Below, piece by piece: positions 1 through 64,000 of a DNA stretch of 64,000 nt. The first letter of the stretch is position 1, and the number at the start of each line of letters is the position of its first letter. The translations under genes were made by a program, and so were the position numbers. Below the pieces are notes generated by a model. The model searched no databases and was not told the DNA's origin. It saw only the letters and a list, made by a program, of their open reading frames with translations. Source of the DNA: Demequina sp. NBRC 110057 (lineage in GTDB: Bacteria > Actinomycetota > Actinomycetes > Actinomycetales > Demequinaceae); NCBI RefSeq assembly GCF_002090175.1, contig NZ_BBRN01000003.1, positions 930,001-994,000 on the forward strand, read 5' to 3'.

Positions 1-297
1 CCAGAAGTCCTTCCACAGCTGGTCGGAGGCGTCGCCGTCGAGCAGCCGCGCGAGCAGCGCGCCGCCCGAGGCGAGGGCGGGCCCCAGGCCGGCGATCACG
101 AGGCCCAGCAGTGTGCCGAGCACGATGAAGATCTGGATACCGATGATCTGCGCGATCCAGCGCAGCCACACCATGATGCGTCCGGACCAGCCGGGCACCT
201 CCTGGAGGTCGGCCGGCGTGCCCTCGACGGGCGCCACGCGCCGACGGCGCTGGTCGCGCCGCTCGTCTCGGTCCTGTCCTGCCATGACCGCCATCAT
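1..297 (-). CDS. YesL-like (DUF624) membrane protein, 3' part missing
   Basis: Partial gene running off the left edge. After a basic N-terminus (GQDRDERRDQRRRR) the visible part has a hydrophobic helix (IGIQIFIVLGTLLGLVIAG), then GPALASGGALLARLLDGD and LWKDFW, matching the start of the YesL/DUF624 family: helix, GPA segment, then a 'LW+ FW' motif. Such proteins usually sit beside carbohydrate ABC importers, as here; their biochemical role is unknown. The ATG at 297 overlaps the TGA of the upstream GH43 gene by 4 bases (ATGA). In-frame ATGs at 294 and 285 are alternatives. Translational coupling to the importer operon is likely. Confidence 0.7.
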   Translation of the reverse strand, partial: MMAVMAGQDRDERRDQRRRRVAPVEGTPADLQEVPGWSGRIMVWLRWIAQIIGIQIFIVLGTLLGLVIAGLGPALASGGALLARLLDGDASDQLWKDFW

Positions 298-1658
298 CCC
301 ACCGGGCCGTCCGTGACCTTGGTGCCCACCACGACGGCCCCGTGGGGCGCGCGGGCGGCAAACGACAGGGAGGGGACGCCGCGTGCGGCGTCCCACGCGG
401 GGAACACCACGGCATCCACCGACTCGTCGCCGCCGCGAGTGAAGCGGCCGCGGCCGTGGGAGGTGAGCCCGGCCACGGCATCGGCCGTCACCACGATGCG
501 CCGCGACGCCTGGACCTCCTGCGTGGGAAGCTCGTAGTCCACGATCTCCCACTCGCCCACCAGGGCGGACGCGTCCGCGGGCCAGGTCGACTCGTCGTCG
601 TTTTCGTGCTCGCCCGCCCACGGCTGTACCGCGACGAGCGGCCAGCCCTGCTGGGTCCACACGAGCCTGCGCACCTGCACCTCGTGCTGGCGCGGCTCGT
701 CGGGAAGCCGGGTGTGATGCACCAGGAGCTGGCGCCCCGGCTCGGTCAGCACGGCGGCGTGGCCGGGGCCGAGGAGTCCAGGGGTGGCCTCGAGGCGGTG
801 GCTCGCGAGGACGGTGAGGCCGATGCGCTCGGGGTCACCCTCGAGGTCGGTCATGGAGCGGCCGTCCGCGTCGACGTAGGGGCCCTCGATGGCATCGGCC
901 ACCGCGACGCGCACGTGATACGTGCTCACCAGGGAGTCGTAGGACACGATGAGCGCCCACCCGCCGCCGGGGCGGGGGATGACGTACGGGCCCTCGATCG
1001 CGGTGTCCACCGACGGCGCACGGCGCGCGATGAGCGTGCCGAGGTCCGATGCCGGGGCCCCGTCGGAGCCGAGTGCGAAGCCCGTGGCCGGGTCGATCTC
1101 GAGGATGTGAAGGCCGCCGAAGAAGGAGCCGTAGACGAGGTGATGACGGTCCCCGTCGATCACCAGCTGGGCGTCGATGGCGTTGTGGCCGTCGCGCTCG
1201 TGCTGGGTGGCGACCACGACGCCGCGGTCCTCCCAGGGGCCCGCCGGGTGGGGCGCCACGGCGAGGCCGACGGCGGACGTGCGCGACCCGAAGGTCGACG
1301 CCGAGTAGTACATGCGCCACTCGTCGGGGGCGACGCGCACCACGTCGGGCGCCCACAGGCCGTCTGCCCCCGACCACTCGCGCGCGGGGCCGGGAACGCC
1401 GTCAAGCGCCCACCCGGCAAACTCCCACGTCACCAGGTCGGACGAGCGCCGCACCTGGGCCCCCGCACCGGGCAGCGGACCGTCGGCGTGGGCATCGGTC
1501 GAGAATAGCCAGTAGGTGCCGTCGTCGTCGCGCACGGCCGTCGGGTCGTGCGCGTGGCGCGCTCCCCAGCTGGCGGTGATGCCCGAAACGTCGCTATGGA
1601 GGCGTAGCTCCGCCCCGGCCCCGCGCTCCATGCGCGGGGCCTCGTCGAGGTGCGTCAT
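294..1658 (-). CDS. GH43 glycosidase, cytoplasmic (arabinan/arabinoside degradation)
   Basis: A 454-residue glycoside hydrolase family 43 protein without a signal peptide. The three GH43 acidic residues are visible: Asp38 in HDPTAV (general base), Asp162 in NAIDAQ (pKa modulator) and Glu222 in AIEGPY (general acid). The five-bladed propeller spans about residues 30-340; a C-terminal beta-domain of about 100 residues follows. It is the fourth gene of the importer operon and starts 1 base from the malG-type permease stop, so it probably hydrolyses imported arabino-oligosaccharides inside the cell. Exact specificity (exo-arabinosidase or arabinanase) cannot be read from the sequence. Confidence 0.88.
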   Translation of the reverse strand: MTHLDEAPRMERGAGAELRLHSDVSGITASWGARHAHDPTAVRDDDGTYWLFSTDAHADGPLPGAGAQVRRSSDLVTWEFAGWALDGVPGPAREWSGADGLWAPDVVRVAPDEWRMYYSASTFGSRTSAVGLAVAPHPAGPWEDRGVVVATQHERDGHNAIDAQLVIDGDRHHLVYGSFFGGLHILEIDPATGFALGSDGAPASDLGTLIARRAPSVDTAIEGPYVIPRPGGGWALIVSYDSLVSTYHVRVAVADAIEGPYVDADGRSMTDLEGDPERIGLTVLASHRLEATPGLLGPGHAAVLTEPGRQLLVHHTRLPDEPRQHEVQVRRLVWTQQGWPLVAVQPWAGEHENDDESTWPADASALVGEWEIVDYELPTQEVQASRRIVVTADAVAGLTSHGRGRFTRGGDESVDAVVFPAWDAARGVPSLSFAARAPHGAVVVGTKVTDGPVG

Positions 1659-1659
1659 G

Positions 1660-2604
1660 TCAGACCTTGGATCCCGTGAGTGCGACGGACTCGATGATCT
1701 GGCGCTGGAAGATGAGGAACACGACCAGGATGGGCAGCACCGAGATGACCGATGCCGTCATGATCAGCGGGTAGTCGCGCTGCGTCGCGTACTGGACGTT
1801 CATGTTCGCGATCACCACCTGGAGGGTCTGCTTCTCGGGCGAGTTCAGGTAGATGATGGGCGCGAGGTAGTCGTTCCAGACCGCCATGAACCACAGGATG
1901 AACTGCGCCGCGATGGCGGGACGGATCAGCGGGACGATGATGGTCCAGAAGATGCGCAGGTACGAGGCGCCGTCGATCTTCGCGGCCTCCACCAGCCCGT
2001 CCGGCACGTTGTGCAGGTACTGGCGCAGGAAGAAGATCATGATGACGTTGCCCAGGATCACGGGGACGATCAGGGGCAGCAGCGTGTCGACCCAGCCCAG
2101 GTTCGAGAACAGCACGAACTGAGGGATCATCAGCGTGGGGAACGGCACCATCATGCCGCTGAGCAGCGCGATGAAGATGGCGTTTTTGCCCGGCAGGCGC
2201 AGCTTCGCGAGGGCGAAGGCCGCGAGCGCCGAGAAGACGGTGCCGATGATCGTGACGGTTCCCGCGACGATCAGCGAGTTCTTGATGCCGGACAGCACGT
2301 AGGTGTCGTCGAACACGCGCACGTAGTTGTCCCACACGAAGGGGTCGGGGATCCACTGCGGCGGCAGGGAGTAGACCGCGTCCTTGGTCTTCAGCGACGT
2401 CGAGAGCATCCACAGCAGCGGGGCCGCCATGAACACGGCGCCGAGCGAGAGGATGCCGAACAGGGTCCAGTTGACGGCCTTGTTCTCCTCGGTGCCCGAG
2501 CGGCCGGCGAAGGGGTTGCGGTTGATCTTGGGCGCGCGGTTCTCAGTCTCGGTGAGCTGGGCCGCGGTGCTGGCAGCGGCGGCGGTGTTGGTGGTGAGGC
2601 TCAT
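1660..2604 (-). CDS. Carbohydrate ABC importer permease, MalG/AraQ type
   Basis: A 314-residue inner-membrane permease of the binding-protein-dependent CUT1 class. It has about six hydrophobic helices and the cytoplasmic EAA loop EAAKIDGASYLRIFW, which docks to the ATPase. The N-terminus is an extended Ala/Thr/Glu-rich stretch before the first helix at about residue 45. It lies 13 bases downstream of the partner permease and directly ahead of the GH43 gene. No ATPase gene is present in the operon, so a shared MsiK-type ATPase elsewhere is inferred, as is usual for actinobacterial CUT1 importers. Confidence 0.92.
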   Translation of the reverse strand: MSLTTNTAAAASTAAQLTETENRAPKINRNPFAGRSGTEENKAVNWTLFGILSLGAVFMAAPLLWMLSTSLKTKDAVYSLPPQWIPDPFVWDNYVRVFDDTYVLSGIKNSLIVAGTVTIIGTVFSALAAFALAKLRLPGKNAIFIALLSGMMVPFPTLMIPQFVLFSNLGWVDTLLPLIVPVILGNVIMIFFLRQYLHNVPDGLVEAAKIDGASYLRIFWTIIVPLIRPAIAAQFILWFMAVWNDYLAPIIYLNSPEKQTLQVVIANMNVQYATQRDYPLIMTASVISVLPILVVFLIFQRQIIESVALTGSKV

Positions 2605-2617
2605 GGGTATCTCCGCC

Positions 2618-3571
2618 TTACTCGATCGAGAAGTCGTTGCGCTTGTTCATGCGGAACTGGATCACCGTGACGATGAGGACCAGGATTCCGAGCACGAGCG
2701 CCATCGAGGTCGCGTAGCCCATCTGGAGGTTCTTGAACGCCTTGTTCCAGATGTACCAAACGAGGGACGCGGTGGACCAGTTGGGTCCGCCGGTGGGGGT
2801 CATGATGTTGATCTCGGTGAAGATCATGGATCCGCCGATGATGTTGGTGACCACCAGGAAGAACGTGACCGGGCGCACCATGGGAAGGGTGATGGTGCGG
2901 AAGCGGCGCCAGCCGCCGGCGCCGTCGAGAGCGGCTGCCTCGTACAGCGAGCGGGGCACTGCCTGGACCGCGGCGAGGTAAAGGATCGTGGAGTAGCCGA
3001 GGCCCTTCCAGATGGCCATGATGATGAGCGCGGGCTTGGCCCAGTTCTCGTCCATCAGCCAGTTGGGGCCCTCGATGCCGAAGATCGACAAGAACTGGTT
3101 CACCAGGCCGAAGTCGCCGTTGTAGGCCCACTGCCACAGGATCGCGATCGCCGCGAGGGACGAGATCACCGGGATGTAGTAGACCGTGCGGAAGAAGGTG
3201 CGGCCGGGGATGCGGCGGCTCAGGGCCATCGCCAGCCCCAGGGACAGCGCGAGGCCGATCGGGATGCCGATCATGTAGAACACGGTGTTCCACAGGGCAC
3301 GCCAGAAGTACGGATCCTGGAACAGCATCACGTAGTTATCGAGCCCGATGAACACCATGTTCCCCAGGCCGTTCCAGTTGGTCAGCGACGCGTACACGGA
3401 GAACGCGAGCGGGAACAACAGGAACGCGAGCCACCCGATGACGGGGGCGGCCATGAAGGCGCCCGCCCAGATGTACTCCTTGCGATGGAGCTTGCGGTTG
3501 GCCTTGCGCGAGGCCTTCGCGTCCTCCTTGGTCCACGTCGACTGCGGCGTGGGCGGTGCCGTGATGCTCAT
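2618..3571 (-). CDS. Carbohydrate ABC importer permease, MalF/AraP type
   Basis: A 317-residue permease paired with the downstream MalG-type protein. The EAA loop reads YEAAALDGAGGWRRF. An open frame continues upstream to 3904, but the ATG at 3571 is preceded by AGGAAGGATCGAGG and begins a normal MSITAPP leader, so this start was chosen. A basic region (RKANRKLHRKEY) precedes the first membrane segment. Second gene of the importer operon, 68 bases after the solute-binding protein gene. Confidence 0.93.
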   Translation of the reverse strand: MSITAPPTPQSTWTKEDAKASRKANRKLHRKEYIWAGAFMAAPVIGWLAFLLFPLAFSVYASLTNWNGLGNMVFIGLDNYVMLFQDPYFWRALWNTVFYMIGIPIGLALSLGLAMALSRRIPGRTFFRTVYYIPVISSLAAIAILWQWAYNGDFGLVNQFLSIFGIEGPNWLMDENWAKPALIIMAIWKGLGYSTILYLAAVQAVPRSLYEAAALDGAGGWRRFRTITLPMVRPVTFFLVVTNIIGGSMIFTEINIMTPTGGPNWSTASLVWYIWNKAFKNLQMGYATSMALVLGILVLIVTVIQFRMNKRNDFSIE

Positions 3572-3639
3572 CCTCGATCCTTCCTCGAGGGCGGTACGGG
3601 GGCCGGCACTCACGCGCCGGCCCCCGTGCCGTCCGTCTG

Positions 3640-5052
3640 TCAGCCTGCGGCCTTGGCCTGGTCCGCGGAGACCCAGGACTGGTCGAGCAGGGACTGCATC
3701 TCGGGCTGCTTGGCGGCGAGGTAGTCGGCAGCGGTCTGCGAGCCGTTGTCGACCACGTTCTCGATGCCGATCCAGAAGTTGTCGTACCACTCGGGCGTGT
3801 AGGTCCAGGTGCCCGGCAGCGGGCGACCCTTCTCCTCGGCGATCTCGAGGAACACCTTGGTGTTCTCGGGCCAACCGGCCGCGGGAGCGTCGGTCTCGAT
3901 CCACTCGCCGAGGGCGTAGTCCTTGAGCGTCGGGATCTGGATCATGCCGGCAGCGAGGGTCTTCTGGGCCTCAAGATCGGTCGACAGGTAGGTCGCGAGC
4001 TGGGCCGCGAGCTCCTTGTTGGCGGAGTTCTCCGACACCGCGATGCCGAGCGAGCCAATCCAGGTGGACCAGTCGTCACCCTCGTTGGCCACGGGGTAGG
4101 GAATGACGTCGTAGGAGAACGTCTCGGGGTCCTTCTCCTCCAGCGCGGTGTAGGTCGCGATGTCCCACGGGGCGACGGGGAAGAAGCCGATCTCGCCCGC
4201 CATCCAGCGCTGGTACGTGTCGAGGGTCTGCGCCTGCTCCGCGGAGGGAGTCACGCCCTCGACGAGGCCCAGGTCGGCGAACCACTGCAGCGCCTCGGCG
4301 AACTCGGGAGTGTCGACCGTGACGGTCTTCTGGTCCTCGGAGATCCAGTCCGCACCGTTGCCCCAGATGAAGGCCTGCGAGTTCCAGGTCACGTTGAGGC
4401 CGGTGCCCCAGGTGTCCAGCTCGCCGTCGCCGTCGCTGTCCTGCGTCAGCGCCTTGGCGAGCTCGAGGAACTGGTCGAACGTCAGCGGCTCGTCGGCCGA
4501 CGGGTACTCGAGGTCGTACTTGTCGAACAGCGCCTTGTTGTAGCCGAAGCCGAAGGGGCCCACGTCCTTGGGAAGGGCGTAGAACGGGTCGCCGTCCTGG
4601 CCGCGCGCGCCCGACTCCTTGTCGAAGCGGTACGCGTCGACGCCGAAGTCCCACAGGTTGTCGACCACGGACTGGTCGACGTACTCGGTGAGGTCAGCGA
4701 TGACGTCCGCGTAGACGTAACCCTGGATGCGGCCCGGCTCGACGTAGAAGACGTCGGGAACCTTGTTGCCGGCGATGGCCGCCTGAAGCTTGGTGGCGTA
4801 CTGGTCGGCGTCGGTGATGATCATCGTCACCTCGGCGCCGGTCTCCTCCTCGAAGGCCGCGATCGCGGTCTCGTAGGCCGCCTTGTCCGCGTCCGAGCCG
4901 CGGTACATGAACGTGAGCTCGTTGGGGGAGTCGCCGCCCGACGTGTCCGGGTCCTCGCTCGCGCTGCCGCCGGAGCCGTCCGACGAGCACGCGGCGAGCA
5001 ACAGAGCGCCCGCCACGGTCACGGCTGCCGCCGTGAGTCCCTTCCTTCGCAT
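3640..5052 (-). CDS. Sugar ABC transporter solute-binding lipoprotein
   Basis: A 470-residue extracellular solute-binding protein, family 1. The N-terminus is MRRKG, a hydrophobic core, then the lipobox LLAAC with Cys22 as the lipidated residue, followed by a Ser/Gly/Asp-rich tether. First gene of the importer operon and therefore the specificity component. The neighbourhood of GH43, GH51 and GH27 enzymes points to arabino-oligosaccharides as ligand; this is inferred from context only. Confidence 0.92.
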   Translation of the reverse strand: MRRKGLTAAAVTVAGALLLAACSSDGSGGSASEDPDTSGGDSPNELTFMYRGSDADKAAYETAIAAFEEETGAEVTMIITDADQYATKLQAAIAGNKVPDVFYVEPGRIQGYVYADVIADLTEYVDQSVVDNLWDFGVDAYRFDKESGARGQDGDPFYALPKDVGPFGFGYNKALFDKYDLEYPSADEPLTFDQFLELAKALTQDSDGDGELDTWGTGLNVTWNSQAFIWGNGADWISEDQKTVTVDTPEFAEALQWFADLGLVEGVTPSAEQAQTLDTYQRWMAGEIGFFPVAPWDIATYTALEEKDPETFSYDVIPYPVANEGDDWSTWIGSLGIAVSENSANKELAAQLATYLSTDLEAQKTLAAGMIQIPTLKDYALGEWIETDAPAAGWPENTKVFLEIAEEKGRPLPGTWTYTPEWYDNFWIGIENVVDNGSQTAADYLAAKQPEMQSLLDQSWVSADQAKAAG

Positions 5053-5197
5053 GATGCCTGCCTCTCTCTGATCATCGTTGATGAGTGAGGTCCCGCCCGC
5101 CGGTCCTCAGGGGCGTCAATTCTATGAATCCGCTACCCGTCCTACCGCCCGGTCCTCCTTGACCCCAGGCTCGGATCCGGCACCGCGCCGGCTCCTT

Positions 5198-5209
5198 TAC
5201 AACGATGGA
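5198..5209. promoter_or_regulatory. LacI-type operator, importer side
   Basis: TACAACGATGGA, a degenerate palindrome with the central CG typical of LacI-family operators. It lies 145 bp upstream of the solute-binding protein start and shares an 11-base core (TTACAACGATG) with the copy at 5424. No LacI regulator is encoded in the window, so the cognate protein is unknown. Confidence 0.55.
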
Positions 5210-5423
5210 ACTTTGACACAGCGCCGCGCTCAGGGTCAAGCCGGGTTTGATCACGATTCGGACAAGCCATCCAGACCATCCCGATTACCAGGGAACATGC
5301 GCCCGTGACCGGTCACGGGCACCTCGCCAGGGGCGTGTCGCGCCTGACCCCACGGCGGTTGAATCGCCCTCCCGGCGCCCGGTAGTGTTGACGAATGCGG
5401 TGCCCGGTTGGCACCATTTTGCT

Positions 5424-5435
5424 TACAACGATGTA
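5424..5435. promoter_or_regulatory. LacI-type operator, glycosidase side
   Basis: TACAACGATGTA; five of six base pairs are symmetric about the central CG, so it is a good LacI-family operator. It ends 29 bp before the GH27 start codon, a position suited to blocking transcription of the GH27-GH43-GH51 operon. Confidence 0.6.
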
Positions 5436-5464
5436 GACACCTGACAGACGAGGGATGCCCGACG

Positions 5465-6754
5465 ATGCGCGCGACCACACCCCCGATGGGCTGGAACAGC
5501 TGGGACTGTTACGGCACCACGGTGACCGAGGACGAGGTGCTCGCAAACGCGCGCCACCTCGCCGAGCACCTGCTCCCGCTCGGCTGGGACACTGTCGTGG
5601 TCGACATCGCCTGGTACGACCCGACGGCGAAGGCGCACGGCTACAACGCCGACGCTCCCCACACCCTCGACGGCTTCGGCCGGCAGCAGCCCGCGGCCAA
5701 TCGCTTCCCGTCCGCCGTCGACGGCGCCGGATTCGCCCCCCTCGCCGCCCAGGTGCACGCGCTCGGCCTCAGGTTCGGCCTCCACCTCATGCGGGGCATC
5801 CCCCGCCTCGCCGTGGAACGCGACCTTCCCATCGAGGGCACCGAATGGACGGCACGCGACGCTGCCGACACCTCCGACACCTGCGCGTGGAACCCCGACA
5901 ACTACGGGCTGAACTTCGCGCACCCCGCGGCTCAGGCCTACATGGACGGCCAGATCGCGCTGTTCGCCTCGTGGGGCCTCGACTTCATCAAGGTCGACGA
6001 CATGCTCGCGCCCTATCACGACGATGCCATCGAGGCGCTGGCCCTCGCCATCGAGCGCTCGGGCCGCGACATCGTGGTCTCCCTGTCCCCCGGCACGCAC
6101 CTGTCCACGCAGCACGTGCCGCACCTCACCGAGCACGCGCAGATGTGGCGCATCTCCGACGACCTGTGGGACCGCTGGGAGGACATCCACGCCCAGTTCG
6201 CCCGCCTCGCCCGGTGGGCGCCGTTCCAGCGCCCTGGCGCGTGGGCCGATGCCGACATGATCCCGCTGGGCCGCATCGGCATCCGCGCCGAGCGCGGCGA
6301 GCCCAGGGACAGCCGCCTCACGCTCGACGAGCAGCGCACCCTGCTCACGCTGTGGTCCATGGCGCGCTCGCCCATGATGCTCGGCGGCGACCTTCCCACC
6401 TCGCGCGAGGACACGCTCGCGCTCCTGGCGAACCCTGCCATCACCACCGTCGTCGAGGGCTCGACGGACGGCCGCGAGGTCACCCGCGAGCCCCTCGAGG
6501 GGGGCGAGCTCATCGCCTGGAGCGCCTGCGATGCCCGCTCCGAGCGCCGATACGCCGCGCTGTTCTGGACCGGCGAGGCCGACCACGCCGCCAGGGTGCC
6601 GCTCGCGAGCCTCACCGGGCTGCCGCATCGGCCGCTCACCGTGACGCACCTGTGGGAGGGAGTCACGGACGCGCGCGTCGACGGCACCGACCTCGTCGCC
6701 ACCATCCCAGCCCACGGCGTGGTGTGGGTCGCCCTCGACGAGGCGGCGGCATGA
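5465..6754 (+). CDS. GH27 glycosidase (alpha-galactosidase or beta-L-arabinopyranosidase)
   Basis: A 429-residue glycoside hydrolase of family 27. It begins with the family motif PPMGWNSWDCYG. The expected nucleophile is Asp178 in DFIKVDDML and the acid/base lies in ISDDLWDRW (Asp232 or Asp233). There is no signal peptide, so it acts in the cytoplasm. Start chosen at ATG 5465 because the longer frame would include the LacI-type operator. Family members are alpha-galactosidases or beta-L-arabinopyranosidases; the operon with GH43 and GH51 arabinan enzymes favours the latter, or removal of side-chain galactose. First gene of the rightward operon; its stop overlaps the next possible start. Confidence 0.85.
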   Translation: MRATTPPMGWNSWDCYGTTVTEDEVLANARHLAEHLLPLGWDTVVVDIAWYDPTAKAHGYNADAPHTLDGFGRQQPAANRFPSAVDGAGFAPLAAQVHALGLRFGLHLMRGIPRLAVERDLPIEGTEWTARDAADTSDTCAWNPDNYGLNFAHPAAQAYMDGQIALFASWGLDFIKVDDMLAPYHDDAIEALALAIERSGRDIVVSLSPGTHLSTQHVPHLTEHAQMWRISDDLWDRWEDIHAQFARLARWAPFQRPGAWADADMIPLGRIGIRAERGEPRDSRLTLDEQRTLLTLWSMARSPMMLGGDLPTSREDTLALLANPAITTVVEGSTDGREVTREPLEGGELIAWSACDARSERRYAALFWTGEADHAARVPLASLTGLPHRPLTVTHLWEGVTDARVDGTDLVATIPAHGVVWVALDEAAA

Positions 6755-6771
6755 CGACCCAGGAGGACCTG

Positions 6772-7848
6772 ATGACGGCCGATGCCGTGGCCGCCCGGCC
6801 GCGTGGACGCGGCTGGCTCATCGGCGGCGCGGCAGCGGCGGCAGCCGCCGTCGTAGCAGCCGGGCTGCTGGTGTGGGGACTGTGGGGCTCGGGAGAGCCC
6901 GCCGCGACGAGGCTCGACCTCTCGGGAGACATCGCCACTCACGACCCTGCGCTCGTCGTCGGGGACGAGGGCGAGGACTGGTACGTGTATTCCACGGGCG
7001 ACGTGCGCGTCGGGCTCGGGGCGCCGCAGATCAGGCGCTCGACCGACGGCGGCGAGACGTGGGAGATGGTCGGCACCGCCTGGGACGCTCAGACCCGGCC
7101 CGAGTGGGTCTACGAGGCGGTTCCCGGCGTGGAGAACTTCTGGGCCCCCGAACTGTACGAGCACGACGGCACCTGGTACCTGTACTACGCGGCGTCGACC
7201 TTCGGCTCGAACCGCTCCGTCATCGGCCTCATGACCTCGGCCACGCTCGACGTGGACGCGGACGACTACGGATGGACGGACCAGGGACAGGTGTGGGCCT
7301 CCGATCCCGCCACGTCGACCTACAACGCGATCGACCCCGGCATCGTCGAGGACGCCGACGGCACACCGTGGATGGCTTTCGGGTCGTTCTGGGGCGGCAT
7401 CCAGATGGTGCAGCTCGAGTGGCCGTCGGGACTCGCGGCCAAGGGCACGGAGCCCACGCTGCTGGCCAGCCGCAACACCCCCACCAACGCCATCGAGGCC
7501 CCCTACATCGTCGAACGCGACGGGTGGTACTACCTGTTCGTGTCCCGCGACAAGTGCTGCTCGGGCACCGACTCCACCTACTCGGTGGCGGTGGGCCGCT
7601 CGCAGTCCGTCACGGGCCCGTACCTCGACTCGTGGGGCAACGACATGCGCTACAACGGCGGCGACGAGCTGCTGTCGACGCGCGGCGACATGATCGGCCC
7701 CGGCGGCCAGTCCGTCTCCGGCGGCTACCTCGCCACGCACTTCTACGACGGCGCCAACGGCGGAGCCTTCCGGCTCGATGTTCGCGAGCTCGGCTGGACC
7801 GACGACGGCTGGCCCGTCGCCTGGACCGAGGACGAACTCACCGACTGA
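6772..7848 (+). CDS. GH43 arabinanase, membrane-anchored
   Basis: A 358-residue GH43 enzyme, endo-arabinanase-like. An N-terminal anchor (GWLIGGAAAAAAAVVAAGLL) is followed directly by the catalytic propeller, so the enzyme is held on the outer face of the membrane. Catalytic residues are in THDPAL (Asp58), NAIDPG and AIEAPY. DKCCSGTDSTYSV and GPGGQS followed by THFYDG resemble the conserved loop and calcium-binding region of endo-1,5-alpha-arabinanases. Start: an ATG at 6751 overlaps the GH27 stop (ATGA), but ATG 6772 has AGGAGG five bases upstream and is preferred. It would cut arabinan outside so that the ABC importer can take up the fragments. Confidence 0.88.
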   Translation: MTADAVAARPRGRGWLIGGAAAAAAAVVAAGLLVWGLWGSGEPAATRLDLSGDIATHDPALVVGDEGEDWYVYSTGDVRVGLGAPQIRRSTDGGETWEMVGTAWDAQTRPEWVYEAVPGVENFWAPELYEHDGTWYLYYAASTFGSNRSVIGLMTSATLDVDADDYGWTDQGQVWASDPATSTYNAIDPGIVEDADGTPWMAFGSFWGGIQMVQLEWPSGLAAKGTEPTLLASRNTPTNAIEAPYIVERDGWYYLFVSRDKCCSGTDSTYSVAVGRSQSVTGPYLDSWGNDMRYNGGDELLSTRGDMIGPGGQSVSGGYLATHFYDGANGGAFRLDVRELGWTDDGWPVAWTEDELTD

Positions 7849-7891
7849 CCGCACCACCAGCACCGCAGCAGGCCATACGCAAAGGAGCACC

Positions 7892-9394
7892 ATGACCACC
7901 ATTACCCTGCACCCCGACTTCCGCATCGGTTCCGTGGACCGGCGCGTGTTCGGGTCGTTCGTCGAGCACCTGGGCCGCTGCGTCTACACCGGCGTGTACG
8001 AGCCCGGGCACGCCACGGCGGACGAGCACGGCTTCCGCGGCGACGTCGTCGCACTGACCAAGGAGCTGGGCGTCACGCTGGTGCGCTACCCGGGCGGCAA
8101 CTTCGTCTCCAACTACGTGTGGGAAGACGCGGTGGGCCCGGTCGAGGACCGCAAGCCGTTCCTCGACCTCGCGTGGCGCACCGTGGAGCCCAACCTGGTG
8201 GGCACCGACGAGTTCCTCCAGTACTGCGAGCGCGAGGGGCTTGAGCCGATGATGGCCGTGAACCTTGGCACGCGCGGCGTCGCCGAGGCGGTCGCCCTGC
8301 TCGAGTACTGCAACGGCGAGGCCGGCACCAAGTGGGCGGACATGCGCATCGCCAATGGCCGCGAGAAGCCCTACGGGGTGAAGCTGTGGTGTCTGGGCAA
8401 CGAGATGGATGGCCCCTGGCAGATTGGCCACAAGGACGCCCACGAGTACGGCAAGCTGGCAGCCGAGGCCGGCAAGGCGATGAAGCTGACCGACCCGAGC
8501 ATCGAGCTTGTCGCGTGCGGCTCGTCGTCGATGCAGATGGACACGTTCGGCTCGTGGGAACGCACCGTGCTGTCCTACACCTACGACATCGTCGACCACA
8601 TCTCGATGCACGCGTACTACGAGGAGCTCGACGGCGACCGCGCGTCGTTCCTGGGCTCCGGCACCGCGATGGAGCGCTTCGTGGAGCGCGTGGTGGCCTC
8701 AGCCGATGCGATCGGGGCGGAGAAGCGCTCGGACAAGCGCATCACCATCTCCTTCGACGAGTGGAACGTCTGGTACCTCGTCTCCCGCTTCCCCGGCGAG
8801 ACGAACCTTCCCATCCAGCGCGACGCCCCGCGCATCATCGAGGACCGCTACTCGGGCCTCGACGCCGTGGTCGTGGGCGACCTGATCGTGACCCTGCTGC
8901 GTCACGCTGACAGGATCGCGATCGGGTGCCTCGCTCAATTGGTCAACGTGATCGCGCCGATCATGACCGACCCCGACGGGGCAGCGTGGCGCCAGACCAC
9001 GTTCCACCCCTTCGCGGCCGCGGCGCGGCTCGCGACCGGCGAGGCGCTGCAGGTCAAGGTCGACTGCGACACGATCGCGACCGAGAAGCACGGCGACGTT
9101 CCCGCGGTGACGGCCGCGGCGACGGTTGACCCCGAGTCCGGCGCGCTCGCGCTGTTCGTCACCAACCGCTCCGCCACCGAGCAGACCGTGACCCTGCGAC
9201 ACCCGGGAGTGAGCGCCCGCATCGAGGGCGGCACCGCGGTGCTCGCCGATCACGAGGGACCCCGCGAGACCCAGGAGCACGCCGAGGCCTACGGCCCCGT
9301 GGACGCCCTGCCGGTCGAGCCGGGCGACGGGACCATCACGCTCCGCCTGGCGCCGGAGTCGTGGACCGCGTTCCACGGGGCGATGGAGCTCTGA
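7892..9394 (+). CDS. abfA: GH51 alpha-L-arabinofuranosidase
   Basis: A 500-residue intracellular alpha-L-arabinofuranosidase releasing L-arabinose from arabino-oligosaccharides. The acid/base is Glu171 in LGNEMDG and the nucleophile is the Glu in SFDEWNVWY. The start region FGSFVEHLGRCVYTGVYEPG and the RYPGGNFVS motif are typical of bacterial GH51. ATG 7892 is preceded by AAAGGAG at ideal distance; the longer frame lacks support. Last gene of the GH27-GH43-GH51 operon, followed by a hairpin terminator. Confidence 0.96.
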   Translation: MTTITLHPDFRIGSVDRRVFGSFVEHLGRCVYTGVYEPGHATADEHGFRGDVVALTKELGVTLVRYPGGNFVSNYVWEDAVGPVEDRKPFLDLAWRTVEPNLVGTDEFLQYCEREGLEPMMAVNLGTRGVAEAVALLEYCNGEAGTKWADMRIANGREKPYGVKLWCLGNEMDGPWQIGHKDAHEYGKLAAEAGKAMKLTDPSIELVACGSSSMQMDTFGSWERTVLSYTYDIVDHISMHAYYEELDGDRASFLGSGTAMERFVERVVASADAIGAEKRSDKRITISFDEWNVWYLVSRFPGETNLPIQRDAPRIIEDRYSGLDAVVVGDLIVTLLRHADRIAIGCLAQLVNVIAPIMTDPDGAAWRQTTFHPFAAAARLATGEALQVKVDCDTIATEKHGDVPAVTAAATVDPESGALALFVTNRSATEQTVTLRHPGVSARIEGGTAVLADHEGPRETQEHAEAYGPVDALPVEPGDGTITLRLAPESWTAFHGAMEL

Positions 9395-9439
9395 ACCTCT
9401 CCTCCAGGGGCTCCATCGCCGCCGTGGGCGGCACAAGGG

Positions 9440-9473
9440 ACGCGGGGATTCGCCGACGGGCGGGTCCCCGCGT
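9440..9473. terminator. Hairpin terminator between convergent genes
   Basis: ACGCGGGGA and TCCCCGCGT form a perfect 9-bp stem with a 16-base loop. It lies between abfA (rightward) and the LytR_C-type gene (leftward). There is no U-run, as is usual for GC-rich actinobacterial terminators. Confidence 0.65.
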
Positions 9474-9533
9474 TCGCGTCTGCGCGACGGTGAACGGCAG
9501 CGGCTACAGCACGGCCGATGCCGTAGCCGGGGG

Positions 9534-10205
9534 CTACTCGCCCTCGCCCTCCGCGGACGGAGAGGGGCTTGCCTCGGCAAGCGGGTTTTCCGGCAGGACG
9601 TTGGGCGCGGGCCGCGGCTCAACCAGGTTGACCGGCAGGCATTCCGCGCCCGCCGTCAGCGGGAGCTCCATGTCCAGTTCCGGCGCGAGCGCATCACGCA
9701 GGTTGGGGGCCTCGGAGAACTGGGTGCCGAGGACAAGGTCAAGCGTGATGCCGTCGCGGTTGTCGAGCACGAGCTCGACGGCCGCGTCGGTGCTTGCCTC
9801 GAACTGGGTGGCGAGCGTGTAGGCCTGCTGCACGCCATCGGCGCCGAACAGGATCTGCACGTAGTCGTCGTAGCTGCGCGACCAGTTGGTGGTTCCCACC
9901 ACCGTGAACCCGCGCGACTCGAGCTGCCCTGCGGTGGTCCCCGCAAGTCCCGAGATGTCGGTGCCGTTGTCCACACGCACCACGACCTGGTCGTATGAGA
10001 GCGGCATGGCCCCGTCAGGGGGACACACCAGGGTGACGTCGGATTCGAACTCACCCACCGGCGTGGTGAAGCCCGCACTCAACGGGCCCTCCGCGTCTCC
10101 ACGGAACACGGCGGCGGCGGCCACTCCGATCGCGACAATCACGATGATGAGGACGCCGAACACGATAATCTGTCGCTCTCGGCGGCGTCGTCGCGTCACG
10201 CTCAC
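9534..10205 (-). CDS. Membrane-anchored LytR_C-domain protein
   Basis: A 223-residue protein with a basic N-terminus (TRRRRRERQ), one transmembrane helix (IVFGVLIIVIVAIGVAAAAV) and an extracytoplasmic domain resembling the LytR C-terminal domain (VVRVDNGTDISGLAGTTAGQ; later LVLGTQF). That domain occurs alone or behind LCP ligases at the cell envelope; function is not established. GTG 10205 is chosen over GTG 10220 because GAGGTGA lies just before it. The C-terminus is an acidic/Pro/Ser tail. Confidence 0.72.
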   Translation of the reverse strand: MSVTRRRRRERQIIVFGVLIIVIVAIGVAAAAVFRGDAEGPLSAGFTTPVGEFESDVTLVCPPDGAMPLSYDQVVVRVDNGTDISGLAGTTAGQLESRGFTVVGTTNWSRSYDDYVQILFGADGVQQAYTLATQFEASTDAAVELVLDNRDGITLDLVLGTQFSEAPNLRDALAPELDMELPLTAGAECLPVNLVEPRPAPNVLPENPLAEASPSPSAEGEGE

Positions 10206-10236
10206 GCAGTCACCTCGCACGGGTCAGGGACTTCAC

Positions 10237-10324
10237 TGGCGGAGGATAGGGGATTCGAACCCCTGAGGGCTTGCACCCAACACGCTTTCCAAGCGTGCGC
10301 CATAGGCCACTAGGCGAATCCTCC
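10237..10324 (-). tRNA. tRNA-Ser (anticodon GGA)
   Basis: Acceptor stem GGAGGAT pairs with ATCCTCC, the T-loop reads GGTTCGAATCC, and a long variable arm is present as expected for serine. The anticodon loop CTTGGAAAG gives GGA, reading UCC/UCU. Discriminator G and an encoded CCA end the gene. Its position beside the SRP RNA and dnaX is common in Actinobacteria. Confidence 0.97.
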
Positions 10325-10398
10325 AGGCCCGTAGATGTTACCGGAGGGAACGCGGATCACCTAACCGGCTCCCGGCAGACGCATCGGCCGGCTGCCGT

Positions 10399-10404
10399 TA
10401 CACT
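10399..10404 (+). promoter_or_regulatory. -10 box of the SRP RNA gene
   Basis: TACACT lies 7 bases before G10412, where the closing stem of the SRP RNA begins. The same box-to-start spacing is seen at the leaderless mRNAs in this window. No clear -35 hexamer is visible. Confidence 0.6.
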
Positions 10405-10411
10405 TGTCGGC

Positions 10412-10499
10412 GACCCCCCACGTGGCGATATCTCGCCCAACTCCCCCAGGGCAGGAATGCAGCAAGGGTAAGCGGGCTCTATCGGGTGCGTGGGGGGTC
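10412..10499 (+). ncRNA. ffs: Signal recognition particle RNA (4.5S, small type)
   Basis: A single long hairpin. The closing stem is GACCCCCCAC with GTGGGGGGTC, and the apical domain carries the conserved GGCAGGAATGCAGCAAGGG loop region that binds Ffh. The length of about 88 bases and the tetraloop-type tip fit the bacterial small SRP RNA without an Alu domain. A CCTTTC stretch follows and may end transcription. Strongly supported by motif and by position next to dnaX. Confidence 0.93.
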
Positions 10500-10557
10500 C
10501 TTTCATGCCCGGGTGCGTGCCGCATCGGCCCCCGGCACCTCCCTCCCTTCCGAGGCC

Positions 10558-10596
10558 ATGAGAACCGTTCTCATACCTGGGGTGATGGTCCCAGGT
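10558..10596. promoter_or_regulatory. Two adjacent palindromes upstream of adhP
   Basis: ATGAGAACCGTTCTCAT (10558-10574) is a perfect 17-base palindrome with a central C. Directly after it, ACCTGGG and CCCAGGT (10575-10596) form a 7-bp stem with an 8-base loop. They lie about 100-140 bp before the adhP start. The first looks like a repressor or activator site; the second may be a second operator or an RNA hairpin. Confidence 0.5.
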
Positions 10597-10694
10597 GAAC
10601 GGGGACTTTCCTCCCGCGCCATCGGCGTCGAGCCGTCCTACCGTGGAATCAAGGCAGTCAACGAAGGACTGCGATCCACTGGAAGGAAAACATC

Positions 10695-11729
10695 ATGGCT
10701 GACACTTTCCGCGCCGCTGTTGTCCGCAGCTTCGACGCTCCGCTCGACGTCTCCGAGGTCGAGATGCCCACCCCCGGCCCGTTCGAGGCCCTCGTCAAGG
10801 TTGCCTACTCGGGCGTGTGCCACACCGACCTGCACGCCGCCGAGGGCGACTGGCCCGTCAAGCCCACCCCCGCCTTCATCCCCGGCCACGAGGGCGTCGG
10901 CGAGGTCGTCGCTGTCGGTGACCGCGTCACCCGCGTCAGCGTCGGCGACACCGTCGGCAACGCCTGGCTGTGGAGCGCCTGCGGCGAGTGCGAGTTCTGC
11001 GAGGCCGGCTGGGAGACCCTGTGCCTGAAGCAGCAGAACGGCGGCTACTCGGTCGACGGCTCGTTCGGTCAGTACATGCTCGTCGACTCGCGCTACTGCC
11101 CCATCCTCCCCGAGGGTGTGGACCTGGCCGCCGCGGCGCCCATCCTGTGCGCCGGCGTCACGGTCTACAAGGGCCTCAAGCAGACCGACACCAAGCCCGG
11201 CGACTTCGTTCTGATCTCCGGCATCGGCGGCCTTGGCCACATCGCCGTCCAGTACGCGGTCGCCATGGGACGCCGTGTGGTCGCGGTGGACGTGGACGAC
11301 GCGAAGCTGGAGCTCGCCAAGAAGCACGGCGCCGAGATCGCGATCAACGCCGCGACCGTCGAGGACGCCGCGGCCGCGATCCAGGAGGCCACCGGCGGCG
11401 GCGTCCAGGGCGCGCTCGTCACCGCTGTCAACGGCAAGGCCTTCCCGCAGGCGGTCGGCTCGCTGCGCCGCGGTGGCACCGTCTCGCTCGTGGGCCTTCC
11501 CCCGGAGCAGTTCCCGCTCGACATCTTCTCGGTGGTGCTCAACGGCTGGACCGTCCGCGGTTCGATCGTCGGCACGCGCCGCGACATGGAAGAGGCCATC
11601 GACTTCTTCGCCCGCGGCAAGATCACCCCGACCTACTCGGTCGAGCCGCTCGACAACATCAACGACATCTTCGCCCGGATGCACGCCGGCAAGATCGACG
11701 GTCGCATCGTGATGGACCTGGGCAACTAA
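10695..11729 (+). CDS. adhP: Zinc-dependent alcohol dehydrogenase, AdhP type
   Basis: A 344-residue medium-chain dehydrogenase oxidising or forming primary alcohols such as ethanol with NAD(H). Catalytic zinc ligands lie in GVCHTDLH and in GHEGVGEV; the structural zinc is bound by CGECEFCEAGWETLC. The nucleotide-binding motif is ISGIGGLGHIAVQYA. ATG 10695 is preceded by GGAAGGAAA. It stands alone between the SRP RNA and dnaX, with its own palindrome-rich upstream region and a hairpin after the stop. Substrate range is inferred from the family. Confidence 0.9.
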   Translation: MADTFRAAVVRSFDAPLDVSEVEMPTPGPFEALVKVAYSGVCHTDLHAAEGDWPVKPTPAFIPGHEGVGEVVAVGDRVTRVSVGDTVGNAWLWSACGECEFCEAGWETLCLKQQNGGYSVDGSFGQYMLVDSRYCPILPEGVDLAAAAPILCAGVTVYKGLKQTDTKPGDFVLISGIGGLGHIAVQYAVAMGRRVVAVDVDDAKLELAKKHGAEIAINAATVEDAAAAIQEATGGGVQGALVTAVNGKAFPQAVGSLRRGGTVSLVGLPPEQFPLDIFSVVLNGWTVRGSIVGTRRDMEEAIDFFARGKITPTYSVEPLDNINDIFARMHAGKIDGRIVMDLGN

Positions 11730-11756
11730 GCCCGCCTCCGTCGCCCACGCGACCAC

Positions 11757-11798
11757 CGCATCGGCCCTTCGCAGCAGACGCTGTGGAGGGCCGATGCG
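11757..11798. terminator. Hairpin built from an inverted GCATCGGCC pair
   Basis: CGCATCGGCCCT and AGGGCCGATGCG form a perfect 12-bp stem with an 18-base loop. It follows adhP and ends 18 bases before the dnaX -10 box, so it probably terminates adhP transcription. It consists of two copies of the 9-mer repeated throughout the window. Confidence 0.65.
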
Positions 11799-11816
11799 CG
11801 TGTCGGCGGCGGCGGT

Positions 11817-11822
11817 TAGGCT
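11817..11822 (+). promoter_or_regulatory. Leaderless -10 box of dnaX
   Basis: TAGGCT is followed by 7 bases and the GTG start of dnaX. No ribosome binding site is present, so transcription probably starts at the GTG itself. Confidence 0.6.
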
Positions 11823-11829
11823 CACTCCC

Positions 11830-13950
11830 GTGAGCCAAGCCCTGTACCGCCGCTACCGCCCCGACTCGTTTGCCGATGTCGTGGGCCAGGAGCATGTGAC
11901 GACGCCGCTCATGCAAGCCCTGCGTGCCGACAAGGTCAACCACGCGTACCTCTTCTCCGGCCCTCGCGGCTGCGGCAAGACCACCTCCGCGCGCATCCTG
12001 GCGCGCTGCCTCAACTGCGCCGAGGGCCCCACCGACACCCCCTGCGGCGTGTGCGAGTCGTGCGTGGAACTGGCGCGCGGCGGCTCCGGATCCGTCGACG
12101 TCGTCGAGATCGACGCCGCGTCGCACAACGGTGTGGACGACGCCCGCGAGCTGCGTGAGCGCGCGGCCTTCGCGCCCGCGCGCGACCGCTACAAGATCTT
12201 CATCCTCGACGAGGCGCACATGGTGACGCCGCAGGGCTTCAACGCGCTGCTGAAGCTCGTCGAGGAGCCGCCGCCGCACATCCGCTTCATCTTCGCGACC
12301 ACGGAGCCGGACAAGGTCATCGGCACCATCCGCTCGCGCACCCACCACTACCCGTTCCGCCTGGTCCCGCCGCCGGTGCTGGCCGACTACCTGAACCAGC
12401 TGTGCGAAGCGGAGTCGGTGTCCGTCGCGAGCGGCGTGCTGGACCTCGTGGTGCGCGCGGGCGGTGGCTCGGTGCGCGACACGCTATCCGTGCTGGACCA
12501 GCTGATCGCCGGCTCCGACGAGGGCGGCGTCACGTATGACCGCGCCATCGCCCTGCTGGGCTTCACCGACGCGACCCTTCTCGACGACGCTATCGACGCG
12601 ATCGCAGCGGCCGACGGAGCCTCGCTCTTCGACGTCGTGGGACGCGTCATCCAGACCGGGCACGAGCCGCGCCGGTTTGTCGAGGACCTCCTCGAGCGCG
12701 TGCGTGACCTCCTCGTGATCGCCGCCTCCGGCGCCGCGGGCGCGAAGGCGCTCGGCGAGGTGCCCCAGGACCAGCTCGAGCGCATGACCGACCAGGCGCG
12801 GCGCCTCACGCTGACGCGCGCGTCGCGTGCGGGCGACCTCATCAACGATGCTCTGACCGGGATGATCGGCGCCACGTCTCCGCGCCTGCACCTCGAGCTC
12901 CTGTGCGCCCGACTGCTCGCGGCCGAGGTGCCCGTGGCTGTGCCCGGTGGCGCTTCAGTCGGGGTGGCGGCCGCCGGGGCCGAGCCCGCGGCCCAGCCGT
13001 CCGGCGGGCGCGCTCCCGCCGCCGCTCCTGTGGCCGATGCCGCGGGCGCAGGCGCCTCCGACGCTCGTTCCGCCATCGAGGCCGCACGCGCAGCGCTCGC
13101 CGCCTCGCGCGGCGGCGCGAGCGGTTCGGGTGGCACGTCGGGGGCCGGCGCCCGACCGGCCGGAGGGTCCGCGGCGCCGTCGGGCGCACCCGCGCGCCCC
13201 GCCTCGACCCAGGCGAGCCCCGAGCCCGCTCCCACGGGCCCCGCGCCCTGGGAGGAGCCCGACGAGATCGAACCACCGCTGCCCGAGTCGCAGCCCGCTC
13301 CGGCCGCGCCGTCGACGCCCGCACCGCCCGCGCAGGCCCCGTCGAGGCCCGCCACCCCCGAGCCTCGCCCGGCACCTGAACCCGAGCCCGAGCCCGACTG
13401 GGGACCGCCCACGCAGTCGACTCCCGTCGTGGAGCCCACGTCCACCGCTGCCGCGCCGGCCCCGTCCGGCAGCGAGGCCGGCGGAGCCGCCGACGCCGAA
13501 CTGATCCGCCGTCGCTGGCCCGAGGTGCTCGGCACCCTCGAGCGTCGGCGCGTGACGTGGTCCATGGTGAGCCAGAGCGCCCAGGTCGCGTCCGTGGAGG
13601 GCGGCGTCCTGACGCTCGCCTTCGACAACTCGGCCCTGGCGGGACGCTTCACCGGCTCGTCGCACGCGGAGAACGTCGCCCTCGCGGTGCGTGAGACCCT
13701 CGGCCTTCAGGTGAGGGTCGACGCGACAGTCGGCACCGCCCCGGCCGGGGCGGCCACCGGCGCCCGGGCGGCAGCACCGGCGGCCGCCGCCACCGCCGCG
13801 ACGGCGAGCGTTCCCTACGACGACACCCCGCCGCCCGTCGAGTACGACGACGAGGTCATCTCGGACGACGACGAGGCCGCCCCCGACGCGCAGCTGAGCG
13901 GCGCCGATGTGGTCGCGAAGATGCTCGGCGGCACGGTCATCGACAACTAA
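11830..13950 (+). CDS. dnaX: DNA polymerase III gamma/tau subunit
   Basis: A 706-residue clamp-loader ATPase. It starts with SQALYRRYRPDSFADVVGQ, which fixes the GTG start at 11830 against a frame beginning at 11794. Walker A is GPRGCGKTT (Lys50), a zinc-binding cysteine cluster follows (CLNCAEGPTDTPCGVCESC), and Walker B is FILDEAHM. Residues about 380-560 are an Ala/Pro/Glu-rich disordered linker before the C-terminal polymerase-binding part. No slippery site for a gamma frameshift was recognised. It probably forms a unit with recR. Confidence 0.97.
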   Translation: MSQALYRRYRPDSFADVVGQEHVTTPLMQALRADKVNHAYLFSGPRGCGKTTSARILARCLNCAEGPTDTPCGVCESCVELARGGSGSVDVVEIDAASHNGVDDARELRERAAFAPARDRYKIFILDEAHMVTPQGFNALLKLVEEPPPHIRFIFATTEPDKVIGTIRSRTHHYPFRLVPPPVLADYLNQLCEAESVSVASGVLDLVVRAGGGSVRDTLSVLDQLIAGSDEGGVTYDRAIALLGFTDATLLDDAIDAIAAADGASLFDVVGRVIQTGHEPRRFVEDLLERVRDLLVIAASGAAGAKALGEVPQDQLERMTDQARRLTLTRASRAGDLINDALTGMIGATSPRLHLELLCARLLAAEVPVAVPGGASVGVAAAGAEPAAQPSGGRAPAAAPVADAAGAGASDARSAIEAARAALAASRGGASGSGGTSGAGARPAGGSAAPSGAPARPASTQASPEPAPTGPAPWEEPDEIEPPLPESQPAPAAPSTPAPPAQAPSRPATPEPRPAPEPEPEPDWGPPTQSTPVVEPTSTAAAPAPSGSEAGGAADAELIRRRWPEVLGTLERRRVTWSMVSQSAQVASVEGGVLTLAFDNSALAGRFTGSSHAENVALAVRETLGLQVRVDATVGTAPAGAATGARAAAPAAAATAATASVPYDDTPPPVEYDDEVISDDDEAAPDAQLSGADVVAKMLGGTVIDN

Positions 13951-14006
13951 TCCGCACATCGCTGCGCCGGGCGCGCGCCCGGTACGGCGATGTCACCGCG
14001 CGCGCC

Positions 14007-14012
14007 TACGCT
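14007..14012 (+). promoter_or_regulatory. Leaderless -10 box of recR
   Basis: TACGCT is followed by 7 bases and the recR ATG. It lies in the short dnaX-recR gap and would give recR its own leaderless transcript. Confidence 0.6.
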
Positions 14013-14019
14013 TGTCCCC

Positions 14020-14616
14020 ATGTATGACGGCGCGGTGCAGGACCTGATCGACGAGCTGGGGCATCTTCCCGGCGTGGGCCCCAAGAGCGCCCAGCGCATC
14101 GCCTTCCACCTTCTCGCCGCGGACCCGACCGACGTGCGACGCCTCGCGGACGCCATCACCACCGTCAAGGAGAAGGTGCGCTTCTGCGACACGTGCGGCA
14201 ACGTCGCCGAGTCGGAGCAGTGCCGCATCTGCGCCGATCCCCGCCGGCTCGAGGACGTGCTGTGCGTGGTCGAGGAGCCCAAGGACGTGGTCGTCATCGA
14301 GCGCACCCGCGAGTACCGGGGCAGGTATCACGTGCTCGGCGGCGCCATCGACCCCATGAACGGCGTGGGTCCCGACGACCTCAGGATCCGCGCACTCCTC
14401 ACCCGCCTGGGCGACGGCAAGATCGAGGAGGTCATCATCGCGACCGACCCCAACATCGAGGGCGAGGCGACGGCCACCTACCTCACGCGCATGCTCGCGC
14501 CGATGGGCGTCACCGTGTCGCGACTCGCCTCCGGCCTCCCCGTGGGCGGCGACCTCGAGTACGCCGACGAGGTCACCCTGGGCCGCGCCTTCGAGGGCCG
14601 CCGCAAGGTCTCCTAA
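14020..14616 (+). CDS. recR: Recombination mediator protein RecR
   Basis: A 198-residue protein acting with RecF and RecO in loading RecA at gaps. Visible parts in order: helix-hairpin-helix ([14 protein letters not shown]), a C4 zinc finger ([16 protein letters not shown]), and a Toprim domain ([18 protein letters not shown]). The start [14 protein letters not shown] matches the family, so the longer frame from 13990 is rejected. Length is normal. Confidence 0.98.
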
Positions 14617-14919
14617 CCCCGCCTCACGCTGCCCCCGCCCCGCCTGCCCCACCTCCTGGCGGTAGATACACGGCGGACGCCGCCACCCATCGCGACGTTC
14701 GCGGTCGATTCTCGGTGACTGGCCGCCGCGATGGCCATCCCGCGACGACGGCCGCCCCACCACGAGGGCGGGCCCGACGCCAGGGCCGGCCACGGCATCG
14801 GCCCCACCCGGGCGTACCACCGGGCGTCTACCGCCAGGGCGCCCGCCACGCCCCCTCCCCGCCGTGTCTCTACCGCCACGAGGTGGCGGCGGGAGGCGCG
14901 GAGGAGGCCTATGCTGGGG
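14617..14919. other. Gene-free region with short inverted repeats
   Basis: About 300 bp between the convergent recR and ABC permease genes. CCTGGCGGTAGA at 14655 is exactly inverted at 14827 (TCTACCGCCAGG), and a third partial copy, TCTACCGCCA, is at 14869, where CCGCCAC and GTGGCGG can pair. One GCATCGGCC word is at 14795. No credible ORF was found. The repeats may be terminators or decayed mobile sequence. Confidence 0.6.
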
Positions 14920-16185
14920 TTACGCCACGCGGGTGCCCGAGCGCAGCTTCTTGTAGGGCACCCGCAGGCGGCGGACCACGATCGTCATGGAGCCGAGGAA
15001 CAGCACGGCGAGGACCCCCAGGGCGGGCCACGGGTTGCGGGGAAGGTTGGCGAGCTGCTGCTCCCGCTCGGCGGCGGCGGCCTCGTCGGCAGCCCACTGA
15101 GCCTCCATCTCCTCCTCTGTCATCTCCGCGGCCTCAGCGCCGGAACCGAAAAGGTCGTCACACTCGTCGTAGACCCACCGTGTCGCCTCACCCTCGACGG
15201 GGCCCAGGCGAGCGTCGGAGATCTGCTGGTGCAGCAGCGCGAAGGTGCCCGGCGCTGCCCTGCCGTCCTTCTCCCACGTCTCGGGGTCCACGATGGGCGC
15301 GGTCTCGATGACCATCACCGCGGGGTTGAGCAGCAGGATCCAGGCGATCTGGTCGGTATGGGTAACGGTGTAGGCCCACTCGCTGTCGACGCACGGGTAG
15401 TCGGCGGCGTCGAGGGTCGAGTAGTCGCCCGTCGTGTAGGCCTCCTCGAGCGCGGCCTGCGCGTCCGGGGTGAGCTGCTCGTAGTCGATGTAGCGGTCTC
15501 GCTCGCCGGTGTCCTCGGTCACGAGCGCGCCGCCGATCGCGAAGGCGACAAGCGTGCCGATGAGGAACACGCCCGTCGTGAGGTGCGCGAGCGAGACCGA
15601 CGCCACCGCTCGCGCCGCGAGCGACGACCAGGCAAGCCCCACCGCGGTGAACGCGAGCACCGTGAACAGGATGGCCCCGATGGTCATCGCCACCTCGCCC
15701 AGGTGCCAGCCCGACGACAGGTACGTGTAGATAAGGAACGGCGACAACGCGACGAGCGCAATGACCGACACGAGCCAGGACGCGATCACCTTGCCGAACG
15801 CGATATCGCCGGCCGTGAGGTGGGACATCTGGAGTGGGGCGAGGACGCCCTCGCCCGAGTCGCCGTTGATCGACGTGGCGGACAGCGACGGGGCGATAAG
15901 CATGCCGACGCCCAACACCAGGATGAGGACCAGCTCGAAGTTGGCCGACGACCTGTCCGCTTGCGTGAACACTGCCGCCAGGATGCAGATGGCCGCGACG
16001 AGCGCGAACAGGATCCCGTAGAAGATGTAGCCCTTGGTGGTGGGGCGACGGCGGCGCAGCTCGATGGACGTCATCAGGCCCACGCCGTGCAGCGACGGCG
16101 CCCAGGGGTTGCCGCGGCGCGCGGGCGGCCGCGACGACGACGGGTCCATGCGGAGCTCGCTCGCCGTAGTGGTGTCGGTGCTCAT
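14920..16185 (-). CDS. ABC-2 type transporter permease
   Basis: A 421-residue membrane protein with several hydrophobic helices (YIFYGILFALVAAICILAAV and others) in an ABC-2 export-permease pattern. A large extracytoplasmic loop contains an acidic and Tyr-rich segment. ATG 16185 overlaps the TGA of the ATPase gene by 4 bases (ATGA), so the two proteins are translationally coupled and form one exporter. Substrate is unknown; the TetR-type regulator encoded divergently suggests an inducible efflux role. Confidence 0.85.
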   Translation of the reverse strand: MSTDTTTASELRMDPSSSRPPARRGNPWAPSLHGVGLMTSIELRRRRPTTKGYIFYGILFALVAAICILAAVFTQADRSSANFELVLILVLGVGMLIAPSLSATSINGDSGEGVLAPLQMSHLTAGDIAFGKVIASWLVSVIALVALSPFLIYTYLSSGWHLGEVAMTIGAILFTVLAFTAVGLAWSSLAARAVASVSLAHLTTGVFLIGTLVAFAIGGALVTEDTGERDRYIDYEQLTPDAQAALEEAYTTGDYSTLDAADYPCVDSEWAYTVTHTDQIAWILLLNPAVMVIETAPIVDPETWEKDGRAAPGTFALLHQQISDARLGPVEGEATRWVYDECDDLFGSGAEAAEMTEEEMEAQWAADEAAAAEREQQLANLPRNPWPALGVLAVLFLGSMTIVVRRLRVPYKKLRSGTRVA

Positions 16186-17123
16186 CGCCGCTCCTCGTTC
16201 ATCGCCATGTACGTCTGTTCGAGCGCGGACCCCACGGGTCCGAAGCGGTGCACCCTGACACCCTTGCCGACAATCCACGCGAGGGCATCGGCGGCATTGT
16301 CGTCGCCGTCGATGCGCAGGATCACGCCCGTGTCCGTCTCCTCAAGCGGCACGGACGAGGACCGCAGGGCCGCGATTAAGGCGTCGCGGTCGAGCGCGTC
16401 GACGCGGTACTTGGTACGCGCCTCCGCGACCATCGCCGCGGCCTCGTCGCCCATCGTGCGGCCCTTGGACATAAAGACGGCGCCGTCCACCATCTCGTCG
16501 AGCTCGGCGAGCACATGGCTCGAGATGAGGACCGCGCGGCCCTCGCCCGCGAGCTCGCGGACAAGGTCACGCAACTCAATGCGGGAGCGCGGGTCGAGGC
16601 CGTTGGCCGGCTCGTCGAGCAGCAGCACCTGCGGGTCGTGGACCAGGGCGCGCGCCAGCGAGAGTCGCTGCTTCTGACCGCGCGACAGCACCCTTGCCGG
16701 GCGGTGCGCGAATTCCTCGAGGTGCACGCGGCCGAGGAGGTGTTCGCCCCGGGCGCGGGCATCGGCCTTGTTCACGCGGTACGCCTGGCCCATGAGGGTG
16801 AGGGTCTGCAGGCAGGTGAGGTTATCCCAGGAGCCGAGCTGATCGGGCATCCAGCCGATGGCCGCCCGCACGGCGGCGGCGTCGGTGCGCGGGTCGTGGC
16901 CCGCGACGGAAATGGTTCCCTCGTCCGGGCGCAGAAGGCCCGCGAGCATCAGCATCAGCGTGGTCTTGCCGCAGCCGTTGGGGCCGATGAGCGCTGTCAC
17001 GCTCCCGGCCGGCACCGTGAGCGTCGCGTTGTCGACGGCGCGCACGTCGCCGAAGCTACGCGCCACCCCCTGCACCGCGATCGCGGCGTATGGCGGCGCC
17101 TCGGCTTCGATGGTGGTCGTCAT
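16182..17123 (-). CDS. ABC transporter ATP-binding protein (DrrA/CcmA-like)
   Basis: A 313-residue ATPase for the permease encoded by the next gene. Walker A is GPNGCGKTT, the signature motif is LSRGQKQR, and Walker B is VLLLDEPANGLD. A C-terminal extension after residue 230 is typical of the DrrA/NatA export ATPases. ATG 17123 has GAGGGAG upstream; the upstream frame extension is unsupported. First gene of the operon, divergent from the TetR-type gene. Confidence 0.92.
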   Translation of the reverse strand: MTTTIEAEAPPYAAIAVQGVARSFGDVRAVDNATLTVPAGSVTALIGPNGCGKTTLMLMLAGLLRPDEGTISVAGHDPRTDAAAVRAAIGWMPDQLGSWDNLTCLQTLTLMGQAYRVNKADARARGEHLLGRVHLEEFAHRPARVLSRGQKQRLSLARALVHDPQVLLLDEPANGLDPRSRIELRDLVRELAGEGRAVLISSHVLAELDEMVDGAVFMSKGRTMGDEAAAMVAEARTKYRVDALDRDALIAALRSSSVPLEETDTGVILRIDGDDNAADALAWIVGKGVRVHRFGPVGSALEQTYMAMNEERR

Positions 17124-17264
17124 GTCACTCCCTCGTGTGTGCGGGGATGACTCGGCGCCCCCCGGCACGTCAACCCTGGCACCGACGCGCGGCGACGCCC
17201 ATGAGGTGATCCCCTGATCTTTCGGCGTGTCGCCTCAGGGTCGCCGCATTCCGGATCCATAGTG

Positions 17265-17282
17265 AGTCAACCGACTGTCAAC
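17265..17282. promoter_or_regulatory. Possible TetR operator between exporter and regulator
   Basis: The inverted pair AGTC-AACC-GACT overlaps two direct GTCAAC copies 11 bases apart (17266 and 17277). It lies between the divergent exporter and regulator genes, 29 bases before the regulator start. The fit to a TetR site is modest. Confidence 0.35.
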
Positions 17283-17310
17283 AGGTGCCGTCCCCTCCGA
17301 GGAGTCCCGC

Positions 17311-17847
17311 ATGCCCCGCCCCGCCTCCGACAAGCGCGAGCGGCTCACCGCCGCCGCCATCGAGCTCGCCCGCTCCGCCGGCTTCGAGGCCGCGACGATC
17401 GCGCGCATTGCCCAGGAGGCACAGGTCCCGTCGGGGAGCGTCTACTACTATTTCAAGACCAAGGAGGACGTGGCCGCGGCGGTCGGCGCCGGCATTGCGG
17501 CCCGGCTCGCGGCCGTGCGCGCCGAGCACCCCGACGGCCCGCGCGAGGCACTCTCCGCGTTCCTGCGCTCGTACCTGGGCGACGCCGCTGCCACGGTGAG
17601 TTACGGCACCCTGCTGTCGACGGCATCGGCCGTGGGAGGGGCCGATGCCCACCGCGAGGCGCTCGCGTGGATCCAGGAACGCTTCGAGGGCCTGGGATTC
17701 CCCGCTGCCGCCGCGCGCGCCCGCGCGCTTCACCTACTCGCGGGAGTCGAGGGTGGGGGCGCTCTCGCGCACGCCCTGGGCGACGCCGAGCCGCTTGAGC
17801 GCGAGGTCGCGCACCTCGAGCGGTGGGTCGCGAACGCCGGCACCTGA
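17311..17847 (+). CDS. TetR/AcrR family regulator
   Basis: A 178-residue repressor-type protein. The N-terminal helix-turn-helix reads ATIARIAQEAQVPSGSVYYY with FKTKEDVAAAV after it, typical of TetR. The C-terminal half is the ligand and dimer domain. GAGGAG precedes ATG 17311. It is divergent from the ABC-2 exporter operon and is likely its regulator. The gene contains an inverted pair of the 9-mer word (17623 and 17640) that encodes TASAV and GADAH. Confidence 0.9.
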   Translation: MPRPASDKRERLTAAAIELARSAGFEAATIARIAQEAQVPSGSVYYYFKTKEDVAAAVGAGIAARLAAVRAEHPDGPREALSAFLRSYLGDAAATVSYGTLLSTASAVGGADAHREALAWIQERFEGLGFPAAAARARALHLLAGVEGGGALAHALGDAEPLEREVAHLERWVANAGT

Positions 17848-17855
17848 CCGTCGAA

Positions 17856-17867
17856 TGGATCCCATTG
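17856..17867 (+). repeat. GGATCC-centred short repeat, copy 1
   Basis: TGGATCCCATTG, 9 bases downstream of the TetR-type gene stop. An identical copy begins 40 bases further on, and related copies flank the nth-nhaA gap at 33351 and 33535. Confidence 0.6.
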
Positions 17868-17895
17868 GTGCGCGTAAGCGCGTAAAAGAACCAAG

Positions 17896-17907
17896 TGGAT
17901 CCCATTG
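17896..17907 (+). repeat. GGATCC-centred short repeat, copy 2
   Basis: Second TGGATCCCATTG, flanked by CCAAG and ACC. The region between copies 1 and 2 is unusually A+T-rich for this genome (GCGTAAAAGAACC). Confidence 0.6.
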
Positions 17908-17917
17908 ACCGCTGGCC

Positions 17918-17983
17918 GTGTCCACGATGTGGACACTTCTGTCCACGGTGTGAATAGGTGAACAGACGCGACACCACTAGAAT
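17918..17983 (+). promoter_or_regulatory. lysC-asd promoter with palindromic operator
   Basis: GTGTCCAC-GAT-GTGGACAC (17918-17936) is a perfect palindrome, and a third half site, GTCCAC, follows at 17941. A -10 box TAGAAT lies at 17978-17983. The transcript would have a leader of about 48 bases before lysC. No lysine riboswitch fold was recognised, so a protein repressor is more likely. Confidence 0.55.
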
Positions 17984-18037
17984 GGGCACGCGCCCGCCGC
18001 AGGGCGCTCCATCCGTCGCTTTCCCTGGAGTACCCGC

Positions 18038-20343
<2,306 letters not shown>

Positions 20344-20366
20344 CGCCTTCACCCGGCACCCATTCT

Positions 20367-20396
20367 CGGCCGCTCTCCCCCAGGGGAGGGCGGCCG
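20367..20396 (+). terminator. Terminator of lysC-asd
   Basis: CGGCCGCTCTCCC pairs with GGGAGGGCGGCCG (one T-G pair) around a 4-base loop, 24 bases after the asd stop. Confidence 0.75.
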
Positions 20397-20490
20397 CTGT
20401 GCTTGGGGGCACACGTGATGCTAAGTTCTCGACGAACGGCCGACGCGCGAAGCGCTCACCTTCTCGGCTGCGCACCTCGGGGGGATATCC

Positions 20491-21012
20491 ATGCTTGAAC
20501 TACGCGCGAACCTGCGTCGCTTGATCACTGTTGGCGCGAGTCTCGTCGCCGCGGTGCTCCTCGCGACCTCCGCGGCTCAGCCAGCAAGCGCCGCATCAGA
20601 CGTCAAGTATGCGAGCCTGGGCGCACGGCTCTCGTCGACTCAGAGCTACGTCGGCAAAGACAACAACGGTCGAACGTACAGTTTTGTCGTCACCGCAAAC
20701 CTGAGCAGTAATACGTCTAAGTCGGTCTATCTCAAGTCAGTCCGTGTGTGCTTTTCAGGGGCGGCTGGATCAGCCATGTACGTGAGCCCACAAATCAGAA
20801 ATACGACGAAGAGCATCTGGAATGCGACGGGGTACAAGCAGTTCACCATCACCAGGCACTCCGTAGGTAAGACGGTGTGCCAGTCGTGGACGGTAAATAA
20901 GTCGATCCAGAAGCCATCGAACAATTCCTGGGACGTCTTCCGAGTTTCGTGGCTCAACCCCGATGCGAACAGCACGGGCGCGCTGGCACCAATCTTCGCG
21001 TGGAAGAAGTAG
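20491..21012 (+). CDS. Secreted protein of unknown function
   Basis: A 173-residue protein that I do not recognise. A Sec signal peptide is clear: RANLRR, a hydrophobic core, then AQPASAASD with probable cleavage after ASA. The mature part of about 135 residues is Ser/Thr/Asn/Lys-rich with two cysteines (VCFSG and VCQSW), which could form a disulfide. Codon use is more A/T-rich than its neighbours (TCTAAGTCGGTCTAT), suggesting recent acquisition. GGGGGGAT precedes the ATG; a TGCTAAGT -10-like sequence lies about 70 bases upstream. Confidence 0.7.
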   Translation: MLELRANLRRLITVGASLVAAVLLATSAAQPASAASDVKYASLGARLSSTQSYVGKDNNGRTYSFVVTANLSSNTSKSVYLKSVRVCFSGAAGSAMYVSPQIRNTTKSIWNATGYKQFTITRHSVGKTVCQSWTVNKSIQKPSNNSWDVFRVSWLNPDANSTGALAPIFAWKK

Positions 21013-21395
21013 TGCTTGGCTTCTAGCCCCACGAATTGCAAGATCCAGGCCTTGATCTGACGTCAGTGATGTCGACGTGGGCGCCCAAACCGCCTCTTCA
21101 GACCTAGGACAAATCGTGTCACTGATGCACACCACACCGCGTGCCGTAGCGCGGCGTGGAACTCGTGCCCGACGAGGATCGATCCATCATCCCTGCGTGA
21201 AAGCATTCGTGCTCCCATATGGGCGGAAGAGTGGATGATCTCGCGGTTTCCAGGGGCGTTCTGTGCTTCCAATCATCCTGTGCCGAGTGCACAAACTGGC
21301 GCAGGCTCGCGTGCACCCGCTATTGCGCAGCGCGAGCGTCGACCGGTGCAGCAACTAGACCCTCTCGGTGTCCGCGTAGCGGAGATGCCCTGGCG
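21013..21395. other. Lower-GC gene-free region
   Basis: About 380 bp between the secreted orphan and the xylR gene. Base composition is closer to 55-60 percent GC by eye. Short open frames exist on both strands (for example 21063-21272 minus), but they lack ribosome binding sites and recognisable motifs. It is probably decayed acquired DNA that came with the orphan gene. Nothing functional was identified. Confidence 0.5.
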
Positions 21396-22580
21396 TTACG
21401 CCCCGAGCGGATCCGCGAGCAGACCCGCAAAGGCCAGCTCAGCGGCGCCGACCAGCACCTGGTCGTCCACGAGCGCCGCGCGCTCGATGCGTAGCGAGTC
21501 GGCCAGGGGCGCGAACGTGTGCTCGGCCACGCCAGCGAGCAGCGCCTCCCCACGCAGCTCGCGCAGCCCCGCGAGGAACCCGCCGAGCACCACGAGGCGC
21601 GGGTTGAAGGCCGAGACGAGGTTGGCGATGCCGCGGGCGAGGACCTCGGCCTGGCGGTCGAGCTCGGCGTGCAGCGCCTCCGATTCGCGTGAGCGCAGCG
21701 ACGCGACAACGTCGCCGTGATCGAGCGGGCCGCCGGCAGCGGCCTCAAGGCGCTGGAGGTTGACCTCGGTCTCGAGGCATCCGCGCCTGCCGCAGTGGCA
21801 CGCGGGCCCCTCGCGGTCCACGAGGGTGTGACCGAGCTCGGCCGCGTAGCCGTCCGCCCCGCGCAGCACGACGCCACCCACACCCACGGCGCCGCCGATG
21901 CCGGACGTAGATCCGTTCAGGTAAATGACGTCGGTCTCGCCCCTCGCGGCGCCGAACAGCGACTCGGCGATGAGGCCGGCGTTGGCGTCATTGTCGACTG
22001 CGGCGGGAAGCCCGAGCGCGGCGGAGACCACCTCCCCCACCGGCGCCTCCTCCCACAGGAGGTGAGGTGCCCTGGCGACCACAGCATCGGCCGTCCGCAC
22101 CAGGCCGGGGACGGCGACGCCGACCCCCACGCACCTCGCGCCGAGCTCGGCGGACCATGCTGCCCAGGCCTCCGCCGCGAGCGCGGCCACCTCCGCGGGG
22201 GACGGGGCGGCGTCGAGGGCCACGCGGCGGCGCTCGACCACGCGATGCCCCAGTCCCACCAGGGCGAGCGAGACCGCGTCGACGTCGGGGTAGACGGCGA
22301 GGGCGACGAGGTCGCGGCTGGGCCGCACCATGGGGCTCGGGCGCCCCACTCCCGTGGTCTCGGGGTGCTCCTCGGTCACGAGGCCGGCGTCCACAAGGTC
22401 GCTGACGAGGGCGCCGATGGTCGAGCGGTTCAGCCCGGTGGCGCGGGTGAGGTCGGAGCGGGACATGCCGTCGGCGCGGTGCACCAGCGTCATGAGGGTG
22501 GCGAGATTGTGCCGCCTGGTCGCCTCGTTACGGCTGCCGAGCGCGCCGCCCACGCGTGCCGCTCCTACCGGTGTCGTCAT
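21396..22580 (-). CDS. xylR: ROK-family xylose repressor
   Basis: A 394-residue repressor. The N-terminal winged helix-turn-helix reads MSRSDLTRATGLNRSTIGAL, followed by a sugar-kinase-fold ROK domain with GIGGAVGVGG and the zinc-binding motif ELGHTLVDREGPACHCGRRG followed by CLE. It is divergent from xylA and shares with it a short region holding the GTTGT/ACAAC palindrome, so repression of xylA-xylB relieved by xylose is the expected role. GAGGAGG precedes ATG 22580. Confidence 0.92.
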   Translation of the reverse strand: MTTPVGAARVGGALGSRNEATRRHNLATLMTLVHRADGMSRSDLTRATGLNRSTIGALVSDLVDAGLVTEEHPETTGVGRPSPMVRPSRDLVALAVYPDVDAVSLALVGLGHRVVERRRVALDAAPSPAEVAALAAEAWAAWSAELGARCVGVGVAVPGLVRTADAVVARAPHLLWEEAPVGEVVSAALGLPAAVDNDANAGLIAESLFGAARGETDVIYLNGSTSGIGGAVGVGGVVLRGADGYAAELGHTLVDREGPACHCGRRGCLETEVNLQRLEAAAGGPLDHGDVVASLRSRESEALHAELDRQAEVLARGIANLVSAFNPRLVVLGGFLAGLRELRGEALLAGVAEHTFAPLADSLRIERAALVDDQVLVGAAELAFAGLLADPLGA

Positions 22581-22621
22581 CCCCGCCTCCTCGCGTTGAC
22601 ACTACCGCCCGCTCCGCTTAT

Positions 22622-22636
22622 GTTGTTACTCACAAC
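22622..22636. promoter_or_regulatory. XylR operator
   Basis: GTTGT-TACTC-ACAAC is a perfect inverted repeat between the divergent xylR and xylA genes. TATGTT just before it could serve as the xylA -10 box, so binding would block the promoter. Confidence 0.65.
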
Positions 22637-22672
22637 CTACTCTGTCAACGCTGACGCATAAAGGAGACCGGC

Positions 22673-23866
22673 ATGGCACCGACGCCCACCCGCGAGGACA
22701 AGTTCTCGTTCGGCCTGTGGACCCTGGGATGGGAGGCGCAGGACCCGTTCGGCTCCGCCACCCGCCCCCGCCTCGACACGGCGGAGGCCATCCACGGCCT
22801 CGCCGAGGCAGGCGCGTGGGGCATCACGTTCCACGACAACGACGTGTTCGACTTCGACGCCAGCGACTCCCAGCGCCAGGGCGCCATCGACGCCCTCAAG
22901 GGAGCGTGCGACGACACTGGCCTGGTGGTCGAGATGGTCACCACCAACCTCTTCAGCCACCCCGTCTTCAAGGACGGCGGCTTCACGTCGAACGACCGCG
23001 GCGTGCGCCGCTTCGCCCTGCGCAAGGTGCTGCGCAACATCGACCTCGCCGCGGAGCTGGGCGCCACCACGTTCGTCATGTGGGGCGGCCGCGAGGGCGC
23101 CGAGTACGACTCGGCGAAGGACGTCGGCGCGGCCCTCGAGCGCTACCGCGAGGCCGTCAACCTGCTGGGCGACTACGTCACCGACAAGGGCTACGACATC
23201 AAGTTCGCCATCGAGCCCAAGCCCAACGAGCCCCGCGGTGACATCCTGCTGCCCACCGTGGGCCACGCGCTCGCGTTCATCAACTCACTTGAGCGCCCGG
23301 AGCTCGTGGGGCTCAACCCGGAGACGGGCCACGAGCAGATGGCCGGCCTGAACTTCACCGCCGGCATCGCGCAGGCGCTGTTCCACGGCAAGCTCTTCCA
23401 CATCGACCTCAACGGCCAGCGCGGCATCAAGTATGACCAGGACCTGGTGTTCGGCCACGGCGACCTGCACAACGCGTTCTCGCTGGTAGACCTGCTGGAG
23501 CACGGCGGCCCCAACGGCGGCCCCACGTACGACGGCCCCCGCCACTTCGACTACAAGCCCTCGCGCACCGAGGACTTCGACGGCGTGTGGGAGTCGGTGC
23601 GCGCCAACATGGCCATGTACCTGCTGCTCAAGGAGCGCGCGCAGGCCTTCCGCGCGGACCCCGAGGTCCAGGAGGCGCTCGAGGCCGCCCGCGTCTTCGA
23701 ACTTGGCCAGCCCACGCTCGGTGAGGGCGAGTCCTACGACGACCTGCTCGCGGACCGCTCGGCGTTCGAGGACTTCGACGCCAACGCCTACTTCGGCGGC
23801 AAGGGCTTCGGCTTCGTCCGCCTCCAGCAGCTCGCCTCCGAGCACCTCATGGGCGCACGCGGCTAG
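22673..23866 (+). CDS. xylA: Xylose isomerase
   Basis: A 397-residue cytoplasmic enzyme interconverting D-xylose and D-xylulose with two divalent metal ions. Motifs: [11 protein letters not shown] (catalytic His), [23 protein letters not shown] (metal-binding Glu and catalytic Lys) and LFHIDLNGQ. Length equals the actinobacterial class I enzyme. AAAGGAG precedes ATG 22673. It heads the xylA-xylB set under XylR. Confidence 0.98.
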
Positions 23867-23875
23867 CCTTCATCC

Positions 23876-23925
23876 GGCCGATGCCGGGGCCGGCCTCCGT
23901 ACGGGGGCGGGCCCCGGCATCGGCC
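23876..23925 (+). terminator. Hairpin from inverted GGCCGATGC pair after xylA
   Basis: GGCCGATGCCGGGGC and GCCCCGGCATCGGCC form a perfect 15-bp stem with a 20-base loop, 10 bases after the xylA stop. It may end or attenuate transcription before xylB. Both arms contain the repeated 9-mer. Confidence 0.7.
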
Positions 23926-23940
23926 CTCCCCCCTACCCCG

Positions 23941-23994
23941 CACTGGTGGATTTTGGTCAACTAAGGGTCCTTAGATGACCAAAATCCACCAGTG
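23941..23994. repeat. 54-bp near-perfect palindrome between xylA and xylB
   Basis: CACTGGTGGATTTTGGTCA (23941-23959) is exactly inverted at 23976-23994. Inside, CTAAGG and CCTTAG pair around a central GT, with only one A/A mismatch per arm. The sequence is much richer in A+T than its surroundings and lies directly after the xylA hairpin, 24 bases before the xylB start. It looks like a dispersed palindromic element or miniature mobile element rather than a simple terminator. Confidence 0.85.
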
Positions 23995-24017
23995 GGAGAC
24001 ATCAGAAAGGACGCGCG

Positions 24018-25445
24018 ATGACGCTCGTCGCCGGAGTCGACTCCTCCACCCAAAGCTGCAAGGTGGTCGTGCGCGACCTCGACACGGGCGCCGTCGTGCG
24101 CTCGGGCAAGGCGCCTCACCCCGAGGGCACGTCGGTGGACCCGGCGGCCTGGTGGGAGGCATTGCTCACCGCTATCGAGGCGGCGGGCGGCCTCGCCGAT
24201 GTGGCCGCCATCTCCATCGGCGGCCAGCAGCACGGCATGGTGGCGCTGGACTCCGACGGTCGCGTGATCCGCGACGCATTGCTGTGGAATGACACCCGCT
24301 CGGCGGGCGCCGCGAACGACCTCATCGAGGAGTTCGGGGCGGCCGCCCTCGCCGAGCGGACGGGCCTGGTGCCGGTGCCCTCCTTCACCAGCACCAAGCT
24401 GCGCTGGCTGCGCGACGCCGAGCCGGACAACGCCGCACGGGTGGCAGCCGTGGCGCTGCCGCACGACTGGCTCACCTGGCGTCTGCGCGGCTATGGCCCC
24501 GACGGCGCGCCCCTGGGACCCGTGCTCGAGGAGCTGGCGACCGACCGTTCCGACGTTTCCGGCACCGGCTACTGGAGCCCGTCCACGGGCGAGTACGACC
24601 GCGAGCTGCTCGTCGCCTCGCTCGGCCACGACGCGATCCTTCCGCGCGTCCTTGGCCCGGGCGAGGCGGCGGGGCGTGGGGCCCTGGGGGTCGATGCCGG
24701 CCTGGCCGATGTCGTGGTGGGCCCCGGCGCGGGCGACAACGCCGGCGCGGCCCTGGGGTTGGGCGCGGCCGAGGGCGACGTGGTGATCTCCATCGGCACC
24801 TCCGGGACGGTCTTCGGGGTCGCGCCCGTGGCGGCCCGGGATGTCTCGGGCGCCGTCGCCGGGTTCGCCGATGCCTCGGGCGAGTTCCTGCCGCTCGTCG
24901 CGACCCTCAACGCTGCACGCGTGCTCGACTCGTTCGTGCGCATCCTGGGGGTGACACACGACGAACTGGGCCGGCTGGCGCTGGACGCCGAGCCGGGCGC
25001 CGGCGGCGTCGTGCTGGTTCCCTACTTCGAGGGCGAGCGCACCCCCAATCTTCCCGATGCCACCGCGTCCCTCACGGGCCTCACCCTTGCCTCCACCACG
25101 CGGGAGAACCTCGCCCGCGCGGCGATCGAGGGAATGCTGTGCGCCCTGGCCGACGGACTCGACGCCGTGCGCGCACAGGGTCTCGAGCCGCGCCGGCTTC
25201 TGCTCGTGGGCGGCGCGGCACAGAATCCCGCCGTCCAGGCGATCGCGGCCCAGGTGTTCGATGCGCCCGTCGAGATCCCCGAGCCCGCCGAGTACGTGGC
25301 GCTCGGTGGCGCCGTGCAGGCAGCATGGGCCCTCACGGGCTCCCGGCCCGCCTGGGAGGTATCGATCGTGGCGGCTCCCGGCGTCGACACGCGCCCCGAG
25401 ATTCGTGCGGCGTACCGCGCGGCGACGTCCGCCTACGGGTCCTAG
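24018..25445 (+). CDS. xylB: Xylulokinase
   Basis: A 475-residue FGGY-family kinase phosphorylating D-xylulose to xylulose 5-phosphate. The N-terminal phosphate-binding motif is [12 protein letters not shown]; substrate contacts are in [14 protein letters not shown] and LLWNDTRS; the second phosphate motif is [23 protein letters not shown] is in the C-terminal ATP-binding half. GAAAGG precedes ATG 24018. It works with xylA to bring xylose into the pentose phosphate pathway. No xylose transporter is next to it. Confidence 0.96.
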
Positions 25446-25501
25446 TCCGGCGTTATCCACAGGCGTCGCGCCCCACCCGGCGCGATGTCAGTGGGGCGAC
25501 C

Positions 25502-25507
25502 TAGGGT
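25502..25507 (+). promoter_or_regulatory. Leaderless -10 box of the GNAT gene
   Basis: TAGGGT, then 6 bases, then the GTG start. No ribosome binding site is visible. Confidence 0.55.
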
Positions 25508-25513
25508 GACGGG

Positions 25514-26062
25514 GTGATCGCCACCGTCTCCGCCACCGACCGCCTCACCCTTCACCGACCCACGTCGTCCGACCTCGGCGACCTCCACGACCTCATGTCC
25601 GACCCCGCGGTGTGGACCCACTACCCGAGCCTCGTGCATCGCGACCTCGAGACCACCGAGGCCACCCTCGAGCGCTGGGAGGACTCCTGGCACGCGCACG
25701 GCCTGGGAGTGTGGGTCGCCCGCGATCACGAGGGCGGCTTCGTCGGCTACGGCGGCTGTGACGTGCGACGCGACGCGTTCTGGAACGTGGGGTACCGGCT
25801 GCGCCCGGAACACCAGGGCCGCGGCTACGCGACCGAACTGGCGCGCGCTGGCATCGCCGCGGCGCGGCGCCTGCGCCCCGAGATCCCCGTCGTGGCATAC
25901 CTGCTCGAGGTCAACGCAGCGTCGGCGGCGGTGGCGCGCCGCGCGGGGCTCGTGGAGGTGCATCGGGCGCCCGATGCCGGCAACCCGGACCGAAGCGCCG
26001 TGCGCCTCGTGTTTGCCGACCGCAATCTCGACCGCCCTACGCTGACGAAGGTGCTCGCGTAG
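25514..26062 (+). CDS. GNAT-family N-acetyltransferase
   Basis: A 182-residue acetyltransferase of the RimJ/RimL type. LTLHRPTSSDLGDL starts the fold, and the acetyl-CoA motif is RPEHQGRGYATELARAGI. ASAAVARRAGLVEVHR is the usual C-terminal strand-helix. The substrate (a protein N-terminus or a small molecule) is unknown. GTG 25514 fits the leaderless -10 box spacing. Confidence 0.85.
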   Translation: MIATVSATDRLTLHRPTSSDLGDLHDLMSDPAVWTHYPSLVHRDLETTEATLERWEDSWHAHGLGVWVARDHEGGFVGYGGCDVRRDAFWNVGYRLRPEHQGRGYATELARAGIAAARRLRPEIPVVAYLLEVNAASAAVARRAGLVEVHRAPDAGNPDRSAVRLVFADRNLDRPTLTKVLA

Positions 26063-26077
26063 CAGGGGTCGCGAGGG

Positions 26078-26803
26078 TCACACCTTGGAGGCGCGATACC
26101 CCGCCTTCTTGGCGGCAGACTCGCTCTTGAAGCACACCTCCGGGGTGGTGGCGCTGTAGTACCGCCCTCCCGGCTTGTGATAGATCTTCGATGGCGCGTT
26201 GCCCTTGATCGGGAACGCCTTGGGGCAGTTCCATGTCGAGGCGGGCTGAGCCGAGCCGGAGGCGGACGGGACCCGCTTCATGACGTACGAGGTTCGTGGC
26301 ATCGCGTACTTGGCGTCGGCTGACCGGTACGCCGATTGGCGCGGGTGCTTCTGGTAGCCGTCGCGGGAGTCGTAGCGTGCCTTGACCCAACCGGAGTTGA
26401 TGAGGTGCTGACCGGCGTCTCGGTCCTTCCCGTTGACCTTCACCTTGACGTAGCGCAGCAAACGTCCGTGGGCGTCCTTGTTCTGGACCCCCTTGACCGC
26501 GGTCACCCACACGGTGCGCTTGTACAGGAGGTCCCGCAGCACCCTCGTCGCAGACACGTAGCCGCGCTGGCCGCTCTCGGGGGCGTCGACGCCGATGAGG
26601 CGAATCTTGGTGCCTTTCGACGTGACAATCGTGTCGCCGTCGATCACCTTGGCGACAGTGATCTTGTGCGTCGTGGTGGTCTTGACGACGGCCGCGTCGG
26701 CGGGTACCGCGCCGCTGACGACCAGCATCGATGCCAGGGCGGCGATAACGATGGCCGCCGCTGTCCTCCAGGTGAAGCCCCTGACCGTGCCGTGACCACT
26801 CAT
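26078..26803 (-). CDS. Secreted thermonuclease-family protein
   Basis: A 241-residue exported protein. A signal peptide ends near VVSGAVPADAA. The staphylococcal-nuclease-like domain reads ITVAKVIDGDTIVTSKGTKI, IRLIGVDAPES (substrate and Ca-binding Asp/Arg region) and ARYDSRDGYQK. A C-terminal domain (NCPKAFPIKGN and PEVCFKSESAAKKAGYR) with two cysteines resembles the small extracellular tail found on many actinobacterial secreted proteins ('sunset'-type, from memory). It probably degrades extracellular nucleic acid. The gene stands alone; GAGGG precedes the ATG. Confidence 0.85.
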   Translation of the reverse strand: MSGHGTVRGFTWRTAAAIVIAALASMLVVSGAVPADAAVVKTTTTHKITVAKVIDGDTIVTSKGTKIRLIGVDAPESGQRGYVSATRVLRDLLYKRTVWVTAVKGVQNKDAHGRLLRYVKVKVNGKDRDAGQHLINSGWVKARYDSRDGYQKHPRQSAYRSADAKYAMPRTSYVMKRVPSASGSAQPASTWNCPKAFPIKGNAPSKIYHKPGGRYYSATTPEVCFKSESAAKKAGYRASKV

Positions 26804-26890
26804 GCGCCCTCATCGCCCTTCGTGAACCGGTGCCCTGCGGTGCAAGCCCGTGCGTCGACGACGCGGAGAGCTAGGCACCGAAATGGCCAT

Positions 26891-26932
26891 AAAAAATCCC
26901 CGGCGGGCCCTGTGATGGGCCCACCGGGGATC
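26891..26932 (-). terminator. Intrinsic terminator of tRNA-Pro
   Basis: ATCCCCGGTGGGCCC pairs with GGGCCCGCCGGGGAT (one T-G) around ATCACA and is followed by TTTTTTA on the minus strand. This is the most canonical U-run terminator in the window. Confidence 0.92.
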
Positions 26933-26936
26933 TGCA

Positions 26937-27011
<75 letters not shown>

Positions 27012-27065
27012 TGAAAACAGCCGTGTCAGGATACCCGATGAATGGCCTGGAAACCTAACCGGCCC

Positions 27066-27974
27066 CTAGGCCCGCCGCGGCAGCAGCGTGAGCATCGTCG
27101 CCTCGGGCCTGCAGGCCAGGCGCACTGGCGTGTACGGCGACGTTCCCAGGCCCGCGGAGACGTGCAGCCAGGCACTCTCGGAGCCGCCCTGCTCGTCGGG
27201 CCGCGGTCCCGGCCAGCCGTGCAGTCCGCTGGCCCGCGTGGTGTCGAGATCGCAGTTGGTCACGAGCGCGCCCTTGCCGGGAACGTTGACCTGGCCACCG
27301 TGAGTGTGGCCCGCGAGGATCACCTCGGCGCCGTCCTCCCTCAGCTGGCCCAGCGCACGCAGATACGGGGCGTGCACGACGCCGATCTGGAGCGCGGCTT
27401 CGGCGGCCTCCTCGGCGGGGGCGGGAAGGCGGTCACGGCCGATGTGCGGGTCGTCCAGGCCCACAAAGGAGACCTGCAGCCCGGCGACCTCGAGAGAAGT
27501 ACGCACGTTGTTCAGGTTCACCCAGCCGCCGGTCTCGAGGCCGGCGGTGAGCGCGTCCGTGTCGAGGCTGGTCTTCCCGTCGCGTGCCTGGGTGGGCTCC
27601 TTGAGGTACTTCAGAGGATTGCGCGGCGTGGGCGCGAAGTAGTCGTTCGAGCCGTGCACAAAAACGCCGGGGAACGCCATGAGCGGCTCAAGTGCCTCGA
27701 GCGCCGTCGGCACCGCGTCGACGTGAGCGAGATTGTCGCCCGTGTCCACCACGAGGTCCGGACGGAAGCGTGCAAGGTCCCGTACCCACGCTACCTTGCG
27801 ACGCTGCGCCGGCGTGAGGTGGAGGTCCGACAGGTGAAGGATGCGGATCGGCTTAGATCCAGGCGGCAGCACCGGAGCGGCGATCTGGCGCACCGTGAAG
27901 GACTGCGCCTCCACGAGGCTCCACGCGAGCACTCCTGCACCGGCGGCCACGGCCGCCCCGAGCACGCGCTTCAC
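27066..27974 (-). CDS. Membrane-anchored metallophosphoesterase
   Basis: A 302-residue calcineurin-like phosphoesterase with a hydrophobic N-terminal anchor (VLGAAVAAGAGVLAW). All dimetal motifs are present: LSDLHL (D-x-H), VVDTGDN (GD), HGSNDY (GN-type with Asn) and AGHTHGGQ (GH-x-H). Start codon is GTG at 27974. It lies 57 bases after the ponA stop in the same direction, an order also found in Mycobacterium (ponA2 and the gene after it). The substrate is unknown; a cell-envelope phosphoester is plausible. Confidence 0.9.
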   Translation of the reverse strand: MKRVLGAAVAAGAGVLAWSLVEAQSFTVRQIAAPVLPPGSKPIRILHLSDLHLTPAQRRKVAWVRDLARFRPDLVVDTGDNLAHVDAVPTALEALEPLMAFPGVFVHGSNDYFAPTPRNPLKYLKEPTQARDGKTSLDTDALTAGLETGGWVNLNNVRTSLEVAGLQVSFVGLDDPHIGRDRLPAPAEEAAEAALQIGVVHAPYLRALGQLREDGAEVILAGHTHGGQVNVPGKGALVTNCDLDTTRASGLHGWPGPRPDEQGGSESAWLHVSAGLGTSPYTPVRLACRPEATMLTLLPRRA

Positions 27975-28031
27975 GAGAGGGTCTCGCTCGCCTCAGCGGC
28001 CGACGCCGAGGCGGCCCCGGCGTCACGAACG

Positions 28032-30698
28032 TTAGTCATCGTCGTTGCCCCGTCCATTGCCGTTCCCATTGCCGTTTCCGGGGTCCGCAGACGAGCCATC
28101 CTCCGAGAAGCCGGGGCACGGCTCGTTCTTGTCTTCGTTCCACCAGTCCTCGGGGTCTTCACACTGCGCGGCTTCCTCCGCAACCCAGCCACTGGGCGGG
28201 TTCGTCTCGAACTCGGCAGGGGGCCACGTCGAGCCCCAGTAGTCACTCGGCGCCTCGTTCTGATCCCAACCCTCGGGCCAGGTGTACCACCACTCGGGCA
28301 ACTGGTCGGTAGCAAGGGTCAGGCGGATCGTGGTGCCGGGTGTCACCATGGCACCCGAACCGTAACTCTGAGCGGCGACGTTTCCACTCTCCACCGTCGA
28401 CGAATACACAGGGGTCTCGGAGAAGCTCACGCGGAAGCCCAACTCGGCGAGCTCATCACGCGCCTGCCACTGACGCATCCCAATCACATTCGGCACACGC
28501 ACGGGGATACCGTTCAGGACGTCGTCCGTCGGCTCGTCGAAGTCGACCTGCTCCTGGCCGTCGAGCGCGCGATTCATGAAGCGCGACCACGTGGGTCCGG
28601 CGATCGTGGAGCCGTACACGTAGTTGTACCACTGGCCGTTGATCGTCACGTTCTGCTGCGGGGTGTCCTCATCGGGGTTGCCCAGCCAGAACACCGAGAC
28701 GAGCTGCGGGGTAAAGCCCGCGAACCACGTGTGGGAGTTGTTCTGCGAGGTACCCGTCTTACCCGCCGCGGGCCGGCCGTCAGCGAGCTGCGAGTTCCTT
28801 CCCGCATTGGTTTCGAGCACACCCTCCATCGCGTAGGTCACGCCGTCGGCAACCTCCTTCGAGATGGCCTGGCGGCAATCCTTCTGCGGGACGGCGATCT
28901 CCTCGCCGTTGGCATCGGTGATCGAGCGGATTGCCAAGGGCTCGCAGTGCACGCCGCCGTTCGCATACGTCTGGTAGACCTCGGCCATCGTGAGCGGCGA
29001 ACCGTTCTGCGAGCCGATGATGGATGACGGGTACAGCAGGAAGTCGGAACCGTCGGCGTTCTGATAGCCCATGGCCTCGCCGACGTCCCGGATGTCACAC
29101 AGGTCGAGCTGGCTCGCCATGTCGGCGAACGCCGTGTTGATGGAGCGCGCGGTCGCGTCGAGGACCGTGATGTATCCCTGGCTGTCCTCGCCGACGTTAC
29201 CCGGCGACCAGCTTCCGGAGGTCAGGACGGGGCCTTCGCACGTCTCCGCCCAGTTCTCGCTGGTCCACTTCTGCTTGCCGGCGTTGACGTACTCCTTGAG
29301 CGAGTGGCCCTCCTGCAGCCAGTCGGCCAACACGATCGTCTTGAACGTCGAGCCGACCGAGAAGCCCTTCGAGCCACCCCACTCGCGATCAACGGAGTAG
29401 TTGATCGATGTCGAATTCTCCGCTTCGGCGGCAGGATCGTAGGACCTGTTCTGGGTCATCGACAGGATCTCGCCCGTGGACGGGTCCAGCGCCACCATCG
29501 CCATCGCGTAGCCGTTGGCGTCGCCGGCCGGCACCGAGTTGTAGAGCTCCTCGGTCGCGATCTTCTGCTTCTTCACGTCGAGCGTGGTGATGATGTCGAG
29601 GCCACCCTTGTACAGCAGCTGCGTGCCGCTCTGGCCGTCGGAATTGAAGACCTCGTTCTTCGCGATCACCTTCGTGACGTAGTCACAGAAGAACGGGGCG
29701 ATGTCGGAGGCCGCACACGAGACGAGCGGCTTCGACACGTTGAGGGTGTCCTCGACGGGCGTGGCCTCGTACTCGTCGAACTCGGCCTTCGTGATCATGC
29801 CCTGCTCGTACATGGTGCCCAGCACCGTGTCGCGGCGCTTCTCGGCGGCGTCGTAGTTGTTGGAGCCGTCCTCGAAGACGCGGGTGGGGTCCCACTTCGA
29901 GGGGTTCTGCGTGACGCCGGCAATGGTCGCCGCCTCGATCGCGGTGAGCTCCGAGGCGGGCTTCGAGAAGTAGTACTGGGCGGCCGACTCGACGCCGTAG
30001 AGGCTGTTACCGCCGAACTGCGCGATGTTCAGGTACTGCTGGAGGATCTCCTCCTTGCCGCAGTCCACGGCGGGGTCATCGGCGGAGCACTCGGCGCCTA
30101 ACTGCTCGTCGAGGTTCTGCTCGAGCGCGAGGGCCAGGCGCCACTCGCGGATCTTGCGGGGCAGCGACACCTCGGTGGCATCCTCAATGGCCTCGTCGTC
30201 GCCCTCGTTCTCTGCCGCCTGCAGCAGCGTGTTCTTCACGAGCTGCTGGGTCAGCGTCGACGCACCTGGCGAGGAGTCAGAGGTGAGGTTCGTGTAAGCG
30301 GCGCTCAGGAGGCCTTCGCCGTCCACGCCGTGGTGCTCCCAGAAGCGGCGGTCCTCGACGGCCACGATGGCCTTCTGCATCCAGGGGGAGATCTCCTCGA
30401 GGGGGACCACCACACGGTTCTGGCTGTAGAAGGTCGCAAGCAGCGTCTTGCCGTCGCGCGCGTAGATGTTCGACTGCTGCGACAGCGACACGTCCTGAAG
30501 CTCGTCGGGAAGGTCCTCGAAGAGGTCGGAGGTCCCCTCGGCCGCCGAGGCGCCCACGGTCGCCGCCGGCAGCGCGATGCCCGCGAGCAGGAATCCACCG
30601 ATGACGGAGAACGCAACGAACGTCAGCAGAGCGCTGACGAGCTGAACAGCGGTCACGCGCCCACCAGGGCGCGCAGAACCAGAGGACCTTGAAGCCAT
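28032..30698 (-). CDS. ponA: Bifunctional penicillin-binding protein with PASTA domain
   Basis: An 888-residue class A PBP. In order: a cytoplasmic tail, one transmembrane helix (LVSALLTFVAFSVIGGFLL), a GT51 glycosyltransferase (AVEDRRFWEHHGVD with catalytic Glu; GASTLTQQLVKN), and a transpeptidase with SxxK in GSTFKT, SxN in SINTAF and KTG in AGKTGTSQN. One PASTA domain (VRVPNVIGMRQWQARDEL) and a flexible Gly/Asn/Asp tail end the protein. It builds and cross-links peptidoglycan. A TAAGGT box 6 bases before ATG suggests a leaderless message. Synteny matches mycobacterial ponA2. Confidence 0.96.
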   Translation of the reverse strand: MASRSSGSARPGGRVTAVQLVSALLTFVAFSVIGGFLLAGIALPAATVGASAAEGTSDLFEDLPDELQDVSLSQQSNIYARDGKTLLATFYSQNRVVVPLEEISPWMQKAIVAVEDRRFWEHHGVDGEGLLSAAYTNLTSDSSPGASTLTQQLVKNTLLQAAENEGDDEAIEDATEVSLPRKIREWRLALALEQNLDEQLGAECSADDPAVDCGKEEILQQYLNIAQFGGNSLYGVESAAQYYFSKPASELTAIEAATIAGVTQNPSKWDPTRVFEDGSNNYDAAEKRRDTVLGTMYEQGMITKAEFDEYEATPVEDTLNVSKPLVSCAASDIAPFFCDYVTKVIAKNEVFNSDGQSGTQLLYKGGLDIITTLDVKKQKIATEELYNSVPAGDANGYAMAMVALDPSTGEILSMTQNRSYDPAAEAENSTSINYSVDREWGGSKGFSVGSTFKTIVLADWLQEGHSLKEYVNAGKQKWTSENWAETCEGPVLTSGSWSPGNVGEDSQGYITVLDATARSINTAFADMASQLDLCDIRDVGEAMGYQNADGSDFLLYPSSIIGSQNGSPLTMAEVYQTYANGGVHCEPLAIRSITDANGEEIAVPQKDCRQAISKEVADGVTYAMEGVLETNAGRNSQLADGRPAAGKTGTSQNNSHTWFAGFTPQLVSVFWLGNPDEDTPQQNVTINGQWYNYVYGSTIAGPTWSRFMNRALDGQEQVDFDEPTDDVLNGIPVRVPNVIGMRQWQARDELAELGFRVSFSETPVYSSTVESGNVAAQSYGSGAMVTPGTTIRLTLATDQLPEWWYTWPEGWDQNEAPSDYWGSTWPPAEFETNPPSGWVAEEAAQCEDPEDWWNEDKNEPCPGFSEDGSSADPGNGNGNGNGRGNDDD

Positions 30699-30704
30699 AC
30701 ACCA

Positions 30705-30710
30705 ACCTTA
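30705..30710 (-). promoter_or_regulatory. Leaderless -10 box of ponA
   Basis: TAAGGT on the minus strand, then 6 bases (TGGTGT), then the ponA ATG. The AAGG inside it could alternatively act as a weak ribosome binding site. Confidence 0.45.
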
Positions 30711-30762
30711 CGTTGCTGACACAACGCGCCACGAACCCTGAGAGTTTCCTGAGGCGGCGGGC

Positions 30763-30768
30763 TACGCT
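30763..30768 (+). promoter_or_regulatory. Leaderless -10 box of the DUF4177-ridA pair
   Basis: TACGCT, then 7 bases, then the ATG at 30776. It is back to back with the ponA promoter. Confidence 0.6.
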
Positions 30769-30775
30769 CGTGACC

Positions 30776-30928
30776 ATGACCAAGTGGGAATACTCGACAG
30801 TGCCGCTCATCGACCACGTGACCAAGCAGATCCTCGATCAGTGGGGCGACGACGGCTGGGAGCTCGTCCAGGTCGTCACCGGCCCCACCGGCGGCCTCGT
30901 CGCCTACATGAAGCGGGAGAAGGCGTGA
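30776..30928 (+). CDS. Small DUF4177-type protein
   Basis: A 50-residue cytoplasmic protein (MTKWEYSTVPLIDHVTKQ start; GDDGWELVQVV core; GGLVAYMKR end) matching the small DUF4177 proteins found next to ridA in Actinobacteria. Function is unknown. The frame is open upstream to 30689, but the leaderless -10 box and the conserved MTKWEY start fix ATG 30776. Its stop overlaps the ridA start by 4 bases, so the two are coupled. Confidence 0.8.
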   Translation: MTKWEYSTVPLIDHVTKQILDQWGDDGWELVQVVTGPTGGLVAYMKREKA

Positions 30929-31392
30929 CCGCATCGGCTCGCCTCGCCGAGCTCGGGCTGACGCTTCCCGAGGTCGCCACCCCCGTCGGCACCTACGTGC
31001 CAGCACTGCGCCACGGCGACCTGATCTACACCTCGGGCCAGCTCCCCCTCGTCGACGGAACGCTCCTGGCGTCCGGCGTCGTGGGCCAGCGCGGCGGCGA
31101 CGTCACCCCTGAGCGCGCCAACGAGTGCGCGCGCGTAGCCGTGCTCAACGCCATCGCGGCCGCGGCCGCCGTCGCGGGCGGCATTGACAACATCGCCAGC
31201 ATCGTGAAGCTCACGGGCTTCGTGGCGTCGGCTCCCGGCTTCACCGCCCAGCCCGCTGTCGTCAACGGCGCGTCCGGCATCCTCGCCGACGTGTTCGGCG
31301 AGCCCGGCCGTCACGCCCGTTCGGCGGTCGGCGTCGCGGCGCTGCCCCTGGGCGCGCCGGTGGAGATCGAACTCATCGTCGCCACGCGCTAG
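30925..31392 (+). CDS. ridA: RidA-family protein
   Basis: A 155-residue YjgF/YER057c/UK114 protein of the subgroup seen beside crp in Actinobacteria. RidA proteins hydrolyse reactive enamines and imines released by PLP enzymes; the subgroup function is not certain. It starts with GTG overlapping the DUF4177 stop (GTGA), with GGGAGAAGG upstream. Motifs: GDLIYTSGQLPLVDG and RSAVGVAALPLGAPVEIE. The family's catalytic Arg position appears to be occupied by HARSAVG here. Confidence 0.9.
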   Translation: MTASARLAELGLTLPEVATPVGTYVPALRHGDLIYTSGQLPLVDGTLLASGVVGQRGGDVTPERANECARVAVLNAIAAAAAVAGGIDNIASIVKLTGFVASAPGFTAQPAVVNGASGILADVFGEPGRHARSAVGVAALPLGAPVEIELIVATR

Positions 31393-31399
31393 TTCCGGT

Positions 31400-31448
31400 G
31401 GCCGATGCGGTGGCGACGCCCCGGACACGGGGCGCCACCGCATCGGCC
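31400..31448. terminator. Bidirectional terminator from inverted GGCCGATGC pair
   Basis: GGCCGATGCGGTGGCG and CGCCACCGCATCGGCC form a 16-bp stem (outer arms 31400 and 31448), with a further GCCCC/GGGGC stem inside. It lies between the convergent ridA and crp genes. Confidence 0.8.
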
Positions 31449-31453
31449 GCGAC

Positions 31454-32146
31454 TTAGCGGGACCGGGCGCGCAGCCGCTCGGGCTCGTAGACGTCGACGG
31501 CGCCAATGTGCACGTCGATCCAGCCCCGCGAGGCGAACTCCGCGAGCGCCTTGTTGACCGTCTCGCGGGAGGCGCCGACCAGCTGGGCGAGCTCCTCCTG
31601 CGTCAGACCGTGGCGCACGGTGATGTGGCCGCGCTCCATGCGTCCGAAGCGGTGCCCCAGGTCGAGGATCGCCTTCGCGACGCGGCCGGGGACATCCGAG
31701 AAGACAAGGTCGGCCATCGAGTTGGACAGGCGACGAATCCGCTGGGCGAGCGCGCGCAGCAGGTGGCGCGACATCTCCAGGTGGTCATCGAGCCACCGGT
31801 CCAAGATCTCCTTGGGGAGCTCGTAGACCACCGAGTCTTCGACGGCGTGGGCGCGAGACACGCGCGGGCCTGGATCGAAGACGGACAGTTCGCCGGCCAT
31901 GTCGCCCACGCCGAGCAGGCCCAGCAGGTTCTCGCGGCCGTCGCGCGCGGTGCGGGCCAGTTTGATCTTGCCCTTGACGATAATGAACATGGCCTGGCCA
32001 AGGTCGCCCTCGTTGAAGAGCACCTCGCCGCGCGTCAGTTCGATCCTGGTCATCTGCTCGATGAGGGAACGCGCGCTGTCGGCGTCCATCCCACCGAACA
32101 GGGGCGACGAGCGCAGCAGCTGCACCTCTCGGGGCGACTGTGGCAT
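31454..32146 (-). CDS. crp: Crp/GlxR-type global regulator
   Basis: A 230-residue Crp/Fnr-family regulator. The cyclic-nucleotide domain is visible (VLFNEGDLGQAMFIIVKGKI and GELSVFDPGPRVSRAHA with the phosphate-binding Arg-Ser region), and the C-terminal helix-turn-helix is LTQEELAQLVGASRETVNKA. It corresponds to actinobacterial Crp/GlxR, a cAMP-responsive regulator of carbon metabolism. ATG 32146 has AAGGAGG five bases upstream; GTG 32152 overlaps that site and is rejected. It lies 10 bases after the RsiG-like gene. Confidence 0.93.
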   Translation of the reverse strand: MPQSPREVQLLRSSPLFGGMDADSARSLIEQMTRIELTRGEVLFNEGDLGQAMFIIVKGKIKLARTARDGRENLLGLLGVGDMAGELSVFDPGPRVSRAHAVEDSVVYELPKEILDRWLDDHLEMSRHLLRALAQRIRRLSNSMADLVFSDVPGRVAKAILDLGHRFGRMERGHITVRHGLTQEELAQLVGASRETVNKALAEFASRGWIDVHIGAVDVYEPERLRARSR

Positions 32147-32156
32147 CGCCACCTCC

Positions 32157-32546
32157 TTAAACCTGTCCGCGATGCGCCTGTCCCAACGCTCTCACCATCT
32201 GTGCGGTCACGGACTCGAGGTTCTCCGCGACGCGCGTCTCGTAAGACTCTAGCCGTGCATCGAGCGCGGCAAGGGCTTCCACGCTGGTCGGGGACGACTC
32301 GGCCGATTCCGGCCATACCGCTCCGGACAGCTCCGATGCCGTCGGGGCGTCGGCCGCCAGCGCCTCCCACGCATCGGGCAAACCCAGGCGTCCCAGCTCC
32401 TCACCATCCGTGAGCTGGGCGACTTCCAGGTCGCGCCGAGCCACGACGAGGCGTCGCCACCAGCGCACGCGCGCGAGCTCGCGGCGCATCTCGCGGCGGC
32501 GCAGACGCAGGTCGGCAAGCAGCACCGTCTCGTCGGTCACGGTCAT
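32157..32546 (-). CDS. Hypothetical protein, RsiG-like helical protein
   Basis: A 129-residue, highly helical, Arg/Glu/Leu-rich protein. The segment ELARVRWWRRLVVARRDLE resembles the first helix of RsiG (AmfC family), whose helices carry the E-x3-S-x2-R-x3-Q-x3-D motif for cyclic di-GMP. Here the Arg and Asp positions align but Ser, Gln and Glu do not. The second half (LDARLESYETRVAENLESVT) is a second coiled-coil helix. GGAGGTGAC precedes ATG 32546. It forms an operon with crp. The assignment is tentative and rests on my recall of the family. Confidence 0.45.
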   Translation of the reverse strand: MTVTDETVLLADLRLRRREMRRELARVRWWRRLVVARRDLEVAQLTDGEELGRLGLPDAWEALAADAPTASELSGAVWPESAESSPTSVEALAALDARLESYETRVAENLESVTAQMVRALGQAHRGQV

Positions 32547-32619
32547 GTCACCTCCGTCGCACGCCGAACACCTGACATCCGCCTTATCGGCGGCAGGCGA
32601 GGGTCGCTAAAGAATCACT

Positions 32620-32625
32620 TAGGGT
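32620..32625 (+). promoter_or_regulatory. Leaderless -10 box of nth
   Basis: TAGGGT, then 6 bases (GGCGCC), then the nth ATG. Divergent from the rsiG-like/crp operon. Confidence 0.6.
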
Positions 32626-32631
32626 GGCGCC

Positions 32632-33345
32632 ATGGCCTCCCGCACCCCCCTCACCGTCGCCGATGCGGCCATGCAGTCGCCGCCCGTGTCGCTTACGCGG
32701 CGCGCGCGTGCGGTGAACCGGGCGCTTGCCGAGGTCTATCCCGATGCTCACTGCGAGCTGGACTACGAGACCCCGTTCCAGCTCCTGGTCGCCACGGTGC
32801 TCAGCGCGCAGTGCACGGACGTGCGCGTCAACCAGGTGACCCCCGGCCTGTTCGCGGTCTACCCCGATGCCCATGCGTTGGCGGGCGCTGACCGCGACCG
32901 GCTCGAGGCACTCATCAAGCCCACCGGCTTCTACCGCGCCAAGGCGGAGTCGCTGCTGGGGCTCAGCCGCGACATCGTCGAGCGCTACGACGGCGAGGTG
33001 CCCGGGCGCCTCAAGGACCTCGTGACGCTGCGAGGGGTGGGCCGCAAGACGGCGAATGTGGTCCTGGGCAACGCCTTCGGCGTGCCGGGCATCACGGTCG
33101 ACACGCACATGGGCCGGCTCGCCAGGCGCCTCGGCCTCACTGTCAACGAGGACCCTGTAGTGGTGGAGCGCGAACTCATGGCGCTCATCGAACGGCGCGA
33201 GTGGACCCTGTGGTCGCACCGCGTGATCTTCCACGGGCGGCGCCGCTGCAAGGCGCGCAAGCCCGAATGCGGTCAGTGCGAGATCGCGGCAATGTGCCCG
33301 AGCGCCCCCGGCGCCCGCACCCGCCCCGCCTCAGCCCCCTCATAA
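32632..33345 (+). CDS. nth: Endonuclease III
   Basis: A 237-residue base-excision-repair glycosylase/AP lyase for oxidised pyrimidines. The helix-hairpin-helix reads [18 protein letters not shown] with catalytic Lys, followed by [11 protein letters not shown] with catalytic Asp. The 4Fe-4S cluster ligands are C-x6-C-x2-C-x5-C ([17 protein letters not shown]). The N-terminus has about 20 residues before the core; the leaderless -10 box supports ATG 32632. The crp-nth neighbourhood is conserved in Actinobacteria. Confidence 0.97.
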
Positions 33346-33350
33346 TCCGT

Positions 33351-33366
33351 CAAATGGATCCATCTG
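33351..33366 (+). repeat. GGATCC-centred short repeat, copy 3
   Basis: CAAATGGATCCATCTG, just after the nth stop. It is the near-exact inverse of the copy at 33535 (GTCAAATGGATCCA shared), so the two copies flank the nth-nhaA gap. Confidence 0.6.
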
Positions 33367-33460
33367 GCTCGCCTAAGGCGGTCAATGAGGGGAAATCGAC
33401 CGCACCAGTGCCGTGACGTCCTGAGCGCGCTCCACGTCGCCACCGCATCGGCAATAAAGA

Positions 33461-33500
33461 ACCGCGGGGGCGCCTCGCTTCAGCGCGGCGCCCCCGCGGT
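33461..33500. terminator. Bidirectional terminator between nth and nhaA
   Basis: ACCGCGGGGGCGCC and GGCGCCCCCGCGGT make a perfect 14-bp stem with a 12-base loop. On the minus strand TCTTTATTG follows, so nhaA has a U-rich end. The genes on either side converge. Confidence 0.85.
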
Positions 33501-33531
33501 CGATTCTGACTCTTCAGGTGTCTTTGACGAG

Positions 33532-34887
33532 TCAGTTGGATCCATTTGACGGGGTCGAGTCCTCGGAGGGGTGCGGCAGCTCGTCCGGGTGGACGTGCTC
33601 CGCGCGGGCGCCGTGCGCCTTCGCCACCTCCTGGTTAACCTCGGTCGAGGTCGAGCGCTGCTCGTAGAGCCGCTGGTAGTGGCGGTCGCGCCAGGTCAGC
33701 AGGACGGCACCGATGACCGCGGCCGTGACGGACGCGAAGAGCACCGCCATCTTGACCTCCTCCGCGACGTCCTCGTTGCCCGCGAAGGCGAGGTCGCCGA
33801 TGAGGAGCGACACGGTGAAGCCGATGCCCGCCACGAAGCTGACGGAGCCCACGTCCCACCAGGACAGCCCGCGATCGAGCCCGGCACCCAACAGCTTGGC
33901 GGCGATGAAGGTGAACAGCACGATGCCTAGCGGCTTGCCGATCACGAGGCCAAGGAAGATTCCCTGCGCGATCGGGTCGGACACCGCCGCGGACAGGTTC
34001 TCTGCGTTGATGGTGACGCCGGCGGCGAAGAGGGCGAAGATCGGCACGGCGACGCCTGCCGACATGGGACGCCACTTGTGCTCCCAGTGCTCCGCGAGGG
34101 CGTGCTTCTCGCCCTTGGCCGCGAGCGCGGGGACGGTCATACCGAGCGCAACGCCCGCGATGGTGGCGTGCACGCCGGATGCGTGCATGAAGGCCCACGC
34201 GGCGACGCCCAGCGGGATGAGCAGCCACCAGTAGGTGATGCGCTTGCGCGCGAGGAAGCCGAAGATCGCGATGCACACCGCGGAGGCGATCAGCCACTCG
34301 AAGTGCAAGTCCTCCGAGAAGAACGCGGCGATGATGATGATCGCCAGCAGGTCATCGACCACGGCGAGGGTCAGCAGGAAGGCACGCAGCGCGGCCGGCA
34401 GCCACTTGCCCACCACCGCGAGGACGGCGATGGCGAAGGCGATGTCCGTCGCTGTCGGCACTGCCCATCCTGCCGTGGACCCGCCGTCCTGCAGCACGTT
34501 GGTCGCGATGTAGATGCCGGCGGGGACCGCCATGCCTCCGATCGCGGCAACGATGGGCACGATGGCCGTGGCCGGTCGGCGAAGCTCACCGGCGACGATC
34601 TCGCGTTTGAGTTCGAGGCCCACCACGAAGAAGAAGATCGCGAGCAGGCCGTCCTTGGCCCAGTCGCCGACCGACAGGTGCAAGTGGAGCGACTCGGGGC
34701 CGAACTCGAAGTCACGCAGCGACTCGTAGCCGCCCGACCACGCCGAGTTCGCCCACACGAGGGCCAGCACCGTGCCCAGCAGGAGCAGCAGCCCCCCGGC
34801 GCGTTCGGTGCGCAGCACGTCGGACAGGGTGCGCTCGGTGGAGGGGGTCAGCTTGGAAAAGAGGCGGGCCGCGGGATCTTTGGCCAT
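33532..34887 (-). CDS. nhaA: Na+/H+ antiporter NhaA
   Basis: A 451-residue integral membrane antiporter exchanging Na+ for protons for pH and salt tolerance. About eleven to twelve helices are visible. The paired transport aspartates lie in LTLAVVDDLLAII, and TATDIAFAIAVLAVVG marks the broken-helix region. The C-terminal cytoplasmic tail is longer than in E. coli and rich in Glu/His/Ser. Its last codons (PSNGSN) are encoded by a copy of the GGATCC-centred repeat, so that repeat has replaced or formed the natural gene end. Confidence 0.95.
   Translation of the reverse strand: MAKDPAARLFSKLTPSTERTLSDVLRTERAGGLLLLLGTVLALVWANSAWSGGYESLRDFEFGPESLHLHLSVGDWAKDGLLAIFFFVVGLELKREIVAGELRRPATAIVPIVAAIGGMAVPAGIYIATNVLQDGGSTAGWAVPTATDIAFAIAVLAVVGKWLPAALRAFLLTLAVVDDLLAIIIIAAFFSEDLHFEWLIASAVCIAIFGFLARKRITYWWLLIPLGVAAWAFMHASGVHATIAGVALGMTVPALAAKGEKHALAEHWEHKWRPMSAGVAVPIFALFAAGVTINAENLSAAVSDPIAQGIFLGLVIGKPLGIVLFTFIAAKLLGAGLDRGLSWWDVGSVSFVAGIGFTVSLLIGDLAFAGNEDVAEEVKMAVLFASVTAAVIGAVLLTWRDRHYQRLYEQRSTSTEVNQEVAKAHGARAEHVHPDELPHPSEDSTPSNGSN
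33535..33550 (+). repeat. GGATCC-centred short repeat, copy 4, overlapping nhaA end
   Basis: GTTGGATCCATTTGAC contains the last nhaA codons and stop on the minus strand. Its inverse matches copy 3 over GTCAAATGGATCCA. Confidence 0.6.
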
Positions 34888-35018
34888 CGGATCAGTCCGT
34901 TCGGGTCACGTCACAGGGATGACGTCCAGACTACCGAGCGCGCGCACGCGGCGAGGTCGCCCGCGGGGACTACTCCGCGCGGCGGAGACAGGTACCGACG
35001 GCCGATGCCGTGGCCGGG

Positions 35019-35729
35019 TCAGGCGCCGGCCGACTCGGGCGCGGGGGCAGCCTTGGGCGACGGCGGGTCGAAACGGTAGCCGACGTTGCGCACGGTGCCG
35101 ATGAGCTGCTCGTGCTCGGCGCCGAGCTTCGCGCGCAGGCGACGCACGTGGACGTCGACGGTGCGGGTGCCGCCGTAGTAGTCGAAGCCCCACACCTCTT
35201 GAAGCAGCTGGTCGCGCGTGTACACGCGGCCCGGGTGCTGCATCAGGTACTTGAGGAGCTCGAACTCCTTGTAGGTGAGGTCGAGCGGCACGCCCTTGAG
35301 GCGGGCTGTGTAGCCGCCCACGTCGACGGTGAGGTCGCCCGAGGAGAACTCGGCGGCCTTCTCGAGGGGATCCTGCTGGTTGGCGCGGCCCACGAGGAGG
35401 CGGATGCGCGCCTCGACCTCGGCCGGCACGGCATCGGCAAGCACCACGTCGTCGGCGCCCCAGTCGGCGTTGACGATCGATAGGCCACCCTCGCGCAGCA
35501 CCAGCAGGAGCGGCACGGACACGCCCGTCACCTGCACCAGCTTGCAGTTGTTGCGCGCCTCGGCGAGGTCGTGGCGGCCGTCGATGACGATCACGTCGGC
35601 ATCGAAGGCGTCGAGCATCGCCTGCGGATCGGGGGGAAGCGCGCGGGTCCGGTGAGGGAGCAACCCGAGCGCGGGCAACACGTCGGTCGCCCCGTCCGGA
35701 GACGGGGTAAGCACCAGCAGGTCTGCCAC
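35019..35729 (-). CDS. glnR: GlnR nitrogen regulator (OmpR-type)
   Basis: A 236-residue atypical response regulator. The receiver-like domain starts [12 protein letters not shown] and has the lone Asp in [10 protein letters not shown]; the usual acidic pocket and kinase partner are missing, as in GlnR of Streptomyces and Mycobacterium. The winged-helix DNA-binding half is [20 protein letters not shown] and [17 protein letters not shown], close to GlnR. GTG 35729 has GGAGGTGG upstream and matches the family start. It should control ammonium assimilation genes. A symmetric neighbour gene is transcribed divergently. Confidence 0.9.
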
Positions 35730-35786
35730 ACGCCACCTCCGTTCGGCCATCACTCTAGCGGCGCATTCTCTGAGACACTAACCCCC

Positions 35787-36521
35787 ATGAATCCCACGAC
35801 CCGCGCGTCCATCACTGCCGTGTGTGCAGCGGTGATCGCGGCGACCGGGTTCCTGGGGGTGCGCTGGCTGGGCCTCGCGCTCGCGCTCGGCATGGTGTTG
35901 TTCGCCGCCGGCTGGCCCGAACTGCTGCGCGTGCCGCACCGTCGCGTGAGCGCCGCCGTGGTGGGCCTGGGCGGTCTGCTCGCGCTCGCCACCGTGGTGA
36001 TGGGCGACTCCGAGCCGTACCTGCGGTACATGGTGATCGCGATCGCGGCCATCGTCATCGCGTCGCTCGCCACCGAGATCTTCGTCCCCAGCCCCGCCGG
36101 TCGCGCGGCGGGAGCCGTCGCCGCCACCGCCGCGGGCGGCACGATCGCCGCCACCGGCGCCGCGTGGCTCGCGGCCGGCCGCACCGTGGGAGCCGAGGAC
36201 CTCGTCGTCGCCTCCGCCGCCGCCATGGCGCTCGCTGCTGTCGCCTCGGTCCTCACGCGCAACGGCACGGCGAACGCCATCATCGCGTTCGCCGTCGGCA
36301 TCGGCGCCGGCGCCGCGCTCGCCTACCTGTTCGACTCCCTTCCCTGGTACGCGGGAGTGCTCGTGGGTGGCATCGGGGCCGCCTCCGTGGTGCTCATGAA
36401 CGAGCTCGCCAGGCGCGAGCCCCCCGCCACCTCGCTGTGGGCGGGAATAGCCTCTGGCGTCACGCCCGTTCTTGCCGTCGGCGCCCTGGTGTACCTGGGC
36501 GGCAGGCTCCTGGTCGGCTAA
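35787..36521 (+). CDS. Multi-pass membrane protein of unknown function
   Basis: A 244-residue Ala/Gly/Val-rich integral membrane protein with about seven to eight predicted helices and almost no soluble loops. No family was recognised with certainty; permease-like proteins of this kind are common next to glnR-type loci in Actinobacteria. ATG 35787 follows GACACT plus 7 bases, a weak version of the leaderless promoter. The next gene begins 31 bases after its stop. Confidence 0.7.
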   Translation: MNPTTRASITAVCAAVIAATGFLGVRWLGLALALGMVLFAAGWPELLRVPHRRVSAAVVGLGGLLALATVVMGDSEPYLRYMVIAIAAIVIASLATEIFVPSPAGRAAGAVAATAAGGTIAATGAAWLAAGRTVGAEDLVVASAAAMALAAVASVLTRNGTANAIIAFAVGIGAGAALAYLFDSLPWYAGVLVGGIGAASVVLMNELARREPPATSLWAGIASGVTPVLAVGALVYLGGRLLVG

Positions 36522-36552
36522 CCCGGCCGCCCTCTCACCCCAGGGAATCCTC

Positions 36553-36987
36553 GTGCTCGTCAAGATCCTCCTCATCGCGGCGCTCCTCGCCGTCGTGAGC
36601 GTCGGCTACCTGTGGTGGCAGCGCCGCCAGGGCGAGGTGCGCGAGGTCGAGCGGGCGGGAGCTCTCACCAGCGCGCAGATCGGCGCCCAGCGCGGCTACT
36701 ACGCCACCTTCGTGCAGTTCTCCACGCCGATGTGCGCCAAGTGCCCCGGCACGGCCCGCCTCCTCAAGGAGGTGGCCACCGAGCAGCCTCACGTGAGCCA
36801 CGTCGAGGTCGACGCGTCGGTGCGGCTTGATCTTGCGCGCGAGCTGTCCATCATGCGCACCCCGACCACGCTGGTGCTTGACGGCGACGGCACCATCGTC
36901 GCCCGTATGGACGGCGCGCCCACGGCCGCGCAGGCGCGCGAGGCGCTCGCCAAGGTCCACACCGCCGGCACCGAGTACACGATTTAG
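36553..36987 (+). CDS. Membrane-anchored thioredoxin-like protein
   Basis: A 144-residue protein: N-terminal membrane helix (ILLIAALLAVVSVGYLWW) and a thioredoxin fold facing outwards or at the membrane. The active site is CAKC in FSTPMCAKCPGTARLL, with cis-Pro in SIMRTPTTLVLDG. CAKC is an unusual dithiol. Start is GTG 36553 with AGGGAA before it. It is followed after 21 bases by a DUF4395 protein, a frequent partner of such thioredoxins. A role in extracytoplasmic thiol redox is inferred. Confidence 0.82.
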   Translation: MLVKILLIAALLAVVSVGYLWWQRRQGEVREVERAGALTSAQIGAQRGYYATFVQFSTPMCAKCPGTARLLKEVATEQPHVSHVEVDASVRLDLARELSIMRTPTTLVLDGDGTIVARMDGAPTAAQAREALAKVHTAGTEYTI

Positions 36988-37008
36988 ACTCCGCCTGAGG
37001 AGGCACTC

Positions 37009-37452
37009 ATGACCAGCACCGACATCCGCATCGACCCGCGCGGCGTCCGCTTCGGCGCCGCCGTCACCCTCGCCTTCGCACTGCTCGCGGTGCTGCTCGG
37101 CCCGGGCACGGCGGGCACCGTCGCCATGGCGATCCTGGTGGTGCTGTTCCTGCCCGGCGCGATCGTGGGCCCCCAGGCCACCCCGCAGTCGTGGCTGTTC
37201 AAGCGCGTCATCCGACCGCGCCTCGCGCCCTCGACCGAGACCGAGTCCTTCCGCCCGCCGCGCTTCGCGCAGCAGATGGGGCTCGCCATGGCGGTGCTGG
37301 CCCTCGTCTTCGGCCTCGCGAACCTCGCCGTGGGCTTCTACGTATTCGCGGTCTTCGTCCTCATCGCCTCGTTCCTCAACTCGGTGTTCGGGTTCTGCCT
37401 CGGGTGCGAGATCTACCTCGGTGTGAAGAAGGCGACCACGCGCGCAGCCTGA
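37009..37452 (+). CDS. DUF4395 membrane protein
   Basis: A 147-residue protein with three or four membrane helices and the family signature NSVFGFCLGCEIYL, which contains a CxxC at the membrane face. DUF4395 proteins commonly accompany thioredoxin or rhodanese genes and are suspected to carry electrons or sulfur through the membrane; the function is not proven. GAGGAGG precedes ATG 37009. Forms a pair with the upstream thioredoxin. Confidence 0.85.
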   Translation: MTSTDIRIDPRGVRFGAAVTLAFALLAVLLGPGTAGTVAMAILVVLFLPGAIVGPQATPQSWLFKRVIRPRLAPSTETESFRPPRFAQQMGLAMAVLALVFGLANLAVGFYVFAVFVLIASFLNSVFGFCLGCEIYLGVKKATTRAA

Positions 37453-37486
37453 CGCCCGCTCGACCCAGCCACCGCATCGGCCGTAG

Positions 37487-37492
37487 TAGCCT
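37487..37492 (+). promoter_or_regulatory. Leaderless -10 box of the 36-residue membrane peptide
   Basis: TAGCCT, then 7 bases, then ATG 37500. No ribosome binding site is present. Confidence 0.6.
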
Positions 37493-37499
37493 GGGCGCC

Positions 37500-37610
37500 A
37501 TGACTGCACTGGAAGCCGTCTTCACGGCCCTCGCCGTGCTGGCCTTCGGTGGTGCCGCCTGGACGTGCGGCATCGTGGGCTGGCGCCTGCTGAAGAGCCC
37601 GCAGCGTTGA
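37500..37610 (+). CDS. 36-residue membrane peptide
   Basis: The ATG at 37500 opens a 36-codon frame encoding one transmembrane helix (AVFTALAVLAFGGAAW) with a single Cys and a basic end (GWRLLKSPQR). The exact leaderless promoter spacing upstream and the 4-base overlap with the next gene support real expression. I do not recognise the peptide. Confidence 0.6.
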   Translation: MTALEAVFTALAVLAFGGAAWTCGIVGWRLLKSPQR

Positions 37611-38137
37611 GTTTCGTCATCCCCGACGACCTCGCGCCCGAGGCATACCCGCTCGCCTGGCTGGTCGGACGCTGGTCCGGCCACGGCGAGATCGACTACC
37701 CCGGCATCCCCAAGGCCGAGATCGTCCAGGACATCGTCTTCGACCACGACGGCGGGCCGTACCTGACGTACACGTGCACCACGAGCCTGCGCGGCACCGA
37801 CGAGGTGCCGGGCGACGTCTGGTCCGTCGAGTCCGGCTTCTGGCGCGTCGCGCCGAACGCCCCCGAGGGAGTCGAGCTGGAGGACTTCCAGCACCCCCTC
37901 GAGATCGTCATGTCCGAGGCCTCCGGCGTCCTCAGTTGCTACATGGGAGCGGTGGGCAACGGCCGCATCGACCTCGCCACCCGGTTCGCCGCGGCCACCG
38001 AGACGGGCCCGTCCGTGCGCGGCGGCACCCGCATGTATGGGCTTGTCGAGGGCGAGCTCATGTGGGCGTGGGACCTCGCGGCGTTCGGCCAGGAGCTCCA
38101 GTCGTACATGAGTGCACGCCTGAAGCGCGTCGAATAG
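37607..38137 (+). CDS. FABP/nitrobindin-like beta-barrel protein
   Basis: A 176-residue lipocalin-like protein of the actinobacterial FABP/nitrobindin family, seen in PLAWLVGRWSGHGEIDYPG and LMWAWDLAAFGQEL. Family members bind haem or fatty acids in a ten-stranded barrel. The TTG at 37607 overlaps the preceding stop (TTGA) and matches the family start (SFVIPDDLAPEAYP); the frame is open upstream to 37565. The haem-ligand His expected near the C-terminus is not evident (LQSYMSARLKRV), so haem binding is doubtful. Confidence 0.8.
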   Translation: MSFVIPDDLAPEAYPLAWLVGRWSGHGEIDYPGIPKAEIVQDIVFDHDGGPYLTYTCTTSLRGTDEVPGDVWSVESGFWRVAPNAPEGVELEDFQHPLEIVMSEASGVLSCYMGAVGNGRIDLATRFAAATETGPSVRGGTRMYGLVEGELMWAWDLAAFGQELQSYMSARLKRVE

Positions 38138-38146
38138 GAATCCCCG

Positions 38147-39316
38147 ATGGACGCCACGCGTTCCGCCACCATGACCTCCCCCCTGCTGTCCCGCCATGGC
38201 GCCGTGTCCGACACGGCCGCCGATGCCGCCGTCGCCTGGCACTACGGTGACCCCACCGCCGAGCAGCGTGCCCTTCAGGCCGGCCGCGCGGTGGTGGACC
38301 AGTCGCACCTGGGCATCGTCACGGTCACAGGGCCCGACCGCCTGAGCTGGCTCGACTCGCTCAGCACCCAGGCAGTGGGGACCCTCGCTCCCGGTCAGTC
38401 CAGCGAGCTGATGATCCTGTCCCCGCAGGGGCGGATCGAGCACGTCGCGGGCGCCGTCGACGACGGCGAGACCACGTGGCTCATCACCGAGACCGCCGAG
38501 GGCCTGGCCACCTTCCTCGACCGCATGCGCTTCATGCTGCGCGTCGAGGTGGCCGATGCGACGGCCGGCTGGGCGGCGCTTGGCGAGGCAGTGGCGGCTC
38601 CCGCCGCCGACGGCGAGCCCGTCACCTGGGTGGACCCGTGGCCCGGCGTCACCGAGGGCGGCACCACCTACGCGGCCGATGCCTCCTCGCACCCCGGCGC
38701 CGACCGCGCCTGGCGCCTGGTGTTGGTGCCGCGCGGGAGCCTCGAGGCCGAGGTGGACGCCCGGCTCGAGGCGGGCTGGACGCTCGCGGGCACCTGGGCG
38801 AGCGAGGCCGAGCGCATCGCCGCCTACCGCCCCAGGGCCGCGTACGAGGTCGACGCCACCACGCTTCCCCACGAACTCGACTGGCTGCGCACCGCGGTGC
38901 ACCTCCACAAGGGCTGCTACCGCGGCCAGGAGACCGTCGCCAAGGTCCACAACGTGGGCCGCCCCCCGCGTCGGCTGACGCTGCTGCACCTCGACGGTTC
39001 CGCACACACGCTTCCCGACCGCGGCGCCCCCGTGATGCTGGGCGACGGCGACGCCGCCAAGGAGGTGGGCCACGTGACGTCCGTGGCGCGCCACCACGAG
39101 TACGGGCCCGTCGCGCTGGCAGTGCTGAAGCGGTCCACCGACCCGTCGGCCACCCTCACGGTCCCCTCGGACGGCGGCGACCTCGCGGCCAATCAGGAGC
39201 TCATCGTGAACGCCGACGGCTTCTCCGCCGACCGCCCCGACAAGCCCGGTCCCACGATGAAGGGCCTGCTGATGGGCAAGGGCTGCGCCGCCGACGGCGG
39301 CGACATGCCGGCGTGA
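38147..39316 (+). CDS. ygfZ: YgfZ/GcvT-like folate-binding protein
   Basis: A 389-residue tetrahydrofolate-dependent protein acting in repair or assembly of certain Fe-S enzymes. The diagnostic YgfZ motif is K-G-C-Y-x-G-Q-E (KGCYRGQETVAKVHNVG). The N-terminal GcvT-like fold includes QSHLGIVTVTGPDRLSWLDS. ATG 38147 has AGGAA before it; ATG 38171 is an alternative. It lies 9 bases after the FABP-like gene, so the two are cotranscribed. Confidence 0.93.
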   Translation: MDATRSATMTSPLLSRHGAVSDTAADAAVAWHYGDPTAEQRALQAGRAVVDQSHLGIVTVTGPDRLSWLDSLSTQAVGTLAPGQSSELMILSPQGRIEHVAGAVDDGETTWLITETAEGLATFLDRMRFMLRVEVADATAGWAALGEAVAAPAADGEPVTWVDPWPGVTEGGTTYAADASSHPGADRAWRLVLVPRGSLEAEVDARLEAGWTLAGTWASEAERIAAYRPRAAYEVDATTLPHELDWLRTAVHLHKGCYRGQETVAKVHNVGRPPRRLTLLHLDGSAHTLPDRGAPVMLGDGDAAKEVGHVTSVARHHEYGPVALAVLKRSTDPSATLTVPSDGGDLAANQELIVNADGFSADRPDKPGPTMKGLLMGKGCAADGGDMPA

Positions 39317-39350
39317 GTCCCGCGGCATCGGCCGTCCGCACGCGCGCCCC

Positions 39351-39356
39351 TAGACT
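39351..39356 (+). promoter_or_regulatory. -10 box before the DUF2516-dtd pair
   Basis: TAGACT about 40 bases before the GTG start. This transcript would have a normal leader with GGAGG. Confidence 0.45.
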
Positions 39357-39395
39357 GGCCTGAGCCCGACCCCCACCTCACCCGCGGAGGCCACC

Positions 39396-39719
39396 GTGCT
39401 CGATTCCCTGCAGAACCTCATCCTCGTCGCGCTGTCCGTGGCGCTGTTCGTCGCGGCCGTCTGGGGCCTCATCGACGCCCTGCGCTACCCGGAGTCGTCC
39501 TACCAGGCTGCGGGAAAGCAGACCAGGACTTTGTGGGCGGTGCTGCTGGGTGCCTCGACCCTGGTGTCGTTCCTGCTGCTGGGCGGCGGGGTGATGAGCC
39601 TGTTCGGCATCGCGTCCGTGGTGATCGTGCTGCTCTACTTCGTCGACGTGCGCCCCAAGCTGCAGCAGTACGGCGGCCGCGGGCGGCGCACCCCGCGCCA
39701 GCAGTCCGGCGGCTGGTGA
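39396..39719 (+). CDS. DUF2516 membrane protein
   Basis: A 107-residue actinobacterial membrane protein with three helices ([57 protein letters not shown]) and a basic, Gly-rich C-terminus. It matches DUF2516, function unknown. GTG 39396 has GGAGG five bases upstream. It is followed after 10 bases by dtd. Confidence 0.85.
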
Positions 39720-39729
39720 GTCTCGCGGC

Positions 39730-40155
39730 ATGAGGGCAGTGCTGCAGCGCGCCTCAAGCGCGTCCGTGACCGTCGACGGCGAGGTCGTGTCATCCTTCGA
39801 CCGCCAGGGGATCGTCGCCCTCGTGGGTGTCACGCATGACGACGGGCCCGAGCAGGTCGAGACGATCGCCCGCAAGATCGCCGAGCTGCGCCTCCTCGAC
39901 GGCGAGACCTCGGTGGCCGATGCCGGGGCGCCGGTCATCGTCGTGTCCCAGTTCACGCTGTACGCCGACGTGCGCAAGGGTCGCCGCCCCTCCTGGAATG
40001 GCGCGGCGCCTGGGCCCGTGGCCGAGCCCCTGGTCGACGCGGTGGTCGACGCGCTGCGAGCGCGCGGGCTGACTGTCGGTACAGGCGTGTTCGGCGCCAT
40101 GATGGACGTGGCCCTGGTCAACGACGGGCCGATGACCATCCTGGTCGAGGCCTGA
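39730..40155 (+). CDS. dtd: D-aminoacyl-tRNA deacylase
   Basis: A 141-residue enzyme removing D-amino acids (and glycine from tRNA-Ala) from mischarged tRNAs. Conserved [15 protein letters not shown] and the Gly-cisPro motif NDGPMT are both present. Length is normal for the bacterial enzyme. The second gene after DUF2516. Confidence 0.96.
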
Positions 40156-40261
40156 CGATCGCCGAGGTCTGACGCTCGCCCGGTTCGCGGCCACGACGAC
40201 AGGGCCGGGCGGCGCCCTCAGCGCACCTCCCGGCCCCACCGCCGCCTCGCGGCCGCCGACG

Positions 40262-41110
40262 CTACGAGGCGTCGGGCAGCGCGAGGAAGACGTCGTCGGC
40301 GAACAGGCCGAGCGTGACGCGCAGCTCGCCGTCGAGCGAGTCGGGCACGAGCATCGCCACGCGGCCGTCCTCGGAGCCTCCCTCGTACAGCTCGGCGAGC
40401 GTGTCGAACTCGGGCTCGATGCCCATCACGAACTCGTCGTGGGGACTCACCACGGTGCCGTCGGCCGTGACGTAGTCGATCGACAGCTCGAGCACATTGC
40501 CGGTGTCCGCACCGGTGTAGGTGGCGGCGGCGTCGACAGTGATCCAACGGAATCCGTCACCGGGGGCGTCGTTCACGTCGCTCGCGGCAGCGACCTCGGC
40601 GTCGGCGTCCGCGTCGAAGGCGGTGAGCTCCACCGTCCAGTCGTCGTTGGCGACCACCGATCCGAAGGGGTACGGGTCGTCGCGGGTGCCCTCGGGGCCG
40701 CTGGCCGCGGCGTCGTCGGCCTCATCACCCGACGCGGCGGACGACGGGGCCTCGCTCGACACGACGGTGGTGTCCCCGCCGGCGGCCTCGTCGAAGGCCT
40801 CATCCACGGCGTTGACGGTGACCGCAAGGAACACCACCACGCCCACGATCGTGCCGATCACCGAGGTGATGATGGCCGCCACCGCCGCACCCTTGCGCTG
40901 ACCCCGCCGAGTCGCCCCCACGATGCCGAGGATGAAGCCGACGGGGAGCAGCACCCACCCCACGATGAGGGCGCCGGGGATACACGCGAACACGAACCCG
41001 GCGATGGCAAGACCGAGCGCGATGCGCCCCATCGTGTTGGCCCGCGGCTTCGCGGGCAGGGGCTGCGGTGCCCCGGCGGGGGCCTCAGGCGGAAGGTCGT
41101 GGTGCGTCAT
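40262..41110 (-). CDS. DUF4190/DUF4352-type membrane protein
   Basis: A 282-residue protein: Pro/Ala-rich cytoplasmic start, two helices separated by a short loop (IALGLAIAGFVFACIPGALI, VGWVLLPVGFILGIVGATRR) and a third (AIITSVIGTIVGVVVFLAV). An acidic linker and an outer immunoglobulin-like domain (YPFGSVVANDDWTVELTAFD) of DUF4352 type follow. ATG 41110 has GAGGA upstream; the longer frame to 41644 runs through the adjacent promoter. Function unknown; secreted-domain proteins of this type are common in Actinobacteria. Confidence 0.75.
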   Translation of the reverse strand: MTHHDLPPEAPAGAPQPLPAKPRANTMGRIALGLAIAGFVFACIPGALIVGWVLLPVGFILGIVGATRRGQRKGAAVAAIITSVIGTIVGVVVFLAVTVNAVDEAFDEAAGGDTTVVSSEAPSSAASGDEADDAAASGPEGTRDDPYPFGSVVANDDWTVELTAFDADADAEVAAASDVNDAPGDGFRWITVDAAATYTGADTGNVLELSIDYVTADGTVVSPHDEFVMGIEPEFDTLAELYEGGSEDGRVAMLVPDSLDGELRVTLGLFADDVFLALPDAS

Positions 41111-41281
41111 GGTGTCCTCGTCTCGTCGGATGCGGCGGTGGCCGCGTCCACCGGTATCGGTGGCATGACTCACGCTCTCGCGACGGCCTCCCCCGCCGCA
41201 TCGGCCGATCAGCCAGGGCCGATGGCCGATCGGCCAGTCCATCCCGGCCGGTTGCCGATGTGCCCGGGGCTGCGCTGGCCC

Positions 41282-41287
41282 TAGGGT
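41282..41287 (+). promoter_or_regulatory. Leaderless -10 box of the sensor kinase
   Basis: TAGGGT, then 7 bases, then ATG 41295. The region just upstream carries the palindrome TGGCCGATCGGCCA at 41223-41236. Confidence 0.6.
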
Positions 41288-41294
41288 GACGGGC

Positions 41295-42545
41295 ATGACG
41301 CCAGCACCCGTGCTCTCCCCCACCGCCAGGTGGTGGCTGCGGCGCGCGTGGGACGTGGCGCTGTTCATCCTGGGGTTCTTCGTGACCGTCATGGCGACGG
41401 GAAACGTGCCGGGGACGCAGGTCGAGGACTCGCTCACGGATCTCGGCGCCGCGGTCTGGCTACTGACATTTCTCGCGTGGGTCACGGTGTTCTTCCGTCG
41501 TCGCGCCCCCTGGCTCACCCTGCTCGCCGGCCTCGCGCTCGCGGCGTTGGGCACCGAGTATCTGCTGTTCCTCCTTGGCGCGTTCCACGTCCTTATCCGT
41601 ACCGAGGGTCGGCGACGCCTGGCCGTCGCGGTGGGAACGGTCACCGTCGTGACCCTCTATGTAGTCCGGGCGACCACCACCAGCTGGGGCTACGACGTAT
41701 TCGGGCTCGACGACGGGAGCGGGGTCTCGCCGTGGGTGGCGACCATCGCCGTCGCGGCGATGAGCCTCGTGGTGACCGCGGGGTCGGTCGCGCTCAGCCT
41801 CAGCAGGCGCGCCACCTCGGCGCAGCGGCAGCGGGCCGATGCCGAGCAACGGCGCGCGTCCACTCTGGGTGACGAGCTGGCGCGCCAGGCCGAGAGGCAG
41901 GACCTCGCCCGCGAGATTCACGATGGTCTCACCAACCGCCTCGCGCTGCTGTCGATGATGGGCGGCAACGTCGCGCGCGCCGTGGAGCGCGGCGACCCCG
42001 CCTCAGCGGAGCTCGCCAGGACGCTCCAGGCGCAGTCACGGGAGGCGCTGGGCGACCTGCGCGGCCTTGTCCACGACCTCAGGCAGGCACCGAGCGACCC
42101 CACGGTGCCACGCGGGTCCATGCGCGCGGTGCCGTCCCTCATCGCCGATGCGCGGGCGGCCCGCACGAACGTCTCCGCGGTCGTGATCCTCGACGGCATC
42201 GACACGGCGCCCGCCGCCCTCGACGCCGGGGTCCATCGCATGGCACAGGAGTCGCTCACCAACGCTGTCAAGCACGCGCCGGACATGCCGGTGTCGTTCT
42301 ACCTCGAGGCCTCGCCGGCGACCGGCGTCCGGCTGCGGGTCACCAACCCGCTCGCGACCCACGGCGGCGGCGAGCTCGGCGGTTCCGGTATGGGCCTCAT
42401 CGGCATCGGCGAACGGGCGGCGGCCCTCGGCGGGACCGCGTGGACGGGCGCCCACGAGGGGGAGTTCATCGTCGACGTGACGCTCCCGTGGACGGTGGAG
42501 GCCGACGGCGCCGGCGCCGGCCGGGCGTCTACGGTGACACCATGA
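41295..42545 (+). CDS. Sensor histidine kinase, NarL-partner type
   Basis: A 416-residue membrane kinase with four to five helices in the first 170 residues and little outside. A cytoplasmic coiled-coil leads to the HisKA_3 box LAREIHDGLTNRLALL (phosphorylated His) and an ATPase domain (QESLTNAVKHAPDMPVSF with the N-box; GSGMGLIGIGERAAALGG). It resembles DesK/LiaS-type envelope sensors. ATG 41295 is fixed by the -10 box. Its stop overlaps the response regulator gene by 4 bases. Confidence 0.93.
   Translation: MTPAPVLSPTARWWLRRAWDVALFILGFFVTVMATGNVPGTQVEDSLTDLGAAVWLLTFLAWVTVFFRRRAPWLTLLAGLALAALGTEYLLFLLGAFHVLIRTEGRRRLAVAVGTVTVVTLYVVRATTTSWGYDVFGLDDGSGVSPWVATIAVAAMSLVVTAGSVALSLSRRATSAQRQRADAEQRRASTLGDELARQAERQDLAREIHDGLTNRLALLSMMGGNVARAVERGDPASAELARTLQAQSREALGDLRGLVHDLRQAPSDPTVPRGSMRAVPSLIADARAARTNVSAVVILDGIDTAPAALDAGVHRMAQESLTNAVKHAPDMPVSFYLEASPATGVRLRVTNPLATHGGGELGGSGMGLIGIGERAAALGGTAWTGAHEGEFIVDVTLPWTVEADGAGAGRASTVTP
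42530..42535 (+). promoter_or_regulatory. Possible internal leaderless promoter of the response regulator
   Basis: TACGGT, then 6 bases, then ATG 42542, inside the 3' end of the kinase gene. It could give the regulator extra, kinase-independent expression. Confidence 0.4.
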
Positions 42546-43222
42546 CCGGCTCCGCTCCCGACTCGCTCACCGTGTTACTCGTCGACGACGACCCGCTGGT
42601 GCGCCAGCAGGTGCGGTTCGTGCTCGCCTCCGAGCCGACGATCACGGTCGTCGGGGAGGCCGCGGATGGCGAGGCAGCGCTCGACGGCGTCGCGCGCCTC
42701 GACCCCGACGTGACGCTCATGGACGTGTCGATGCCGCGCATGACGGGGGTCGAGGCGACGACGGCGCTGACCGCGCGCGGCAGCCGCACCCGCGTCATCG
42801 CGCTGACCGCGATGGACTCCGATGCGGTCGTCATCGCCATGCTCGAGGCCGGAGCCCAGGGGTTCGTCCCCAAGGAGTACGCGGGCGAGGACCTCCTTGC
42901 GGCCGTCGCGAGCGTCGCGCGCGGTGGCGGCTACGTCTCGCCGTTCTCTCAGCCCGCGCTGTTCCGTCACCTCGCCGGCCAGCGGGGCAACACGGTGCGG
43001 GACGATGCGGCGCGCCGTCTCGATGCGCTGTCCGAGCGCGAGCGAGCGGTCGCCAGGCTCGTCGCGACGGGAGCCAAGACGGCAGACATCGCCGGCACGC
43101 TGTATGTGTCCGAGTCCACGGTGAAGAGTCAGCTGGAGTCGATCCGCGCCAAACTCGACGTGTCGAGCCGCGAGGAGATCGCCGTGCTCGTGGAACGCGC
43201 CGGCGAGACGCTTACCCACTAG
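42542..43222 (+). CDS. LuxR/NarL-type response regulator
   Basis: A 226-residue regulator. The receiver domain has VLLVDDDPLVRQQ (acidic pocket), the phosphorylated Asp in VTLMDVSMPRM, and LTAMDSD. The C-terminal LuxR helix-turn-helix is LSERERAVARLVATGAKTAD followed by ESTVKSQLESIRAKL. It overlaps the kinase gene by 4 bases (ATGA) and forms its cognate pair. It converges on the small HTH gene with an 11-base overlap of the ends. Confidence 0.94.
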   Translation: MTGSAPDSLTVLLVDDDPLVRQQVRFVLASEPTITVVGEAADGEAALDGVARLDPDVTLMDVSMPRMTGVEATTALTARGSRTRVIALTAMDSDAVVIAMLEAGAQGFVPKEYAGEDLLAAVASVARGGGYVSPFSQPALFRHLAGQRGNTVRDDAARRLDALSERERAVARLVATGAKTADIAGTLYVSESTVKSQLESIRAKLDVSSREEIAVLVERAGETLTH

Positions 43223-43451
43223 CCCTCTGCCGGGTGAGGAGGTCGCCGACCTCGCAGTCCAGGGCGTCGCAGATAGCTGCCAGCGTCGAGTAGCGGATCG
43301 CCTTGGCGCGGTCGTTCTTCAGCACGCTGAGGTTCACGACCGACACCCCGACAGCCTCGCTCAGCGCGGTCAAGGTCATCCCCTTGGCCTCGAGAAGCTC
43401 GTCCAGGCGGCAGTGGATCCCCGAGTCGTCGACCGGCTCCGCGGGGGTCAC
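43212..43451 (-). CDS. Small Xre-type HTH regulator (YozG-like)
   Basis: A 79-residue DNA-binding protein: LDELLEAKGMTLTALSEAVG with VNLSVLKNDRAKAIRYSTL as the recognition part and a short C-terminal tail (EVGDLLTRQR). GTG 43451 overlaps the stop of the upstream DUF2975 gene (GTGA). The DUF2975 membrane protein plus small HTH protein is a recurring two-gene module (YoaS-YozG in Bacillus). It probably represses its own operon at the palindrome upstream. Confidence 0.85.
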   Translation of the reverse strand: MTPAEPVDDSGIHCRLDELLEAKGMTLTALSEAVGVSVVNLSVLKNDRAKAIRYSTLAAICDALDCEVGDLLTRQRASG

Positions 43452-44056
43452 ACGAGCCCCTCGGTGTCGCGTTGCAGCTTCTCGCCGATCTGCAATGCCG
43501 CCCCGATCGCGGCGATCACGAGGACCGCGAGCGCGGGCGCCAGGCTCACCTCGAACGTCAACGACTCGTAGGTGTAGTCGCTGATGGCAGAGAGCGCACC
43601 GTTGGTCGTCATGTTGGTGAGGATCGAGTCGCCCAACCAGCCGACGGTCACCAGACCGGCAGCGACGAAGGCGAGCCGCGCCGCGCCGCCGTCGAAGGCG
43701 CGGCCCCGCGCGAGGCGCAGGAAGAACAACGCGGCAATCACGAGTCCAGCGACGACCACCACCGCGATCCACACGGGTTGGGCGTAGAGAGCAAACAGGG
43801 TCGCGGGTGCGGGATCCACGACCGCCACCGTCGCGGTCTCAACCGTCGCGGACACCGCTGCACCATCCGGACCCAGTGGGAGCGTCGCCTCCTCCCCGGC
43901 GAGCGGCACAAGGACGGGGACATCGCTGCCATCGCCCACCTCGAGGAGTCGTGCCGCAGCGGCCATGACCGCGATCACCGCGCCGATCGCCACCATCACT
44001 ACCGACAGGTACATGCCGATCCGGTCGGAGCGGTCCAGTTGACGCGTCGTGTCCAT
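43448..44056 (-). CDS. DUF2975 membrane protein (YoaS-like)
   Basis: A 202-residue protein with four membrane helices: one near residue 20, two central (AQPVWIAVVVVAGLVIAALF; FVAAGLVTVGWLGDSIL) and one near the end. The C-terminus LQRDTEGLV matches the family hallmark LQ-x-D-T-E-G-L-V. ATG 44056 has GGGGGAAG upstream. It is the first gene of the DUF2975-HTH operon, which reads leftward from the 44066-44100 palindrome. Function of the family is unknown. Confidence 0.85.
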   Translation of the reverse strand: MDTTRQLDRSDRIGMYLSVVMVAIGAVIAVMAAAARLLEVGDGSDVPVLVPLAGEEATLPLGPDGAAVSATVETATVAVVDPAPATLFALYAQPVWIAVVVVAGLVIAALFFLRLARGRAFDGGAARLAFVAAGLVTVGWLGDSILTNMTTNGALSAISDYTYESLTFEVSLAPALAVLVIAAIGAALQIGEKLQRDTEGLV

Positions 44057-44065
44057 GACTTCCCC

Positions 44066-44100
44066 CATATCGTTTTTCGTTGTTATCGAAAAACGATATG
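44066..44100. promoter_or_regulatory. Palindromic operator of the DUF2975-HTH operon
   Basis: CATATCGTTTTTCG and CGAAAAACGATATG form a perfect 14-bp inverted repeat with a 7-base spacer. Overlapping it, TATCG-AAAAA-CGATA (44084-44098) is itself a perfect palindrome. The region is strikingly A+T-rich and starts 9 bases before the DUF2975 ATG, so a repressor here would block both transcription and translation. Confidence 0.7.
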
Positions 44101-44131
44101 CCACGCCTTGCCTTCCCGCAACCCCAAGCAC

Positions 44132-44162
44132 GGCCGATGCCTTGGCGACCACCGCATCGGCC
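44132..44162. repeat. Inverted GGCCGATGC pair between divergent genes
   Basis: GGCCGATGC (44132-44140) and GCATCGGCC (44154-44162) can form a 9-bp stem with a 13-base loop. Both flanking genes are transcribed away from it, so it is not a terminator for either. Confidence 0.75.
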
Positions 44163-44213
44163 ACCCGTTCATGCCCCTAGCGAACACGGCAATATCGACC
44201 CCCTCCCGCTCGT

Positions 44214-44219
44214 TAGCCT
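44214..44219 (+). promoter_or_regulatory. -10 box upstream of clpC
   Basis: TAGCCT, then 7 bases, then ATG 44227 of a 15-codon frame. clpC itself begins 58 bases after that ATG. No CIRCE, HAIR or CtsR site was recognised. Confidence 0.6.
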
Positions 44220-44226
44220 GGGTGCA

Positions 44227-44274
44227 ATGCCACAGGTGACTGCGGCGACCCCGGCACCATGCCGGACGAAGTGA
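44227..44274 (+). CDS. Putative leaderless leader peptide upstream of clpC
   Basis: A 15-codon frame MPQVTAATPAPCRTK starting exactly at the predicted transcription start, with the same -10 spacing as other leaderless genes here. Its TGA is followed immediately by GGAGGAAACC and the clpC ATG, so ribosomes finishing it would sit on the clpC ribosome binding site. It could control clpC translation. Existence is inferred from spacing only. Confidence 0.45.
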   Translation: MPQVTAATPAPCRTK

Positions 44275-44284
44275 GGAGGAAACC

Positions 44285-46909
<2,625 letters not shown>

Positions 46910-46922
46910 CTCTCAGTTACGC

Positions 46923-46964
46923 CGACAGGGCCCCGGCCACCGCAAGGTGGTCGGGGCCCTGTCG
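46923..46964 (+). terminator. Terminator of clpC
   Basis: CGACAGGGCCCCG and CGGGGCCCTGTCG form a perfect 13-bp stem, with an inner ACC/GGT pair around GCAA. It lies 13 bases after the clpC stop. Confidence 0.88.
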
Positions 46965-46997
46965 CGTTCCCGGGGGCCCGCGCCGCCCGCGCCTGTG

Positions 46998-47059
46998 GCC
47001 CTGGAAGGAGGTTGGTGCGAGTCTCGCGTCCGAATCCTGCACCGACCTCCTTCCAGGGC
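46998..47059. repeat. 62-bp hairpin element, copy A (left of DUF559 gene)
   Basis: GCCCTGGAAGGAGGTTGGTGC with its inverse at 47039-47059 (20 of 21 pairs) around a 20-base loop. The stem core AAGGAGGTTGGTG and the loop sequence recur in copy B at 48071-48114. It ends 12 bp from the stop of the DUF559 gene. Confidence 0.85.
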
Positions 47060-47071
47060 GCGGCGTGAGCC

Positions 47072-47986
47072 CTACTGCCGCGCGCGCAGAGCCTGCAGCA
47101 CTCGGGAGCGGCACCACGCGGGTCGCCTCACGATGTCGTCCCACCCGAACCGCAGCGTCACGTAGCCAGCGCCGGCGAGATCGGCATCGCGCCTATGGTC
47201 GGCCACCGTCGCGGCGTAGCTTCCGTGATAGCCCGCGCCGTCGAGTTCGATCACCACCTTCGCCTCCCGGTGGAGCATGTCCGCGCGCACACGCCGGCCG
47301 GCGACCTCGAGCTCAGCTTGCCGCTCGAAAGCCGCGAAGTCGCGACCGACGAACACGTCCCTCGCGGCGCGGATCTCCAGCGGCGAGTGCGCGCCGCGCT
47401 CGAACCACGCGAGGATCGCGAGCAACTGCCGGCGCCCCCTGACCCTGGCGATACGCCGCAGTTCCGCGCGCAGTTGCTTCCACGAACACACTCGCGTCCA
47501 CAGCGCGGCGTACAGGACTCGCTCGCGCCGATGCGGCTCGGAACGGTGCCACGCATCGAGCAGGGCAGTCGCCGGCGGGACACACCTCACCCCGCGCCCA
47601 TCCGCGTATGCGGTCGGCGGCCCGACTTGGCGGACGCGGACGCGCGGCATCGGCCACGGCTTATCGCCGCTCGCCACAATGAGGTCGTCAAAGACTGGCA
47701 CAGGCAGACGCTCGTCGTAGAGGTGCAGCGCAAGCTCGCCACTCACGAGCGCGCGCGGTCGCCACAGGTTGAGGGCCTCGCCACGCACGATGGCGGTGCT
47801 CGCATGGCGTACACCCGCATACACGCCGGGCCTCACCAGCACCACCTTGCCCGACGACATGGCACGGTCGAGTCGCCACCGGGAGAACCAGGCGATCAGG
47901 GCCTCTCGCGTGTACGCGTGAGGCGAACGGTCGAGAAACGCCGGCAGCGGCTCGCCCGGTTCGGGGCAATCACGCACGAGACTCAC
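47072..47986 (-). CDS. DUF559 nuclease-like protein with AbiEi-like N-terminus
   Basis: A 304-residue protein. The N-terminal 60 residues look like the winged-helix head of AbiEi-type proteins (AMSSGKVVLVRPGVYAG). The C-terminal DUF559 domain is Vsr-like or PD-(D/E)xK-like: RADMLHREAKVVIELDG gives the Asp and E-x-D residues, DHRRDADLAGAGYVTLRFGW the following helix and strand. Such proteins are numerous in Actinobacteria without known function. Its gene lies exactly between two homologous hairpin elements, which suggests a mobile or selfish unit. Start ATG 47986 is the first available; no strong ribosome binding site is seen. Confidence 0.72.
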   Translation of the reverse strand: MSLVRDCPEPGEPLPAFLDRSPHAYTREALIAWFSRWRLDRAMSSGKVVLVRPGVYAGVRHASTAIVRGEALNLWRPRALVSGELALHLYDERLPVPVFDDLIVASGDKPWPMPRVRVRQVGPPTAYADGRGVRCVPPATALLDAWHRSEPHRRERVLYAALWTRVCSWKQLRAELRRIARVRGRRQLLAILAWFERGAHSPLEIRAARDVFVGRDFAAFERQAELEVAGRRVRADMLHREAKVVIELDGAGYHGSYAATVADHRRDADLAGAGYVTLRFGWDDIVRRPAWCRSRVLQALRARQ

Positions 47987-48070
47987 CCAGTCATGTCACC
48001 AGATTGCGAGCCGCGGCTGGCCGCGCGCCGTCATTCTGTGGATGGCGTCGCCGCCCGCGGCCCTCCTCAA

Positions 48071-48114
48071 GGAGGTTGGTGTGGGTTTCGTGCCCGATTC
48101 AGGCACCAACCTCC
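48071..48114. repeat. Hairpin element, copy B (right of DUF559 gene)
   Basis: GGAGGTTGGTG and CACCAACCTCC form a perfect 11-bp stem around a 22-base loop. Stem and loop (GTTTCG-GCCCGATTC) match copy A position by position with scattered changes, so both derive from one element. It lies 84 bp upstream of the DUF559 start. Confidence 0.8.
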
Positions 48115-48166
48115 TCCCAGCGCGCGGGCGGGGCGGGCGGGCGGGCGGAGCGACACCGCGCCCGCG

Positions 48167-48550
48167 CTAGCCCCCGAGCTTGAATTCGCCGATACGCCCC
48201 ACGAAGACGATCAGCGCGATCACGCCCAGCAGCGCGGGGACGGTGATGTTCGCGAGCGCGTCGCCGCGGCGGATGTGCACGAAGGCCGCGCCGAACCCGA
48301 TCACCAACAGCCCCAGGGCCGCGACGGGCACGATCCACGGGATGAAGCCGATCATGGGGAACACCAGCACGGCCAACGAACCGACGATCTCCGCGGCGCC
48401 GATGAGCCGTACCTGCTGGTCGGTGAAGTCGTTGGCCCATTCCTGGCCCAGCTCCACGGCCCGCTTCTTGCCGCGGACGGCGTGCACGAAACCGGACGGG
48501 ATGAAGACCGCGGCGAGGGCGATGACTGCCACCCAGAGCGCTGCATCCAT
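48167..48550 (-). CDS. DoxX-like membrane protein
   Basis: A 127-residue protein with four helices and the DoxX-type charged turn between the first two (SGFVHAVRGKKRAVELGQEW; VRLIGAAEIVGSLAVLVFPM). DoxX proteins are implicated in thiol and oxidative stress balance, though this subgroup is not characterised. AGGAGGTACGCC precedes ATG 48550. Single gene, divergent from the aldo/keto reductase. Confidence 0.85.
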   Translation of the reverse strand: MDAALWVAVIALAAVFIPSGFVHAVRGKKRAVELGQEWANDFTDQQVRLIGAAEIVGSLAVLVFPMIGFIPWIVPVAALGLLVIGFGAAFVHIRRGDALANITVPALLGVIALIVFVGRIGEFKLGG

Positions 48551-48673
48551 GGCGTACCTCCTGCTTCACGTCGTCCGCTGGCGGCGGACCGGTGACACCA
48601 CCCTAGGGCAGACGGCCCCGGCGCCCCCGACATTGGTGCTGGCCGCCGCGGATGCCGGCCCGGGCATCGGCCC

Positions 48674-48679
48674 TACGCT
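48674..48679 (+). promoter_or_regulatory. Leaderless -10 box of the aldo/keto reductase
   Basis: TACGCT, then 6 bases, then ATG 48686. A GCATCGGCC word ends directly before the box (48664-48672). Confidence 0.55.
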
Positions 48680-48685
48680 GAGGAC

Positions 48686-49702
48686 ATGACTCACGATCCC
48701 TATGTGGCCGACGCCGCCCGCTACGAGACGATGCAGTACCGCCGTTCCGGCCGCTCCGGCCTGAAGCTCCCGGGCGTCAGCCTTGGCCTGTGGCACAACT
48801 TCGGCGGCGCCAACCAGGACGACACCATGCGGGACATCATCCGCACCGCCTTCGACCTAGGCGTCACGCACTACGACCTTGCCAACAACTACGGCCCGCC
48901 CCCGGGCTCCGCCGAGGAGAACTTCGGACGGATCTTCGCCCAGGACCTGAAGCGGTACCGCGACGAGATCCTCGTGTCGACCAAGGCCGGCTACGACATG
49001 TGGCCCGGCCCCTACGGCGACTTCGGCTCGCGCAAGTACCTGCTGGCGTCGCTCGACCAGTCGCTCGGCAGGATGGGCCTCGACTACGTCGACATCTTCT
49101 ACCACCACCGCCGCGACCCCGAGACGCCGCTCGAGGAGACGATGACGGCGCTCGACCAGGCGGTGCGCTCGGGCAAAGCCCTGTACGCGGGCATCTCGAA
49201 CTACGGTCCCGAGGACACCCGCGAGGCCGCGAGGATCCTGCGCGAGCTCGGCACCCCGCTACTCATCCACCAGTTCCCCTACTCGATGTACCAGCGCGGC
49301 CCCGAGGACGGTCTCATCGAGACGCTCGAGGACGAGGGCGTCGGCTCCATCGTGTTCTCGCCGCTGGCGCAGGGCATGCTGACGGATCGCTACCTCAACG
49401 GCGTCCCCGAGGGTTCGCGCGCCACGCATTCGCGGTTCCTGTCGGAGAACCAGATCACCGACACCTACCTCGAGCGCACGCGCGCCCTGAACGAGATCGC
49501 CGCCGGCCGCGGTCAGACCCTCGCTCAGCTCGCGGTGCAGTGGGTGCTGCGCGGCGACCACATCACGTCGGCACTCGTGGGCGCGAGCTCGGCGCAGCAG
49601 TTGCGGACCACCGTCGCGTCGCTCGACTTCCCCGCGCTGACGGACGCCGAGATCGCGGCGATCGAGCCGCACGCCGTCGACGGCACGCACCGCCAGGGCT
49701 GA
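48686..49702 (+). CDS. Aldo/keto reductase, YghZ/Gpr-like
   Basis: A 338-residue NADPH-dependent reductase. The tetrad is visible: Asp and Tyr in HYDLANNYGPPPG, Lys in VSTKAGYDMWPGPYG, and His in DIFYHHRRDP. MWPGPYGDFGSRKYL is typical of the YghZ group, which reduces L-glyceraldehyde 3-phosphate and methylglyoxal. The Asp/Tyr context and SSAQQLRTTVASLD near the end support an intact enzyme. Start fixed by the -10 box. A hairpin terminator follows. Confidence 0.9.
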   Translation: MTHDPYVADAARYETMQYRRSGRSGLKLPGVSLGLWHNFGGANQDDTMRDIIRTAFDLGVTHYDLANNYGPPPGSAEENFGRIFAQDLKRYRDEILVSTKAGYDMWPGPYGDFGSRKYLLASLDQSLGRMGLDYVDIFYHHRRDPETPLEETMTALDQAVRSGKALYAGISNYGPEDTREAARILRELGTPLLIHQFPYSMYQRGPEDGLIETLEDEGVGSIVFSPLAQGMLTDRYLNGVPEGSRATHSRFLSENQITDTYLERTRALNEIAAGRGQTLAQLAVQWVLRGDHITSALVGASSAQQLRTTVASLDFPALTDAEIAAIEPHAVDGTHRQG

Positions 49703-49707
49703 GAGTG

Positions 49708-49745
49708 GCCGTGGCATCGGCCCCACAGACGGCCGATGCCACGGC
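49708..49745. terminator. Terminator from inverted GCATCGGCC pair
   Basis: GCCGTGGCATCGGCC and GGCCGATGCCACGGC form a perfect 15-bp stem with an 8-base loop, between the convergent reductase and mutY genes. Confidence 0.8.
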
Positions 49746-49774
49746 GGCGTGCGTGCTGACGTTCCTCCGAGGGG

Positions 49775-50677
49775 CTAGAGGGAGTACAGGCCTCGCCGGT
49801 CGTCCGCGACGGTGACGAGGCCGTCGGCGACCAGCGACGCCAGGCATGAGTCGAGCTGGCCCGGCTCCACGTCCTCGAGGGACGCCTGCCCCGTGATGTT
49901 GAGCGGGGCGTGGGCGGCGCGCAGCAGCGCCATGATGCGCCCACGTACCTGCCGATCGGTGCCGTGCCAGGCCTGCGTGCGTCGCGGGGCGGCGTCCAGC
50001 CCAGGCGACCCCGCCGCGAGCCAGGCACAGTCAGCGGCGATCACGCACTCGTCGCAGCGGGGAGCGCGCGCGGTGCACACCAGCGCGCCCAGCTCCATGG
50101 ACCCGGCGTTCCACTCCACCGAGGCGGTCGTGTCCGCGGGTACCAGCGCCGCAGCATGCTCGCGCTCGGTACGGGTGAGGTGCGCGGGCGGCAGCGGCTG
50201 CGCCCTCCACGCACGGCCGATGACCCGGCGGACGTTCGTGTCGAGCACCACGTCGCGCTCGCCGAAGGCGAAGGCGCGCACGGCGGCAGCGGTGTAGGCG
50301 CCGATGCCCGGCAGCGCCAGGAGCGCCTCCTCGCCCGGGGGGACCTCACCGCCGTGGCGGTCGACGAGGGCGGCCGCGCACTCCCACAGGCGCTTGGCGC
50401 GGCGCGGGTAGCCGAGCCTTCCCCACGCCCGCACGGCGTCGGCCTGGGAGGCTGCGGCGAGGTCCGCGGGCGTGGGCCAGCGCGCCATCCACTCGCGCCA
50501 CACCGGCTCCACGCGCACCACGGGCGTCTGCTGAAGCATCACCTCGGACACCAGCACTCCCCAGGCGGTGCAGTCCTCGCGCCGCCACGGCAGGTCCCTC
50601 GCCTCGCGCGCGAACCAGTCGACCACGGTCGCGACTCGGGGGTCCATGGGTGCGGCGGGCGGCATGCCCTCCATCAT
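49775..50677 (-). CDS. mutY: A/G-specific adenine glycosylase
   Basis: A 300-residue base-excision-repair enzyme removing adenine opposite 8-oxoguanine. Motifs: SEVMLQQTPV (catalytic Glu), LPGIGAYTAAAVRAFAFGE (helix-hairpin-helix), VVLDTNVRRV (Asp) and Fe-S ligands C-x6-C-x2-C-x5-C (CTARAPRCDECVIAADC). The C-terminal part is a short winged-helix-like domain instead of the NUDIX-type domain of E. coli MutY, as in other Actinobacteria. Start is uncertain: ATG 50677, 50674, 50665 or 50647; the frame to 51103 overlaps the divergent gene and is rejected. Confidence 0.92.
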   Translation of the reverse strand: MMEGMPPAAPMDPRVATVVDWFAREARDLPWRREDCTAWGVLVSEVMLQQTPVVRVEPVWREWMARWPTPADLAAASQADAVRAWGRLGYPRRAKRLWECAAALVDRHGGEVPPGEEALLALPGIGAYTAAAVRAFAFGERDVVLDTNVRRVIGRAWRAQPLPPAHLTRTEREHAAALVPADTTASVEWNAGSMELGALVCTARAPRCDECVIAADCAWLAAGSPGLDAAPRRTQAWHGTDRQVRGRIMALLRAAHAPLNITGQASLEDVEPGQLDSCLASLVADGLVTVADDRRGLYSL

Positions 50678-50726
50678 TCCAGCGCGGGACGGGGATACCG
50701 TGACGGTGAACGAGTGAGGAGTCGCC

Positions 50727-51329
50727 ATGGATGGGATCCGCAAGCCGGTGGGAGACCAGCCCGCCGGCGTGTACTGGGTGCGCCGCGTCCTCGTGCTCGT
50801 CATCCTCGCCGTGGTGGTCGTGGCGCTGTGGTTCGTCGTCAGTTCGTTGTTCGGCGGCGGCAACCAGGCGGAGGCCCCCGAGGGCGACCCCAGCACCTCG
50901 CCGACGGCCACCGCTGACGCCGCGCCTGACCCGACGCGCGCGTGCGTGGCACAAGACGTCACGCTGACCGTGGCGGCGACACCCGCAACGGTGGCGGCGG
51001 GCACGACACCGGCCTTTGAGGTGGGTGTCGAGGACACCGGAGAGACGCCGTGCACGTTCTCCGCGGCCGCCGACGGGACCGAGCTCGCGATCCGTTCCGG
51101 CAACGAGGAGTACTACTCGTCGACCTGGTGCCAGGACGACCCGGGCTTCGGCGACACCGAATGGATCCTCTCGCCCGGCGACCGCAAGACGCTTCAGCTG
51201 ACCTGGTCGGGCGAGCGCTACAACGAATCGTGCGAGGTCATCAGCGACTGGGCCAACGGCACCTACTGGGTCGCCGTCGCCATCGGCGGCGTCCCCGCCG
51301 AGGAGGTCCAGTTCACGCTGACGTCCTAA
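50727..51329 (+). CDS. Membrane-anchored extracytoplasmic protein, unknown function
   Basis: A 200-residue protein: short cytoplasmic start, one transmembrane helix (VLVLVILAVVVVALWFVVSS), a Pro/Thr/Ser/Ala linker and an outer beta domain of about 130 residues with four cysteines (DPTRACVAQDV, ETPCTFS, STWCQDD, NESCEVI) that could form two disulfides. Similar proteins occur beside mutY in Actinobacteria; no function is known. GTGAGGAG precedes ATG 50727. Confidence 0.75.
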   Translation: MDGIRKPVGDQPAGVYWVRRVLVLVILAVVVVALWFVVSSLFGGGNQAEAPEGDPSTSPTATADAAPDPTRACVAQDVTLTVAATPATVAAGTTPAFEVGVEDTGETPCTFSAAADGTELAIRSGNEEYYSSTWCQDDPGFGDTEWILSPGDRKTLQLTWSGERYNESCEVISDWANGTYWVAVAIGGVPAEEVQFTLTS

Positions 51330-51344
51330 CCCGCGAACCCCGCC

Positions 51345-52715
51345 CTACTCCGCGGGGATCGCGAGCCTCACGGCGTCGCGCAGGGTCGCGACCCTGTGCA
51401 CCCTGACGCCCACCGGGTCCTTGTCCGCGCCCGCCGCCTCCGGCACCACCACGTCCGTGAAGCCCAGCCTCGCCGCCTCTGCGACGCGCTGCGACATCGC
51501 GTTGACGGGCCGGATCGCTCCCGACAGCGCCACCTCCCCGATCGCGGCGAAGCCGGTGCGCACCGGGCGATCCGCACGGGCCGAGGCAAGGGCGAGGGCC
51601 AGCGCCACGTCCGCGCCCGGCTCGGTGACGCGTGCCCCGCCAATGGTCGACACGTAGACGTCGTCGGCCGCCACCGCGAGCCCCACGCGCCGATGAAGGA
51701 CGGCAAGGATCATCGACACGCGCGCCGAGTCGATGCCGCTGGTTGCTCGCCGGGGATTCGACAGCGCGCTCGGGGCCACGAGCGCCTGGATCTCGGCGGG
51801 CAGCGGCCGCTTGCCGTCGATGGTGATGGTGGCGCAGGTGCCGGGGACGGGGGTGCCCTCGCGCGAGAGGAACAGCCCCGACGGGTCCGCGACGCCCTCG
51901 ATCCCCGTGTCGTGGAGCTGGAAGCATCCGACCTCGTCCACCGAGCCGAACCGATTCTTGATGGCCCGCAGCAGGCGCAGCTGCGAGTGCTGCTCGCCCT
52001 CGAACTGGCACACGACGTCCACCAGGTGTTCGACGATGCGGGGACCGGCGATCGAGCCATCCTTCGTGACGTGCCCCACGATCACCATGGGGAAGCCGGT
52101 GGTCTTGGCCGCCTGGATAAGGGCCGAGGCGACCTCGCGGACCTGGCTGACGCCTCCCGGCGCGCCGTCGACGGAGGCGGAGGCGATGGTCTGGATCGAG
52201 TCGACCATGAGTAGTTGGGGCGCGGTCTGCTCGATCTGGGCGAGGACGGCACCCAGGTCCGTCTCGGCGGCCAGCAGGAGGCCGGGCTCGAGCGCGCCGA
52301 TGCGCTCCGCCCGCAGGCGCACCTGCCCCGCCGATTCCTCGCCGGTGACGTATAGGACGCTCTGGCCCTCACGGGCCGCCCGCGCCGCGACGTCGAGCAG
52401 CAGCGTCGACTTGCCGACGCCCGGCTCTCCCGCCAAGAGGATGACCGCTCCGGGCACCACCCCGCCTCCGAGGACGCGGTCGAACTCGCTCACGCCCGTG
52501 CCCCGGCGCGCCGAGGCCGACACGGATACCTCGGCGATGGGGGTCGCGGGCCGCGTCGCGGCGGTCGCCTTCGTCGCCGGTCCCGCGGGCGCGGCTCCGG
52601 CCTCCTCGACCGTCCCCCAGGCCTGACACTCGCCGCATCGCCCCACCCATTTGGCTGCGGTCCACCCGCACTCGGTGCAGCGGTAGGCGGGGCGAGAGGT
52701 ACGCGTGGCGGGCAT
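51345..52715 (-). CDS. radA: DNA repair protein RadA (Sms)
   Basis: A 456-residue RecA-like branch-migration helicase of recombination. In order: C4 zinc finger (YRCTECGWTAAKWVGRCGEC), Walker A GEPGVGKSTLLL, the RadA signature KNRFGSVDEVG, and a Lon-protease-like C-terminal domain without a catalytic dyad. ATG 52715 follows TAGCGT plus 6 bases, a leaderless arrangement. Divergent from the 390-residue membrane protein gene. Confidence 0.97.
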   Translation of the reverse strand: MPATRTSRPAYRCTECGWTAAKWVGRCGECQAWGTVEEAGAAPAGPATKATAATRPATPIAEVSVSASARRGTGVSEFDRVLGGGVVPGAVILLAGEPGVGKSTLLLDVAARAAREGQSVLYVTGEESAGQVRLRAERIGALEPGLLLAAETDLGAVLAQIEQTAPQLLMVDSIQTIASASVDGAPGGVSQVREVASALIQAAKTTGFPMVIVGHVTKDGSIAGPRIVEHLVDVVCQFEGEQHSQLRLLRAIKNRFGSVDEVGCFQLHDTGIEGVADPSGLFLSREGTPVPGTCATITIDGKRPLPAEIQALVAPSALSNPRRATSGIDSARVSMILAVLHRRVGLAVAADDVYVSTIGGARVTEPGADVALALALASARADRPVRTGFAAIGEVALSGAIRPVNAMSQRVAEAARLGFTDVVVPEAAGADKDPVGVRVHRVATLRDAVRLAIPAE

Positions 52716-52721
52716 AGCCCC

Positions 52722-52727
52722 ACGCTA
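52722..52727 (-). promoter_or_regulatory. Leaderless -10 box of radA
   Basis: TAGCGT on the minus strand, then GGGGCT, then the radA ATG at 52715. Confidence 0.55.
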
Positions 52728-52784
52728 GCGCCGCGGTGTGACACTCCCCACGCGGTGGTCTTACCGCGCCCCGTGGCGCCGCCG

Positions 52785-52790
52785 TAGTCT
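52785..52790 (+). promoter_or_regulatory. Leaderless -10 box of the 390-residue membrane protein
   Basis: TAGTCT, then 6 bases, then ATG 52797. It is back to back with the radA promoter in an 81-bp gap. Confidence 0.6.
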
Positions 52791-52796
52791 GTGGCC

Positions 52797-53969
52797 ATGG
52801 CCCAGGACACACTGCCCGGCGAGGACCCCACGCAGCGCGGCGACGCGCGCGAGCCCGTCGCCCCCTCGAAGCCCGCGTTCCCCACCACCGGGGCGACCCC
52901 CGCGGTGCCGCAGGACGTGCCCGGCGAGGACGGCGACATCATCGCCCCGGTCGCCCAGCCCGACCACGAGGAGATCCTGCCCACCCGCGTGACTCCGCCC
53001 GAGCCGGACGCGGCATCGGCCACCCCGTCGGCGCCTCTGGGAGACCCCGTGCACGAGCTCGGCGCGCAGGCGGTGCGCGACGCGTCGCTCGCGGCGTCCG
53101 GCGCCACCCCCATCGTCACCCGCCGCTCGCAGCGCACCGCCACGTCCGAATCCGAGAGCGAAGCCCGCCCCGCGTGGACCCCTGGCGATCCGCGCGGCAA
53201 CGCCCCGGAGTCGGCGGCCACCCCCGACTCCTCTGTTCCCAGCGCATCGACGCCGCCCGCGGAACAGTGGGCGACGGACGCCCCCGTCTACCGGCCCGTC
53301 GTGGCCGCGGGGGCCGCGGGGGCCGCCACGGCATCGTCCACCCCGGCGGAGCCCGCAGCTGCGGGCGATGGCTCCGAAATCCCACCCCTGGCCCCCCAGG
53401 ACGACAAGCAGCCCACCCCCTGGTACCGCGGGGTCGTCTTCCTGACCGCCATGGGCGTGGTGGTCCTGGCGGCGATCGCCTACGGCGTCTACCTGCTGCT
53501 CGACTCCCCGGAGGAGGTGACGATCGCCGCCCCCGAGGTCGTCGAGGTGCAGGCGGAGCCCACCATCGACCCGGTGGCCCTCGAGGACCCCAGCGACTTC
53601 CTCGCGGCGATGCCCACGACCGTGGGTGCCTTCGCCATGACCGAGGCCGCGGCAGTCGAACCGGACGAGGCGGGGCTCGACACTCGCGTGGCCGAGGTCG
53701 ACGACCTGGTCTATCGCGACGGCGACACCACGCTCACGCTACGGGCGATTCAGCACTACGACGAGACCGATGCGACCGAGCAGTACGACGCACTCGCCGC
53801 CGATGGCACCGACTCCCAGCCGGTGACCGTGGCCGGCACCGAGGTCGGCACCCGCGCCACTCTCGAGGGGGACCCCACGCAGTACGTGTGGCGTAACGGC
53901 ACCGCCGTCTTCGTGCTGGCGGGTCCGGCCGATGCGCTCGAGGACTTCTGGATCCAGTTCCCCATGTAA
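52797..53969 (+). CDS. Membrane protein with disordered N-terminus, unknown function
   Basis: A 390-residue protein. The first 200 residues are Ala/Pro/Thr/Glu-rich and disordered and should be cytoplasmic. One transmembrane helix (VVFLTAMGVVVLAAIAYGVY) follows, then an outer domain of about 150 residues (FLAAMPTTVGAFAMTEAAAV onward). No family was recognised. Start chosen at ATG 52797 because the -10 box lies 6 bases before it. The in-frame GCA and TCG codons at 53013 belong to a copy of the repeated 9-mer. Confidence 0.7.
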   Translation: MAQDTLPGEDPTQRGDAREPVAPSKPAFPTTGATPAVPQDVPGEDGDIIAPVAQPDHEEILPTRVTPPEPDAASATPSAPLGDPVHELGAQAVRDASLAASGATPIVTRRSQRTATSESESEARPAWTPGDPRGNAPESAATPDSSVPSASTPPAEQWATDAPVYRPVVAAGAAGAATASSTPAEPAAAGDGSEIPPLAPQDDKQPTPWYRGVVFLTAMGVVVLAAIAYGVYLLLDSPEEVTIAAPEVVEVQAEPTIDPVALEDPSDFLAAMPTTVGAFAMTEAAAVEPDEAGLDTRVAEVDDLVYRDGDTTLTLRAIQHYDETDATEQYDALAADGTDSQPVTVAGTEVGTRATLEGDPTQYVWRNGTAVFVLAGPADALEDFWIQFPM

Positions 53970-54002
53970 GGCGGGGTCCCGGCCCGTGGCCGGGCTCCGT
54001 AC

Positions 54003-54008
54003 TACCCT
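54003..54008 (+). promoter_or_regulatory. Leaderless -10 box of proC
   Basis: TACCCT, then 6 bases (GGCGCC), then ATG 54015. Confidence 0.6.
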
Positions 54009-54014
54009 GGCGCC

Positions 54015-54854
54015 ATGACCGAGCCCACCGTGTCGCCGTCCACCGCCCCTCGTGTCGCGATCATCGGGGGTGGGGTGATGGGAGGCACGCTCGTGACCGC
54101 GCTGCGCGTCGCGGGCTGGCCCACCGACCGCATCGTGGTCGTCGAGCGTGACGAGGCGCGGTCGCGCGGGTTGCGCGAGGGGCACGGCATCCAGGTCGGC
54201 ACCGACGTTGCCGCGGCCGTGATGGATGCCGACGTGATCGTCATCGCGGTCAAGGTCTATGACACGGCCGATGCCCTGGCGCGGCTCGCCCCCGTCTACA
54301 AGCCCGGGGCGCTGGTCCTCACGGTTGTCGCCGGCCTCACCACCGCGTTCTACGAGCAGCGACTGCCCGAGGGCGCCCCTGTCGTGCGGTCCATGCCCAA
54401 CACACCCTCGATCATCGGCCACGGTGCCACCGCGATCGCGGGCGGCGCCCACGCCGATGAGGGCCACATGGCCCTCACGGTCGACATGCTGAAGGCTACG
54501 GGTCTCGTGGTGACGGTCGAGGAGAGCCAGATGGACGCGGTGACGGCCATCGCAGGCTCGGGCCCCGCCTACTTCTACGCCTTCGTCGAGGCGCTCACCG
54601 AGGCGGGGGTGGGCCAAGGCCTCGACCGCGACCTCGCCACGCAGCTCGCCGCCCAAACCTTCCTCGGCGCCGCACGACTGCTGGTGGACACCGGCGACAC
54701 CCCGGACGTCCTGCGCAAGCGCGTGTCGTCGCCGGGAGGCACCACCATCGAGGCGCTCAAGGCGCTGTCCGATGCCGGCCTCGACGGCGTGGTCGCCGCG
54801 GGGGCCGATGCCGCCGCGCGGCGGTCGCGTCAGCTCGCCGACGAACTCGGCTAG
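54015..54854 (+). CDS. proC: Pyrroline-5-carboxylate reductase
   Basis: A 279-residue NAD(P)H-dependent enzyme catalysing the last step of proline synthesis. Rossmann motif VAIIGGGVMGGTL, VRSMPNTPSIIGHGATAI, and the C-terminal dimer region AGSGPAYFYAFVEALTEAGV with SPGGTTIEALKAL are all present. Length is normal. A single gene, ending 4 bases from the stop of the convergent polymerase gene. Confidence 0.97.
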   Translation: MTEPTVSPSTAPRVAIIGGGVMGGTLVTALRVAGWPTDRIVVVERDEARSRGLREGHGIQVGTDVAAAVMDADVIVIAVKVYDTADALARLAPVYKPGALVLTVVAGLTTAFYEQRLPEGAPVVRSMPNTPSIIGHGATAIAGGAHADEGHMALTVDMLKATGLVVTVEESQMDAVTAIAGSGPAYFYAFVEALTEAGVGQGLDRDLATQLAAQTFLGAARLLVDTGDTPDVLRKRVSSPGGTTIEALKALSDAGLDGVVAAGADAAARRSRQLADELG

Positions 54855-54858
54855 GCCG

Positions 54859-56580
54859 CTACTCCTCGGTGTCGAGCTCGCCGACCAGGCGGTGCGTCGC
54901 GACCGTCTCCCGCAGGGTCTGCACGAAGACGTCCTCGTACCCCTCGCGCGCGAACGGGCCAAGGTAGTGCTCTCGCGCCTCGGCACGGGACGTGGCCTTG
55001 CCGTCGTCACGCACCAGGCGACCGATCCACGCGGGAATGTCGTCGCCGGGGCGTGCCGTATAGGCCGCCGCCGCGAGGGTGGGGCGCCCGGGCTTCCTCG
55101 CAAGCGTGTCGGGTTGCATCTCCATGATGGCGAAGGGCTTGCCGCTGAACAGGTAGTCGTTGGGCACGGCAGAGATATCCGTCACCGCGATGTCGGACGC
55201 GTTGAAGCAGCCGATGAGATCGAGCTCCGCGAACAGCCCCGGGCCGTAGCGGTGCTGGCGTCCGGTGCGCTCGGCGTCATCGGCCAGTAGGCCGTGGATA
55301 TCCGCGATCGCGGCGCGCAACTGCGCCGATCCCGAGGAGTACGGGTGCTCGCGGAAGATCACCGTGAGCCCCTCGTCGAGCAGGGCCTGCACGATAGCGA
55401 GCCCGTGGGGTAGCGACGAGTAGTTGGCGTCGCCGAAGAATCCGTTCCACGTGGGGGCGTACAGCGCGACGCGCGGCGTCGCCGCTCCACTCGCGCCGTC
55501 GATGCCCGCAACCTGGGGGCGGCCCACGATCCTGAAGCGCTCCTGCGGAATGACGATGCCATGGTCCCCGTAGCGATCGATCGCTGCCTGGCCCGCGACC
55601 CACAGTTCGTCGTACATCGCGCTGATGGGGTTGCGGCTCGACGCCTTGTCGGAGTCGCCGTGGAGGATCTGGACGTGGTGCAGCTGGTACAGCCGCACCG
55701 CGTGAGTGTTGGCGGCCGCATTGTTGACGTAGATGACCGTGCCGCCGCTGTGGGCAAGCACGTCGTCGACGGCCTGCAGCGACCCGGCGTACACCACGGG
55801 CGCGTCGGTGATGCCGCGGAGCTCGGTGTACAGCGCCTCCTGGCGGGCGACCACGACGAAGGGGAGGCCTGAACGCTCAAGGAAGGGCAGCCACATCGCG
55901 AGTTGGTAGGCAGAGCCGTGCGGCCCCGACTGGTAGACCACGAAGGCGGGTGCGAGGCGCGCCACCTCGTCGAGCGCCCGCTTCCTCTGACGACCCCGGG
56001 AGGCGAGGCTGCGCAGGACGACCGCGGCGCCGGAGGCCGCGAGGAGGCCCGCCGCGACGGCGAGGGCCGTGGACGGCGCCTGCGGCCAGCGTGCGAGCGC
56101 CGGAAGCGTGAGAACGCCTGCGACGTAGATGGCGGCGATCCCCCACGGGACGGCGCGCGACGCTCGGGCGGCCAGGGTGCTGACCCTGAGGTCGTGGCGC
56201 AGCGCGGGCGCCGCCGCGAGGGTGGTGAAGCCGGCCGACCCGGCACCGATGAGGAACACCAGCGCGACCGCCCAGTCCCGGCTGTCTTCCCGCAGCGCGG
56301 CGTCCGTGCCGAGGGCGCCGAGCGCCAGCCACATGGCGGCGGCCGAGCGCCCCGCACCCGCGACAAGCCGCGCGACGGCGGGGTGCACGCCGGGAAGGCG
56401 CGCCTCCATCGCCGGCGTCAGTGGCTGCCACCACGGCAGCGCCACGAGGGCGACGGACAGGGCGATGACCGCCCACACCAGCCACGACGCCTCGAGCGCG
56501 ACTGCAGTGGCCGCGAGGGCGGCGAGCGCGAGCGCGATGAGGCGCGCGGGCCTCAGCAGGCCCTTGAGGGACGACAGCAT
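54859..56580 (-). CDS. CDP-glycerol/CDP-ribitol glycerophosphotransferase with membrane domain
   Basis: A 573-residue teichoic-acid-type polymerase. The first 200 residues are an unusual membrane domain with about five to six helices; the rest is the TagB/TagF domain with catalytic His in HVQILHGDSDKASSRNP and the substrate motif VALYAPTWNGFF, and TDISAVPNDYLFSGKPF near the end. It joins alditol-phosphate units from CDP-ribitol or CDP-glycerol. It is the last gene of a three-gene operon whose first two products can make CDP-ribitol, so a ribitol-phosphate wall polymer is likely. Confidence 0.86.
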   Translation of the reverse strand: MLSSLKGLLRPARLIALALAALAATAVALEASWLVWAVIALSVALVALPWWQPLTPAMEARLPGVHPAVARLVAGAGRSAAAMWLALGALGTDAALREDSRDWAVALVFLIGAGSAGFTTLAAAPALRHDLRVSTLAARASRAVPWGIAAIYVAGVLTLPALARWPQAPSTALAVAAGLLAASGAAVVLRSLASRGRQRKRALDEVARLAPAFVVYQSGPHGSAYQLAMWLPFLERSGLPFVVVARQEALYTELRGITDAPVVYAGSLQAVDDVLAHSGGTVIYVNNAAANTHAVRLYQLHHVQILHGDSDKASSRNPISAMYDELWVAGQAAIDRYGDHGIVIPQERFRIVGRPQVAGIDGASGAATPRVALYAPTWNGFFGDANYSSLPHGLAIVQALLDEGLTVIFREHPYSSGSAQLRAAIADIHGLLADDAERTGRQHRYGPGLFAELDLIGCFNASDIAVTDISAVPNDYLFSGKPFAIMEMQPDTLARKPGRPTLAAAAYTARPGDDIPAWIGRLVRDDGKATSRAEAREHYLGPFAREGYEDVFVQTLRETVATHRLVGELDTEE

Positions 56581-56587
56581 CGGCGCG

Positions 56588-57295
56588 TTACTGACGGACG
56601 ATGACGTTTTGCTGGTCGACGTACTGGCCGGTGGGGCCCAGCATCGTCTCGATCACCTGCGCCACGTGCTGCGGCTGCATGATGGTCGTGGGGTCCTCGT
56701 CGGGCGCCAGCACCTTGCGCAGGTCCGTGGCCGTGCGGCCGGGCGACAGGCACACCACCCTGGTGCCGTAGATCTTGAGTTCCTCGCGCATGACCTCGGA
56801 CATGTTGATGACCGCCGCCTTAGACGCCGAGTACGTCAGCCATCCGGAGCGGCCGTTCATGCCGGCGGTCGAGGCGATATTGACGATGACCTCGAACCGG
56901 TTGCCCAGGTGCAGCAGTTCCTGCACCAGCGTGAAGGGTCCGTACACGTTGACGGCGATGGTCCGCTCGAAGTCCGCGAAGTCCACCTGGTGGATCGGCA
57001 CGGGGTTGGTGTACCCGGCGTTGTTGACGAGGAAGTCGATGTTGCCCACCTGCGCGTGCACGCGCGCGATGACGTCGATGAGGGCGTCGCGGTCTCCCAC
57101 GTCGACCGTCTCGCGCACGAGCGTCACGCCCGCGGGGAGCTCCGCCTCGAGGGCGGCGACGTTGTCGTCGTAGGCCTGCGAGGCGCGTGCCATGAGGACG
57201 ATGGTGTCGATGCCGAGGTCGGACGTGGCGAGGCGGCGCACGGTCTCCAGGCCGATGCCCTTGGACGCGCCGGTGACGAGAGCGGTCTTAGACAT
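56588..57295 (-). CDS. Short-chain dehydrogenase, likely ribitol-5-phosphate forming
   Basis: A 235-residue SDR. TGASKGIGLETV binds NADP(H), NNAGYTNP is the structural motif and YSASK carries the catalytic Tyr and Lys; the Ser is in ASTAGM. Beside a CDP-alditol cytidylyltransferase it most likely reduces ribulose 5-phosphate to ribitol 5-phosphate, like the SDR half of Haemophilus Bcs1. ATG 57295 has AGAGG before it and overlaps the cytidylyltransferase gene by 8 bases. Confidence 0.8.
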   Translation of the reverse strand: MSKTALVTGASKGIGLETVRRLATSDLGIDTIVLMARASQAYDDNVAALEAELPAGVTLVRETVDVGDRDALIDVIARVHAQVGNIDFLVNNAGYTNPVPIHQVDFADFERTIAVNVYGPFTLVQELLHLGNRFEVIVNIASTAGMNGRSGWLTYSASKAAVINMSEVMREELKIYGTRVVCLSPGRTATDLRKVLAPDEDPTTIMQPQHVAQVIETMLGPTGQYVDQQNVIVRQ

Positions 57296-57974
57296 CCTCT
57301 TGCCCCTCGTGGCGCAGCAGGTGCGTGGCAAGGTTGACGTCGCCGGGGGTCGTCACCTTGAGGTTGCGCTCGTCGCCCTCGGTAAAGAAGACGTCGATTC
57401 CCGCGTCCGCACACATGGTGGCGTCCTCGGTGTAGGTGCGGCCGCTCGACAGGGCGAACTGGTGCCCCGCGCGCAGGTCGGCCTTCGCGAACTTCTGGGG
57501 AAGCTGCACGTTGCGCAGGCGGGCGCGCTCCAGCGAGCCCGTCACGCGCTGAGAGTCGGGGTCCACGGGCGCGACGGTGAAGGAGATCTCGCGCATGAAG
57601 CCCACGTTCGCGTGGGTCGACTCGGCGAGCTCGCGGAAGTCGGCGGCGCTGACCAGCGGGCGCGCCGACTCGTGGATCATCACCACGTCGTTGGTCGCCT
57701 CGTCGAGGAGCCGGGCCACCGACTCCTGTCGGGTCTCGCCCGCCTCGACGTAGGCCACGGGGGTGGCGATCGCGTAGTCCTTGACGATCTGCTCGACGGT
57801 GTCGCGGTGCCCCTCGGGGTAGTTGACGACGATCTGGGTGATCGCCTCGACCTCGTCGGCCTCCTTGAGTGAGTACACCAGGATCGGCACGCCATTGATC
57901 TTGACGAACTGCTTGGGGCCGGCCGTCTTTGCCCGGGCACCCACGCCGCCATTCAGCAGAAGTAGGGAGATCAC
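57288..57974 (-). CDS. IspD/TarI-family cytidylyltransferase
   Basis: A 228-residue nucleotidyltransferase. LLLLNGGVGARAKTAGPKQF is the nucleotide-binding loop and MIHESARPLVSAADF the metal region. The TarI/Bcs1 relationship is suggested by the SDR and polymerase partners; the product would be CDP-ribitol. IspD in the isoprenoid pathway is the alternative, but no other such gene is near. GTG 57974 has CGGAGC upstream. First gene of the operon. Confidence 0.82.
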   Translation of the reverse strand: MISLLLLNGGVGARAKTAGPKQFVKINGVPILVYSLKEADEVEAITQIVVNYPEGHRDTVEQIVKDYAIATPVAYVEAGETRQESVARLLDEATNDVVMIHESARPLVSAADFRELAESTHANVGFMREISFTVAPVDPDSQRVTGSLERARLRNVQLPQKFAKADLRAGHQFALSSGRTYTEDATMCADAGIDVFFTEGDERNLKVTTPGDVNLATHLLRHEGQEDV

Positions 57975-58007
57975 GTTCGCTCCGAAGTATGTGGACAGGT
58001 CGCCCAC

Positions 58008-58013
58008 AGTCTA
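58008..58013 (-). promoter_or_regulatory. -10 box of the ribitol-phosphate operon
   Basis: TAGACT on the minus strand, giving a leader of about 25 bases before GTG 57974. Confidence 0.45.
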
Positions 58014-58062
58014 GTTTGCGGCGCGGAGGTCGCTACCGGGACGTGTGGCGGCGTCGTCCCCC

Positions 58063-59928
58063 TCACGGGGAGACGCAGGCGAGCGCGCCCGCCGCGGGCG
58101 CATCACCCTGGCCGGTGAAGCCGAATGTGGCCGTGGCCCCGGCCTCCAGCGTCCCGTTCCATCCCACGTCTCCCACGGTGAGGGTGCCGGACGTCGCGGA
58201 GAACTCGGCCGTCCATTGGTTGACGATCGTGGTGCCCTCGGGCAGCGCGACGCTCACCTCCCATCCCTCGAGCGGGGCGGTGGCGGTCACGGTGACGTCG
58301 GCCACGAAACCCGTGGACCACACGTCGCGCAGCACCATGTCGGCCGTGCACGCGCCAGCGGAGCCGGCGGTGGCCTCGGCGGTCGGGGTTGCGGATGCGG
58401 ACTGCTCATCGTCGTCGGGGTCGCGGGGCAGCGGCCGCGCCGCGCCGATCGCCGGGTTGGCGTTCTCCACCAGTTGCGTGAACTGGGCGGCGAACCACTG
58501 GCCCGAGACGGGGGCGTTGCCCATCGCGTTGGTGGGACGCCCGCCCAACCGATCCGTGGTGTAGCTCGGGTCGCACATGCGGTCGAACCCCTTGCCCTCG
58601 TCATTCGCCACCTCGGAGCTGGAGCCGTCGGACTGGCCCGGCGGCTTGGCCCAGATGAGCGCGTCGAGGTGGGAGTCGGGGAAGCCGGCAGGAAGCGCCT
58701 GGGGAAGTCGCCCCAGCCCAGCTCCCGCCTGGTTGCACCATGCGCCGCGGTGGCCGCGTCGGTCCACCTTGGACGCCTCGACGAACGAGTCGAGCACCGC
58801 GCTCGAGGCCTCGGCGAGGGGACGCGACGGTCCTCCCCAGCCGTTGCGCGAGGTGTCGATCAGCATGCCGATGGAGTCGGGGAAGCCCGCCGCGACCAGC
58901 CGCGCGTAAAGGTCGGCGGTCCAGTCGGCCTCGTCGAAGTTGGCGTTGTACTCGTAGAACGAGGCCGCCTTGACCGGCTGGCCGCCCACCTGCTGCTCGG
59001 GGTCGGTGAGGTAGGGCTCGTCGAGCGGCGTGTAGTTGGCGGTGTTAGTGATGAATCCATCGATGGCGTCGTACCCGGCGTCCGTGCTCGTCACGACATC
59101 GGCGAACAGCTGGGCCGCGGGACCGGCGTTGCTGTCCCACCCGAGCCAGCCGGCGTGCGCGGCGTCGAGGTAGGCGTAGACGTGGTCCAGGCGCGCGAAC
59201 GCGTCGAGCGCGTACGCGACGCCCTCGCGGTAGTACGGGTCGGCGTCCTGGCAGGCCTGCTCGCTCGCGTTGGTGACGAGGTTGGGAAGCGAGTCGGGCT
59301 CGATCAGGGTGACGATGCGCAGGTTGCGGTACTCCTCCTCGGCAAGCATGCTCGCGATCACGTCGATGTAGTCGTGCTCATACGTGTCCAGACCCTCGTC
59401 GGTGGCGGGAAGTTCTCCGTTCGAGGCAAGCGCGTAGCAGTCGCGTCCGGGAAGGTTGTAGACGACGACGGTGAGGACCACGGGCGCGTCGCCGGACTCG
59501 GCCTGCTCCACCGCGGCGTCGAGGTGGTGGCGGAGCCCGGGGCCGTCGGCGTTTCCCTCGATCGCGCTGATCCGGTCCATCCACACGCCCGTGGGCTCAC
59601 GCGACACCACCCGCATCGCGTTGGCGAGCTCGGCGTCCTCCGTCGCGTCCGCTGTCTCGTTCACGAGCGCGGCCCAGGTGTCATCCACGTACATGGTGGC
59701 GCCCTCGTAGGCGTTGTCGACGTGCTCGCCCTCGACGACGGGAACCTCGTGCGCGGGAGCACTCGCGGTGGCCGATGCCGTGGGGTCCGGGCCGGAGTCG
59801 TCTCCGTCGCAGGACGCCAGCGTCAGGGCCGCGGCGGCGGCCACGCACGCGACGGCTCCGCCGCGCAGCGCCGCTCGCGCCGTCGTCGCGGCGCTCCGTC
59901 GCGCATCCTCACCCCTGCGGCTCGCCAT
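58063..59928 (-). CDS. GH6 cellulase, lipoprotein, with C-terminal CBM2
   Basis: A 621-residue surface-anchored cellulase. Lipobox LTLASC places the lipidated Cys at residue 40. The family 6 domain shows VVVYNLPGRDCYALASNGE (catalytic Asp region), VTLIEPDSLPNLVTN and DALIWAKPPGQSDG. After a Thr/Ala/Glu linker the C-terminal part (CTADMVLRDVWSTGFVADVT onward, VGWNGTL) is a family 2 carbohydrate-binding module closed by two Cys. GH6 enzymes release cellobiose or cut cellulose internally. Lipid anchoring plus a CBM would hold the cell on cellulose. GGAAGGGGG precedes ATG 59928. Confidence 0.93.
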   Translation of the reverse strand: MASRRGEDARRSAATTARAALRGGAVACVAAAAALTLASCDGDDSGPDPTASATASAPAHEVPVVEGEHVDNAYEGATMYVDDTWAALVNETADATEDAELANAMRVVSREPTGVWMDRISAIEGNADGPGLRHHLDAAVEQAESGDAPVVLTVVVYNLPGRDCYALASNGELPATDEGLDTYEHDYIDVIASMLAEEEYRNLRIVTLIEPDSLPNLVTNASEQACQDADPYYREGVAYALDAFARLDHVYAYLDAAHAGWLGWDSNAGPAAQLFADVVTSTDAGYDAIDGFITNTANYTPLDEPYLTDPEQQVGGQPVKAASFYEYNANFDEADWTADLYARLVAAGFPDSIGMLIDTSRNGWGGPSRPLAEASSAVLDSFVEASKVDRRGHRGAWCNQAGAGLGRLPQALPAGFPDSHLDALIWAKPPGQSDGSSSEVANDEGKGFDRMCDPSYTTDRLGGRPTNAMGNAPVSGQWFAAQFTQLVENANPAIGAARPLPRDPDDDEQSASATPTAEATAGSAGACTADMVLRDVWSTGFVADVTVTATAPLEGWEVSVALPEGTTIVNQWTAEFSATSGTLTVGDVGWNGTLEAGATATFGFTGQGDAPAAGALACVSP

Positions 59929-59982
59929 GGTGCCCCCTTCCCCGATGCGCTCAGGCTATCGACAGGGACGGACACGCGCGGC

Positions 59983-61020
59983 TCAGGCGGCGAGCACCGC
60001 CGGACGCAGGGCCGCCACGGCGCGCTGCACATCGATCTCGTCGTTGTGCACGTGGAAGCCCACCCTCACGCGGCCGGTCCGCGAGGCGGCGGTGATGCCG
60101 GCGGCGGCGAGGTCGCACGGCTGGGCGGCGAGCGACACCATCGCGCTACCGGTGGGAGCGAGGCCCAACTCGGCACGCAGGGCGTCGGCCAGAGCGGGGC
60201 CGTGGCGATGCAGCGCCGCGGGGTCCTCCGCCGCGTGGGCCTCGAGCGCGACGGCGGCGGCATCGCACAGCTGCCACGGCGGAGAGGTATCGAGCCGGCG
60301 CGCGGTGTCCGCCAGACCCTCCGGGGCATAGAGGCTTTCCCAGGGCAGGTCGGACCCGTACCAGGACGCGCCCACGGGGCGCACCCACCCGAGGGCCGCC
60401 GGGCTCACCGCCGCGAGCGCGATGCCGCGCGGCGCGTTCAGCCACTTATAGGCGGAGGCGACCACCACATCGAAGCGGCGCGCATCGATCGCGAGCCATG
60501 GACAGGACTGGGTGACGTCGATGAGCGTGCGTGCGCCGGCGGCATCGGCCGCGTCCGCGAGCGCGGTCAGGTCGAGGATCCGCCCGTCGCGCGACTGGAC
60601 CGCGGAGACGGCCACGAGGTCGATGCCGGGACGCACCGCGTCGATGAGTCGGTCGAGCGGCACCGACTCGACGGTCAGGCGGGGGTCGGCGACAAAGGGA
60701 CGCACCAGCGACCCGAAGTCGCCGTCGGCGACGAGCACGCGGGCTCCGACGGGAAGGGAGGCCGCCACCGTGCCCACCATCGCGGACGTCGCGCTGGCGA
60801 GGGCGATGTCCTGGGCGCTGGCGCCCACGAGCGTCGCGAACGCGCGCCGGCAGCGCCCGACGGCGGCATCGGCCTCCCGCGGGTCAAACCGGCCGGTCGA
60901 CCAGGCGTCGATCGACGCGTGGAGGGCGGCCGCAGTGGCGCGCGCGGGGAGGCCGTAGCTCGCGGTGTCGAGGTAGCCGCGGGCGGCATCGAAGCCCCGG
61001 GTGAGGGTGTCGCTCAGCAT
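59983..61020 (-). CDS. Class V aminotransferase-family PLP enzyme
   Basis: A 345-residue PLP enzyme of the aminotransferase V / cysteine desulfurase-like superfamily. The cofactor Lys is in VVASAYKWLNAPRG and the phosphate region in ASATSAMVGTVAAS; IDVTQSCPWLAID carries the ring-stacking and Asp positions. Substrate unknown: it lacks the desulfurase Cys loop, and isopenicillin-epimerase-like or kynureninase-like enzymes are its relatives. ATG 61020 has GGAG before it. Divergent from a LysR regulator that probably controls it. Confidence 0.82.
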   Translation of the reverse strand: MLSDTLTRGFDAARGYLDTASYGLPARATAAALHASIDAWSTGRFDPREADAAVGRCRRAFATLVGASAQDIALASATSAMVGTVAASLPVGARVLVADGDFGSLVRPFVADPRLTVESVPLDRLIDAVRPGIDLVAVSAVQSRDGRILDLTALADAADAAGARTLIDVTQSCPWLAIDARRFDVVVASAYKWLNAPRGIALAAVSPAALGWVRPVGASWYGSDLPWESLYAPEGLADTARRLDTSPPWQLCDAAAVALEAHAAEDPAALHRHGPALADALRAELGLAPTGSAMVSLAAQPCDLAAAGITAASRTGRVRVGFHVHNDEIDVQRAVAALRPAVLAA

Positions 61021-61098
61021 GACTCCATCGTGGGGCGCGAGCCAGACCACGACAAGATGGCATATTTAGAGTCCTACCCTCCACGATTTCGAGGTCTC

Positions 61099-61968
61099 AT
61101 GATCGACGTCGAGCGGCTGCTCATCCTGCGCGAGGTCGCGCGCCACGGCTCCAAGGCCGCCGCCGCCCGCTCCCTGCGGCTAGCGGAGCCAACGGTGGCG
61201 CACCACCTGAAGGCGCTCGAAAGGCGCGCCGGAGTGCCGCTCACCACCCGCATCGGCCGCGTGACGCGCCTCACCCCCGCGGGCCAGGCGCTGCTGGAGC
61301 ATGCCGACGCCATCGCCGCGTCGCTCGCGAGCGCGGAGCGCGCCCTCGCCCAGCACGCCGACCTGTCCGGCGGGAGGCTGAGGATCGCGGCGTTCACGTC
61401 GTTCTGCGCGGTCGCCCTGCCCAGCCCCCTCGCGCAGTTCGCGCGCCGCTACCCGGGCGTCGACGTGGGTCTCGTGGAGACGGAGACCGACGATGCGCTC
61501 GCCCTGCTCGCGGCGGGAGAGGTCGACCTCGTCATCGGCTTCGCGGACGACGCGACGCCGGCCCCGACGGACGTGCAGGTCCGCATGCTCGACTCCGACG
61601 AGTACCTCGCGGTGCTCCCCACGGGTCACGCCGCCGCACGATCGCGCGCGGTCGACATCGGCGCGCTTGCCGACGACACGTGGATCTCGGGCTGTCCGCG
61701 CTGCCGGGCCCACCTTCACGAGCTCGCGACCCAGGGTGGCTTCGCCCCGCAGATCGCCTTCCAGACGGAGGACTACGTCACGGTGCAGCGGCTCGTGGCG
61801 GAGGGGCTGGGGGTCGCGCTTCTTCCCCGGATGGCGCTCGCCGCGAGCCCTGACGTGGCGGGCATCGTGACCGTCCCCACCTTGCCCACGTCGTACCGCG
61901 AGGTGTTCCTCGCGCTGCCGCGGGACGCCTCGTCGGCGGCCACCGCCTTCGCCTCGCTGCTGGCCTGA
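61099..61968 (+). CDS. LysR-family regulator
   Basis: A 289-residue regulator. The N-terminal helix-turn-helix is MIDVERLLILREVARHGSKA with AEPTVAHHLKALERRAGVPL; the effector domain contains GGRLRIAAFTSFCAVALPSP and GCPRCRAH. ATG 61099 has GAGGT upstream; a frame open far upstream is only the antisense of the GH6 gene. An A+T-rich box (CATATTTAGAG, 61058-61068) may be its promoter. It is paired divergently with the aminotransferase gene. Confidence 0.92.
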   Translation: MIDVERLLILREVARHGSKAAAARSLRLAEPTVAHHLKALERRAGVPLTTRIGRVTRLTPAGQALLEHADAIAASLASAERALAQHADLSGGRLRIAAFTSFCAVALPSPLAQFARRYPGVDVGLVETETDDALALLAAGEVDLVIGFADDATPAPTDVQVRMLDSDEYLAVLPTGHAAARSRAVDIGALADDTWISGCPRCRAHLHELATQGGFAPQIAFQTEDYVTVQRLVAEGLGVALLPRMALAASPDVAGIVTVPTLPTSYREVFLALPRDASSAATAFASLLA

Positions 61969-61971
61969 GGG

Positions 61972-62457
61972 TTAGCTGTCGCCGGCCTCGCGGGCCAGCA
62001 GGGACCGCTTCACGTCGACGCCCCACGCGAACCCCGTGAGGGAGCCCGATGCCCCGGTCACCCGGTGGCAGGGCACGAACAGGGCGACGGGGTTCGCCCC
62101 GCACGCGGCGCCTACCGCTCGGCTCGCGCCGGGCGAGCCGAGCGCCTGCGCGACGGCCCCGTAGGTGCGCACCTCGCCCGCGGGGATCGCGCGCAGCGCC
62201 TCCCAGACGCGCTCCCTGAACGCGGTGCCGGGCGCCGCTACCGGCACCCTGGCCACGCGCGAGGCGTCACCCGCGTAGTAGGCCGCCACGGCATCGGCCG
62301 CGCGCACGGTGCCGGGCGTGCCGGGGCCGCCCGCGAGGCGCGAGCGGGCGGCGAGCGCGGCGGGGTCATCGGTCCAGCCGGCCGCGACGACGGCGCCGTC
62401 GTCCTCGATCACGACGAAGGGTCCGTCAGGGGTGGCGAGGGTGTCGTGCGTGCGCAT
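61972..62457 (-). CDS. ogt: Methylated-DNA-protein-cysteine methyltransferase
   Basis: A 161-residue suicide repair protein removing alkyl groups from O6-guanine. The active-site motif is PCHRV, and the helix motif GSPGASRAVGAACGANP carries the DNA-flipping Arg. AAAGGA precedes ATG 62457. Its start overlaps the end of the Ada/AlkA gene by 32 bases, so both are translated from one message. Confidence 0.96.
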   Translation of the reverse strand: MRTHDTLATPDGPFVVIEDDGAVVAAGWTDDPAALAARSRLAGGPGTPGTVRAADAVAAYYAGDASRVARVPVAAPGTAFRERVWEALRAIPAGEVRTYGAVAQALGSPGASRAVGAACGANPVALFVPCHRVTGASGSLTGFAWGVDVKRSLLAREAGDS

Positions 62458-63961
62458 CGGGCTGTCCTTTCTCGGGTGACGCCGCGCGCCACAGGTGCAT
62501 CATCAGGTAACTGCGCCACGGCGCCAGGCCGGCGGTCGCGGCCACGAGCTCGCGGGGGGCATCGGGCAGCCCCAGCGACCGCGCGCCGGCCCGCACCGCC
62601 ACGTCTCCGGTCAGCAGGACGTCGCTCGCCCCCAGGGCGCGCAGCGCGACATAGCCGGCGGTCCACGGGCCGATGCCGGGAAGCGACTGGAGGTCGGCCG
62701 TCGCCTCGGCGACGGCTCGGCCGGGGTCGAGCACCACCGCGCCCTCCGCGAGCGCCGTCGCGGCAGCGGCGAGGGCCGCCCGCCTGGCACGCGGGCCACC
62801 GATGGCGGCCTCGGCACCCTCGGCGAGCGCGGCGGGATCGGGAAAGAGCCGGGTGACCCGCTCGGTCGCGATCGCGGGCGGCAGCGGTGTCCCGAGGGCG
62901 TCCACCAGCCGGGACACCGCGGTCCGCGCCGCCGCCACCGTGACCTGCTGGCCCAGGATGGCGCGCGCGACCATTTCCGCGGGGTCGACCGAGCCGGGGA
63001 TCCTGATCCCCGGGGTGGCCTCCACCGCGCCCGCGACGCGGGGGTGCGCGGCAAGGGCGGCGTCGATGGCCTCGGGGTCGGCGTCGAGGTCGAGCAGCCT
63101 GCGCACGGTGGCGAGCGCCTCGGGCAGGTCGGACAGGTCCGTCAGGCGCGCTGTCATCACGACGTCGCGGCCGCCGGGTTCCAGGGTCACGACGGCGGGG
63201 CCGTGTGCGAGCCTCATGCCGCGCGAGTAGCGCGCGTGGTCGGCGTCCTCGACGCCGGGGATGGCGCGCCTGCCCAGCCAGGCGATCAGACCCGCCCCGT
63301 CGAAGGGCGCACGCACCGGGAGGCGCAGCGTGAGGTGCCCGGCCACGACGGCATCGGGCCCGGGGGCGTCGGCGGCAGCGGGACGCTCCGTCGCACGGGC
63401 GCGCCGCCTCACCTCGGACGGCGTCATGCCGAAGACCTCGCGGACGGTGTCGTTGAACTGCCTGAGCGAGGCGAAGCCGGCGGCATGCGCCACATCGGCG
63501 ACGGGGAGTGCGGTGGACACCAGGAGCTGCCTGGCGGTCTGCGCGCGCTGGGCACGGGCGAGCGCGAGAGGGCCGGCGCCGAGCTCGTCGTGGAGGATGC
63601 GACCCAGTTGCCGCGACGAATAGCCGAGCCTCGCCGACAGGCCCGTCACGCCCTCGCGGTCCACGACGCCGTCCGCGATGAGGCGCATGGCCCGCGCGGC
63701 GGCGTCCTGGCGGAGATTCCAGGCCGGGCTGCCGGGGGTGGCCTCGGGCAGGCACCGCCGGCACGCGCGGTAGCCCGCCTGATGCGCGGCGGCGGCCGTC
63801 ACGTAGAACGTGCAGTTCTCAGGCTTGGGAGTCCGCGCCGGGCACGAGGGCCTGCAGTAGATGCCCGTCGAGCGCACCGCGGTGAAGAACTGGCCGTCGA
63901 AGCGCGCGTCCCTGCCGTGCACCGCCGCGTAGCGGGCGGCGAAGTCGGTGGGGGCGTCCAT
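62426..63961 (-). CDS. alkA: Ada-type regulator fused to AlkA DNA glycosylase
   Basis: A 511-residue fusion. The N-terminal Ada zinc domain has GIYCRPSCPARTP and ACRRC (methyl-accepting and zinc Cys), then an AraC-type helix-turn-helix (SALPVADVAHAAGF-type region around residue 160), then the AlkA N-domain and HhH-GPD glycosylase (SLPGIGPWTAGYVALRALG with catalytic Asp in LLTGDVAV). It senses methyl-phosphotriesters, activates its own operon and removes 3-methyladenine. This fusion with ogt downstream is a common actinobacterial adaptive-response unit. No strong ribosome binding site precedes ATG 63961. Confidence 0.95.
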   Translation of the reverse strand: MDAPTDFAARYAAVHGRDARFDGQFFTAVRSTGIYCRPSCPARTPKPENCTFYVTAAAAHQAGYRACRRCLPEATPGSPAWNLRQDAAARAMRLIADGVVDREGVTGLSARLGYSSRQLGRILHDELGAGPLALARAQRAQTARQLLVSTALPVADVAHAAGFASLRQFNDTVREVFGMTPSEVRRRARATERPAAADAPGPDAVVAGHLTLRLPVRAPFDGAGLIAWLGRRAIPGVEDADHARYSRGMRLAHGPAVVTLEPGGRDVVMTARLTDLSDLPEALATVRRLLDLDADPEAIDAALAAHPRVAGAVEATPGIRIPGSVDPAEMVARAILGQQVTVAAARTAVSRLVDALGTPLPPAIATERVTRLFPDPAALAEGAEAAIGGPRARRAALAAAATALAEGAVVLDPGRAVAEATADLQSLPGIGPWTAGYVALRALGASDVLLTGDVAVRAGARSLGLPDAPRELVAATAGLAPWRSYLMMHLWRAASPEKGQPDAHARHPRHP

Positions 63962-64000
63962 GGGACCAGCATGACGCCTCCCGCGGGTACTCGCTGGCGG

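Follow-up and report, generated by a model that had tools for sequence, protein, structure and literature searches.

The window, a 64-kb (64,000-nucleotide) stretch of a Demequina genome, carries the 9-mer GGCCGATGC 46 times, with 22 copies on the plus strand and 24 on the minus strand (exact count, both strands). Genes were called with our own simple codon-usage caller, using no annotation, and dnaX was named from a Pfam match. An earlier note on this DNA had described a 9-mer repeated more than 40 times and listed 42 positions, all of which are real on exact recount; four further copies had been overlooked. The copies of GGCCGATGC and their close inverted pairs are as follows.

478..486, minus, exact copy
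818..826, plus, exact copy
892..900, minus, exact copy
6244..6252, plus, exact copy
6625..6633, minus, exact copy, overlooked earlier
6777..6785, plus, exact copy
9513..9521, plus, exact copy
10381..10389, minus, exact copy
10522..10530, minus, exact copy
11758..11797, inverted pair (11758 minus, 11789 plus), predicted hairpin between gene 10695-11729 (plus) and dnaX 11794-13950 (plus), overlapping the called dnaX start
13032..13040, plus, copy within dnaX
14795..14803, minus, exact copy
16759..16767, minus, exact copy
17623..17648, inverted pair (17623 minus, 17640 plus) within TetR-family gene 17311-17847 (plus)
22084..22092, minus, exact copy
23876..23925, inverted pair (23876 plus, 23917 minus), long predicted hairpin 9 bp past the stop of gene 22673-23866 (plus)
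31400..31448, inverted pair (31400 plus, 31440 minus), long predicted hairpin flanked by convergent genes 30925-31392 (plus) and 31454-32125 (minus)
35000..35008, plus, exact copy
37474..37482, minus, exact copy
38551..38559, plus, exact copy
38674..38682, plus, exact copy
39325..39333, minus, exact copy
39915..39923, plus, exact copy
41198..41206, minus, exact copy
41834..41842, plus, exact copy
44132..44162, inverted pair (44132 plus, 44154 minus) flanked by divergent genes 43448-44068 (minus) and 44318-46909 (plus)
47647..47655, minus, exact copy
48664..48672, minus, exact copy
49714..49739, inverted pair (49714 minus, 49731 plus), predicted hairpin flanked by convergent genes 48686-49702 (plus) and 49775-50677 (minus)
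53013..53021, minus, exact copy
53927..53935, plus, exact copy
54266..54274, plus, exact copy
54803..54811, plus, exact copy
57250..57258, plus, exact copy, overlooked earlier
59770..59778, plus, exact copy
60542..60550, minus, exact copy
60866..60874, minus, exact copy
61250..61258, minus, exact copy, overlooked earlier
62291..62299, minus, exact copy
62668..62676, plus, exact copy, overlooked earlier

Abundance and distribution of the 9-mer

Markov models of orders 0 to 5 predict 1.9, 2.4, 3.6, 3.7, 5.6, and 11.8 copies in the window, and 100 dinucleotide shuffles gave 2.42 ± 1.56 (largest 6). The observed 46 lies far above these expectations; a count close to the third-order value would have spoken against the word. 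The whole 2.73-Mb genome contains 2018 copies (1004 + 1014) versus 110 (60 + 50) for the reversed word, corresponding to 739 per Mb or about one site per 1.3 kb, so the near-equal strand use noticed earlier holds in the window and genome-wide.

GGCCGATGC is not its own complement. Its core is sharp, as all 27 one-base variants are found at 0 to 1.74 times expectation, and a weaker half, about nGyGGC, follows downstream.

Within 464 kb of the 2.73 Mb, divided into 50-kb blocks, the strands are roughly balanced, the largest lean being 96 vs. 74 in 200 kb of contig C4. Spacing is near random (CV 1.03). Density varies with gene GC3 from 0.28 to 0.87 per kb, and is higher in intergenic DNA (1.63/kb) than in genes (0.69/kb), with a maximum of 3.03/kb between convergent genes. 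The longest gap free of GGCCGATGC contains a low-GC insert; a ribosomal operon was rejected there, since it gave no Rfam match.

KOPS, Chi, matS, and parS are replication-oriented or clustered sites. A replication-oriented word of the KOPS or Chi type was rejected because the strands are balanced, both in the 464-kb blocks and in the genome totals (the replication origin was not located). A site for a chromosome-organising or nucleoid-associated protein, placed about once per 1.3 kb and with a specificity that diverged between clades, would fit a word that is genome-wide, strand-equal, and denser between genes than within them. The lack of a consistent strand skew and the near-random spacing are nevertheless unlike those four site types, and we consider such a site unlikely.

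Copies within genes and at gene ends

In the 464 kb, 290 of the 359 copies lie within genes, where they mostly read as xADA, ASA, or xIGx. Such residues are common at 70% GC, and base composition, amino-acid composition, or codon usage might thus be the sole source of the word. However, 40 synonymous-codon shuffles retained only 39.1 ± 4.2 of the 290 in-gene copies, so codon usage is insufficient as a cause. Seven words were counted in this test and one is the complement of another, leaving five distinct control words, which occur at 0.5 to 1.9 times their synonymous shuffles. Together with the order-5 Markov value (11.8 vs. 46) and an intergenic density exceeding that of coding DNA, this leads us to reject composition or codon use alone, which we regard as next to impossible.

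The earlier note suggested that the word, rather than the protein, seems to be kept. The tripeptide Ala-Asp-Ala is encoded by GGCCGATGC in 151 of 337 cases though GAT makes up 10.6% of Asp codons, and it occurs at 1.62 times expectation, with AAD at 0.95 and DAA at 1.19. Ala-Ser-Ala is also in excess. Within the window genes, as we called them, Ala is encoded by GCA in 5.2% of cases and Asp by GAT in 11.3%, which bears out the remark that GCA is otherwise rare.

Close pairs of GGCCGATGC are mostly inverted (17 of 21 in the 464 kb), and several of them form long predicted hairpins just past stop codons, with no obvious T-run. Together with the maximum between convergent genes, this is what might be seen if the word were a by-product of transcription terminators or a REP-like extragenic repeat. 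The copies are mostly single and in genes, though, since at most 42 of 359 belong to a close pair. The relatives sampled have few close pairs and show no enrichment of inverted ones (6 of 11 and 4 of 7). A terminator-only or REP-like repeat was therefore rejected and seems highly improbable.

Dialects in the family and replacement at homologous sites

Among 47 genomes of the family, 18 carry the GGCCGATGC dialect and 16 a second one, GGACGATGC, which is present in 929–1864 copies in those 16 and in 13–275 copies in the remaining 31. Dialects were assigned at ≥300 per Mb for GGACGATGC or ≥225 per Mb for GGCCGATGC, using rounded genome sizes; one genome, G018, passes both cut-offs and is labelled GGACGATGC despite its 664 copies of GGCCGATGC. 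A third word, CCCGACGCT, reaches 988 copies in one genome and is weaker in G027. Twelve genomes fall below the levels used for all three words, among them G027 with its weak third word. Read from the words themselves, the three share an inner core of about CGAyGC, and the other dialects show a similar downstream G.GGC, judged for the third from 16 sites only.

For the family comparison we sampled stretches of 8 to 60 kb from each of 41 other genomes, plus 40 pilus loci. In these stretches the other dialects are likewise in excess within genes over synonymous shuffles (280 vs. 44, 194 vs. 26, and 12 vs. 1.1), and the first word is still somewhat over-represented in second-dialect genomes (76 vs. 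42 shuffled).

The two-dialect label requires one change on the alaS tree and two each on the mltG, comEA, and comEC trees, all of them quick trees of 22 to 33 genomes each (alaS, mltG, aroE, aroC, metE, pilC, and pilN were named by eye from sequence). Judged from these sequence trees, the two main dialects follow the housekeeping-gene tree. The label "none" is unclustered, with 6 changes versus 6.5 when shuffled, on a tree built from 39 of the 41 genomes whose pilus locus was available (the family has 47); aroC could be retrieved for 22 genomes only.

Outside the family, the comparison with related genera proposed in the earlier note gave 26 copies of GGCCGATGC and 26 of the reversed control in 53 pooled loci (1.096 Mb; left from 80 loci once those shorter than 9 kb and the family's own, L144–L164 and L182, had been removed). 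In our reading, the other words that are high in this pool reflect conserved protein motifs, as every locus lies around one and the same operon. Across 229 genomes of other families in the order, the density of GGCCGATGC is no higher than about 220 per Mb.

Of 260 own-word positions compared in 16 GGACGATGC genomes, 24 hold the other dialect, at 9 distinct sites; the test counts genome-by-site cells, and the 24 switched cells are partly due to common descent. The corresponding counts were 0 of 251 in 16 same-dialect genomes and 0 of 69 in 7 others, and the control C-to-A change was seen in 224 of 101,634 cases (about 0.2%), or 3 of 1,911 when the context was defined more strictly. In three close relatives the word persists at 15 of 28, 12 of 25, and 18 of 30 sites versus 16–21% of control 9-mers, a rate nearly three times as high, while more distant same-dialect relatives show a modest surplus (13 of 83 vs. 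8% and 18 of 101 vs. 13%).

These findings bear on two readings named in the earlier note besides an uptake word, namely a nucleoid-protein site and a methylation- or restriction-linked word. Both fit worse, because the word is a sharp non-palindromic 9-mer with clade dialects and is swapped in place by another dialect. For a nucleoid site, protein-altering pressure and dialect swaps at homologous sites would be unusual in our judgement. A restriction-modification or orphan-methylation word might resemble HIP1 of cyanobacteria (GCGATCGC), a short palindromic word that is likewise highly repeated in genomes. Unlike HIP1, GGCCGATGC is non-palindromic, with nine contiguous fixed bases and a weaker flanking half, and the three dialects differ at bases that a methyltransferase would need to read; we consider this reading very unlikely. 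Enrichment, equal use of both strands, excess beyond codon usage, clade dialects, in-place replacement, and retention by close relatives instead support the uptake word, which the earlier note had named first, and from these sequence patterns we infer that GGCCGATGC is likely a DNA uptake sequence of Demequina.

Competence genes, proposed model, and known uptake systems

Demequina has the competence genes comEA and comEC and a type IV pilus operon. In the family, comEC was found in 46 of 47 genomes and pilB in 47 of 47, with both in all 43 genomes of good quality; the 12 genomes without a strong word have comEC in 11 and pilB in 12. The genes pilB, pilT, pilD, pilM, comEA, comEC, and the pilins were named from Pfam matches, the third pilin falling just short of the threshold and the fourth giving no match. 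Pilus machinery does not predict the word, because genera including Cellulomonas have a related pilB yet no word in the stretches examined.

The earlier note proposed looking for an uptake protein that matches the word; none of the pilins examined tracks dialect as a cognate receptor might. The operon minor pilins are not supported as receptor, since their types and the trees of six pilus operon genes, with 4–7 dialect changes, cross the dialect border. A stand-alone pilin is likewise unsupported as receptor. It is acidic (pI 4.1–4.5 across 12 aligned proteins out of 21, the alignment omitting G001, G003, G009, G019, G021, G024, G025, G029, and G031), and six dialect-bearing genomes (G006, G007, G014, G017, G040, and G042) yield no match to it outside the operon at E ≤ 1e-5. 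A Pro near its N-terminus, a candidate dialect mark in 11 rows, is missing in G001, G003, and G031, all of the GGCCGATGC dialect.

In the model we propose, a predicted competence surface receptor would prefer word-bearing DNA, and uptake would therefore be mostly of own-kind DNA. Alleles with the word would gain ground at each round of uptake and recombination, so that words would pile up even within genes, where their gain would cost amino-acid changes such as the excess Ala-Asp-Ala and Ala-Ser-Ala. A change of receptor would begin a new dialect, which would later overwrite old sites.

Demequina probably represents a third independent uptake-sequence system, comprising at least three dialects (GGCCGATGC, GGACGATGC, and CCCGACGCT), and would be the first case in a Gram-positive phylum; competence would then lead to species-level DNA self-recognition in general, and not just in two proteobacterial families. 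Actinomycetota cells have no Gram-negative outer membrane, and if the reading is true no outer-membrane secretin is needed for the trait to arise. It would also offer a clean test of whether words spread by uptake drive or by selection, and a search rule for more cases (dialects plus in-place replacement). Natural competence in Demequina would be predicted as well; a limited literature search returned no paper naming both.

Uptake sequences were stated in 2025 to be known from Neisseriaceae and Pasteurellaceae only (PMC12616744). The DUS of Neisseriaceae are similarly short over-represented words with dialects that follow the core-genome tree and a common inner core, CTG (PMC3630211). Both groups have type IV pili, which serve uptake in the DUS system and are predicted from the genes in Demequina. 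The Demequina word is unrelated to the DUS in sequence: CTG is absent from GGCCGATGC and GCATCGGCC, the Demequina core being about CGAyGC and its host an actinobacterium. The known DUS receptor ComP has an electropositive stripe (PMC3630211), whereas the Demequina stand-alone pilin is acidic.

The USS of Pasteurellaceae has two dialects, a GCGG inner core, and a receptor that is predicted only (PMC12616744). It is comparable in having two dialects and in abundance, with the 10-base USS of H. influenzae 86-028NP at 1014 per Mb (PMC7811141) and the Demequina word at 739. Its sequence is likewise unrelated, in that the Demequina word contains no AAGTGCGGT and that GCGG is absent from GGCCGATGC and its complement. 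Micrococcus luteus, a naturally transformable actinobacterium, has Flp/tad pili and no comGA-F cluster, unlike the type IV pilus operon of Demequina; it shares with Demequina its actinobacterial background and homologues of comEA and comEC (PMC6370729).

Abundance of the word and its effect on codon choice

An exact count of the 9-mer GGCCGATGC in the window gives 46 copies, 22 on the plus strand and 24 on the minus strand. The 42 positions listed in the earlier note were all right, and 4 further copies had been overlooked. The excess proposed there also held, since 100 dinucleotide shuffles gave an expectation of 2.42 ± 1.56 copies and Markov models of orders 3, 4, and 5 predicted 3.7, 5.6, and 11.8 copies. 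The genome (G000; 2.73 Mb in 7 contigs, with the window at C3:930001-994000) belongs to Demequina, which is placed in Demequinaceae, Micrococcales, Actinomycetota. The best matches of its pilB protein are Demequina records, led by Demequina sp. NBRC 110051 (93%) and followed by other species of the genus. The genome contains 1004 + 1014 copies of the word and 60 + 50 copies of the same word read backwards, our control. In a 464-kb sample (the window plus 400 kb), the word had the top z-score among 9-mers with at least 20 occurrences (359 copies vs 44 expected from a fourth-order model).

The core is sharply bounded, its 27 one-base variants being found at 0 to 1.74 times expectation, and is followed downstream by a weaker half, approximately n-G-y-G-G-C. 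The 359 copies comprise 290 inside called genes, 67 intergenic and 2 straddling, giving densities of 0.69 per kb in genes vs 1.63 per kb in intergenic DNA. Density also differs with gene GC3 (0.28 to 0.87 per kb). Spacing is roughly random (CV 1.03). No consistent strand skew was seen in 50-kb blocks, the biggest lean being 96 to 74 in a 200-kb part of contig C4. Two copies (10381 and 10522) flank the small SRP RNA gene of the window:

Window RNA genes upstream of dnaX
10237-10324: tRNA-Ser (GGA)
10409-10505: small SRP RNA gene

Codon usage can be ruled out as the cause of the word count. When synonymous codons were shuffled within each of the 424 called genes, 39.1 ± 4.2 in-gene copies were left (maximum 49 in 40 shuffles) vs the 290 observed. 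Five other words were found at 0.5 to 1.9 times their shuffled means in the same test, the highest being the one-base variant GGACGATGC (29 vs 15.6). The commonest in-gene frames are xADA (151), ASA in reverse orientation (80), and a reverse frame that is mostly xIGx (48). Ala-Asp-Ala is spelt GGCCGATGC in 151 of 337 tripeptides, with GAT making up only 10.6% of Asp codons, and Ala-Ser-Ala is spelt GCATCGGCC in 80 of 244, with GCA, rare as had been noted, at only 5.0% of Ala codons. Both tripeptides are themselves in excess (ADA 1.62 and ASA 1.53 times expectation, vs 0.95 for AAD, 1.19 for DAA, 1.03 for AAS, and 0.99 for SAA). The word thus influences which codons are used and, to some extent, the composition of the proteome.

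One word-free insert (L033/L034) has a GC content of about 50-56% in this 71% GC genome. Its two genes are possibly a defence pair, one ORF resembling, we presume, a DUF262 protein:

Low-GC insert
G000:C3:58972-60791: DUF262-like ORF and HEPN_MAE_28990 / RiboL-PSP-HEPN protein

Within 60 bp of each other, 17 of 21 copy pairs in the 464 kb are inverted. Several of these are predicted to form long stems, located immediately past a stop codon or in the interval between two convergent genes:

Inverted pairs with long predicted stems in the window
23876/23917
31400/31440
49714/49731

No obvious T-run was seen at the predicted stems. Among intergenic regions, those flanked by convergent genes carry the word most densely (3.03 per kb), ahead of those flanked by co-directional (1.65) and divergent genes (1.30). 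Close pairs are scarce in the sampled relatives and lack this predominance of inverted ones (6 of 11 and 4 of 7 inverted). The predicted stems of G000 recall the terminators formed by paired DUS or USS (PMC12616744).

Dialects of the word across the family

Counts of GGCCGATGC in the 47 family genomes range from background up to 2018. A k-mer survey of stretches from 42 genomes (G000 included) revealed one group favouring GGACGATGC instead, which suggested a source for these uneven counts. In whole-genome counts, 16 of the 47 genomes contain 929-1864 copies of GGACGATGC, and the remaining 31 contain 13-275. A third form, CCCGACGCT, reaches 988 copies in G037 (control 46) and 335 in G027; each of the remaining 45 genomes has 9-124. 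All three dialects have CGAyGC inside the word and G.GGC downstream in common (for the third from only 16 sites). At a cut-off of 225 per Mb or more, the first dialect is assigned to 18 genomes, the second to 16, and the third to 1, leaving 12 with none, G027 among them having the third weakly. G037 also has a marked excess of the 10-mer CATGTGCGTA (7 copies vs 0.0 expected in the 40 kb sampled, L075 and L076).

Codon shuffling gave 194 observed vs 26 shuffled copies for the first dialect (12 genomes), 280 vs 44 for the second (16 genomes), and 12 vs 1.1 for the third (1 genome). The first word persists in part in second-dialect genomes, with 76 in-gene copies vs 42 shuffled for the 16 pooled and 664 copies in G018.

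In homologous DNA of the 16 second-dialect genomes, GGACGATGC stands at 24 of 260 own-word positions, and the own word itself at 16. These 24 switched positions, counted per genome and site, represent 9 distinct sites, 4 in the Ala-Ser-Ala frame (where Ala becomes Ser) and 3 outside called genes. The matching C-to-A change was seen in 224 of 101,634 control 9-mers (0.2%), or 3 of 1,911 in stricter context, and GGACGATGC occupied 0 of 251 own-word positions in 16 first-dialect genomes and 0 of 69 in 7 others. Three close first-dialect relatives (79-81% identity) kept 15/28, 12/25, and 18/30 words vs 20%, 16%, and 21% of control 9-mers, and two more distant first-dialect groups kept 13/83 (control 8%) and 18/101 (control 13%). 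Seven second-dialect genomes kept 8/187 vs 14% for the control. The word is therefore retained by first-dialect genomes, and second-dialect genomes have lost or replaced it.

In a 39-genome tree of alaS, mltG, and aroC, the first-dialect label (4 changes vs a shuffled mean of 13) and the second (2 vs 12) are clustered, and the label "none" is not (6 vs 6.5). Considering the two main dialects only, quickly built trees with 22 to 33 genomes gave 1 change for alaS, 2 each for mltG, comEA, and comEC, and 4 to 7 for pilB, pilT, pilC, pilA, pilM, and pilD.

Competence and pilus genes

In G000, comEA (SLBB and helix-hairpin-helix domains) adjoins comEC (Competence and lactamase-like domains). The gene order of the G000 type IV pilus operon is pilB, pilT, pilC, pilA, three further pilin-like genes, pilD, pilM, and a pilN-like gene, pilC and the pilN-like gene being named by eye. 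Of the 47 family genomes, 46 contain comEC, among them all 43 of good quality, and all 47 contain pilB. Some genomes (G004, G034, and G043, plus G044 to G046 from other genera) carry comEC and pilB without a strong form of any of the three words; such word-poor genomes may have lost the system or may use another word form.

A second, stand-alone pilin of G000 adjoins a gene read as metE and has non-operon relatives in most genomes. Alignment covered 12 of its 21 sequences, and these are acidic. In six dialect-bearing genomes only the operon pilin, and no non-operon match, was found at E ≤ 1e-5; no receptor was therefore assigned. The pilus operon is mosaic in both dialect groups, with strongly dissimilar genes at the positions of the three pilin-like genes (L141 and pilus loci L224-L263). 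These lie between the conserved pilB and aroC and have no detectable match in many relatives.

Other genera and known uptake sequences

An order-wide search with GGMCGATGC covered 248 genomes, 18 of them Demequina and 229 outside the family. The 18 Demequina genomes had ∼400 to 810 copies per Mb and the 229 about 220 per Mb at most (family f20). Several f20 genomes (e.g., G098, G238, G248, and G268) had ∼7 to 11 times the reversed control, below the 19 times of G000, and ratios similar to those of f20 were seen in a few f4 and f11 genomes. The excess in f20 may stem from composition or from a related but weak word. GGCCGATGC and its reversed control both had 26 copies in 53 loci from other genera.

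Literature searches, mostly without subscription papers, returned no report of GGCCGATGC or GGACGATGC, nothing tying Demequina to natural competence or an uptake sequence, and, going by titles and abstracts, no report of an uptake sequence or self-recognition for Actinobacteria/Actinomycetota; the papers returned were a review, work on a Neisseria species, and unrelated titles. A 2025 paper gives Neisseriaceae and Pasteurellaceae as the sole families with a known uptake sequence (PMC12616744), and a 2020 paper likewise places uptake sequences in two families (PMC7811141). The dialects of Neisseriaceae track the core-genome tree and have a CTG core in common (PMC3630211).

The pattern of the word is established both at genome scale and between genomes. 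It likely marks an uptake-sequence system in Actinomycetota of independent origin, in which an uptake preference for word-bearing DNA would drive the genome-wide pattern. By sequence the word is unlike either the DUS of Neisseriaceae or the USS of Pasteurellaceae; by behaviour it matches their functional class.
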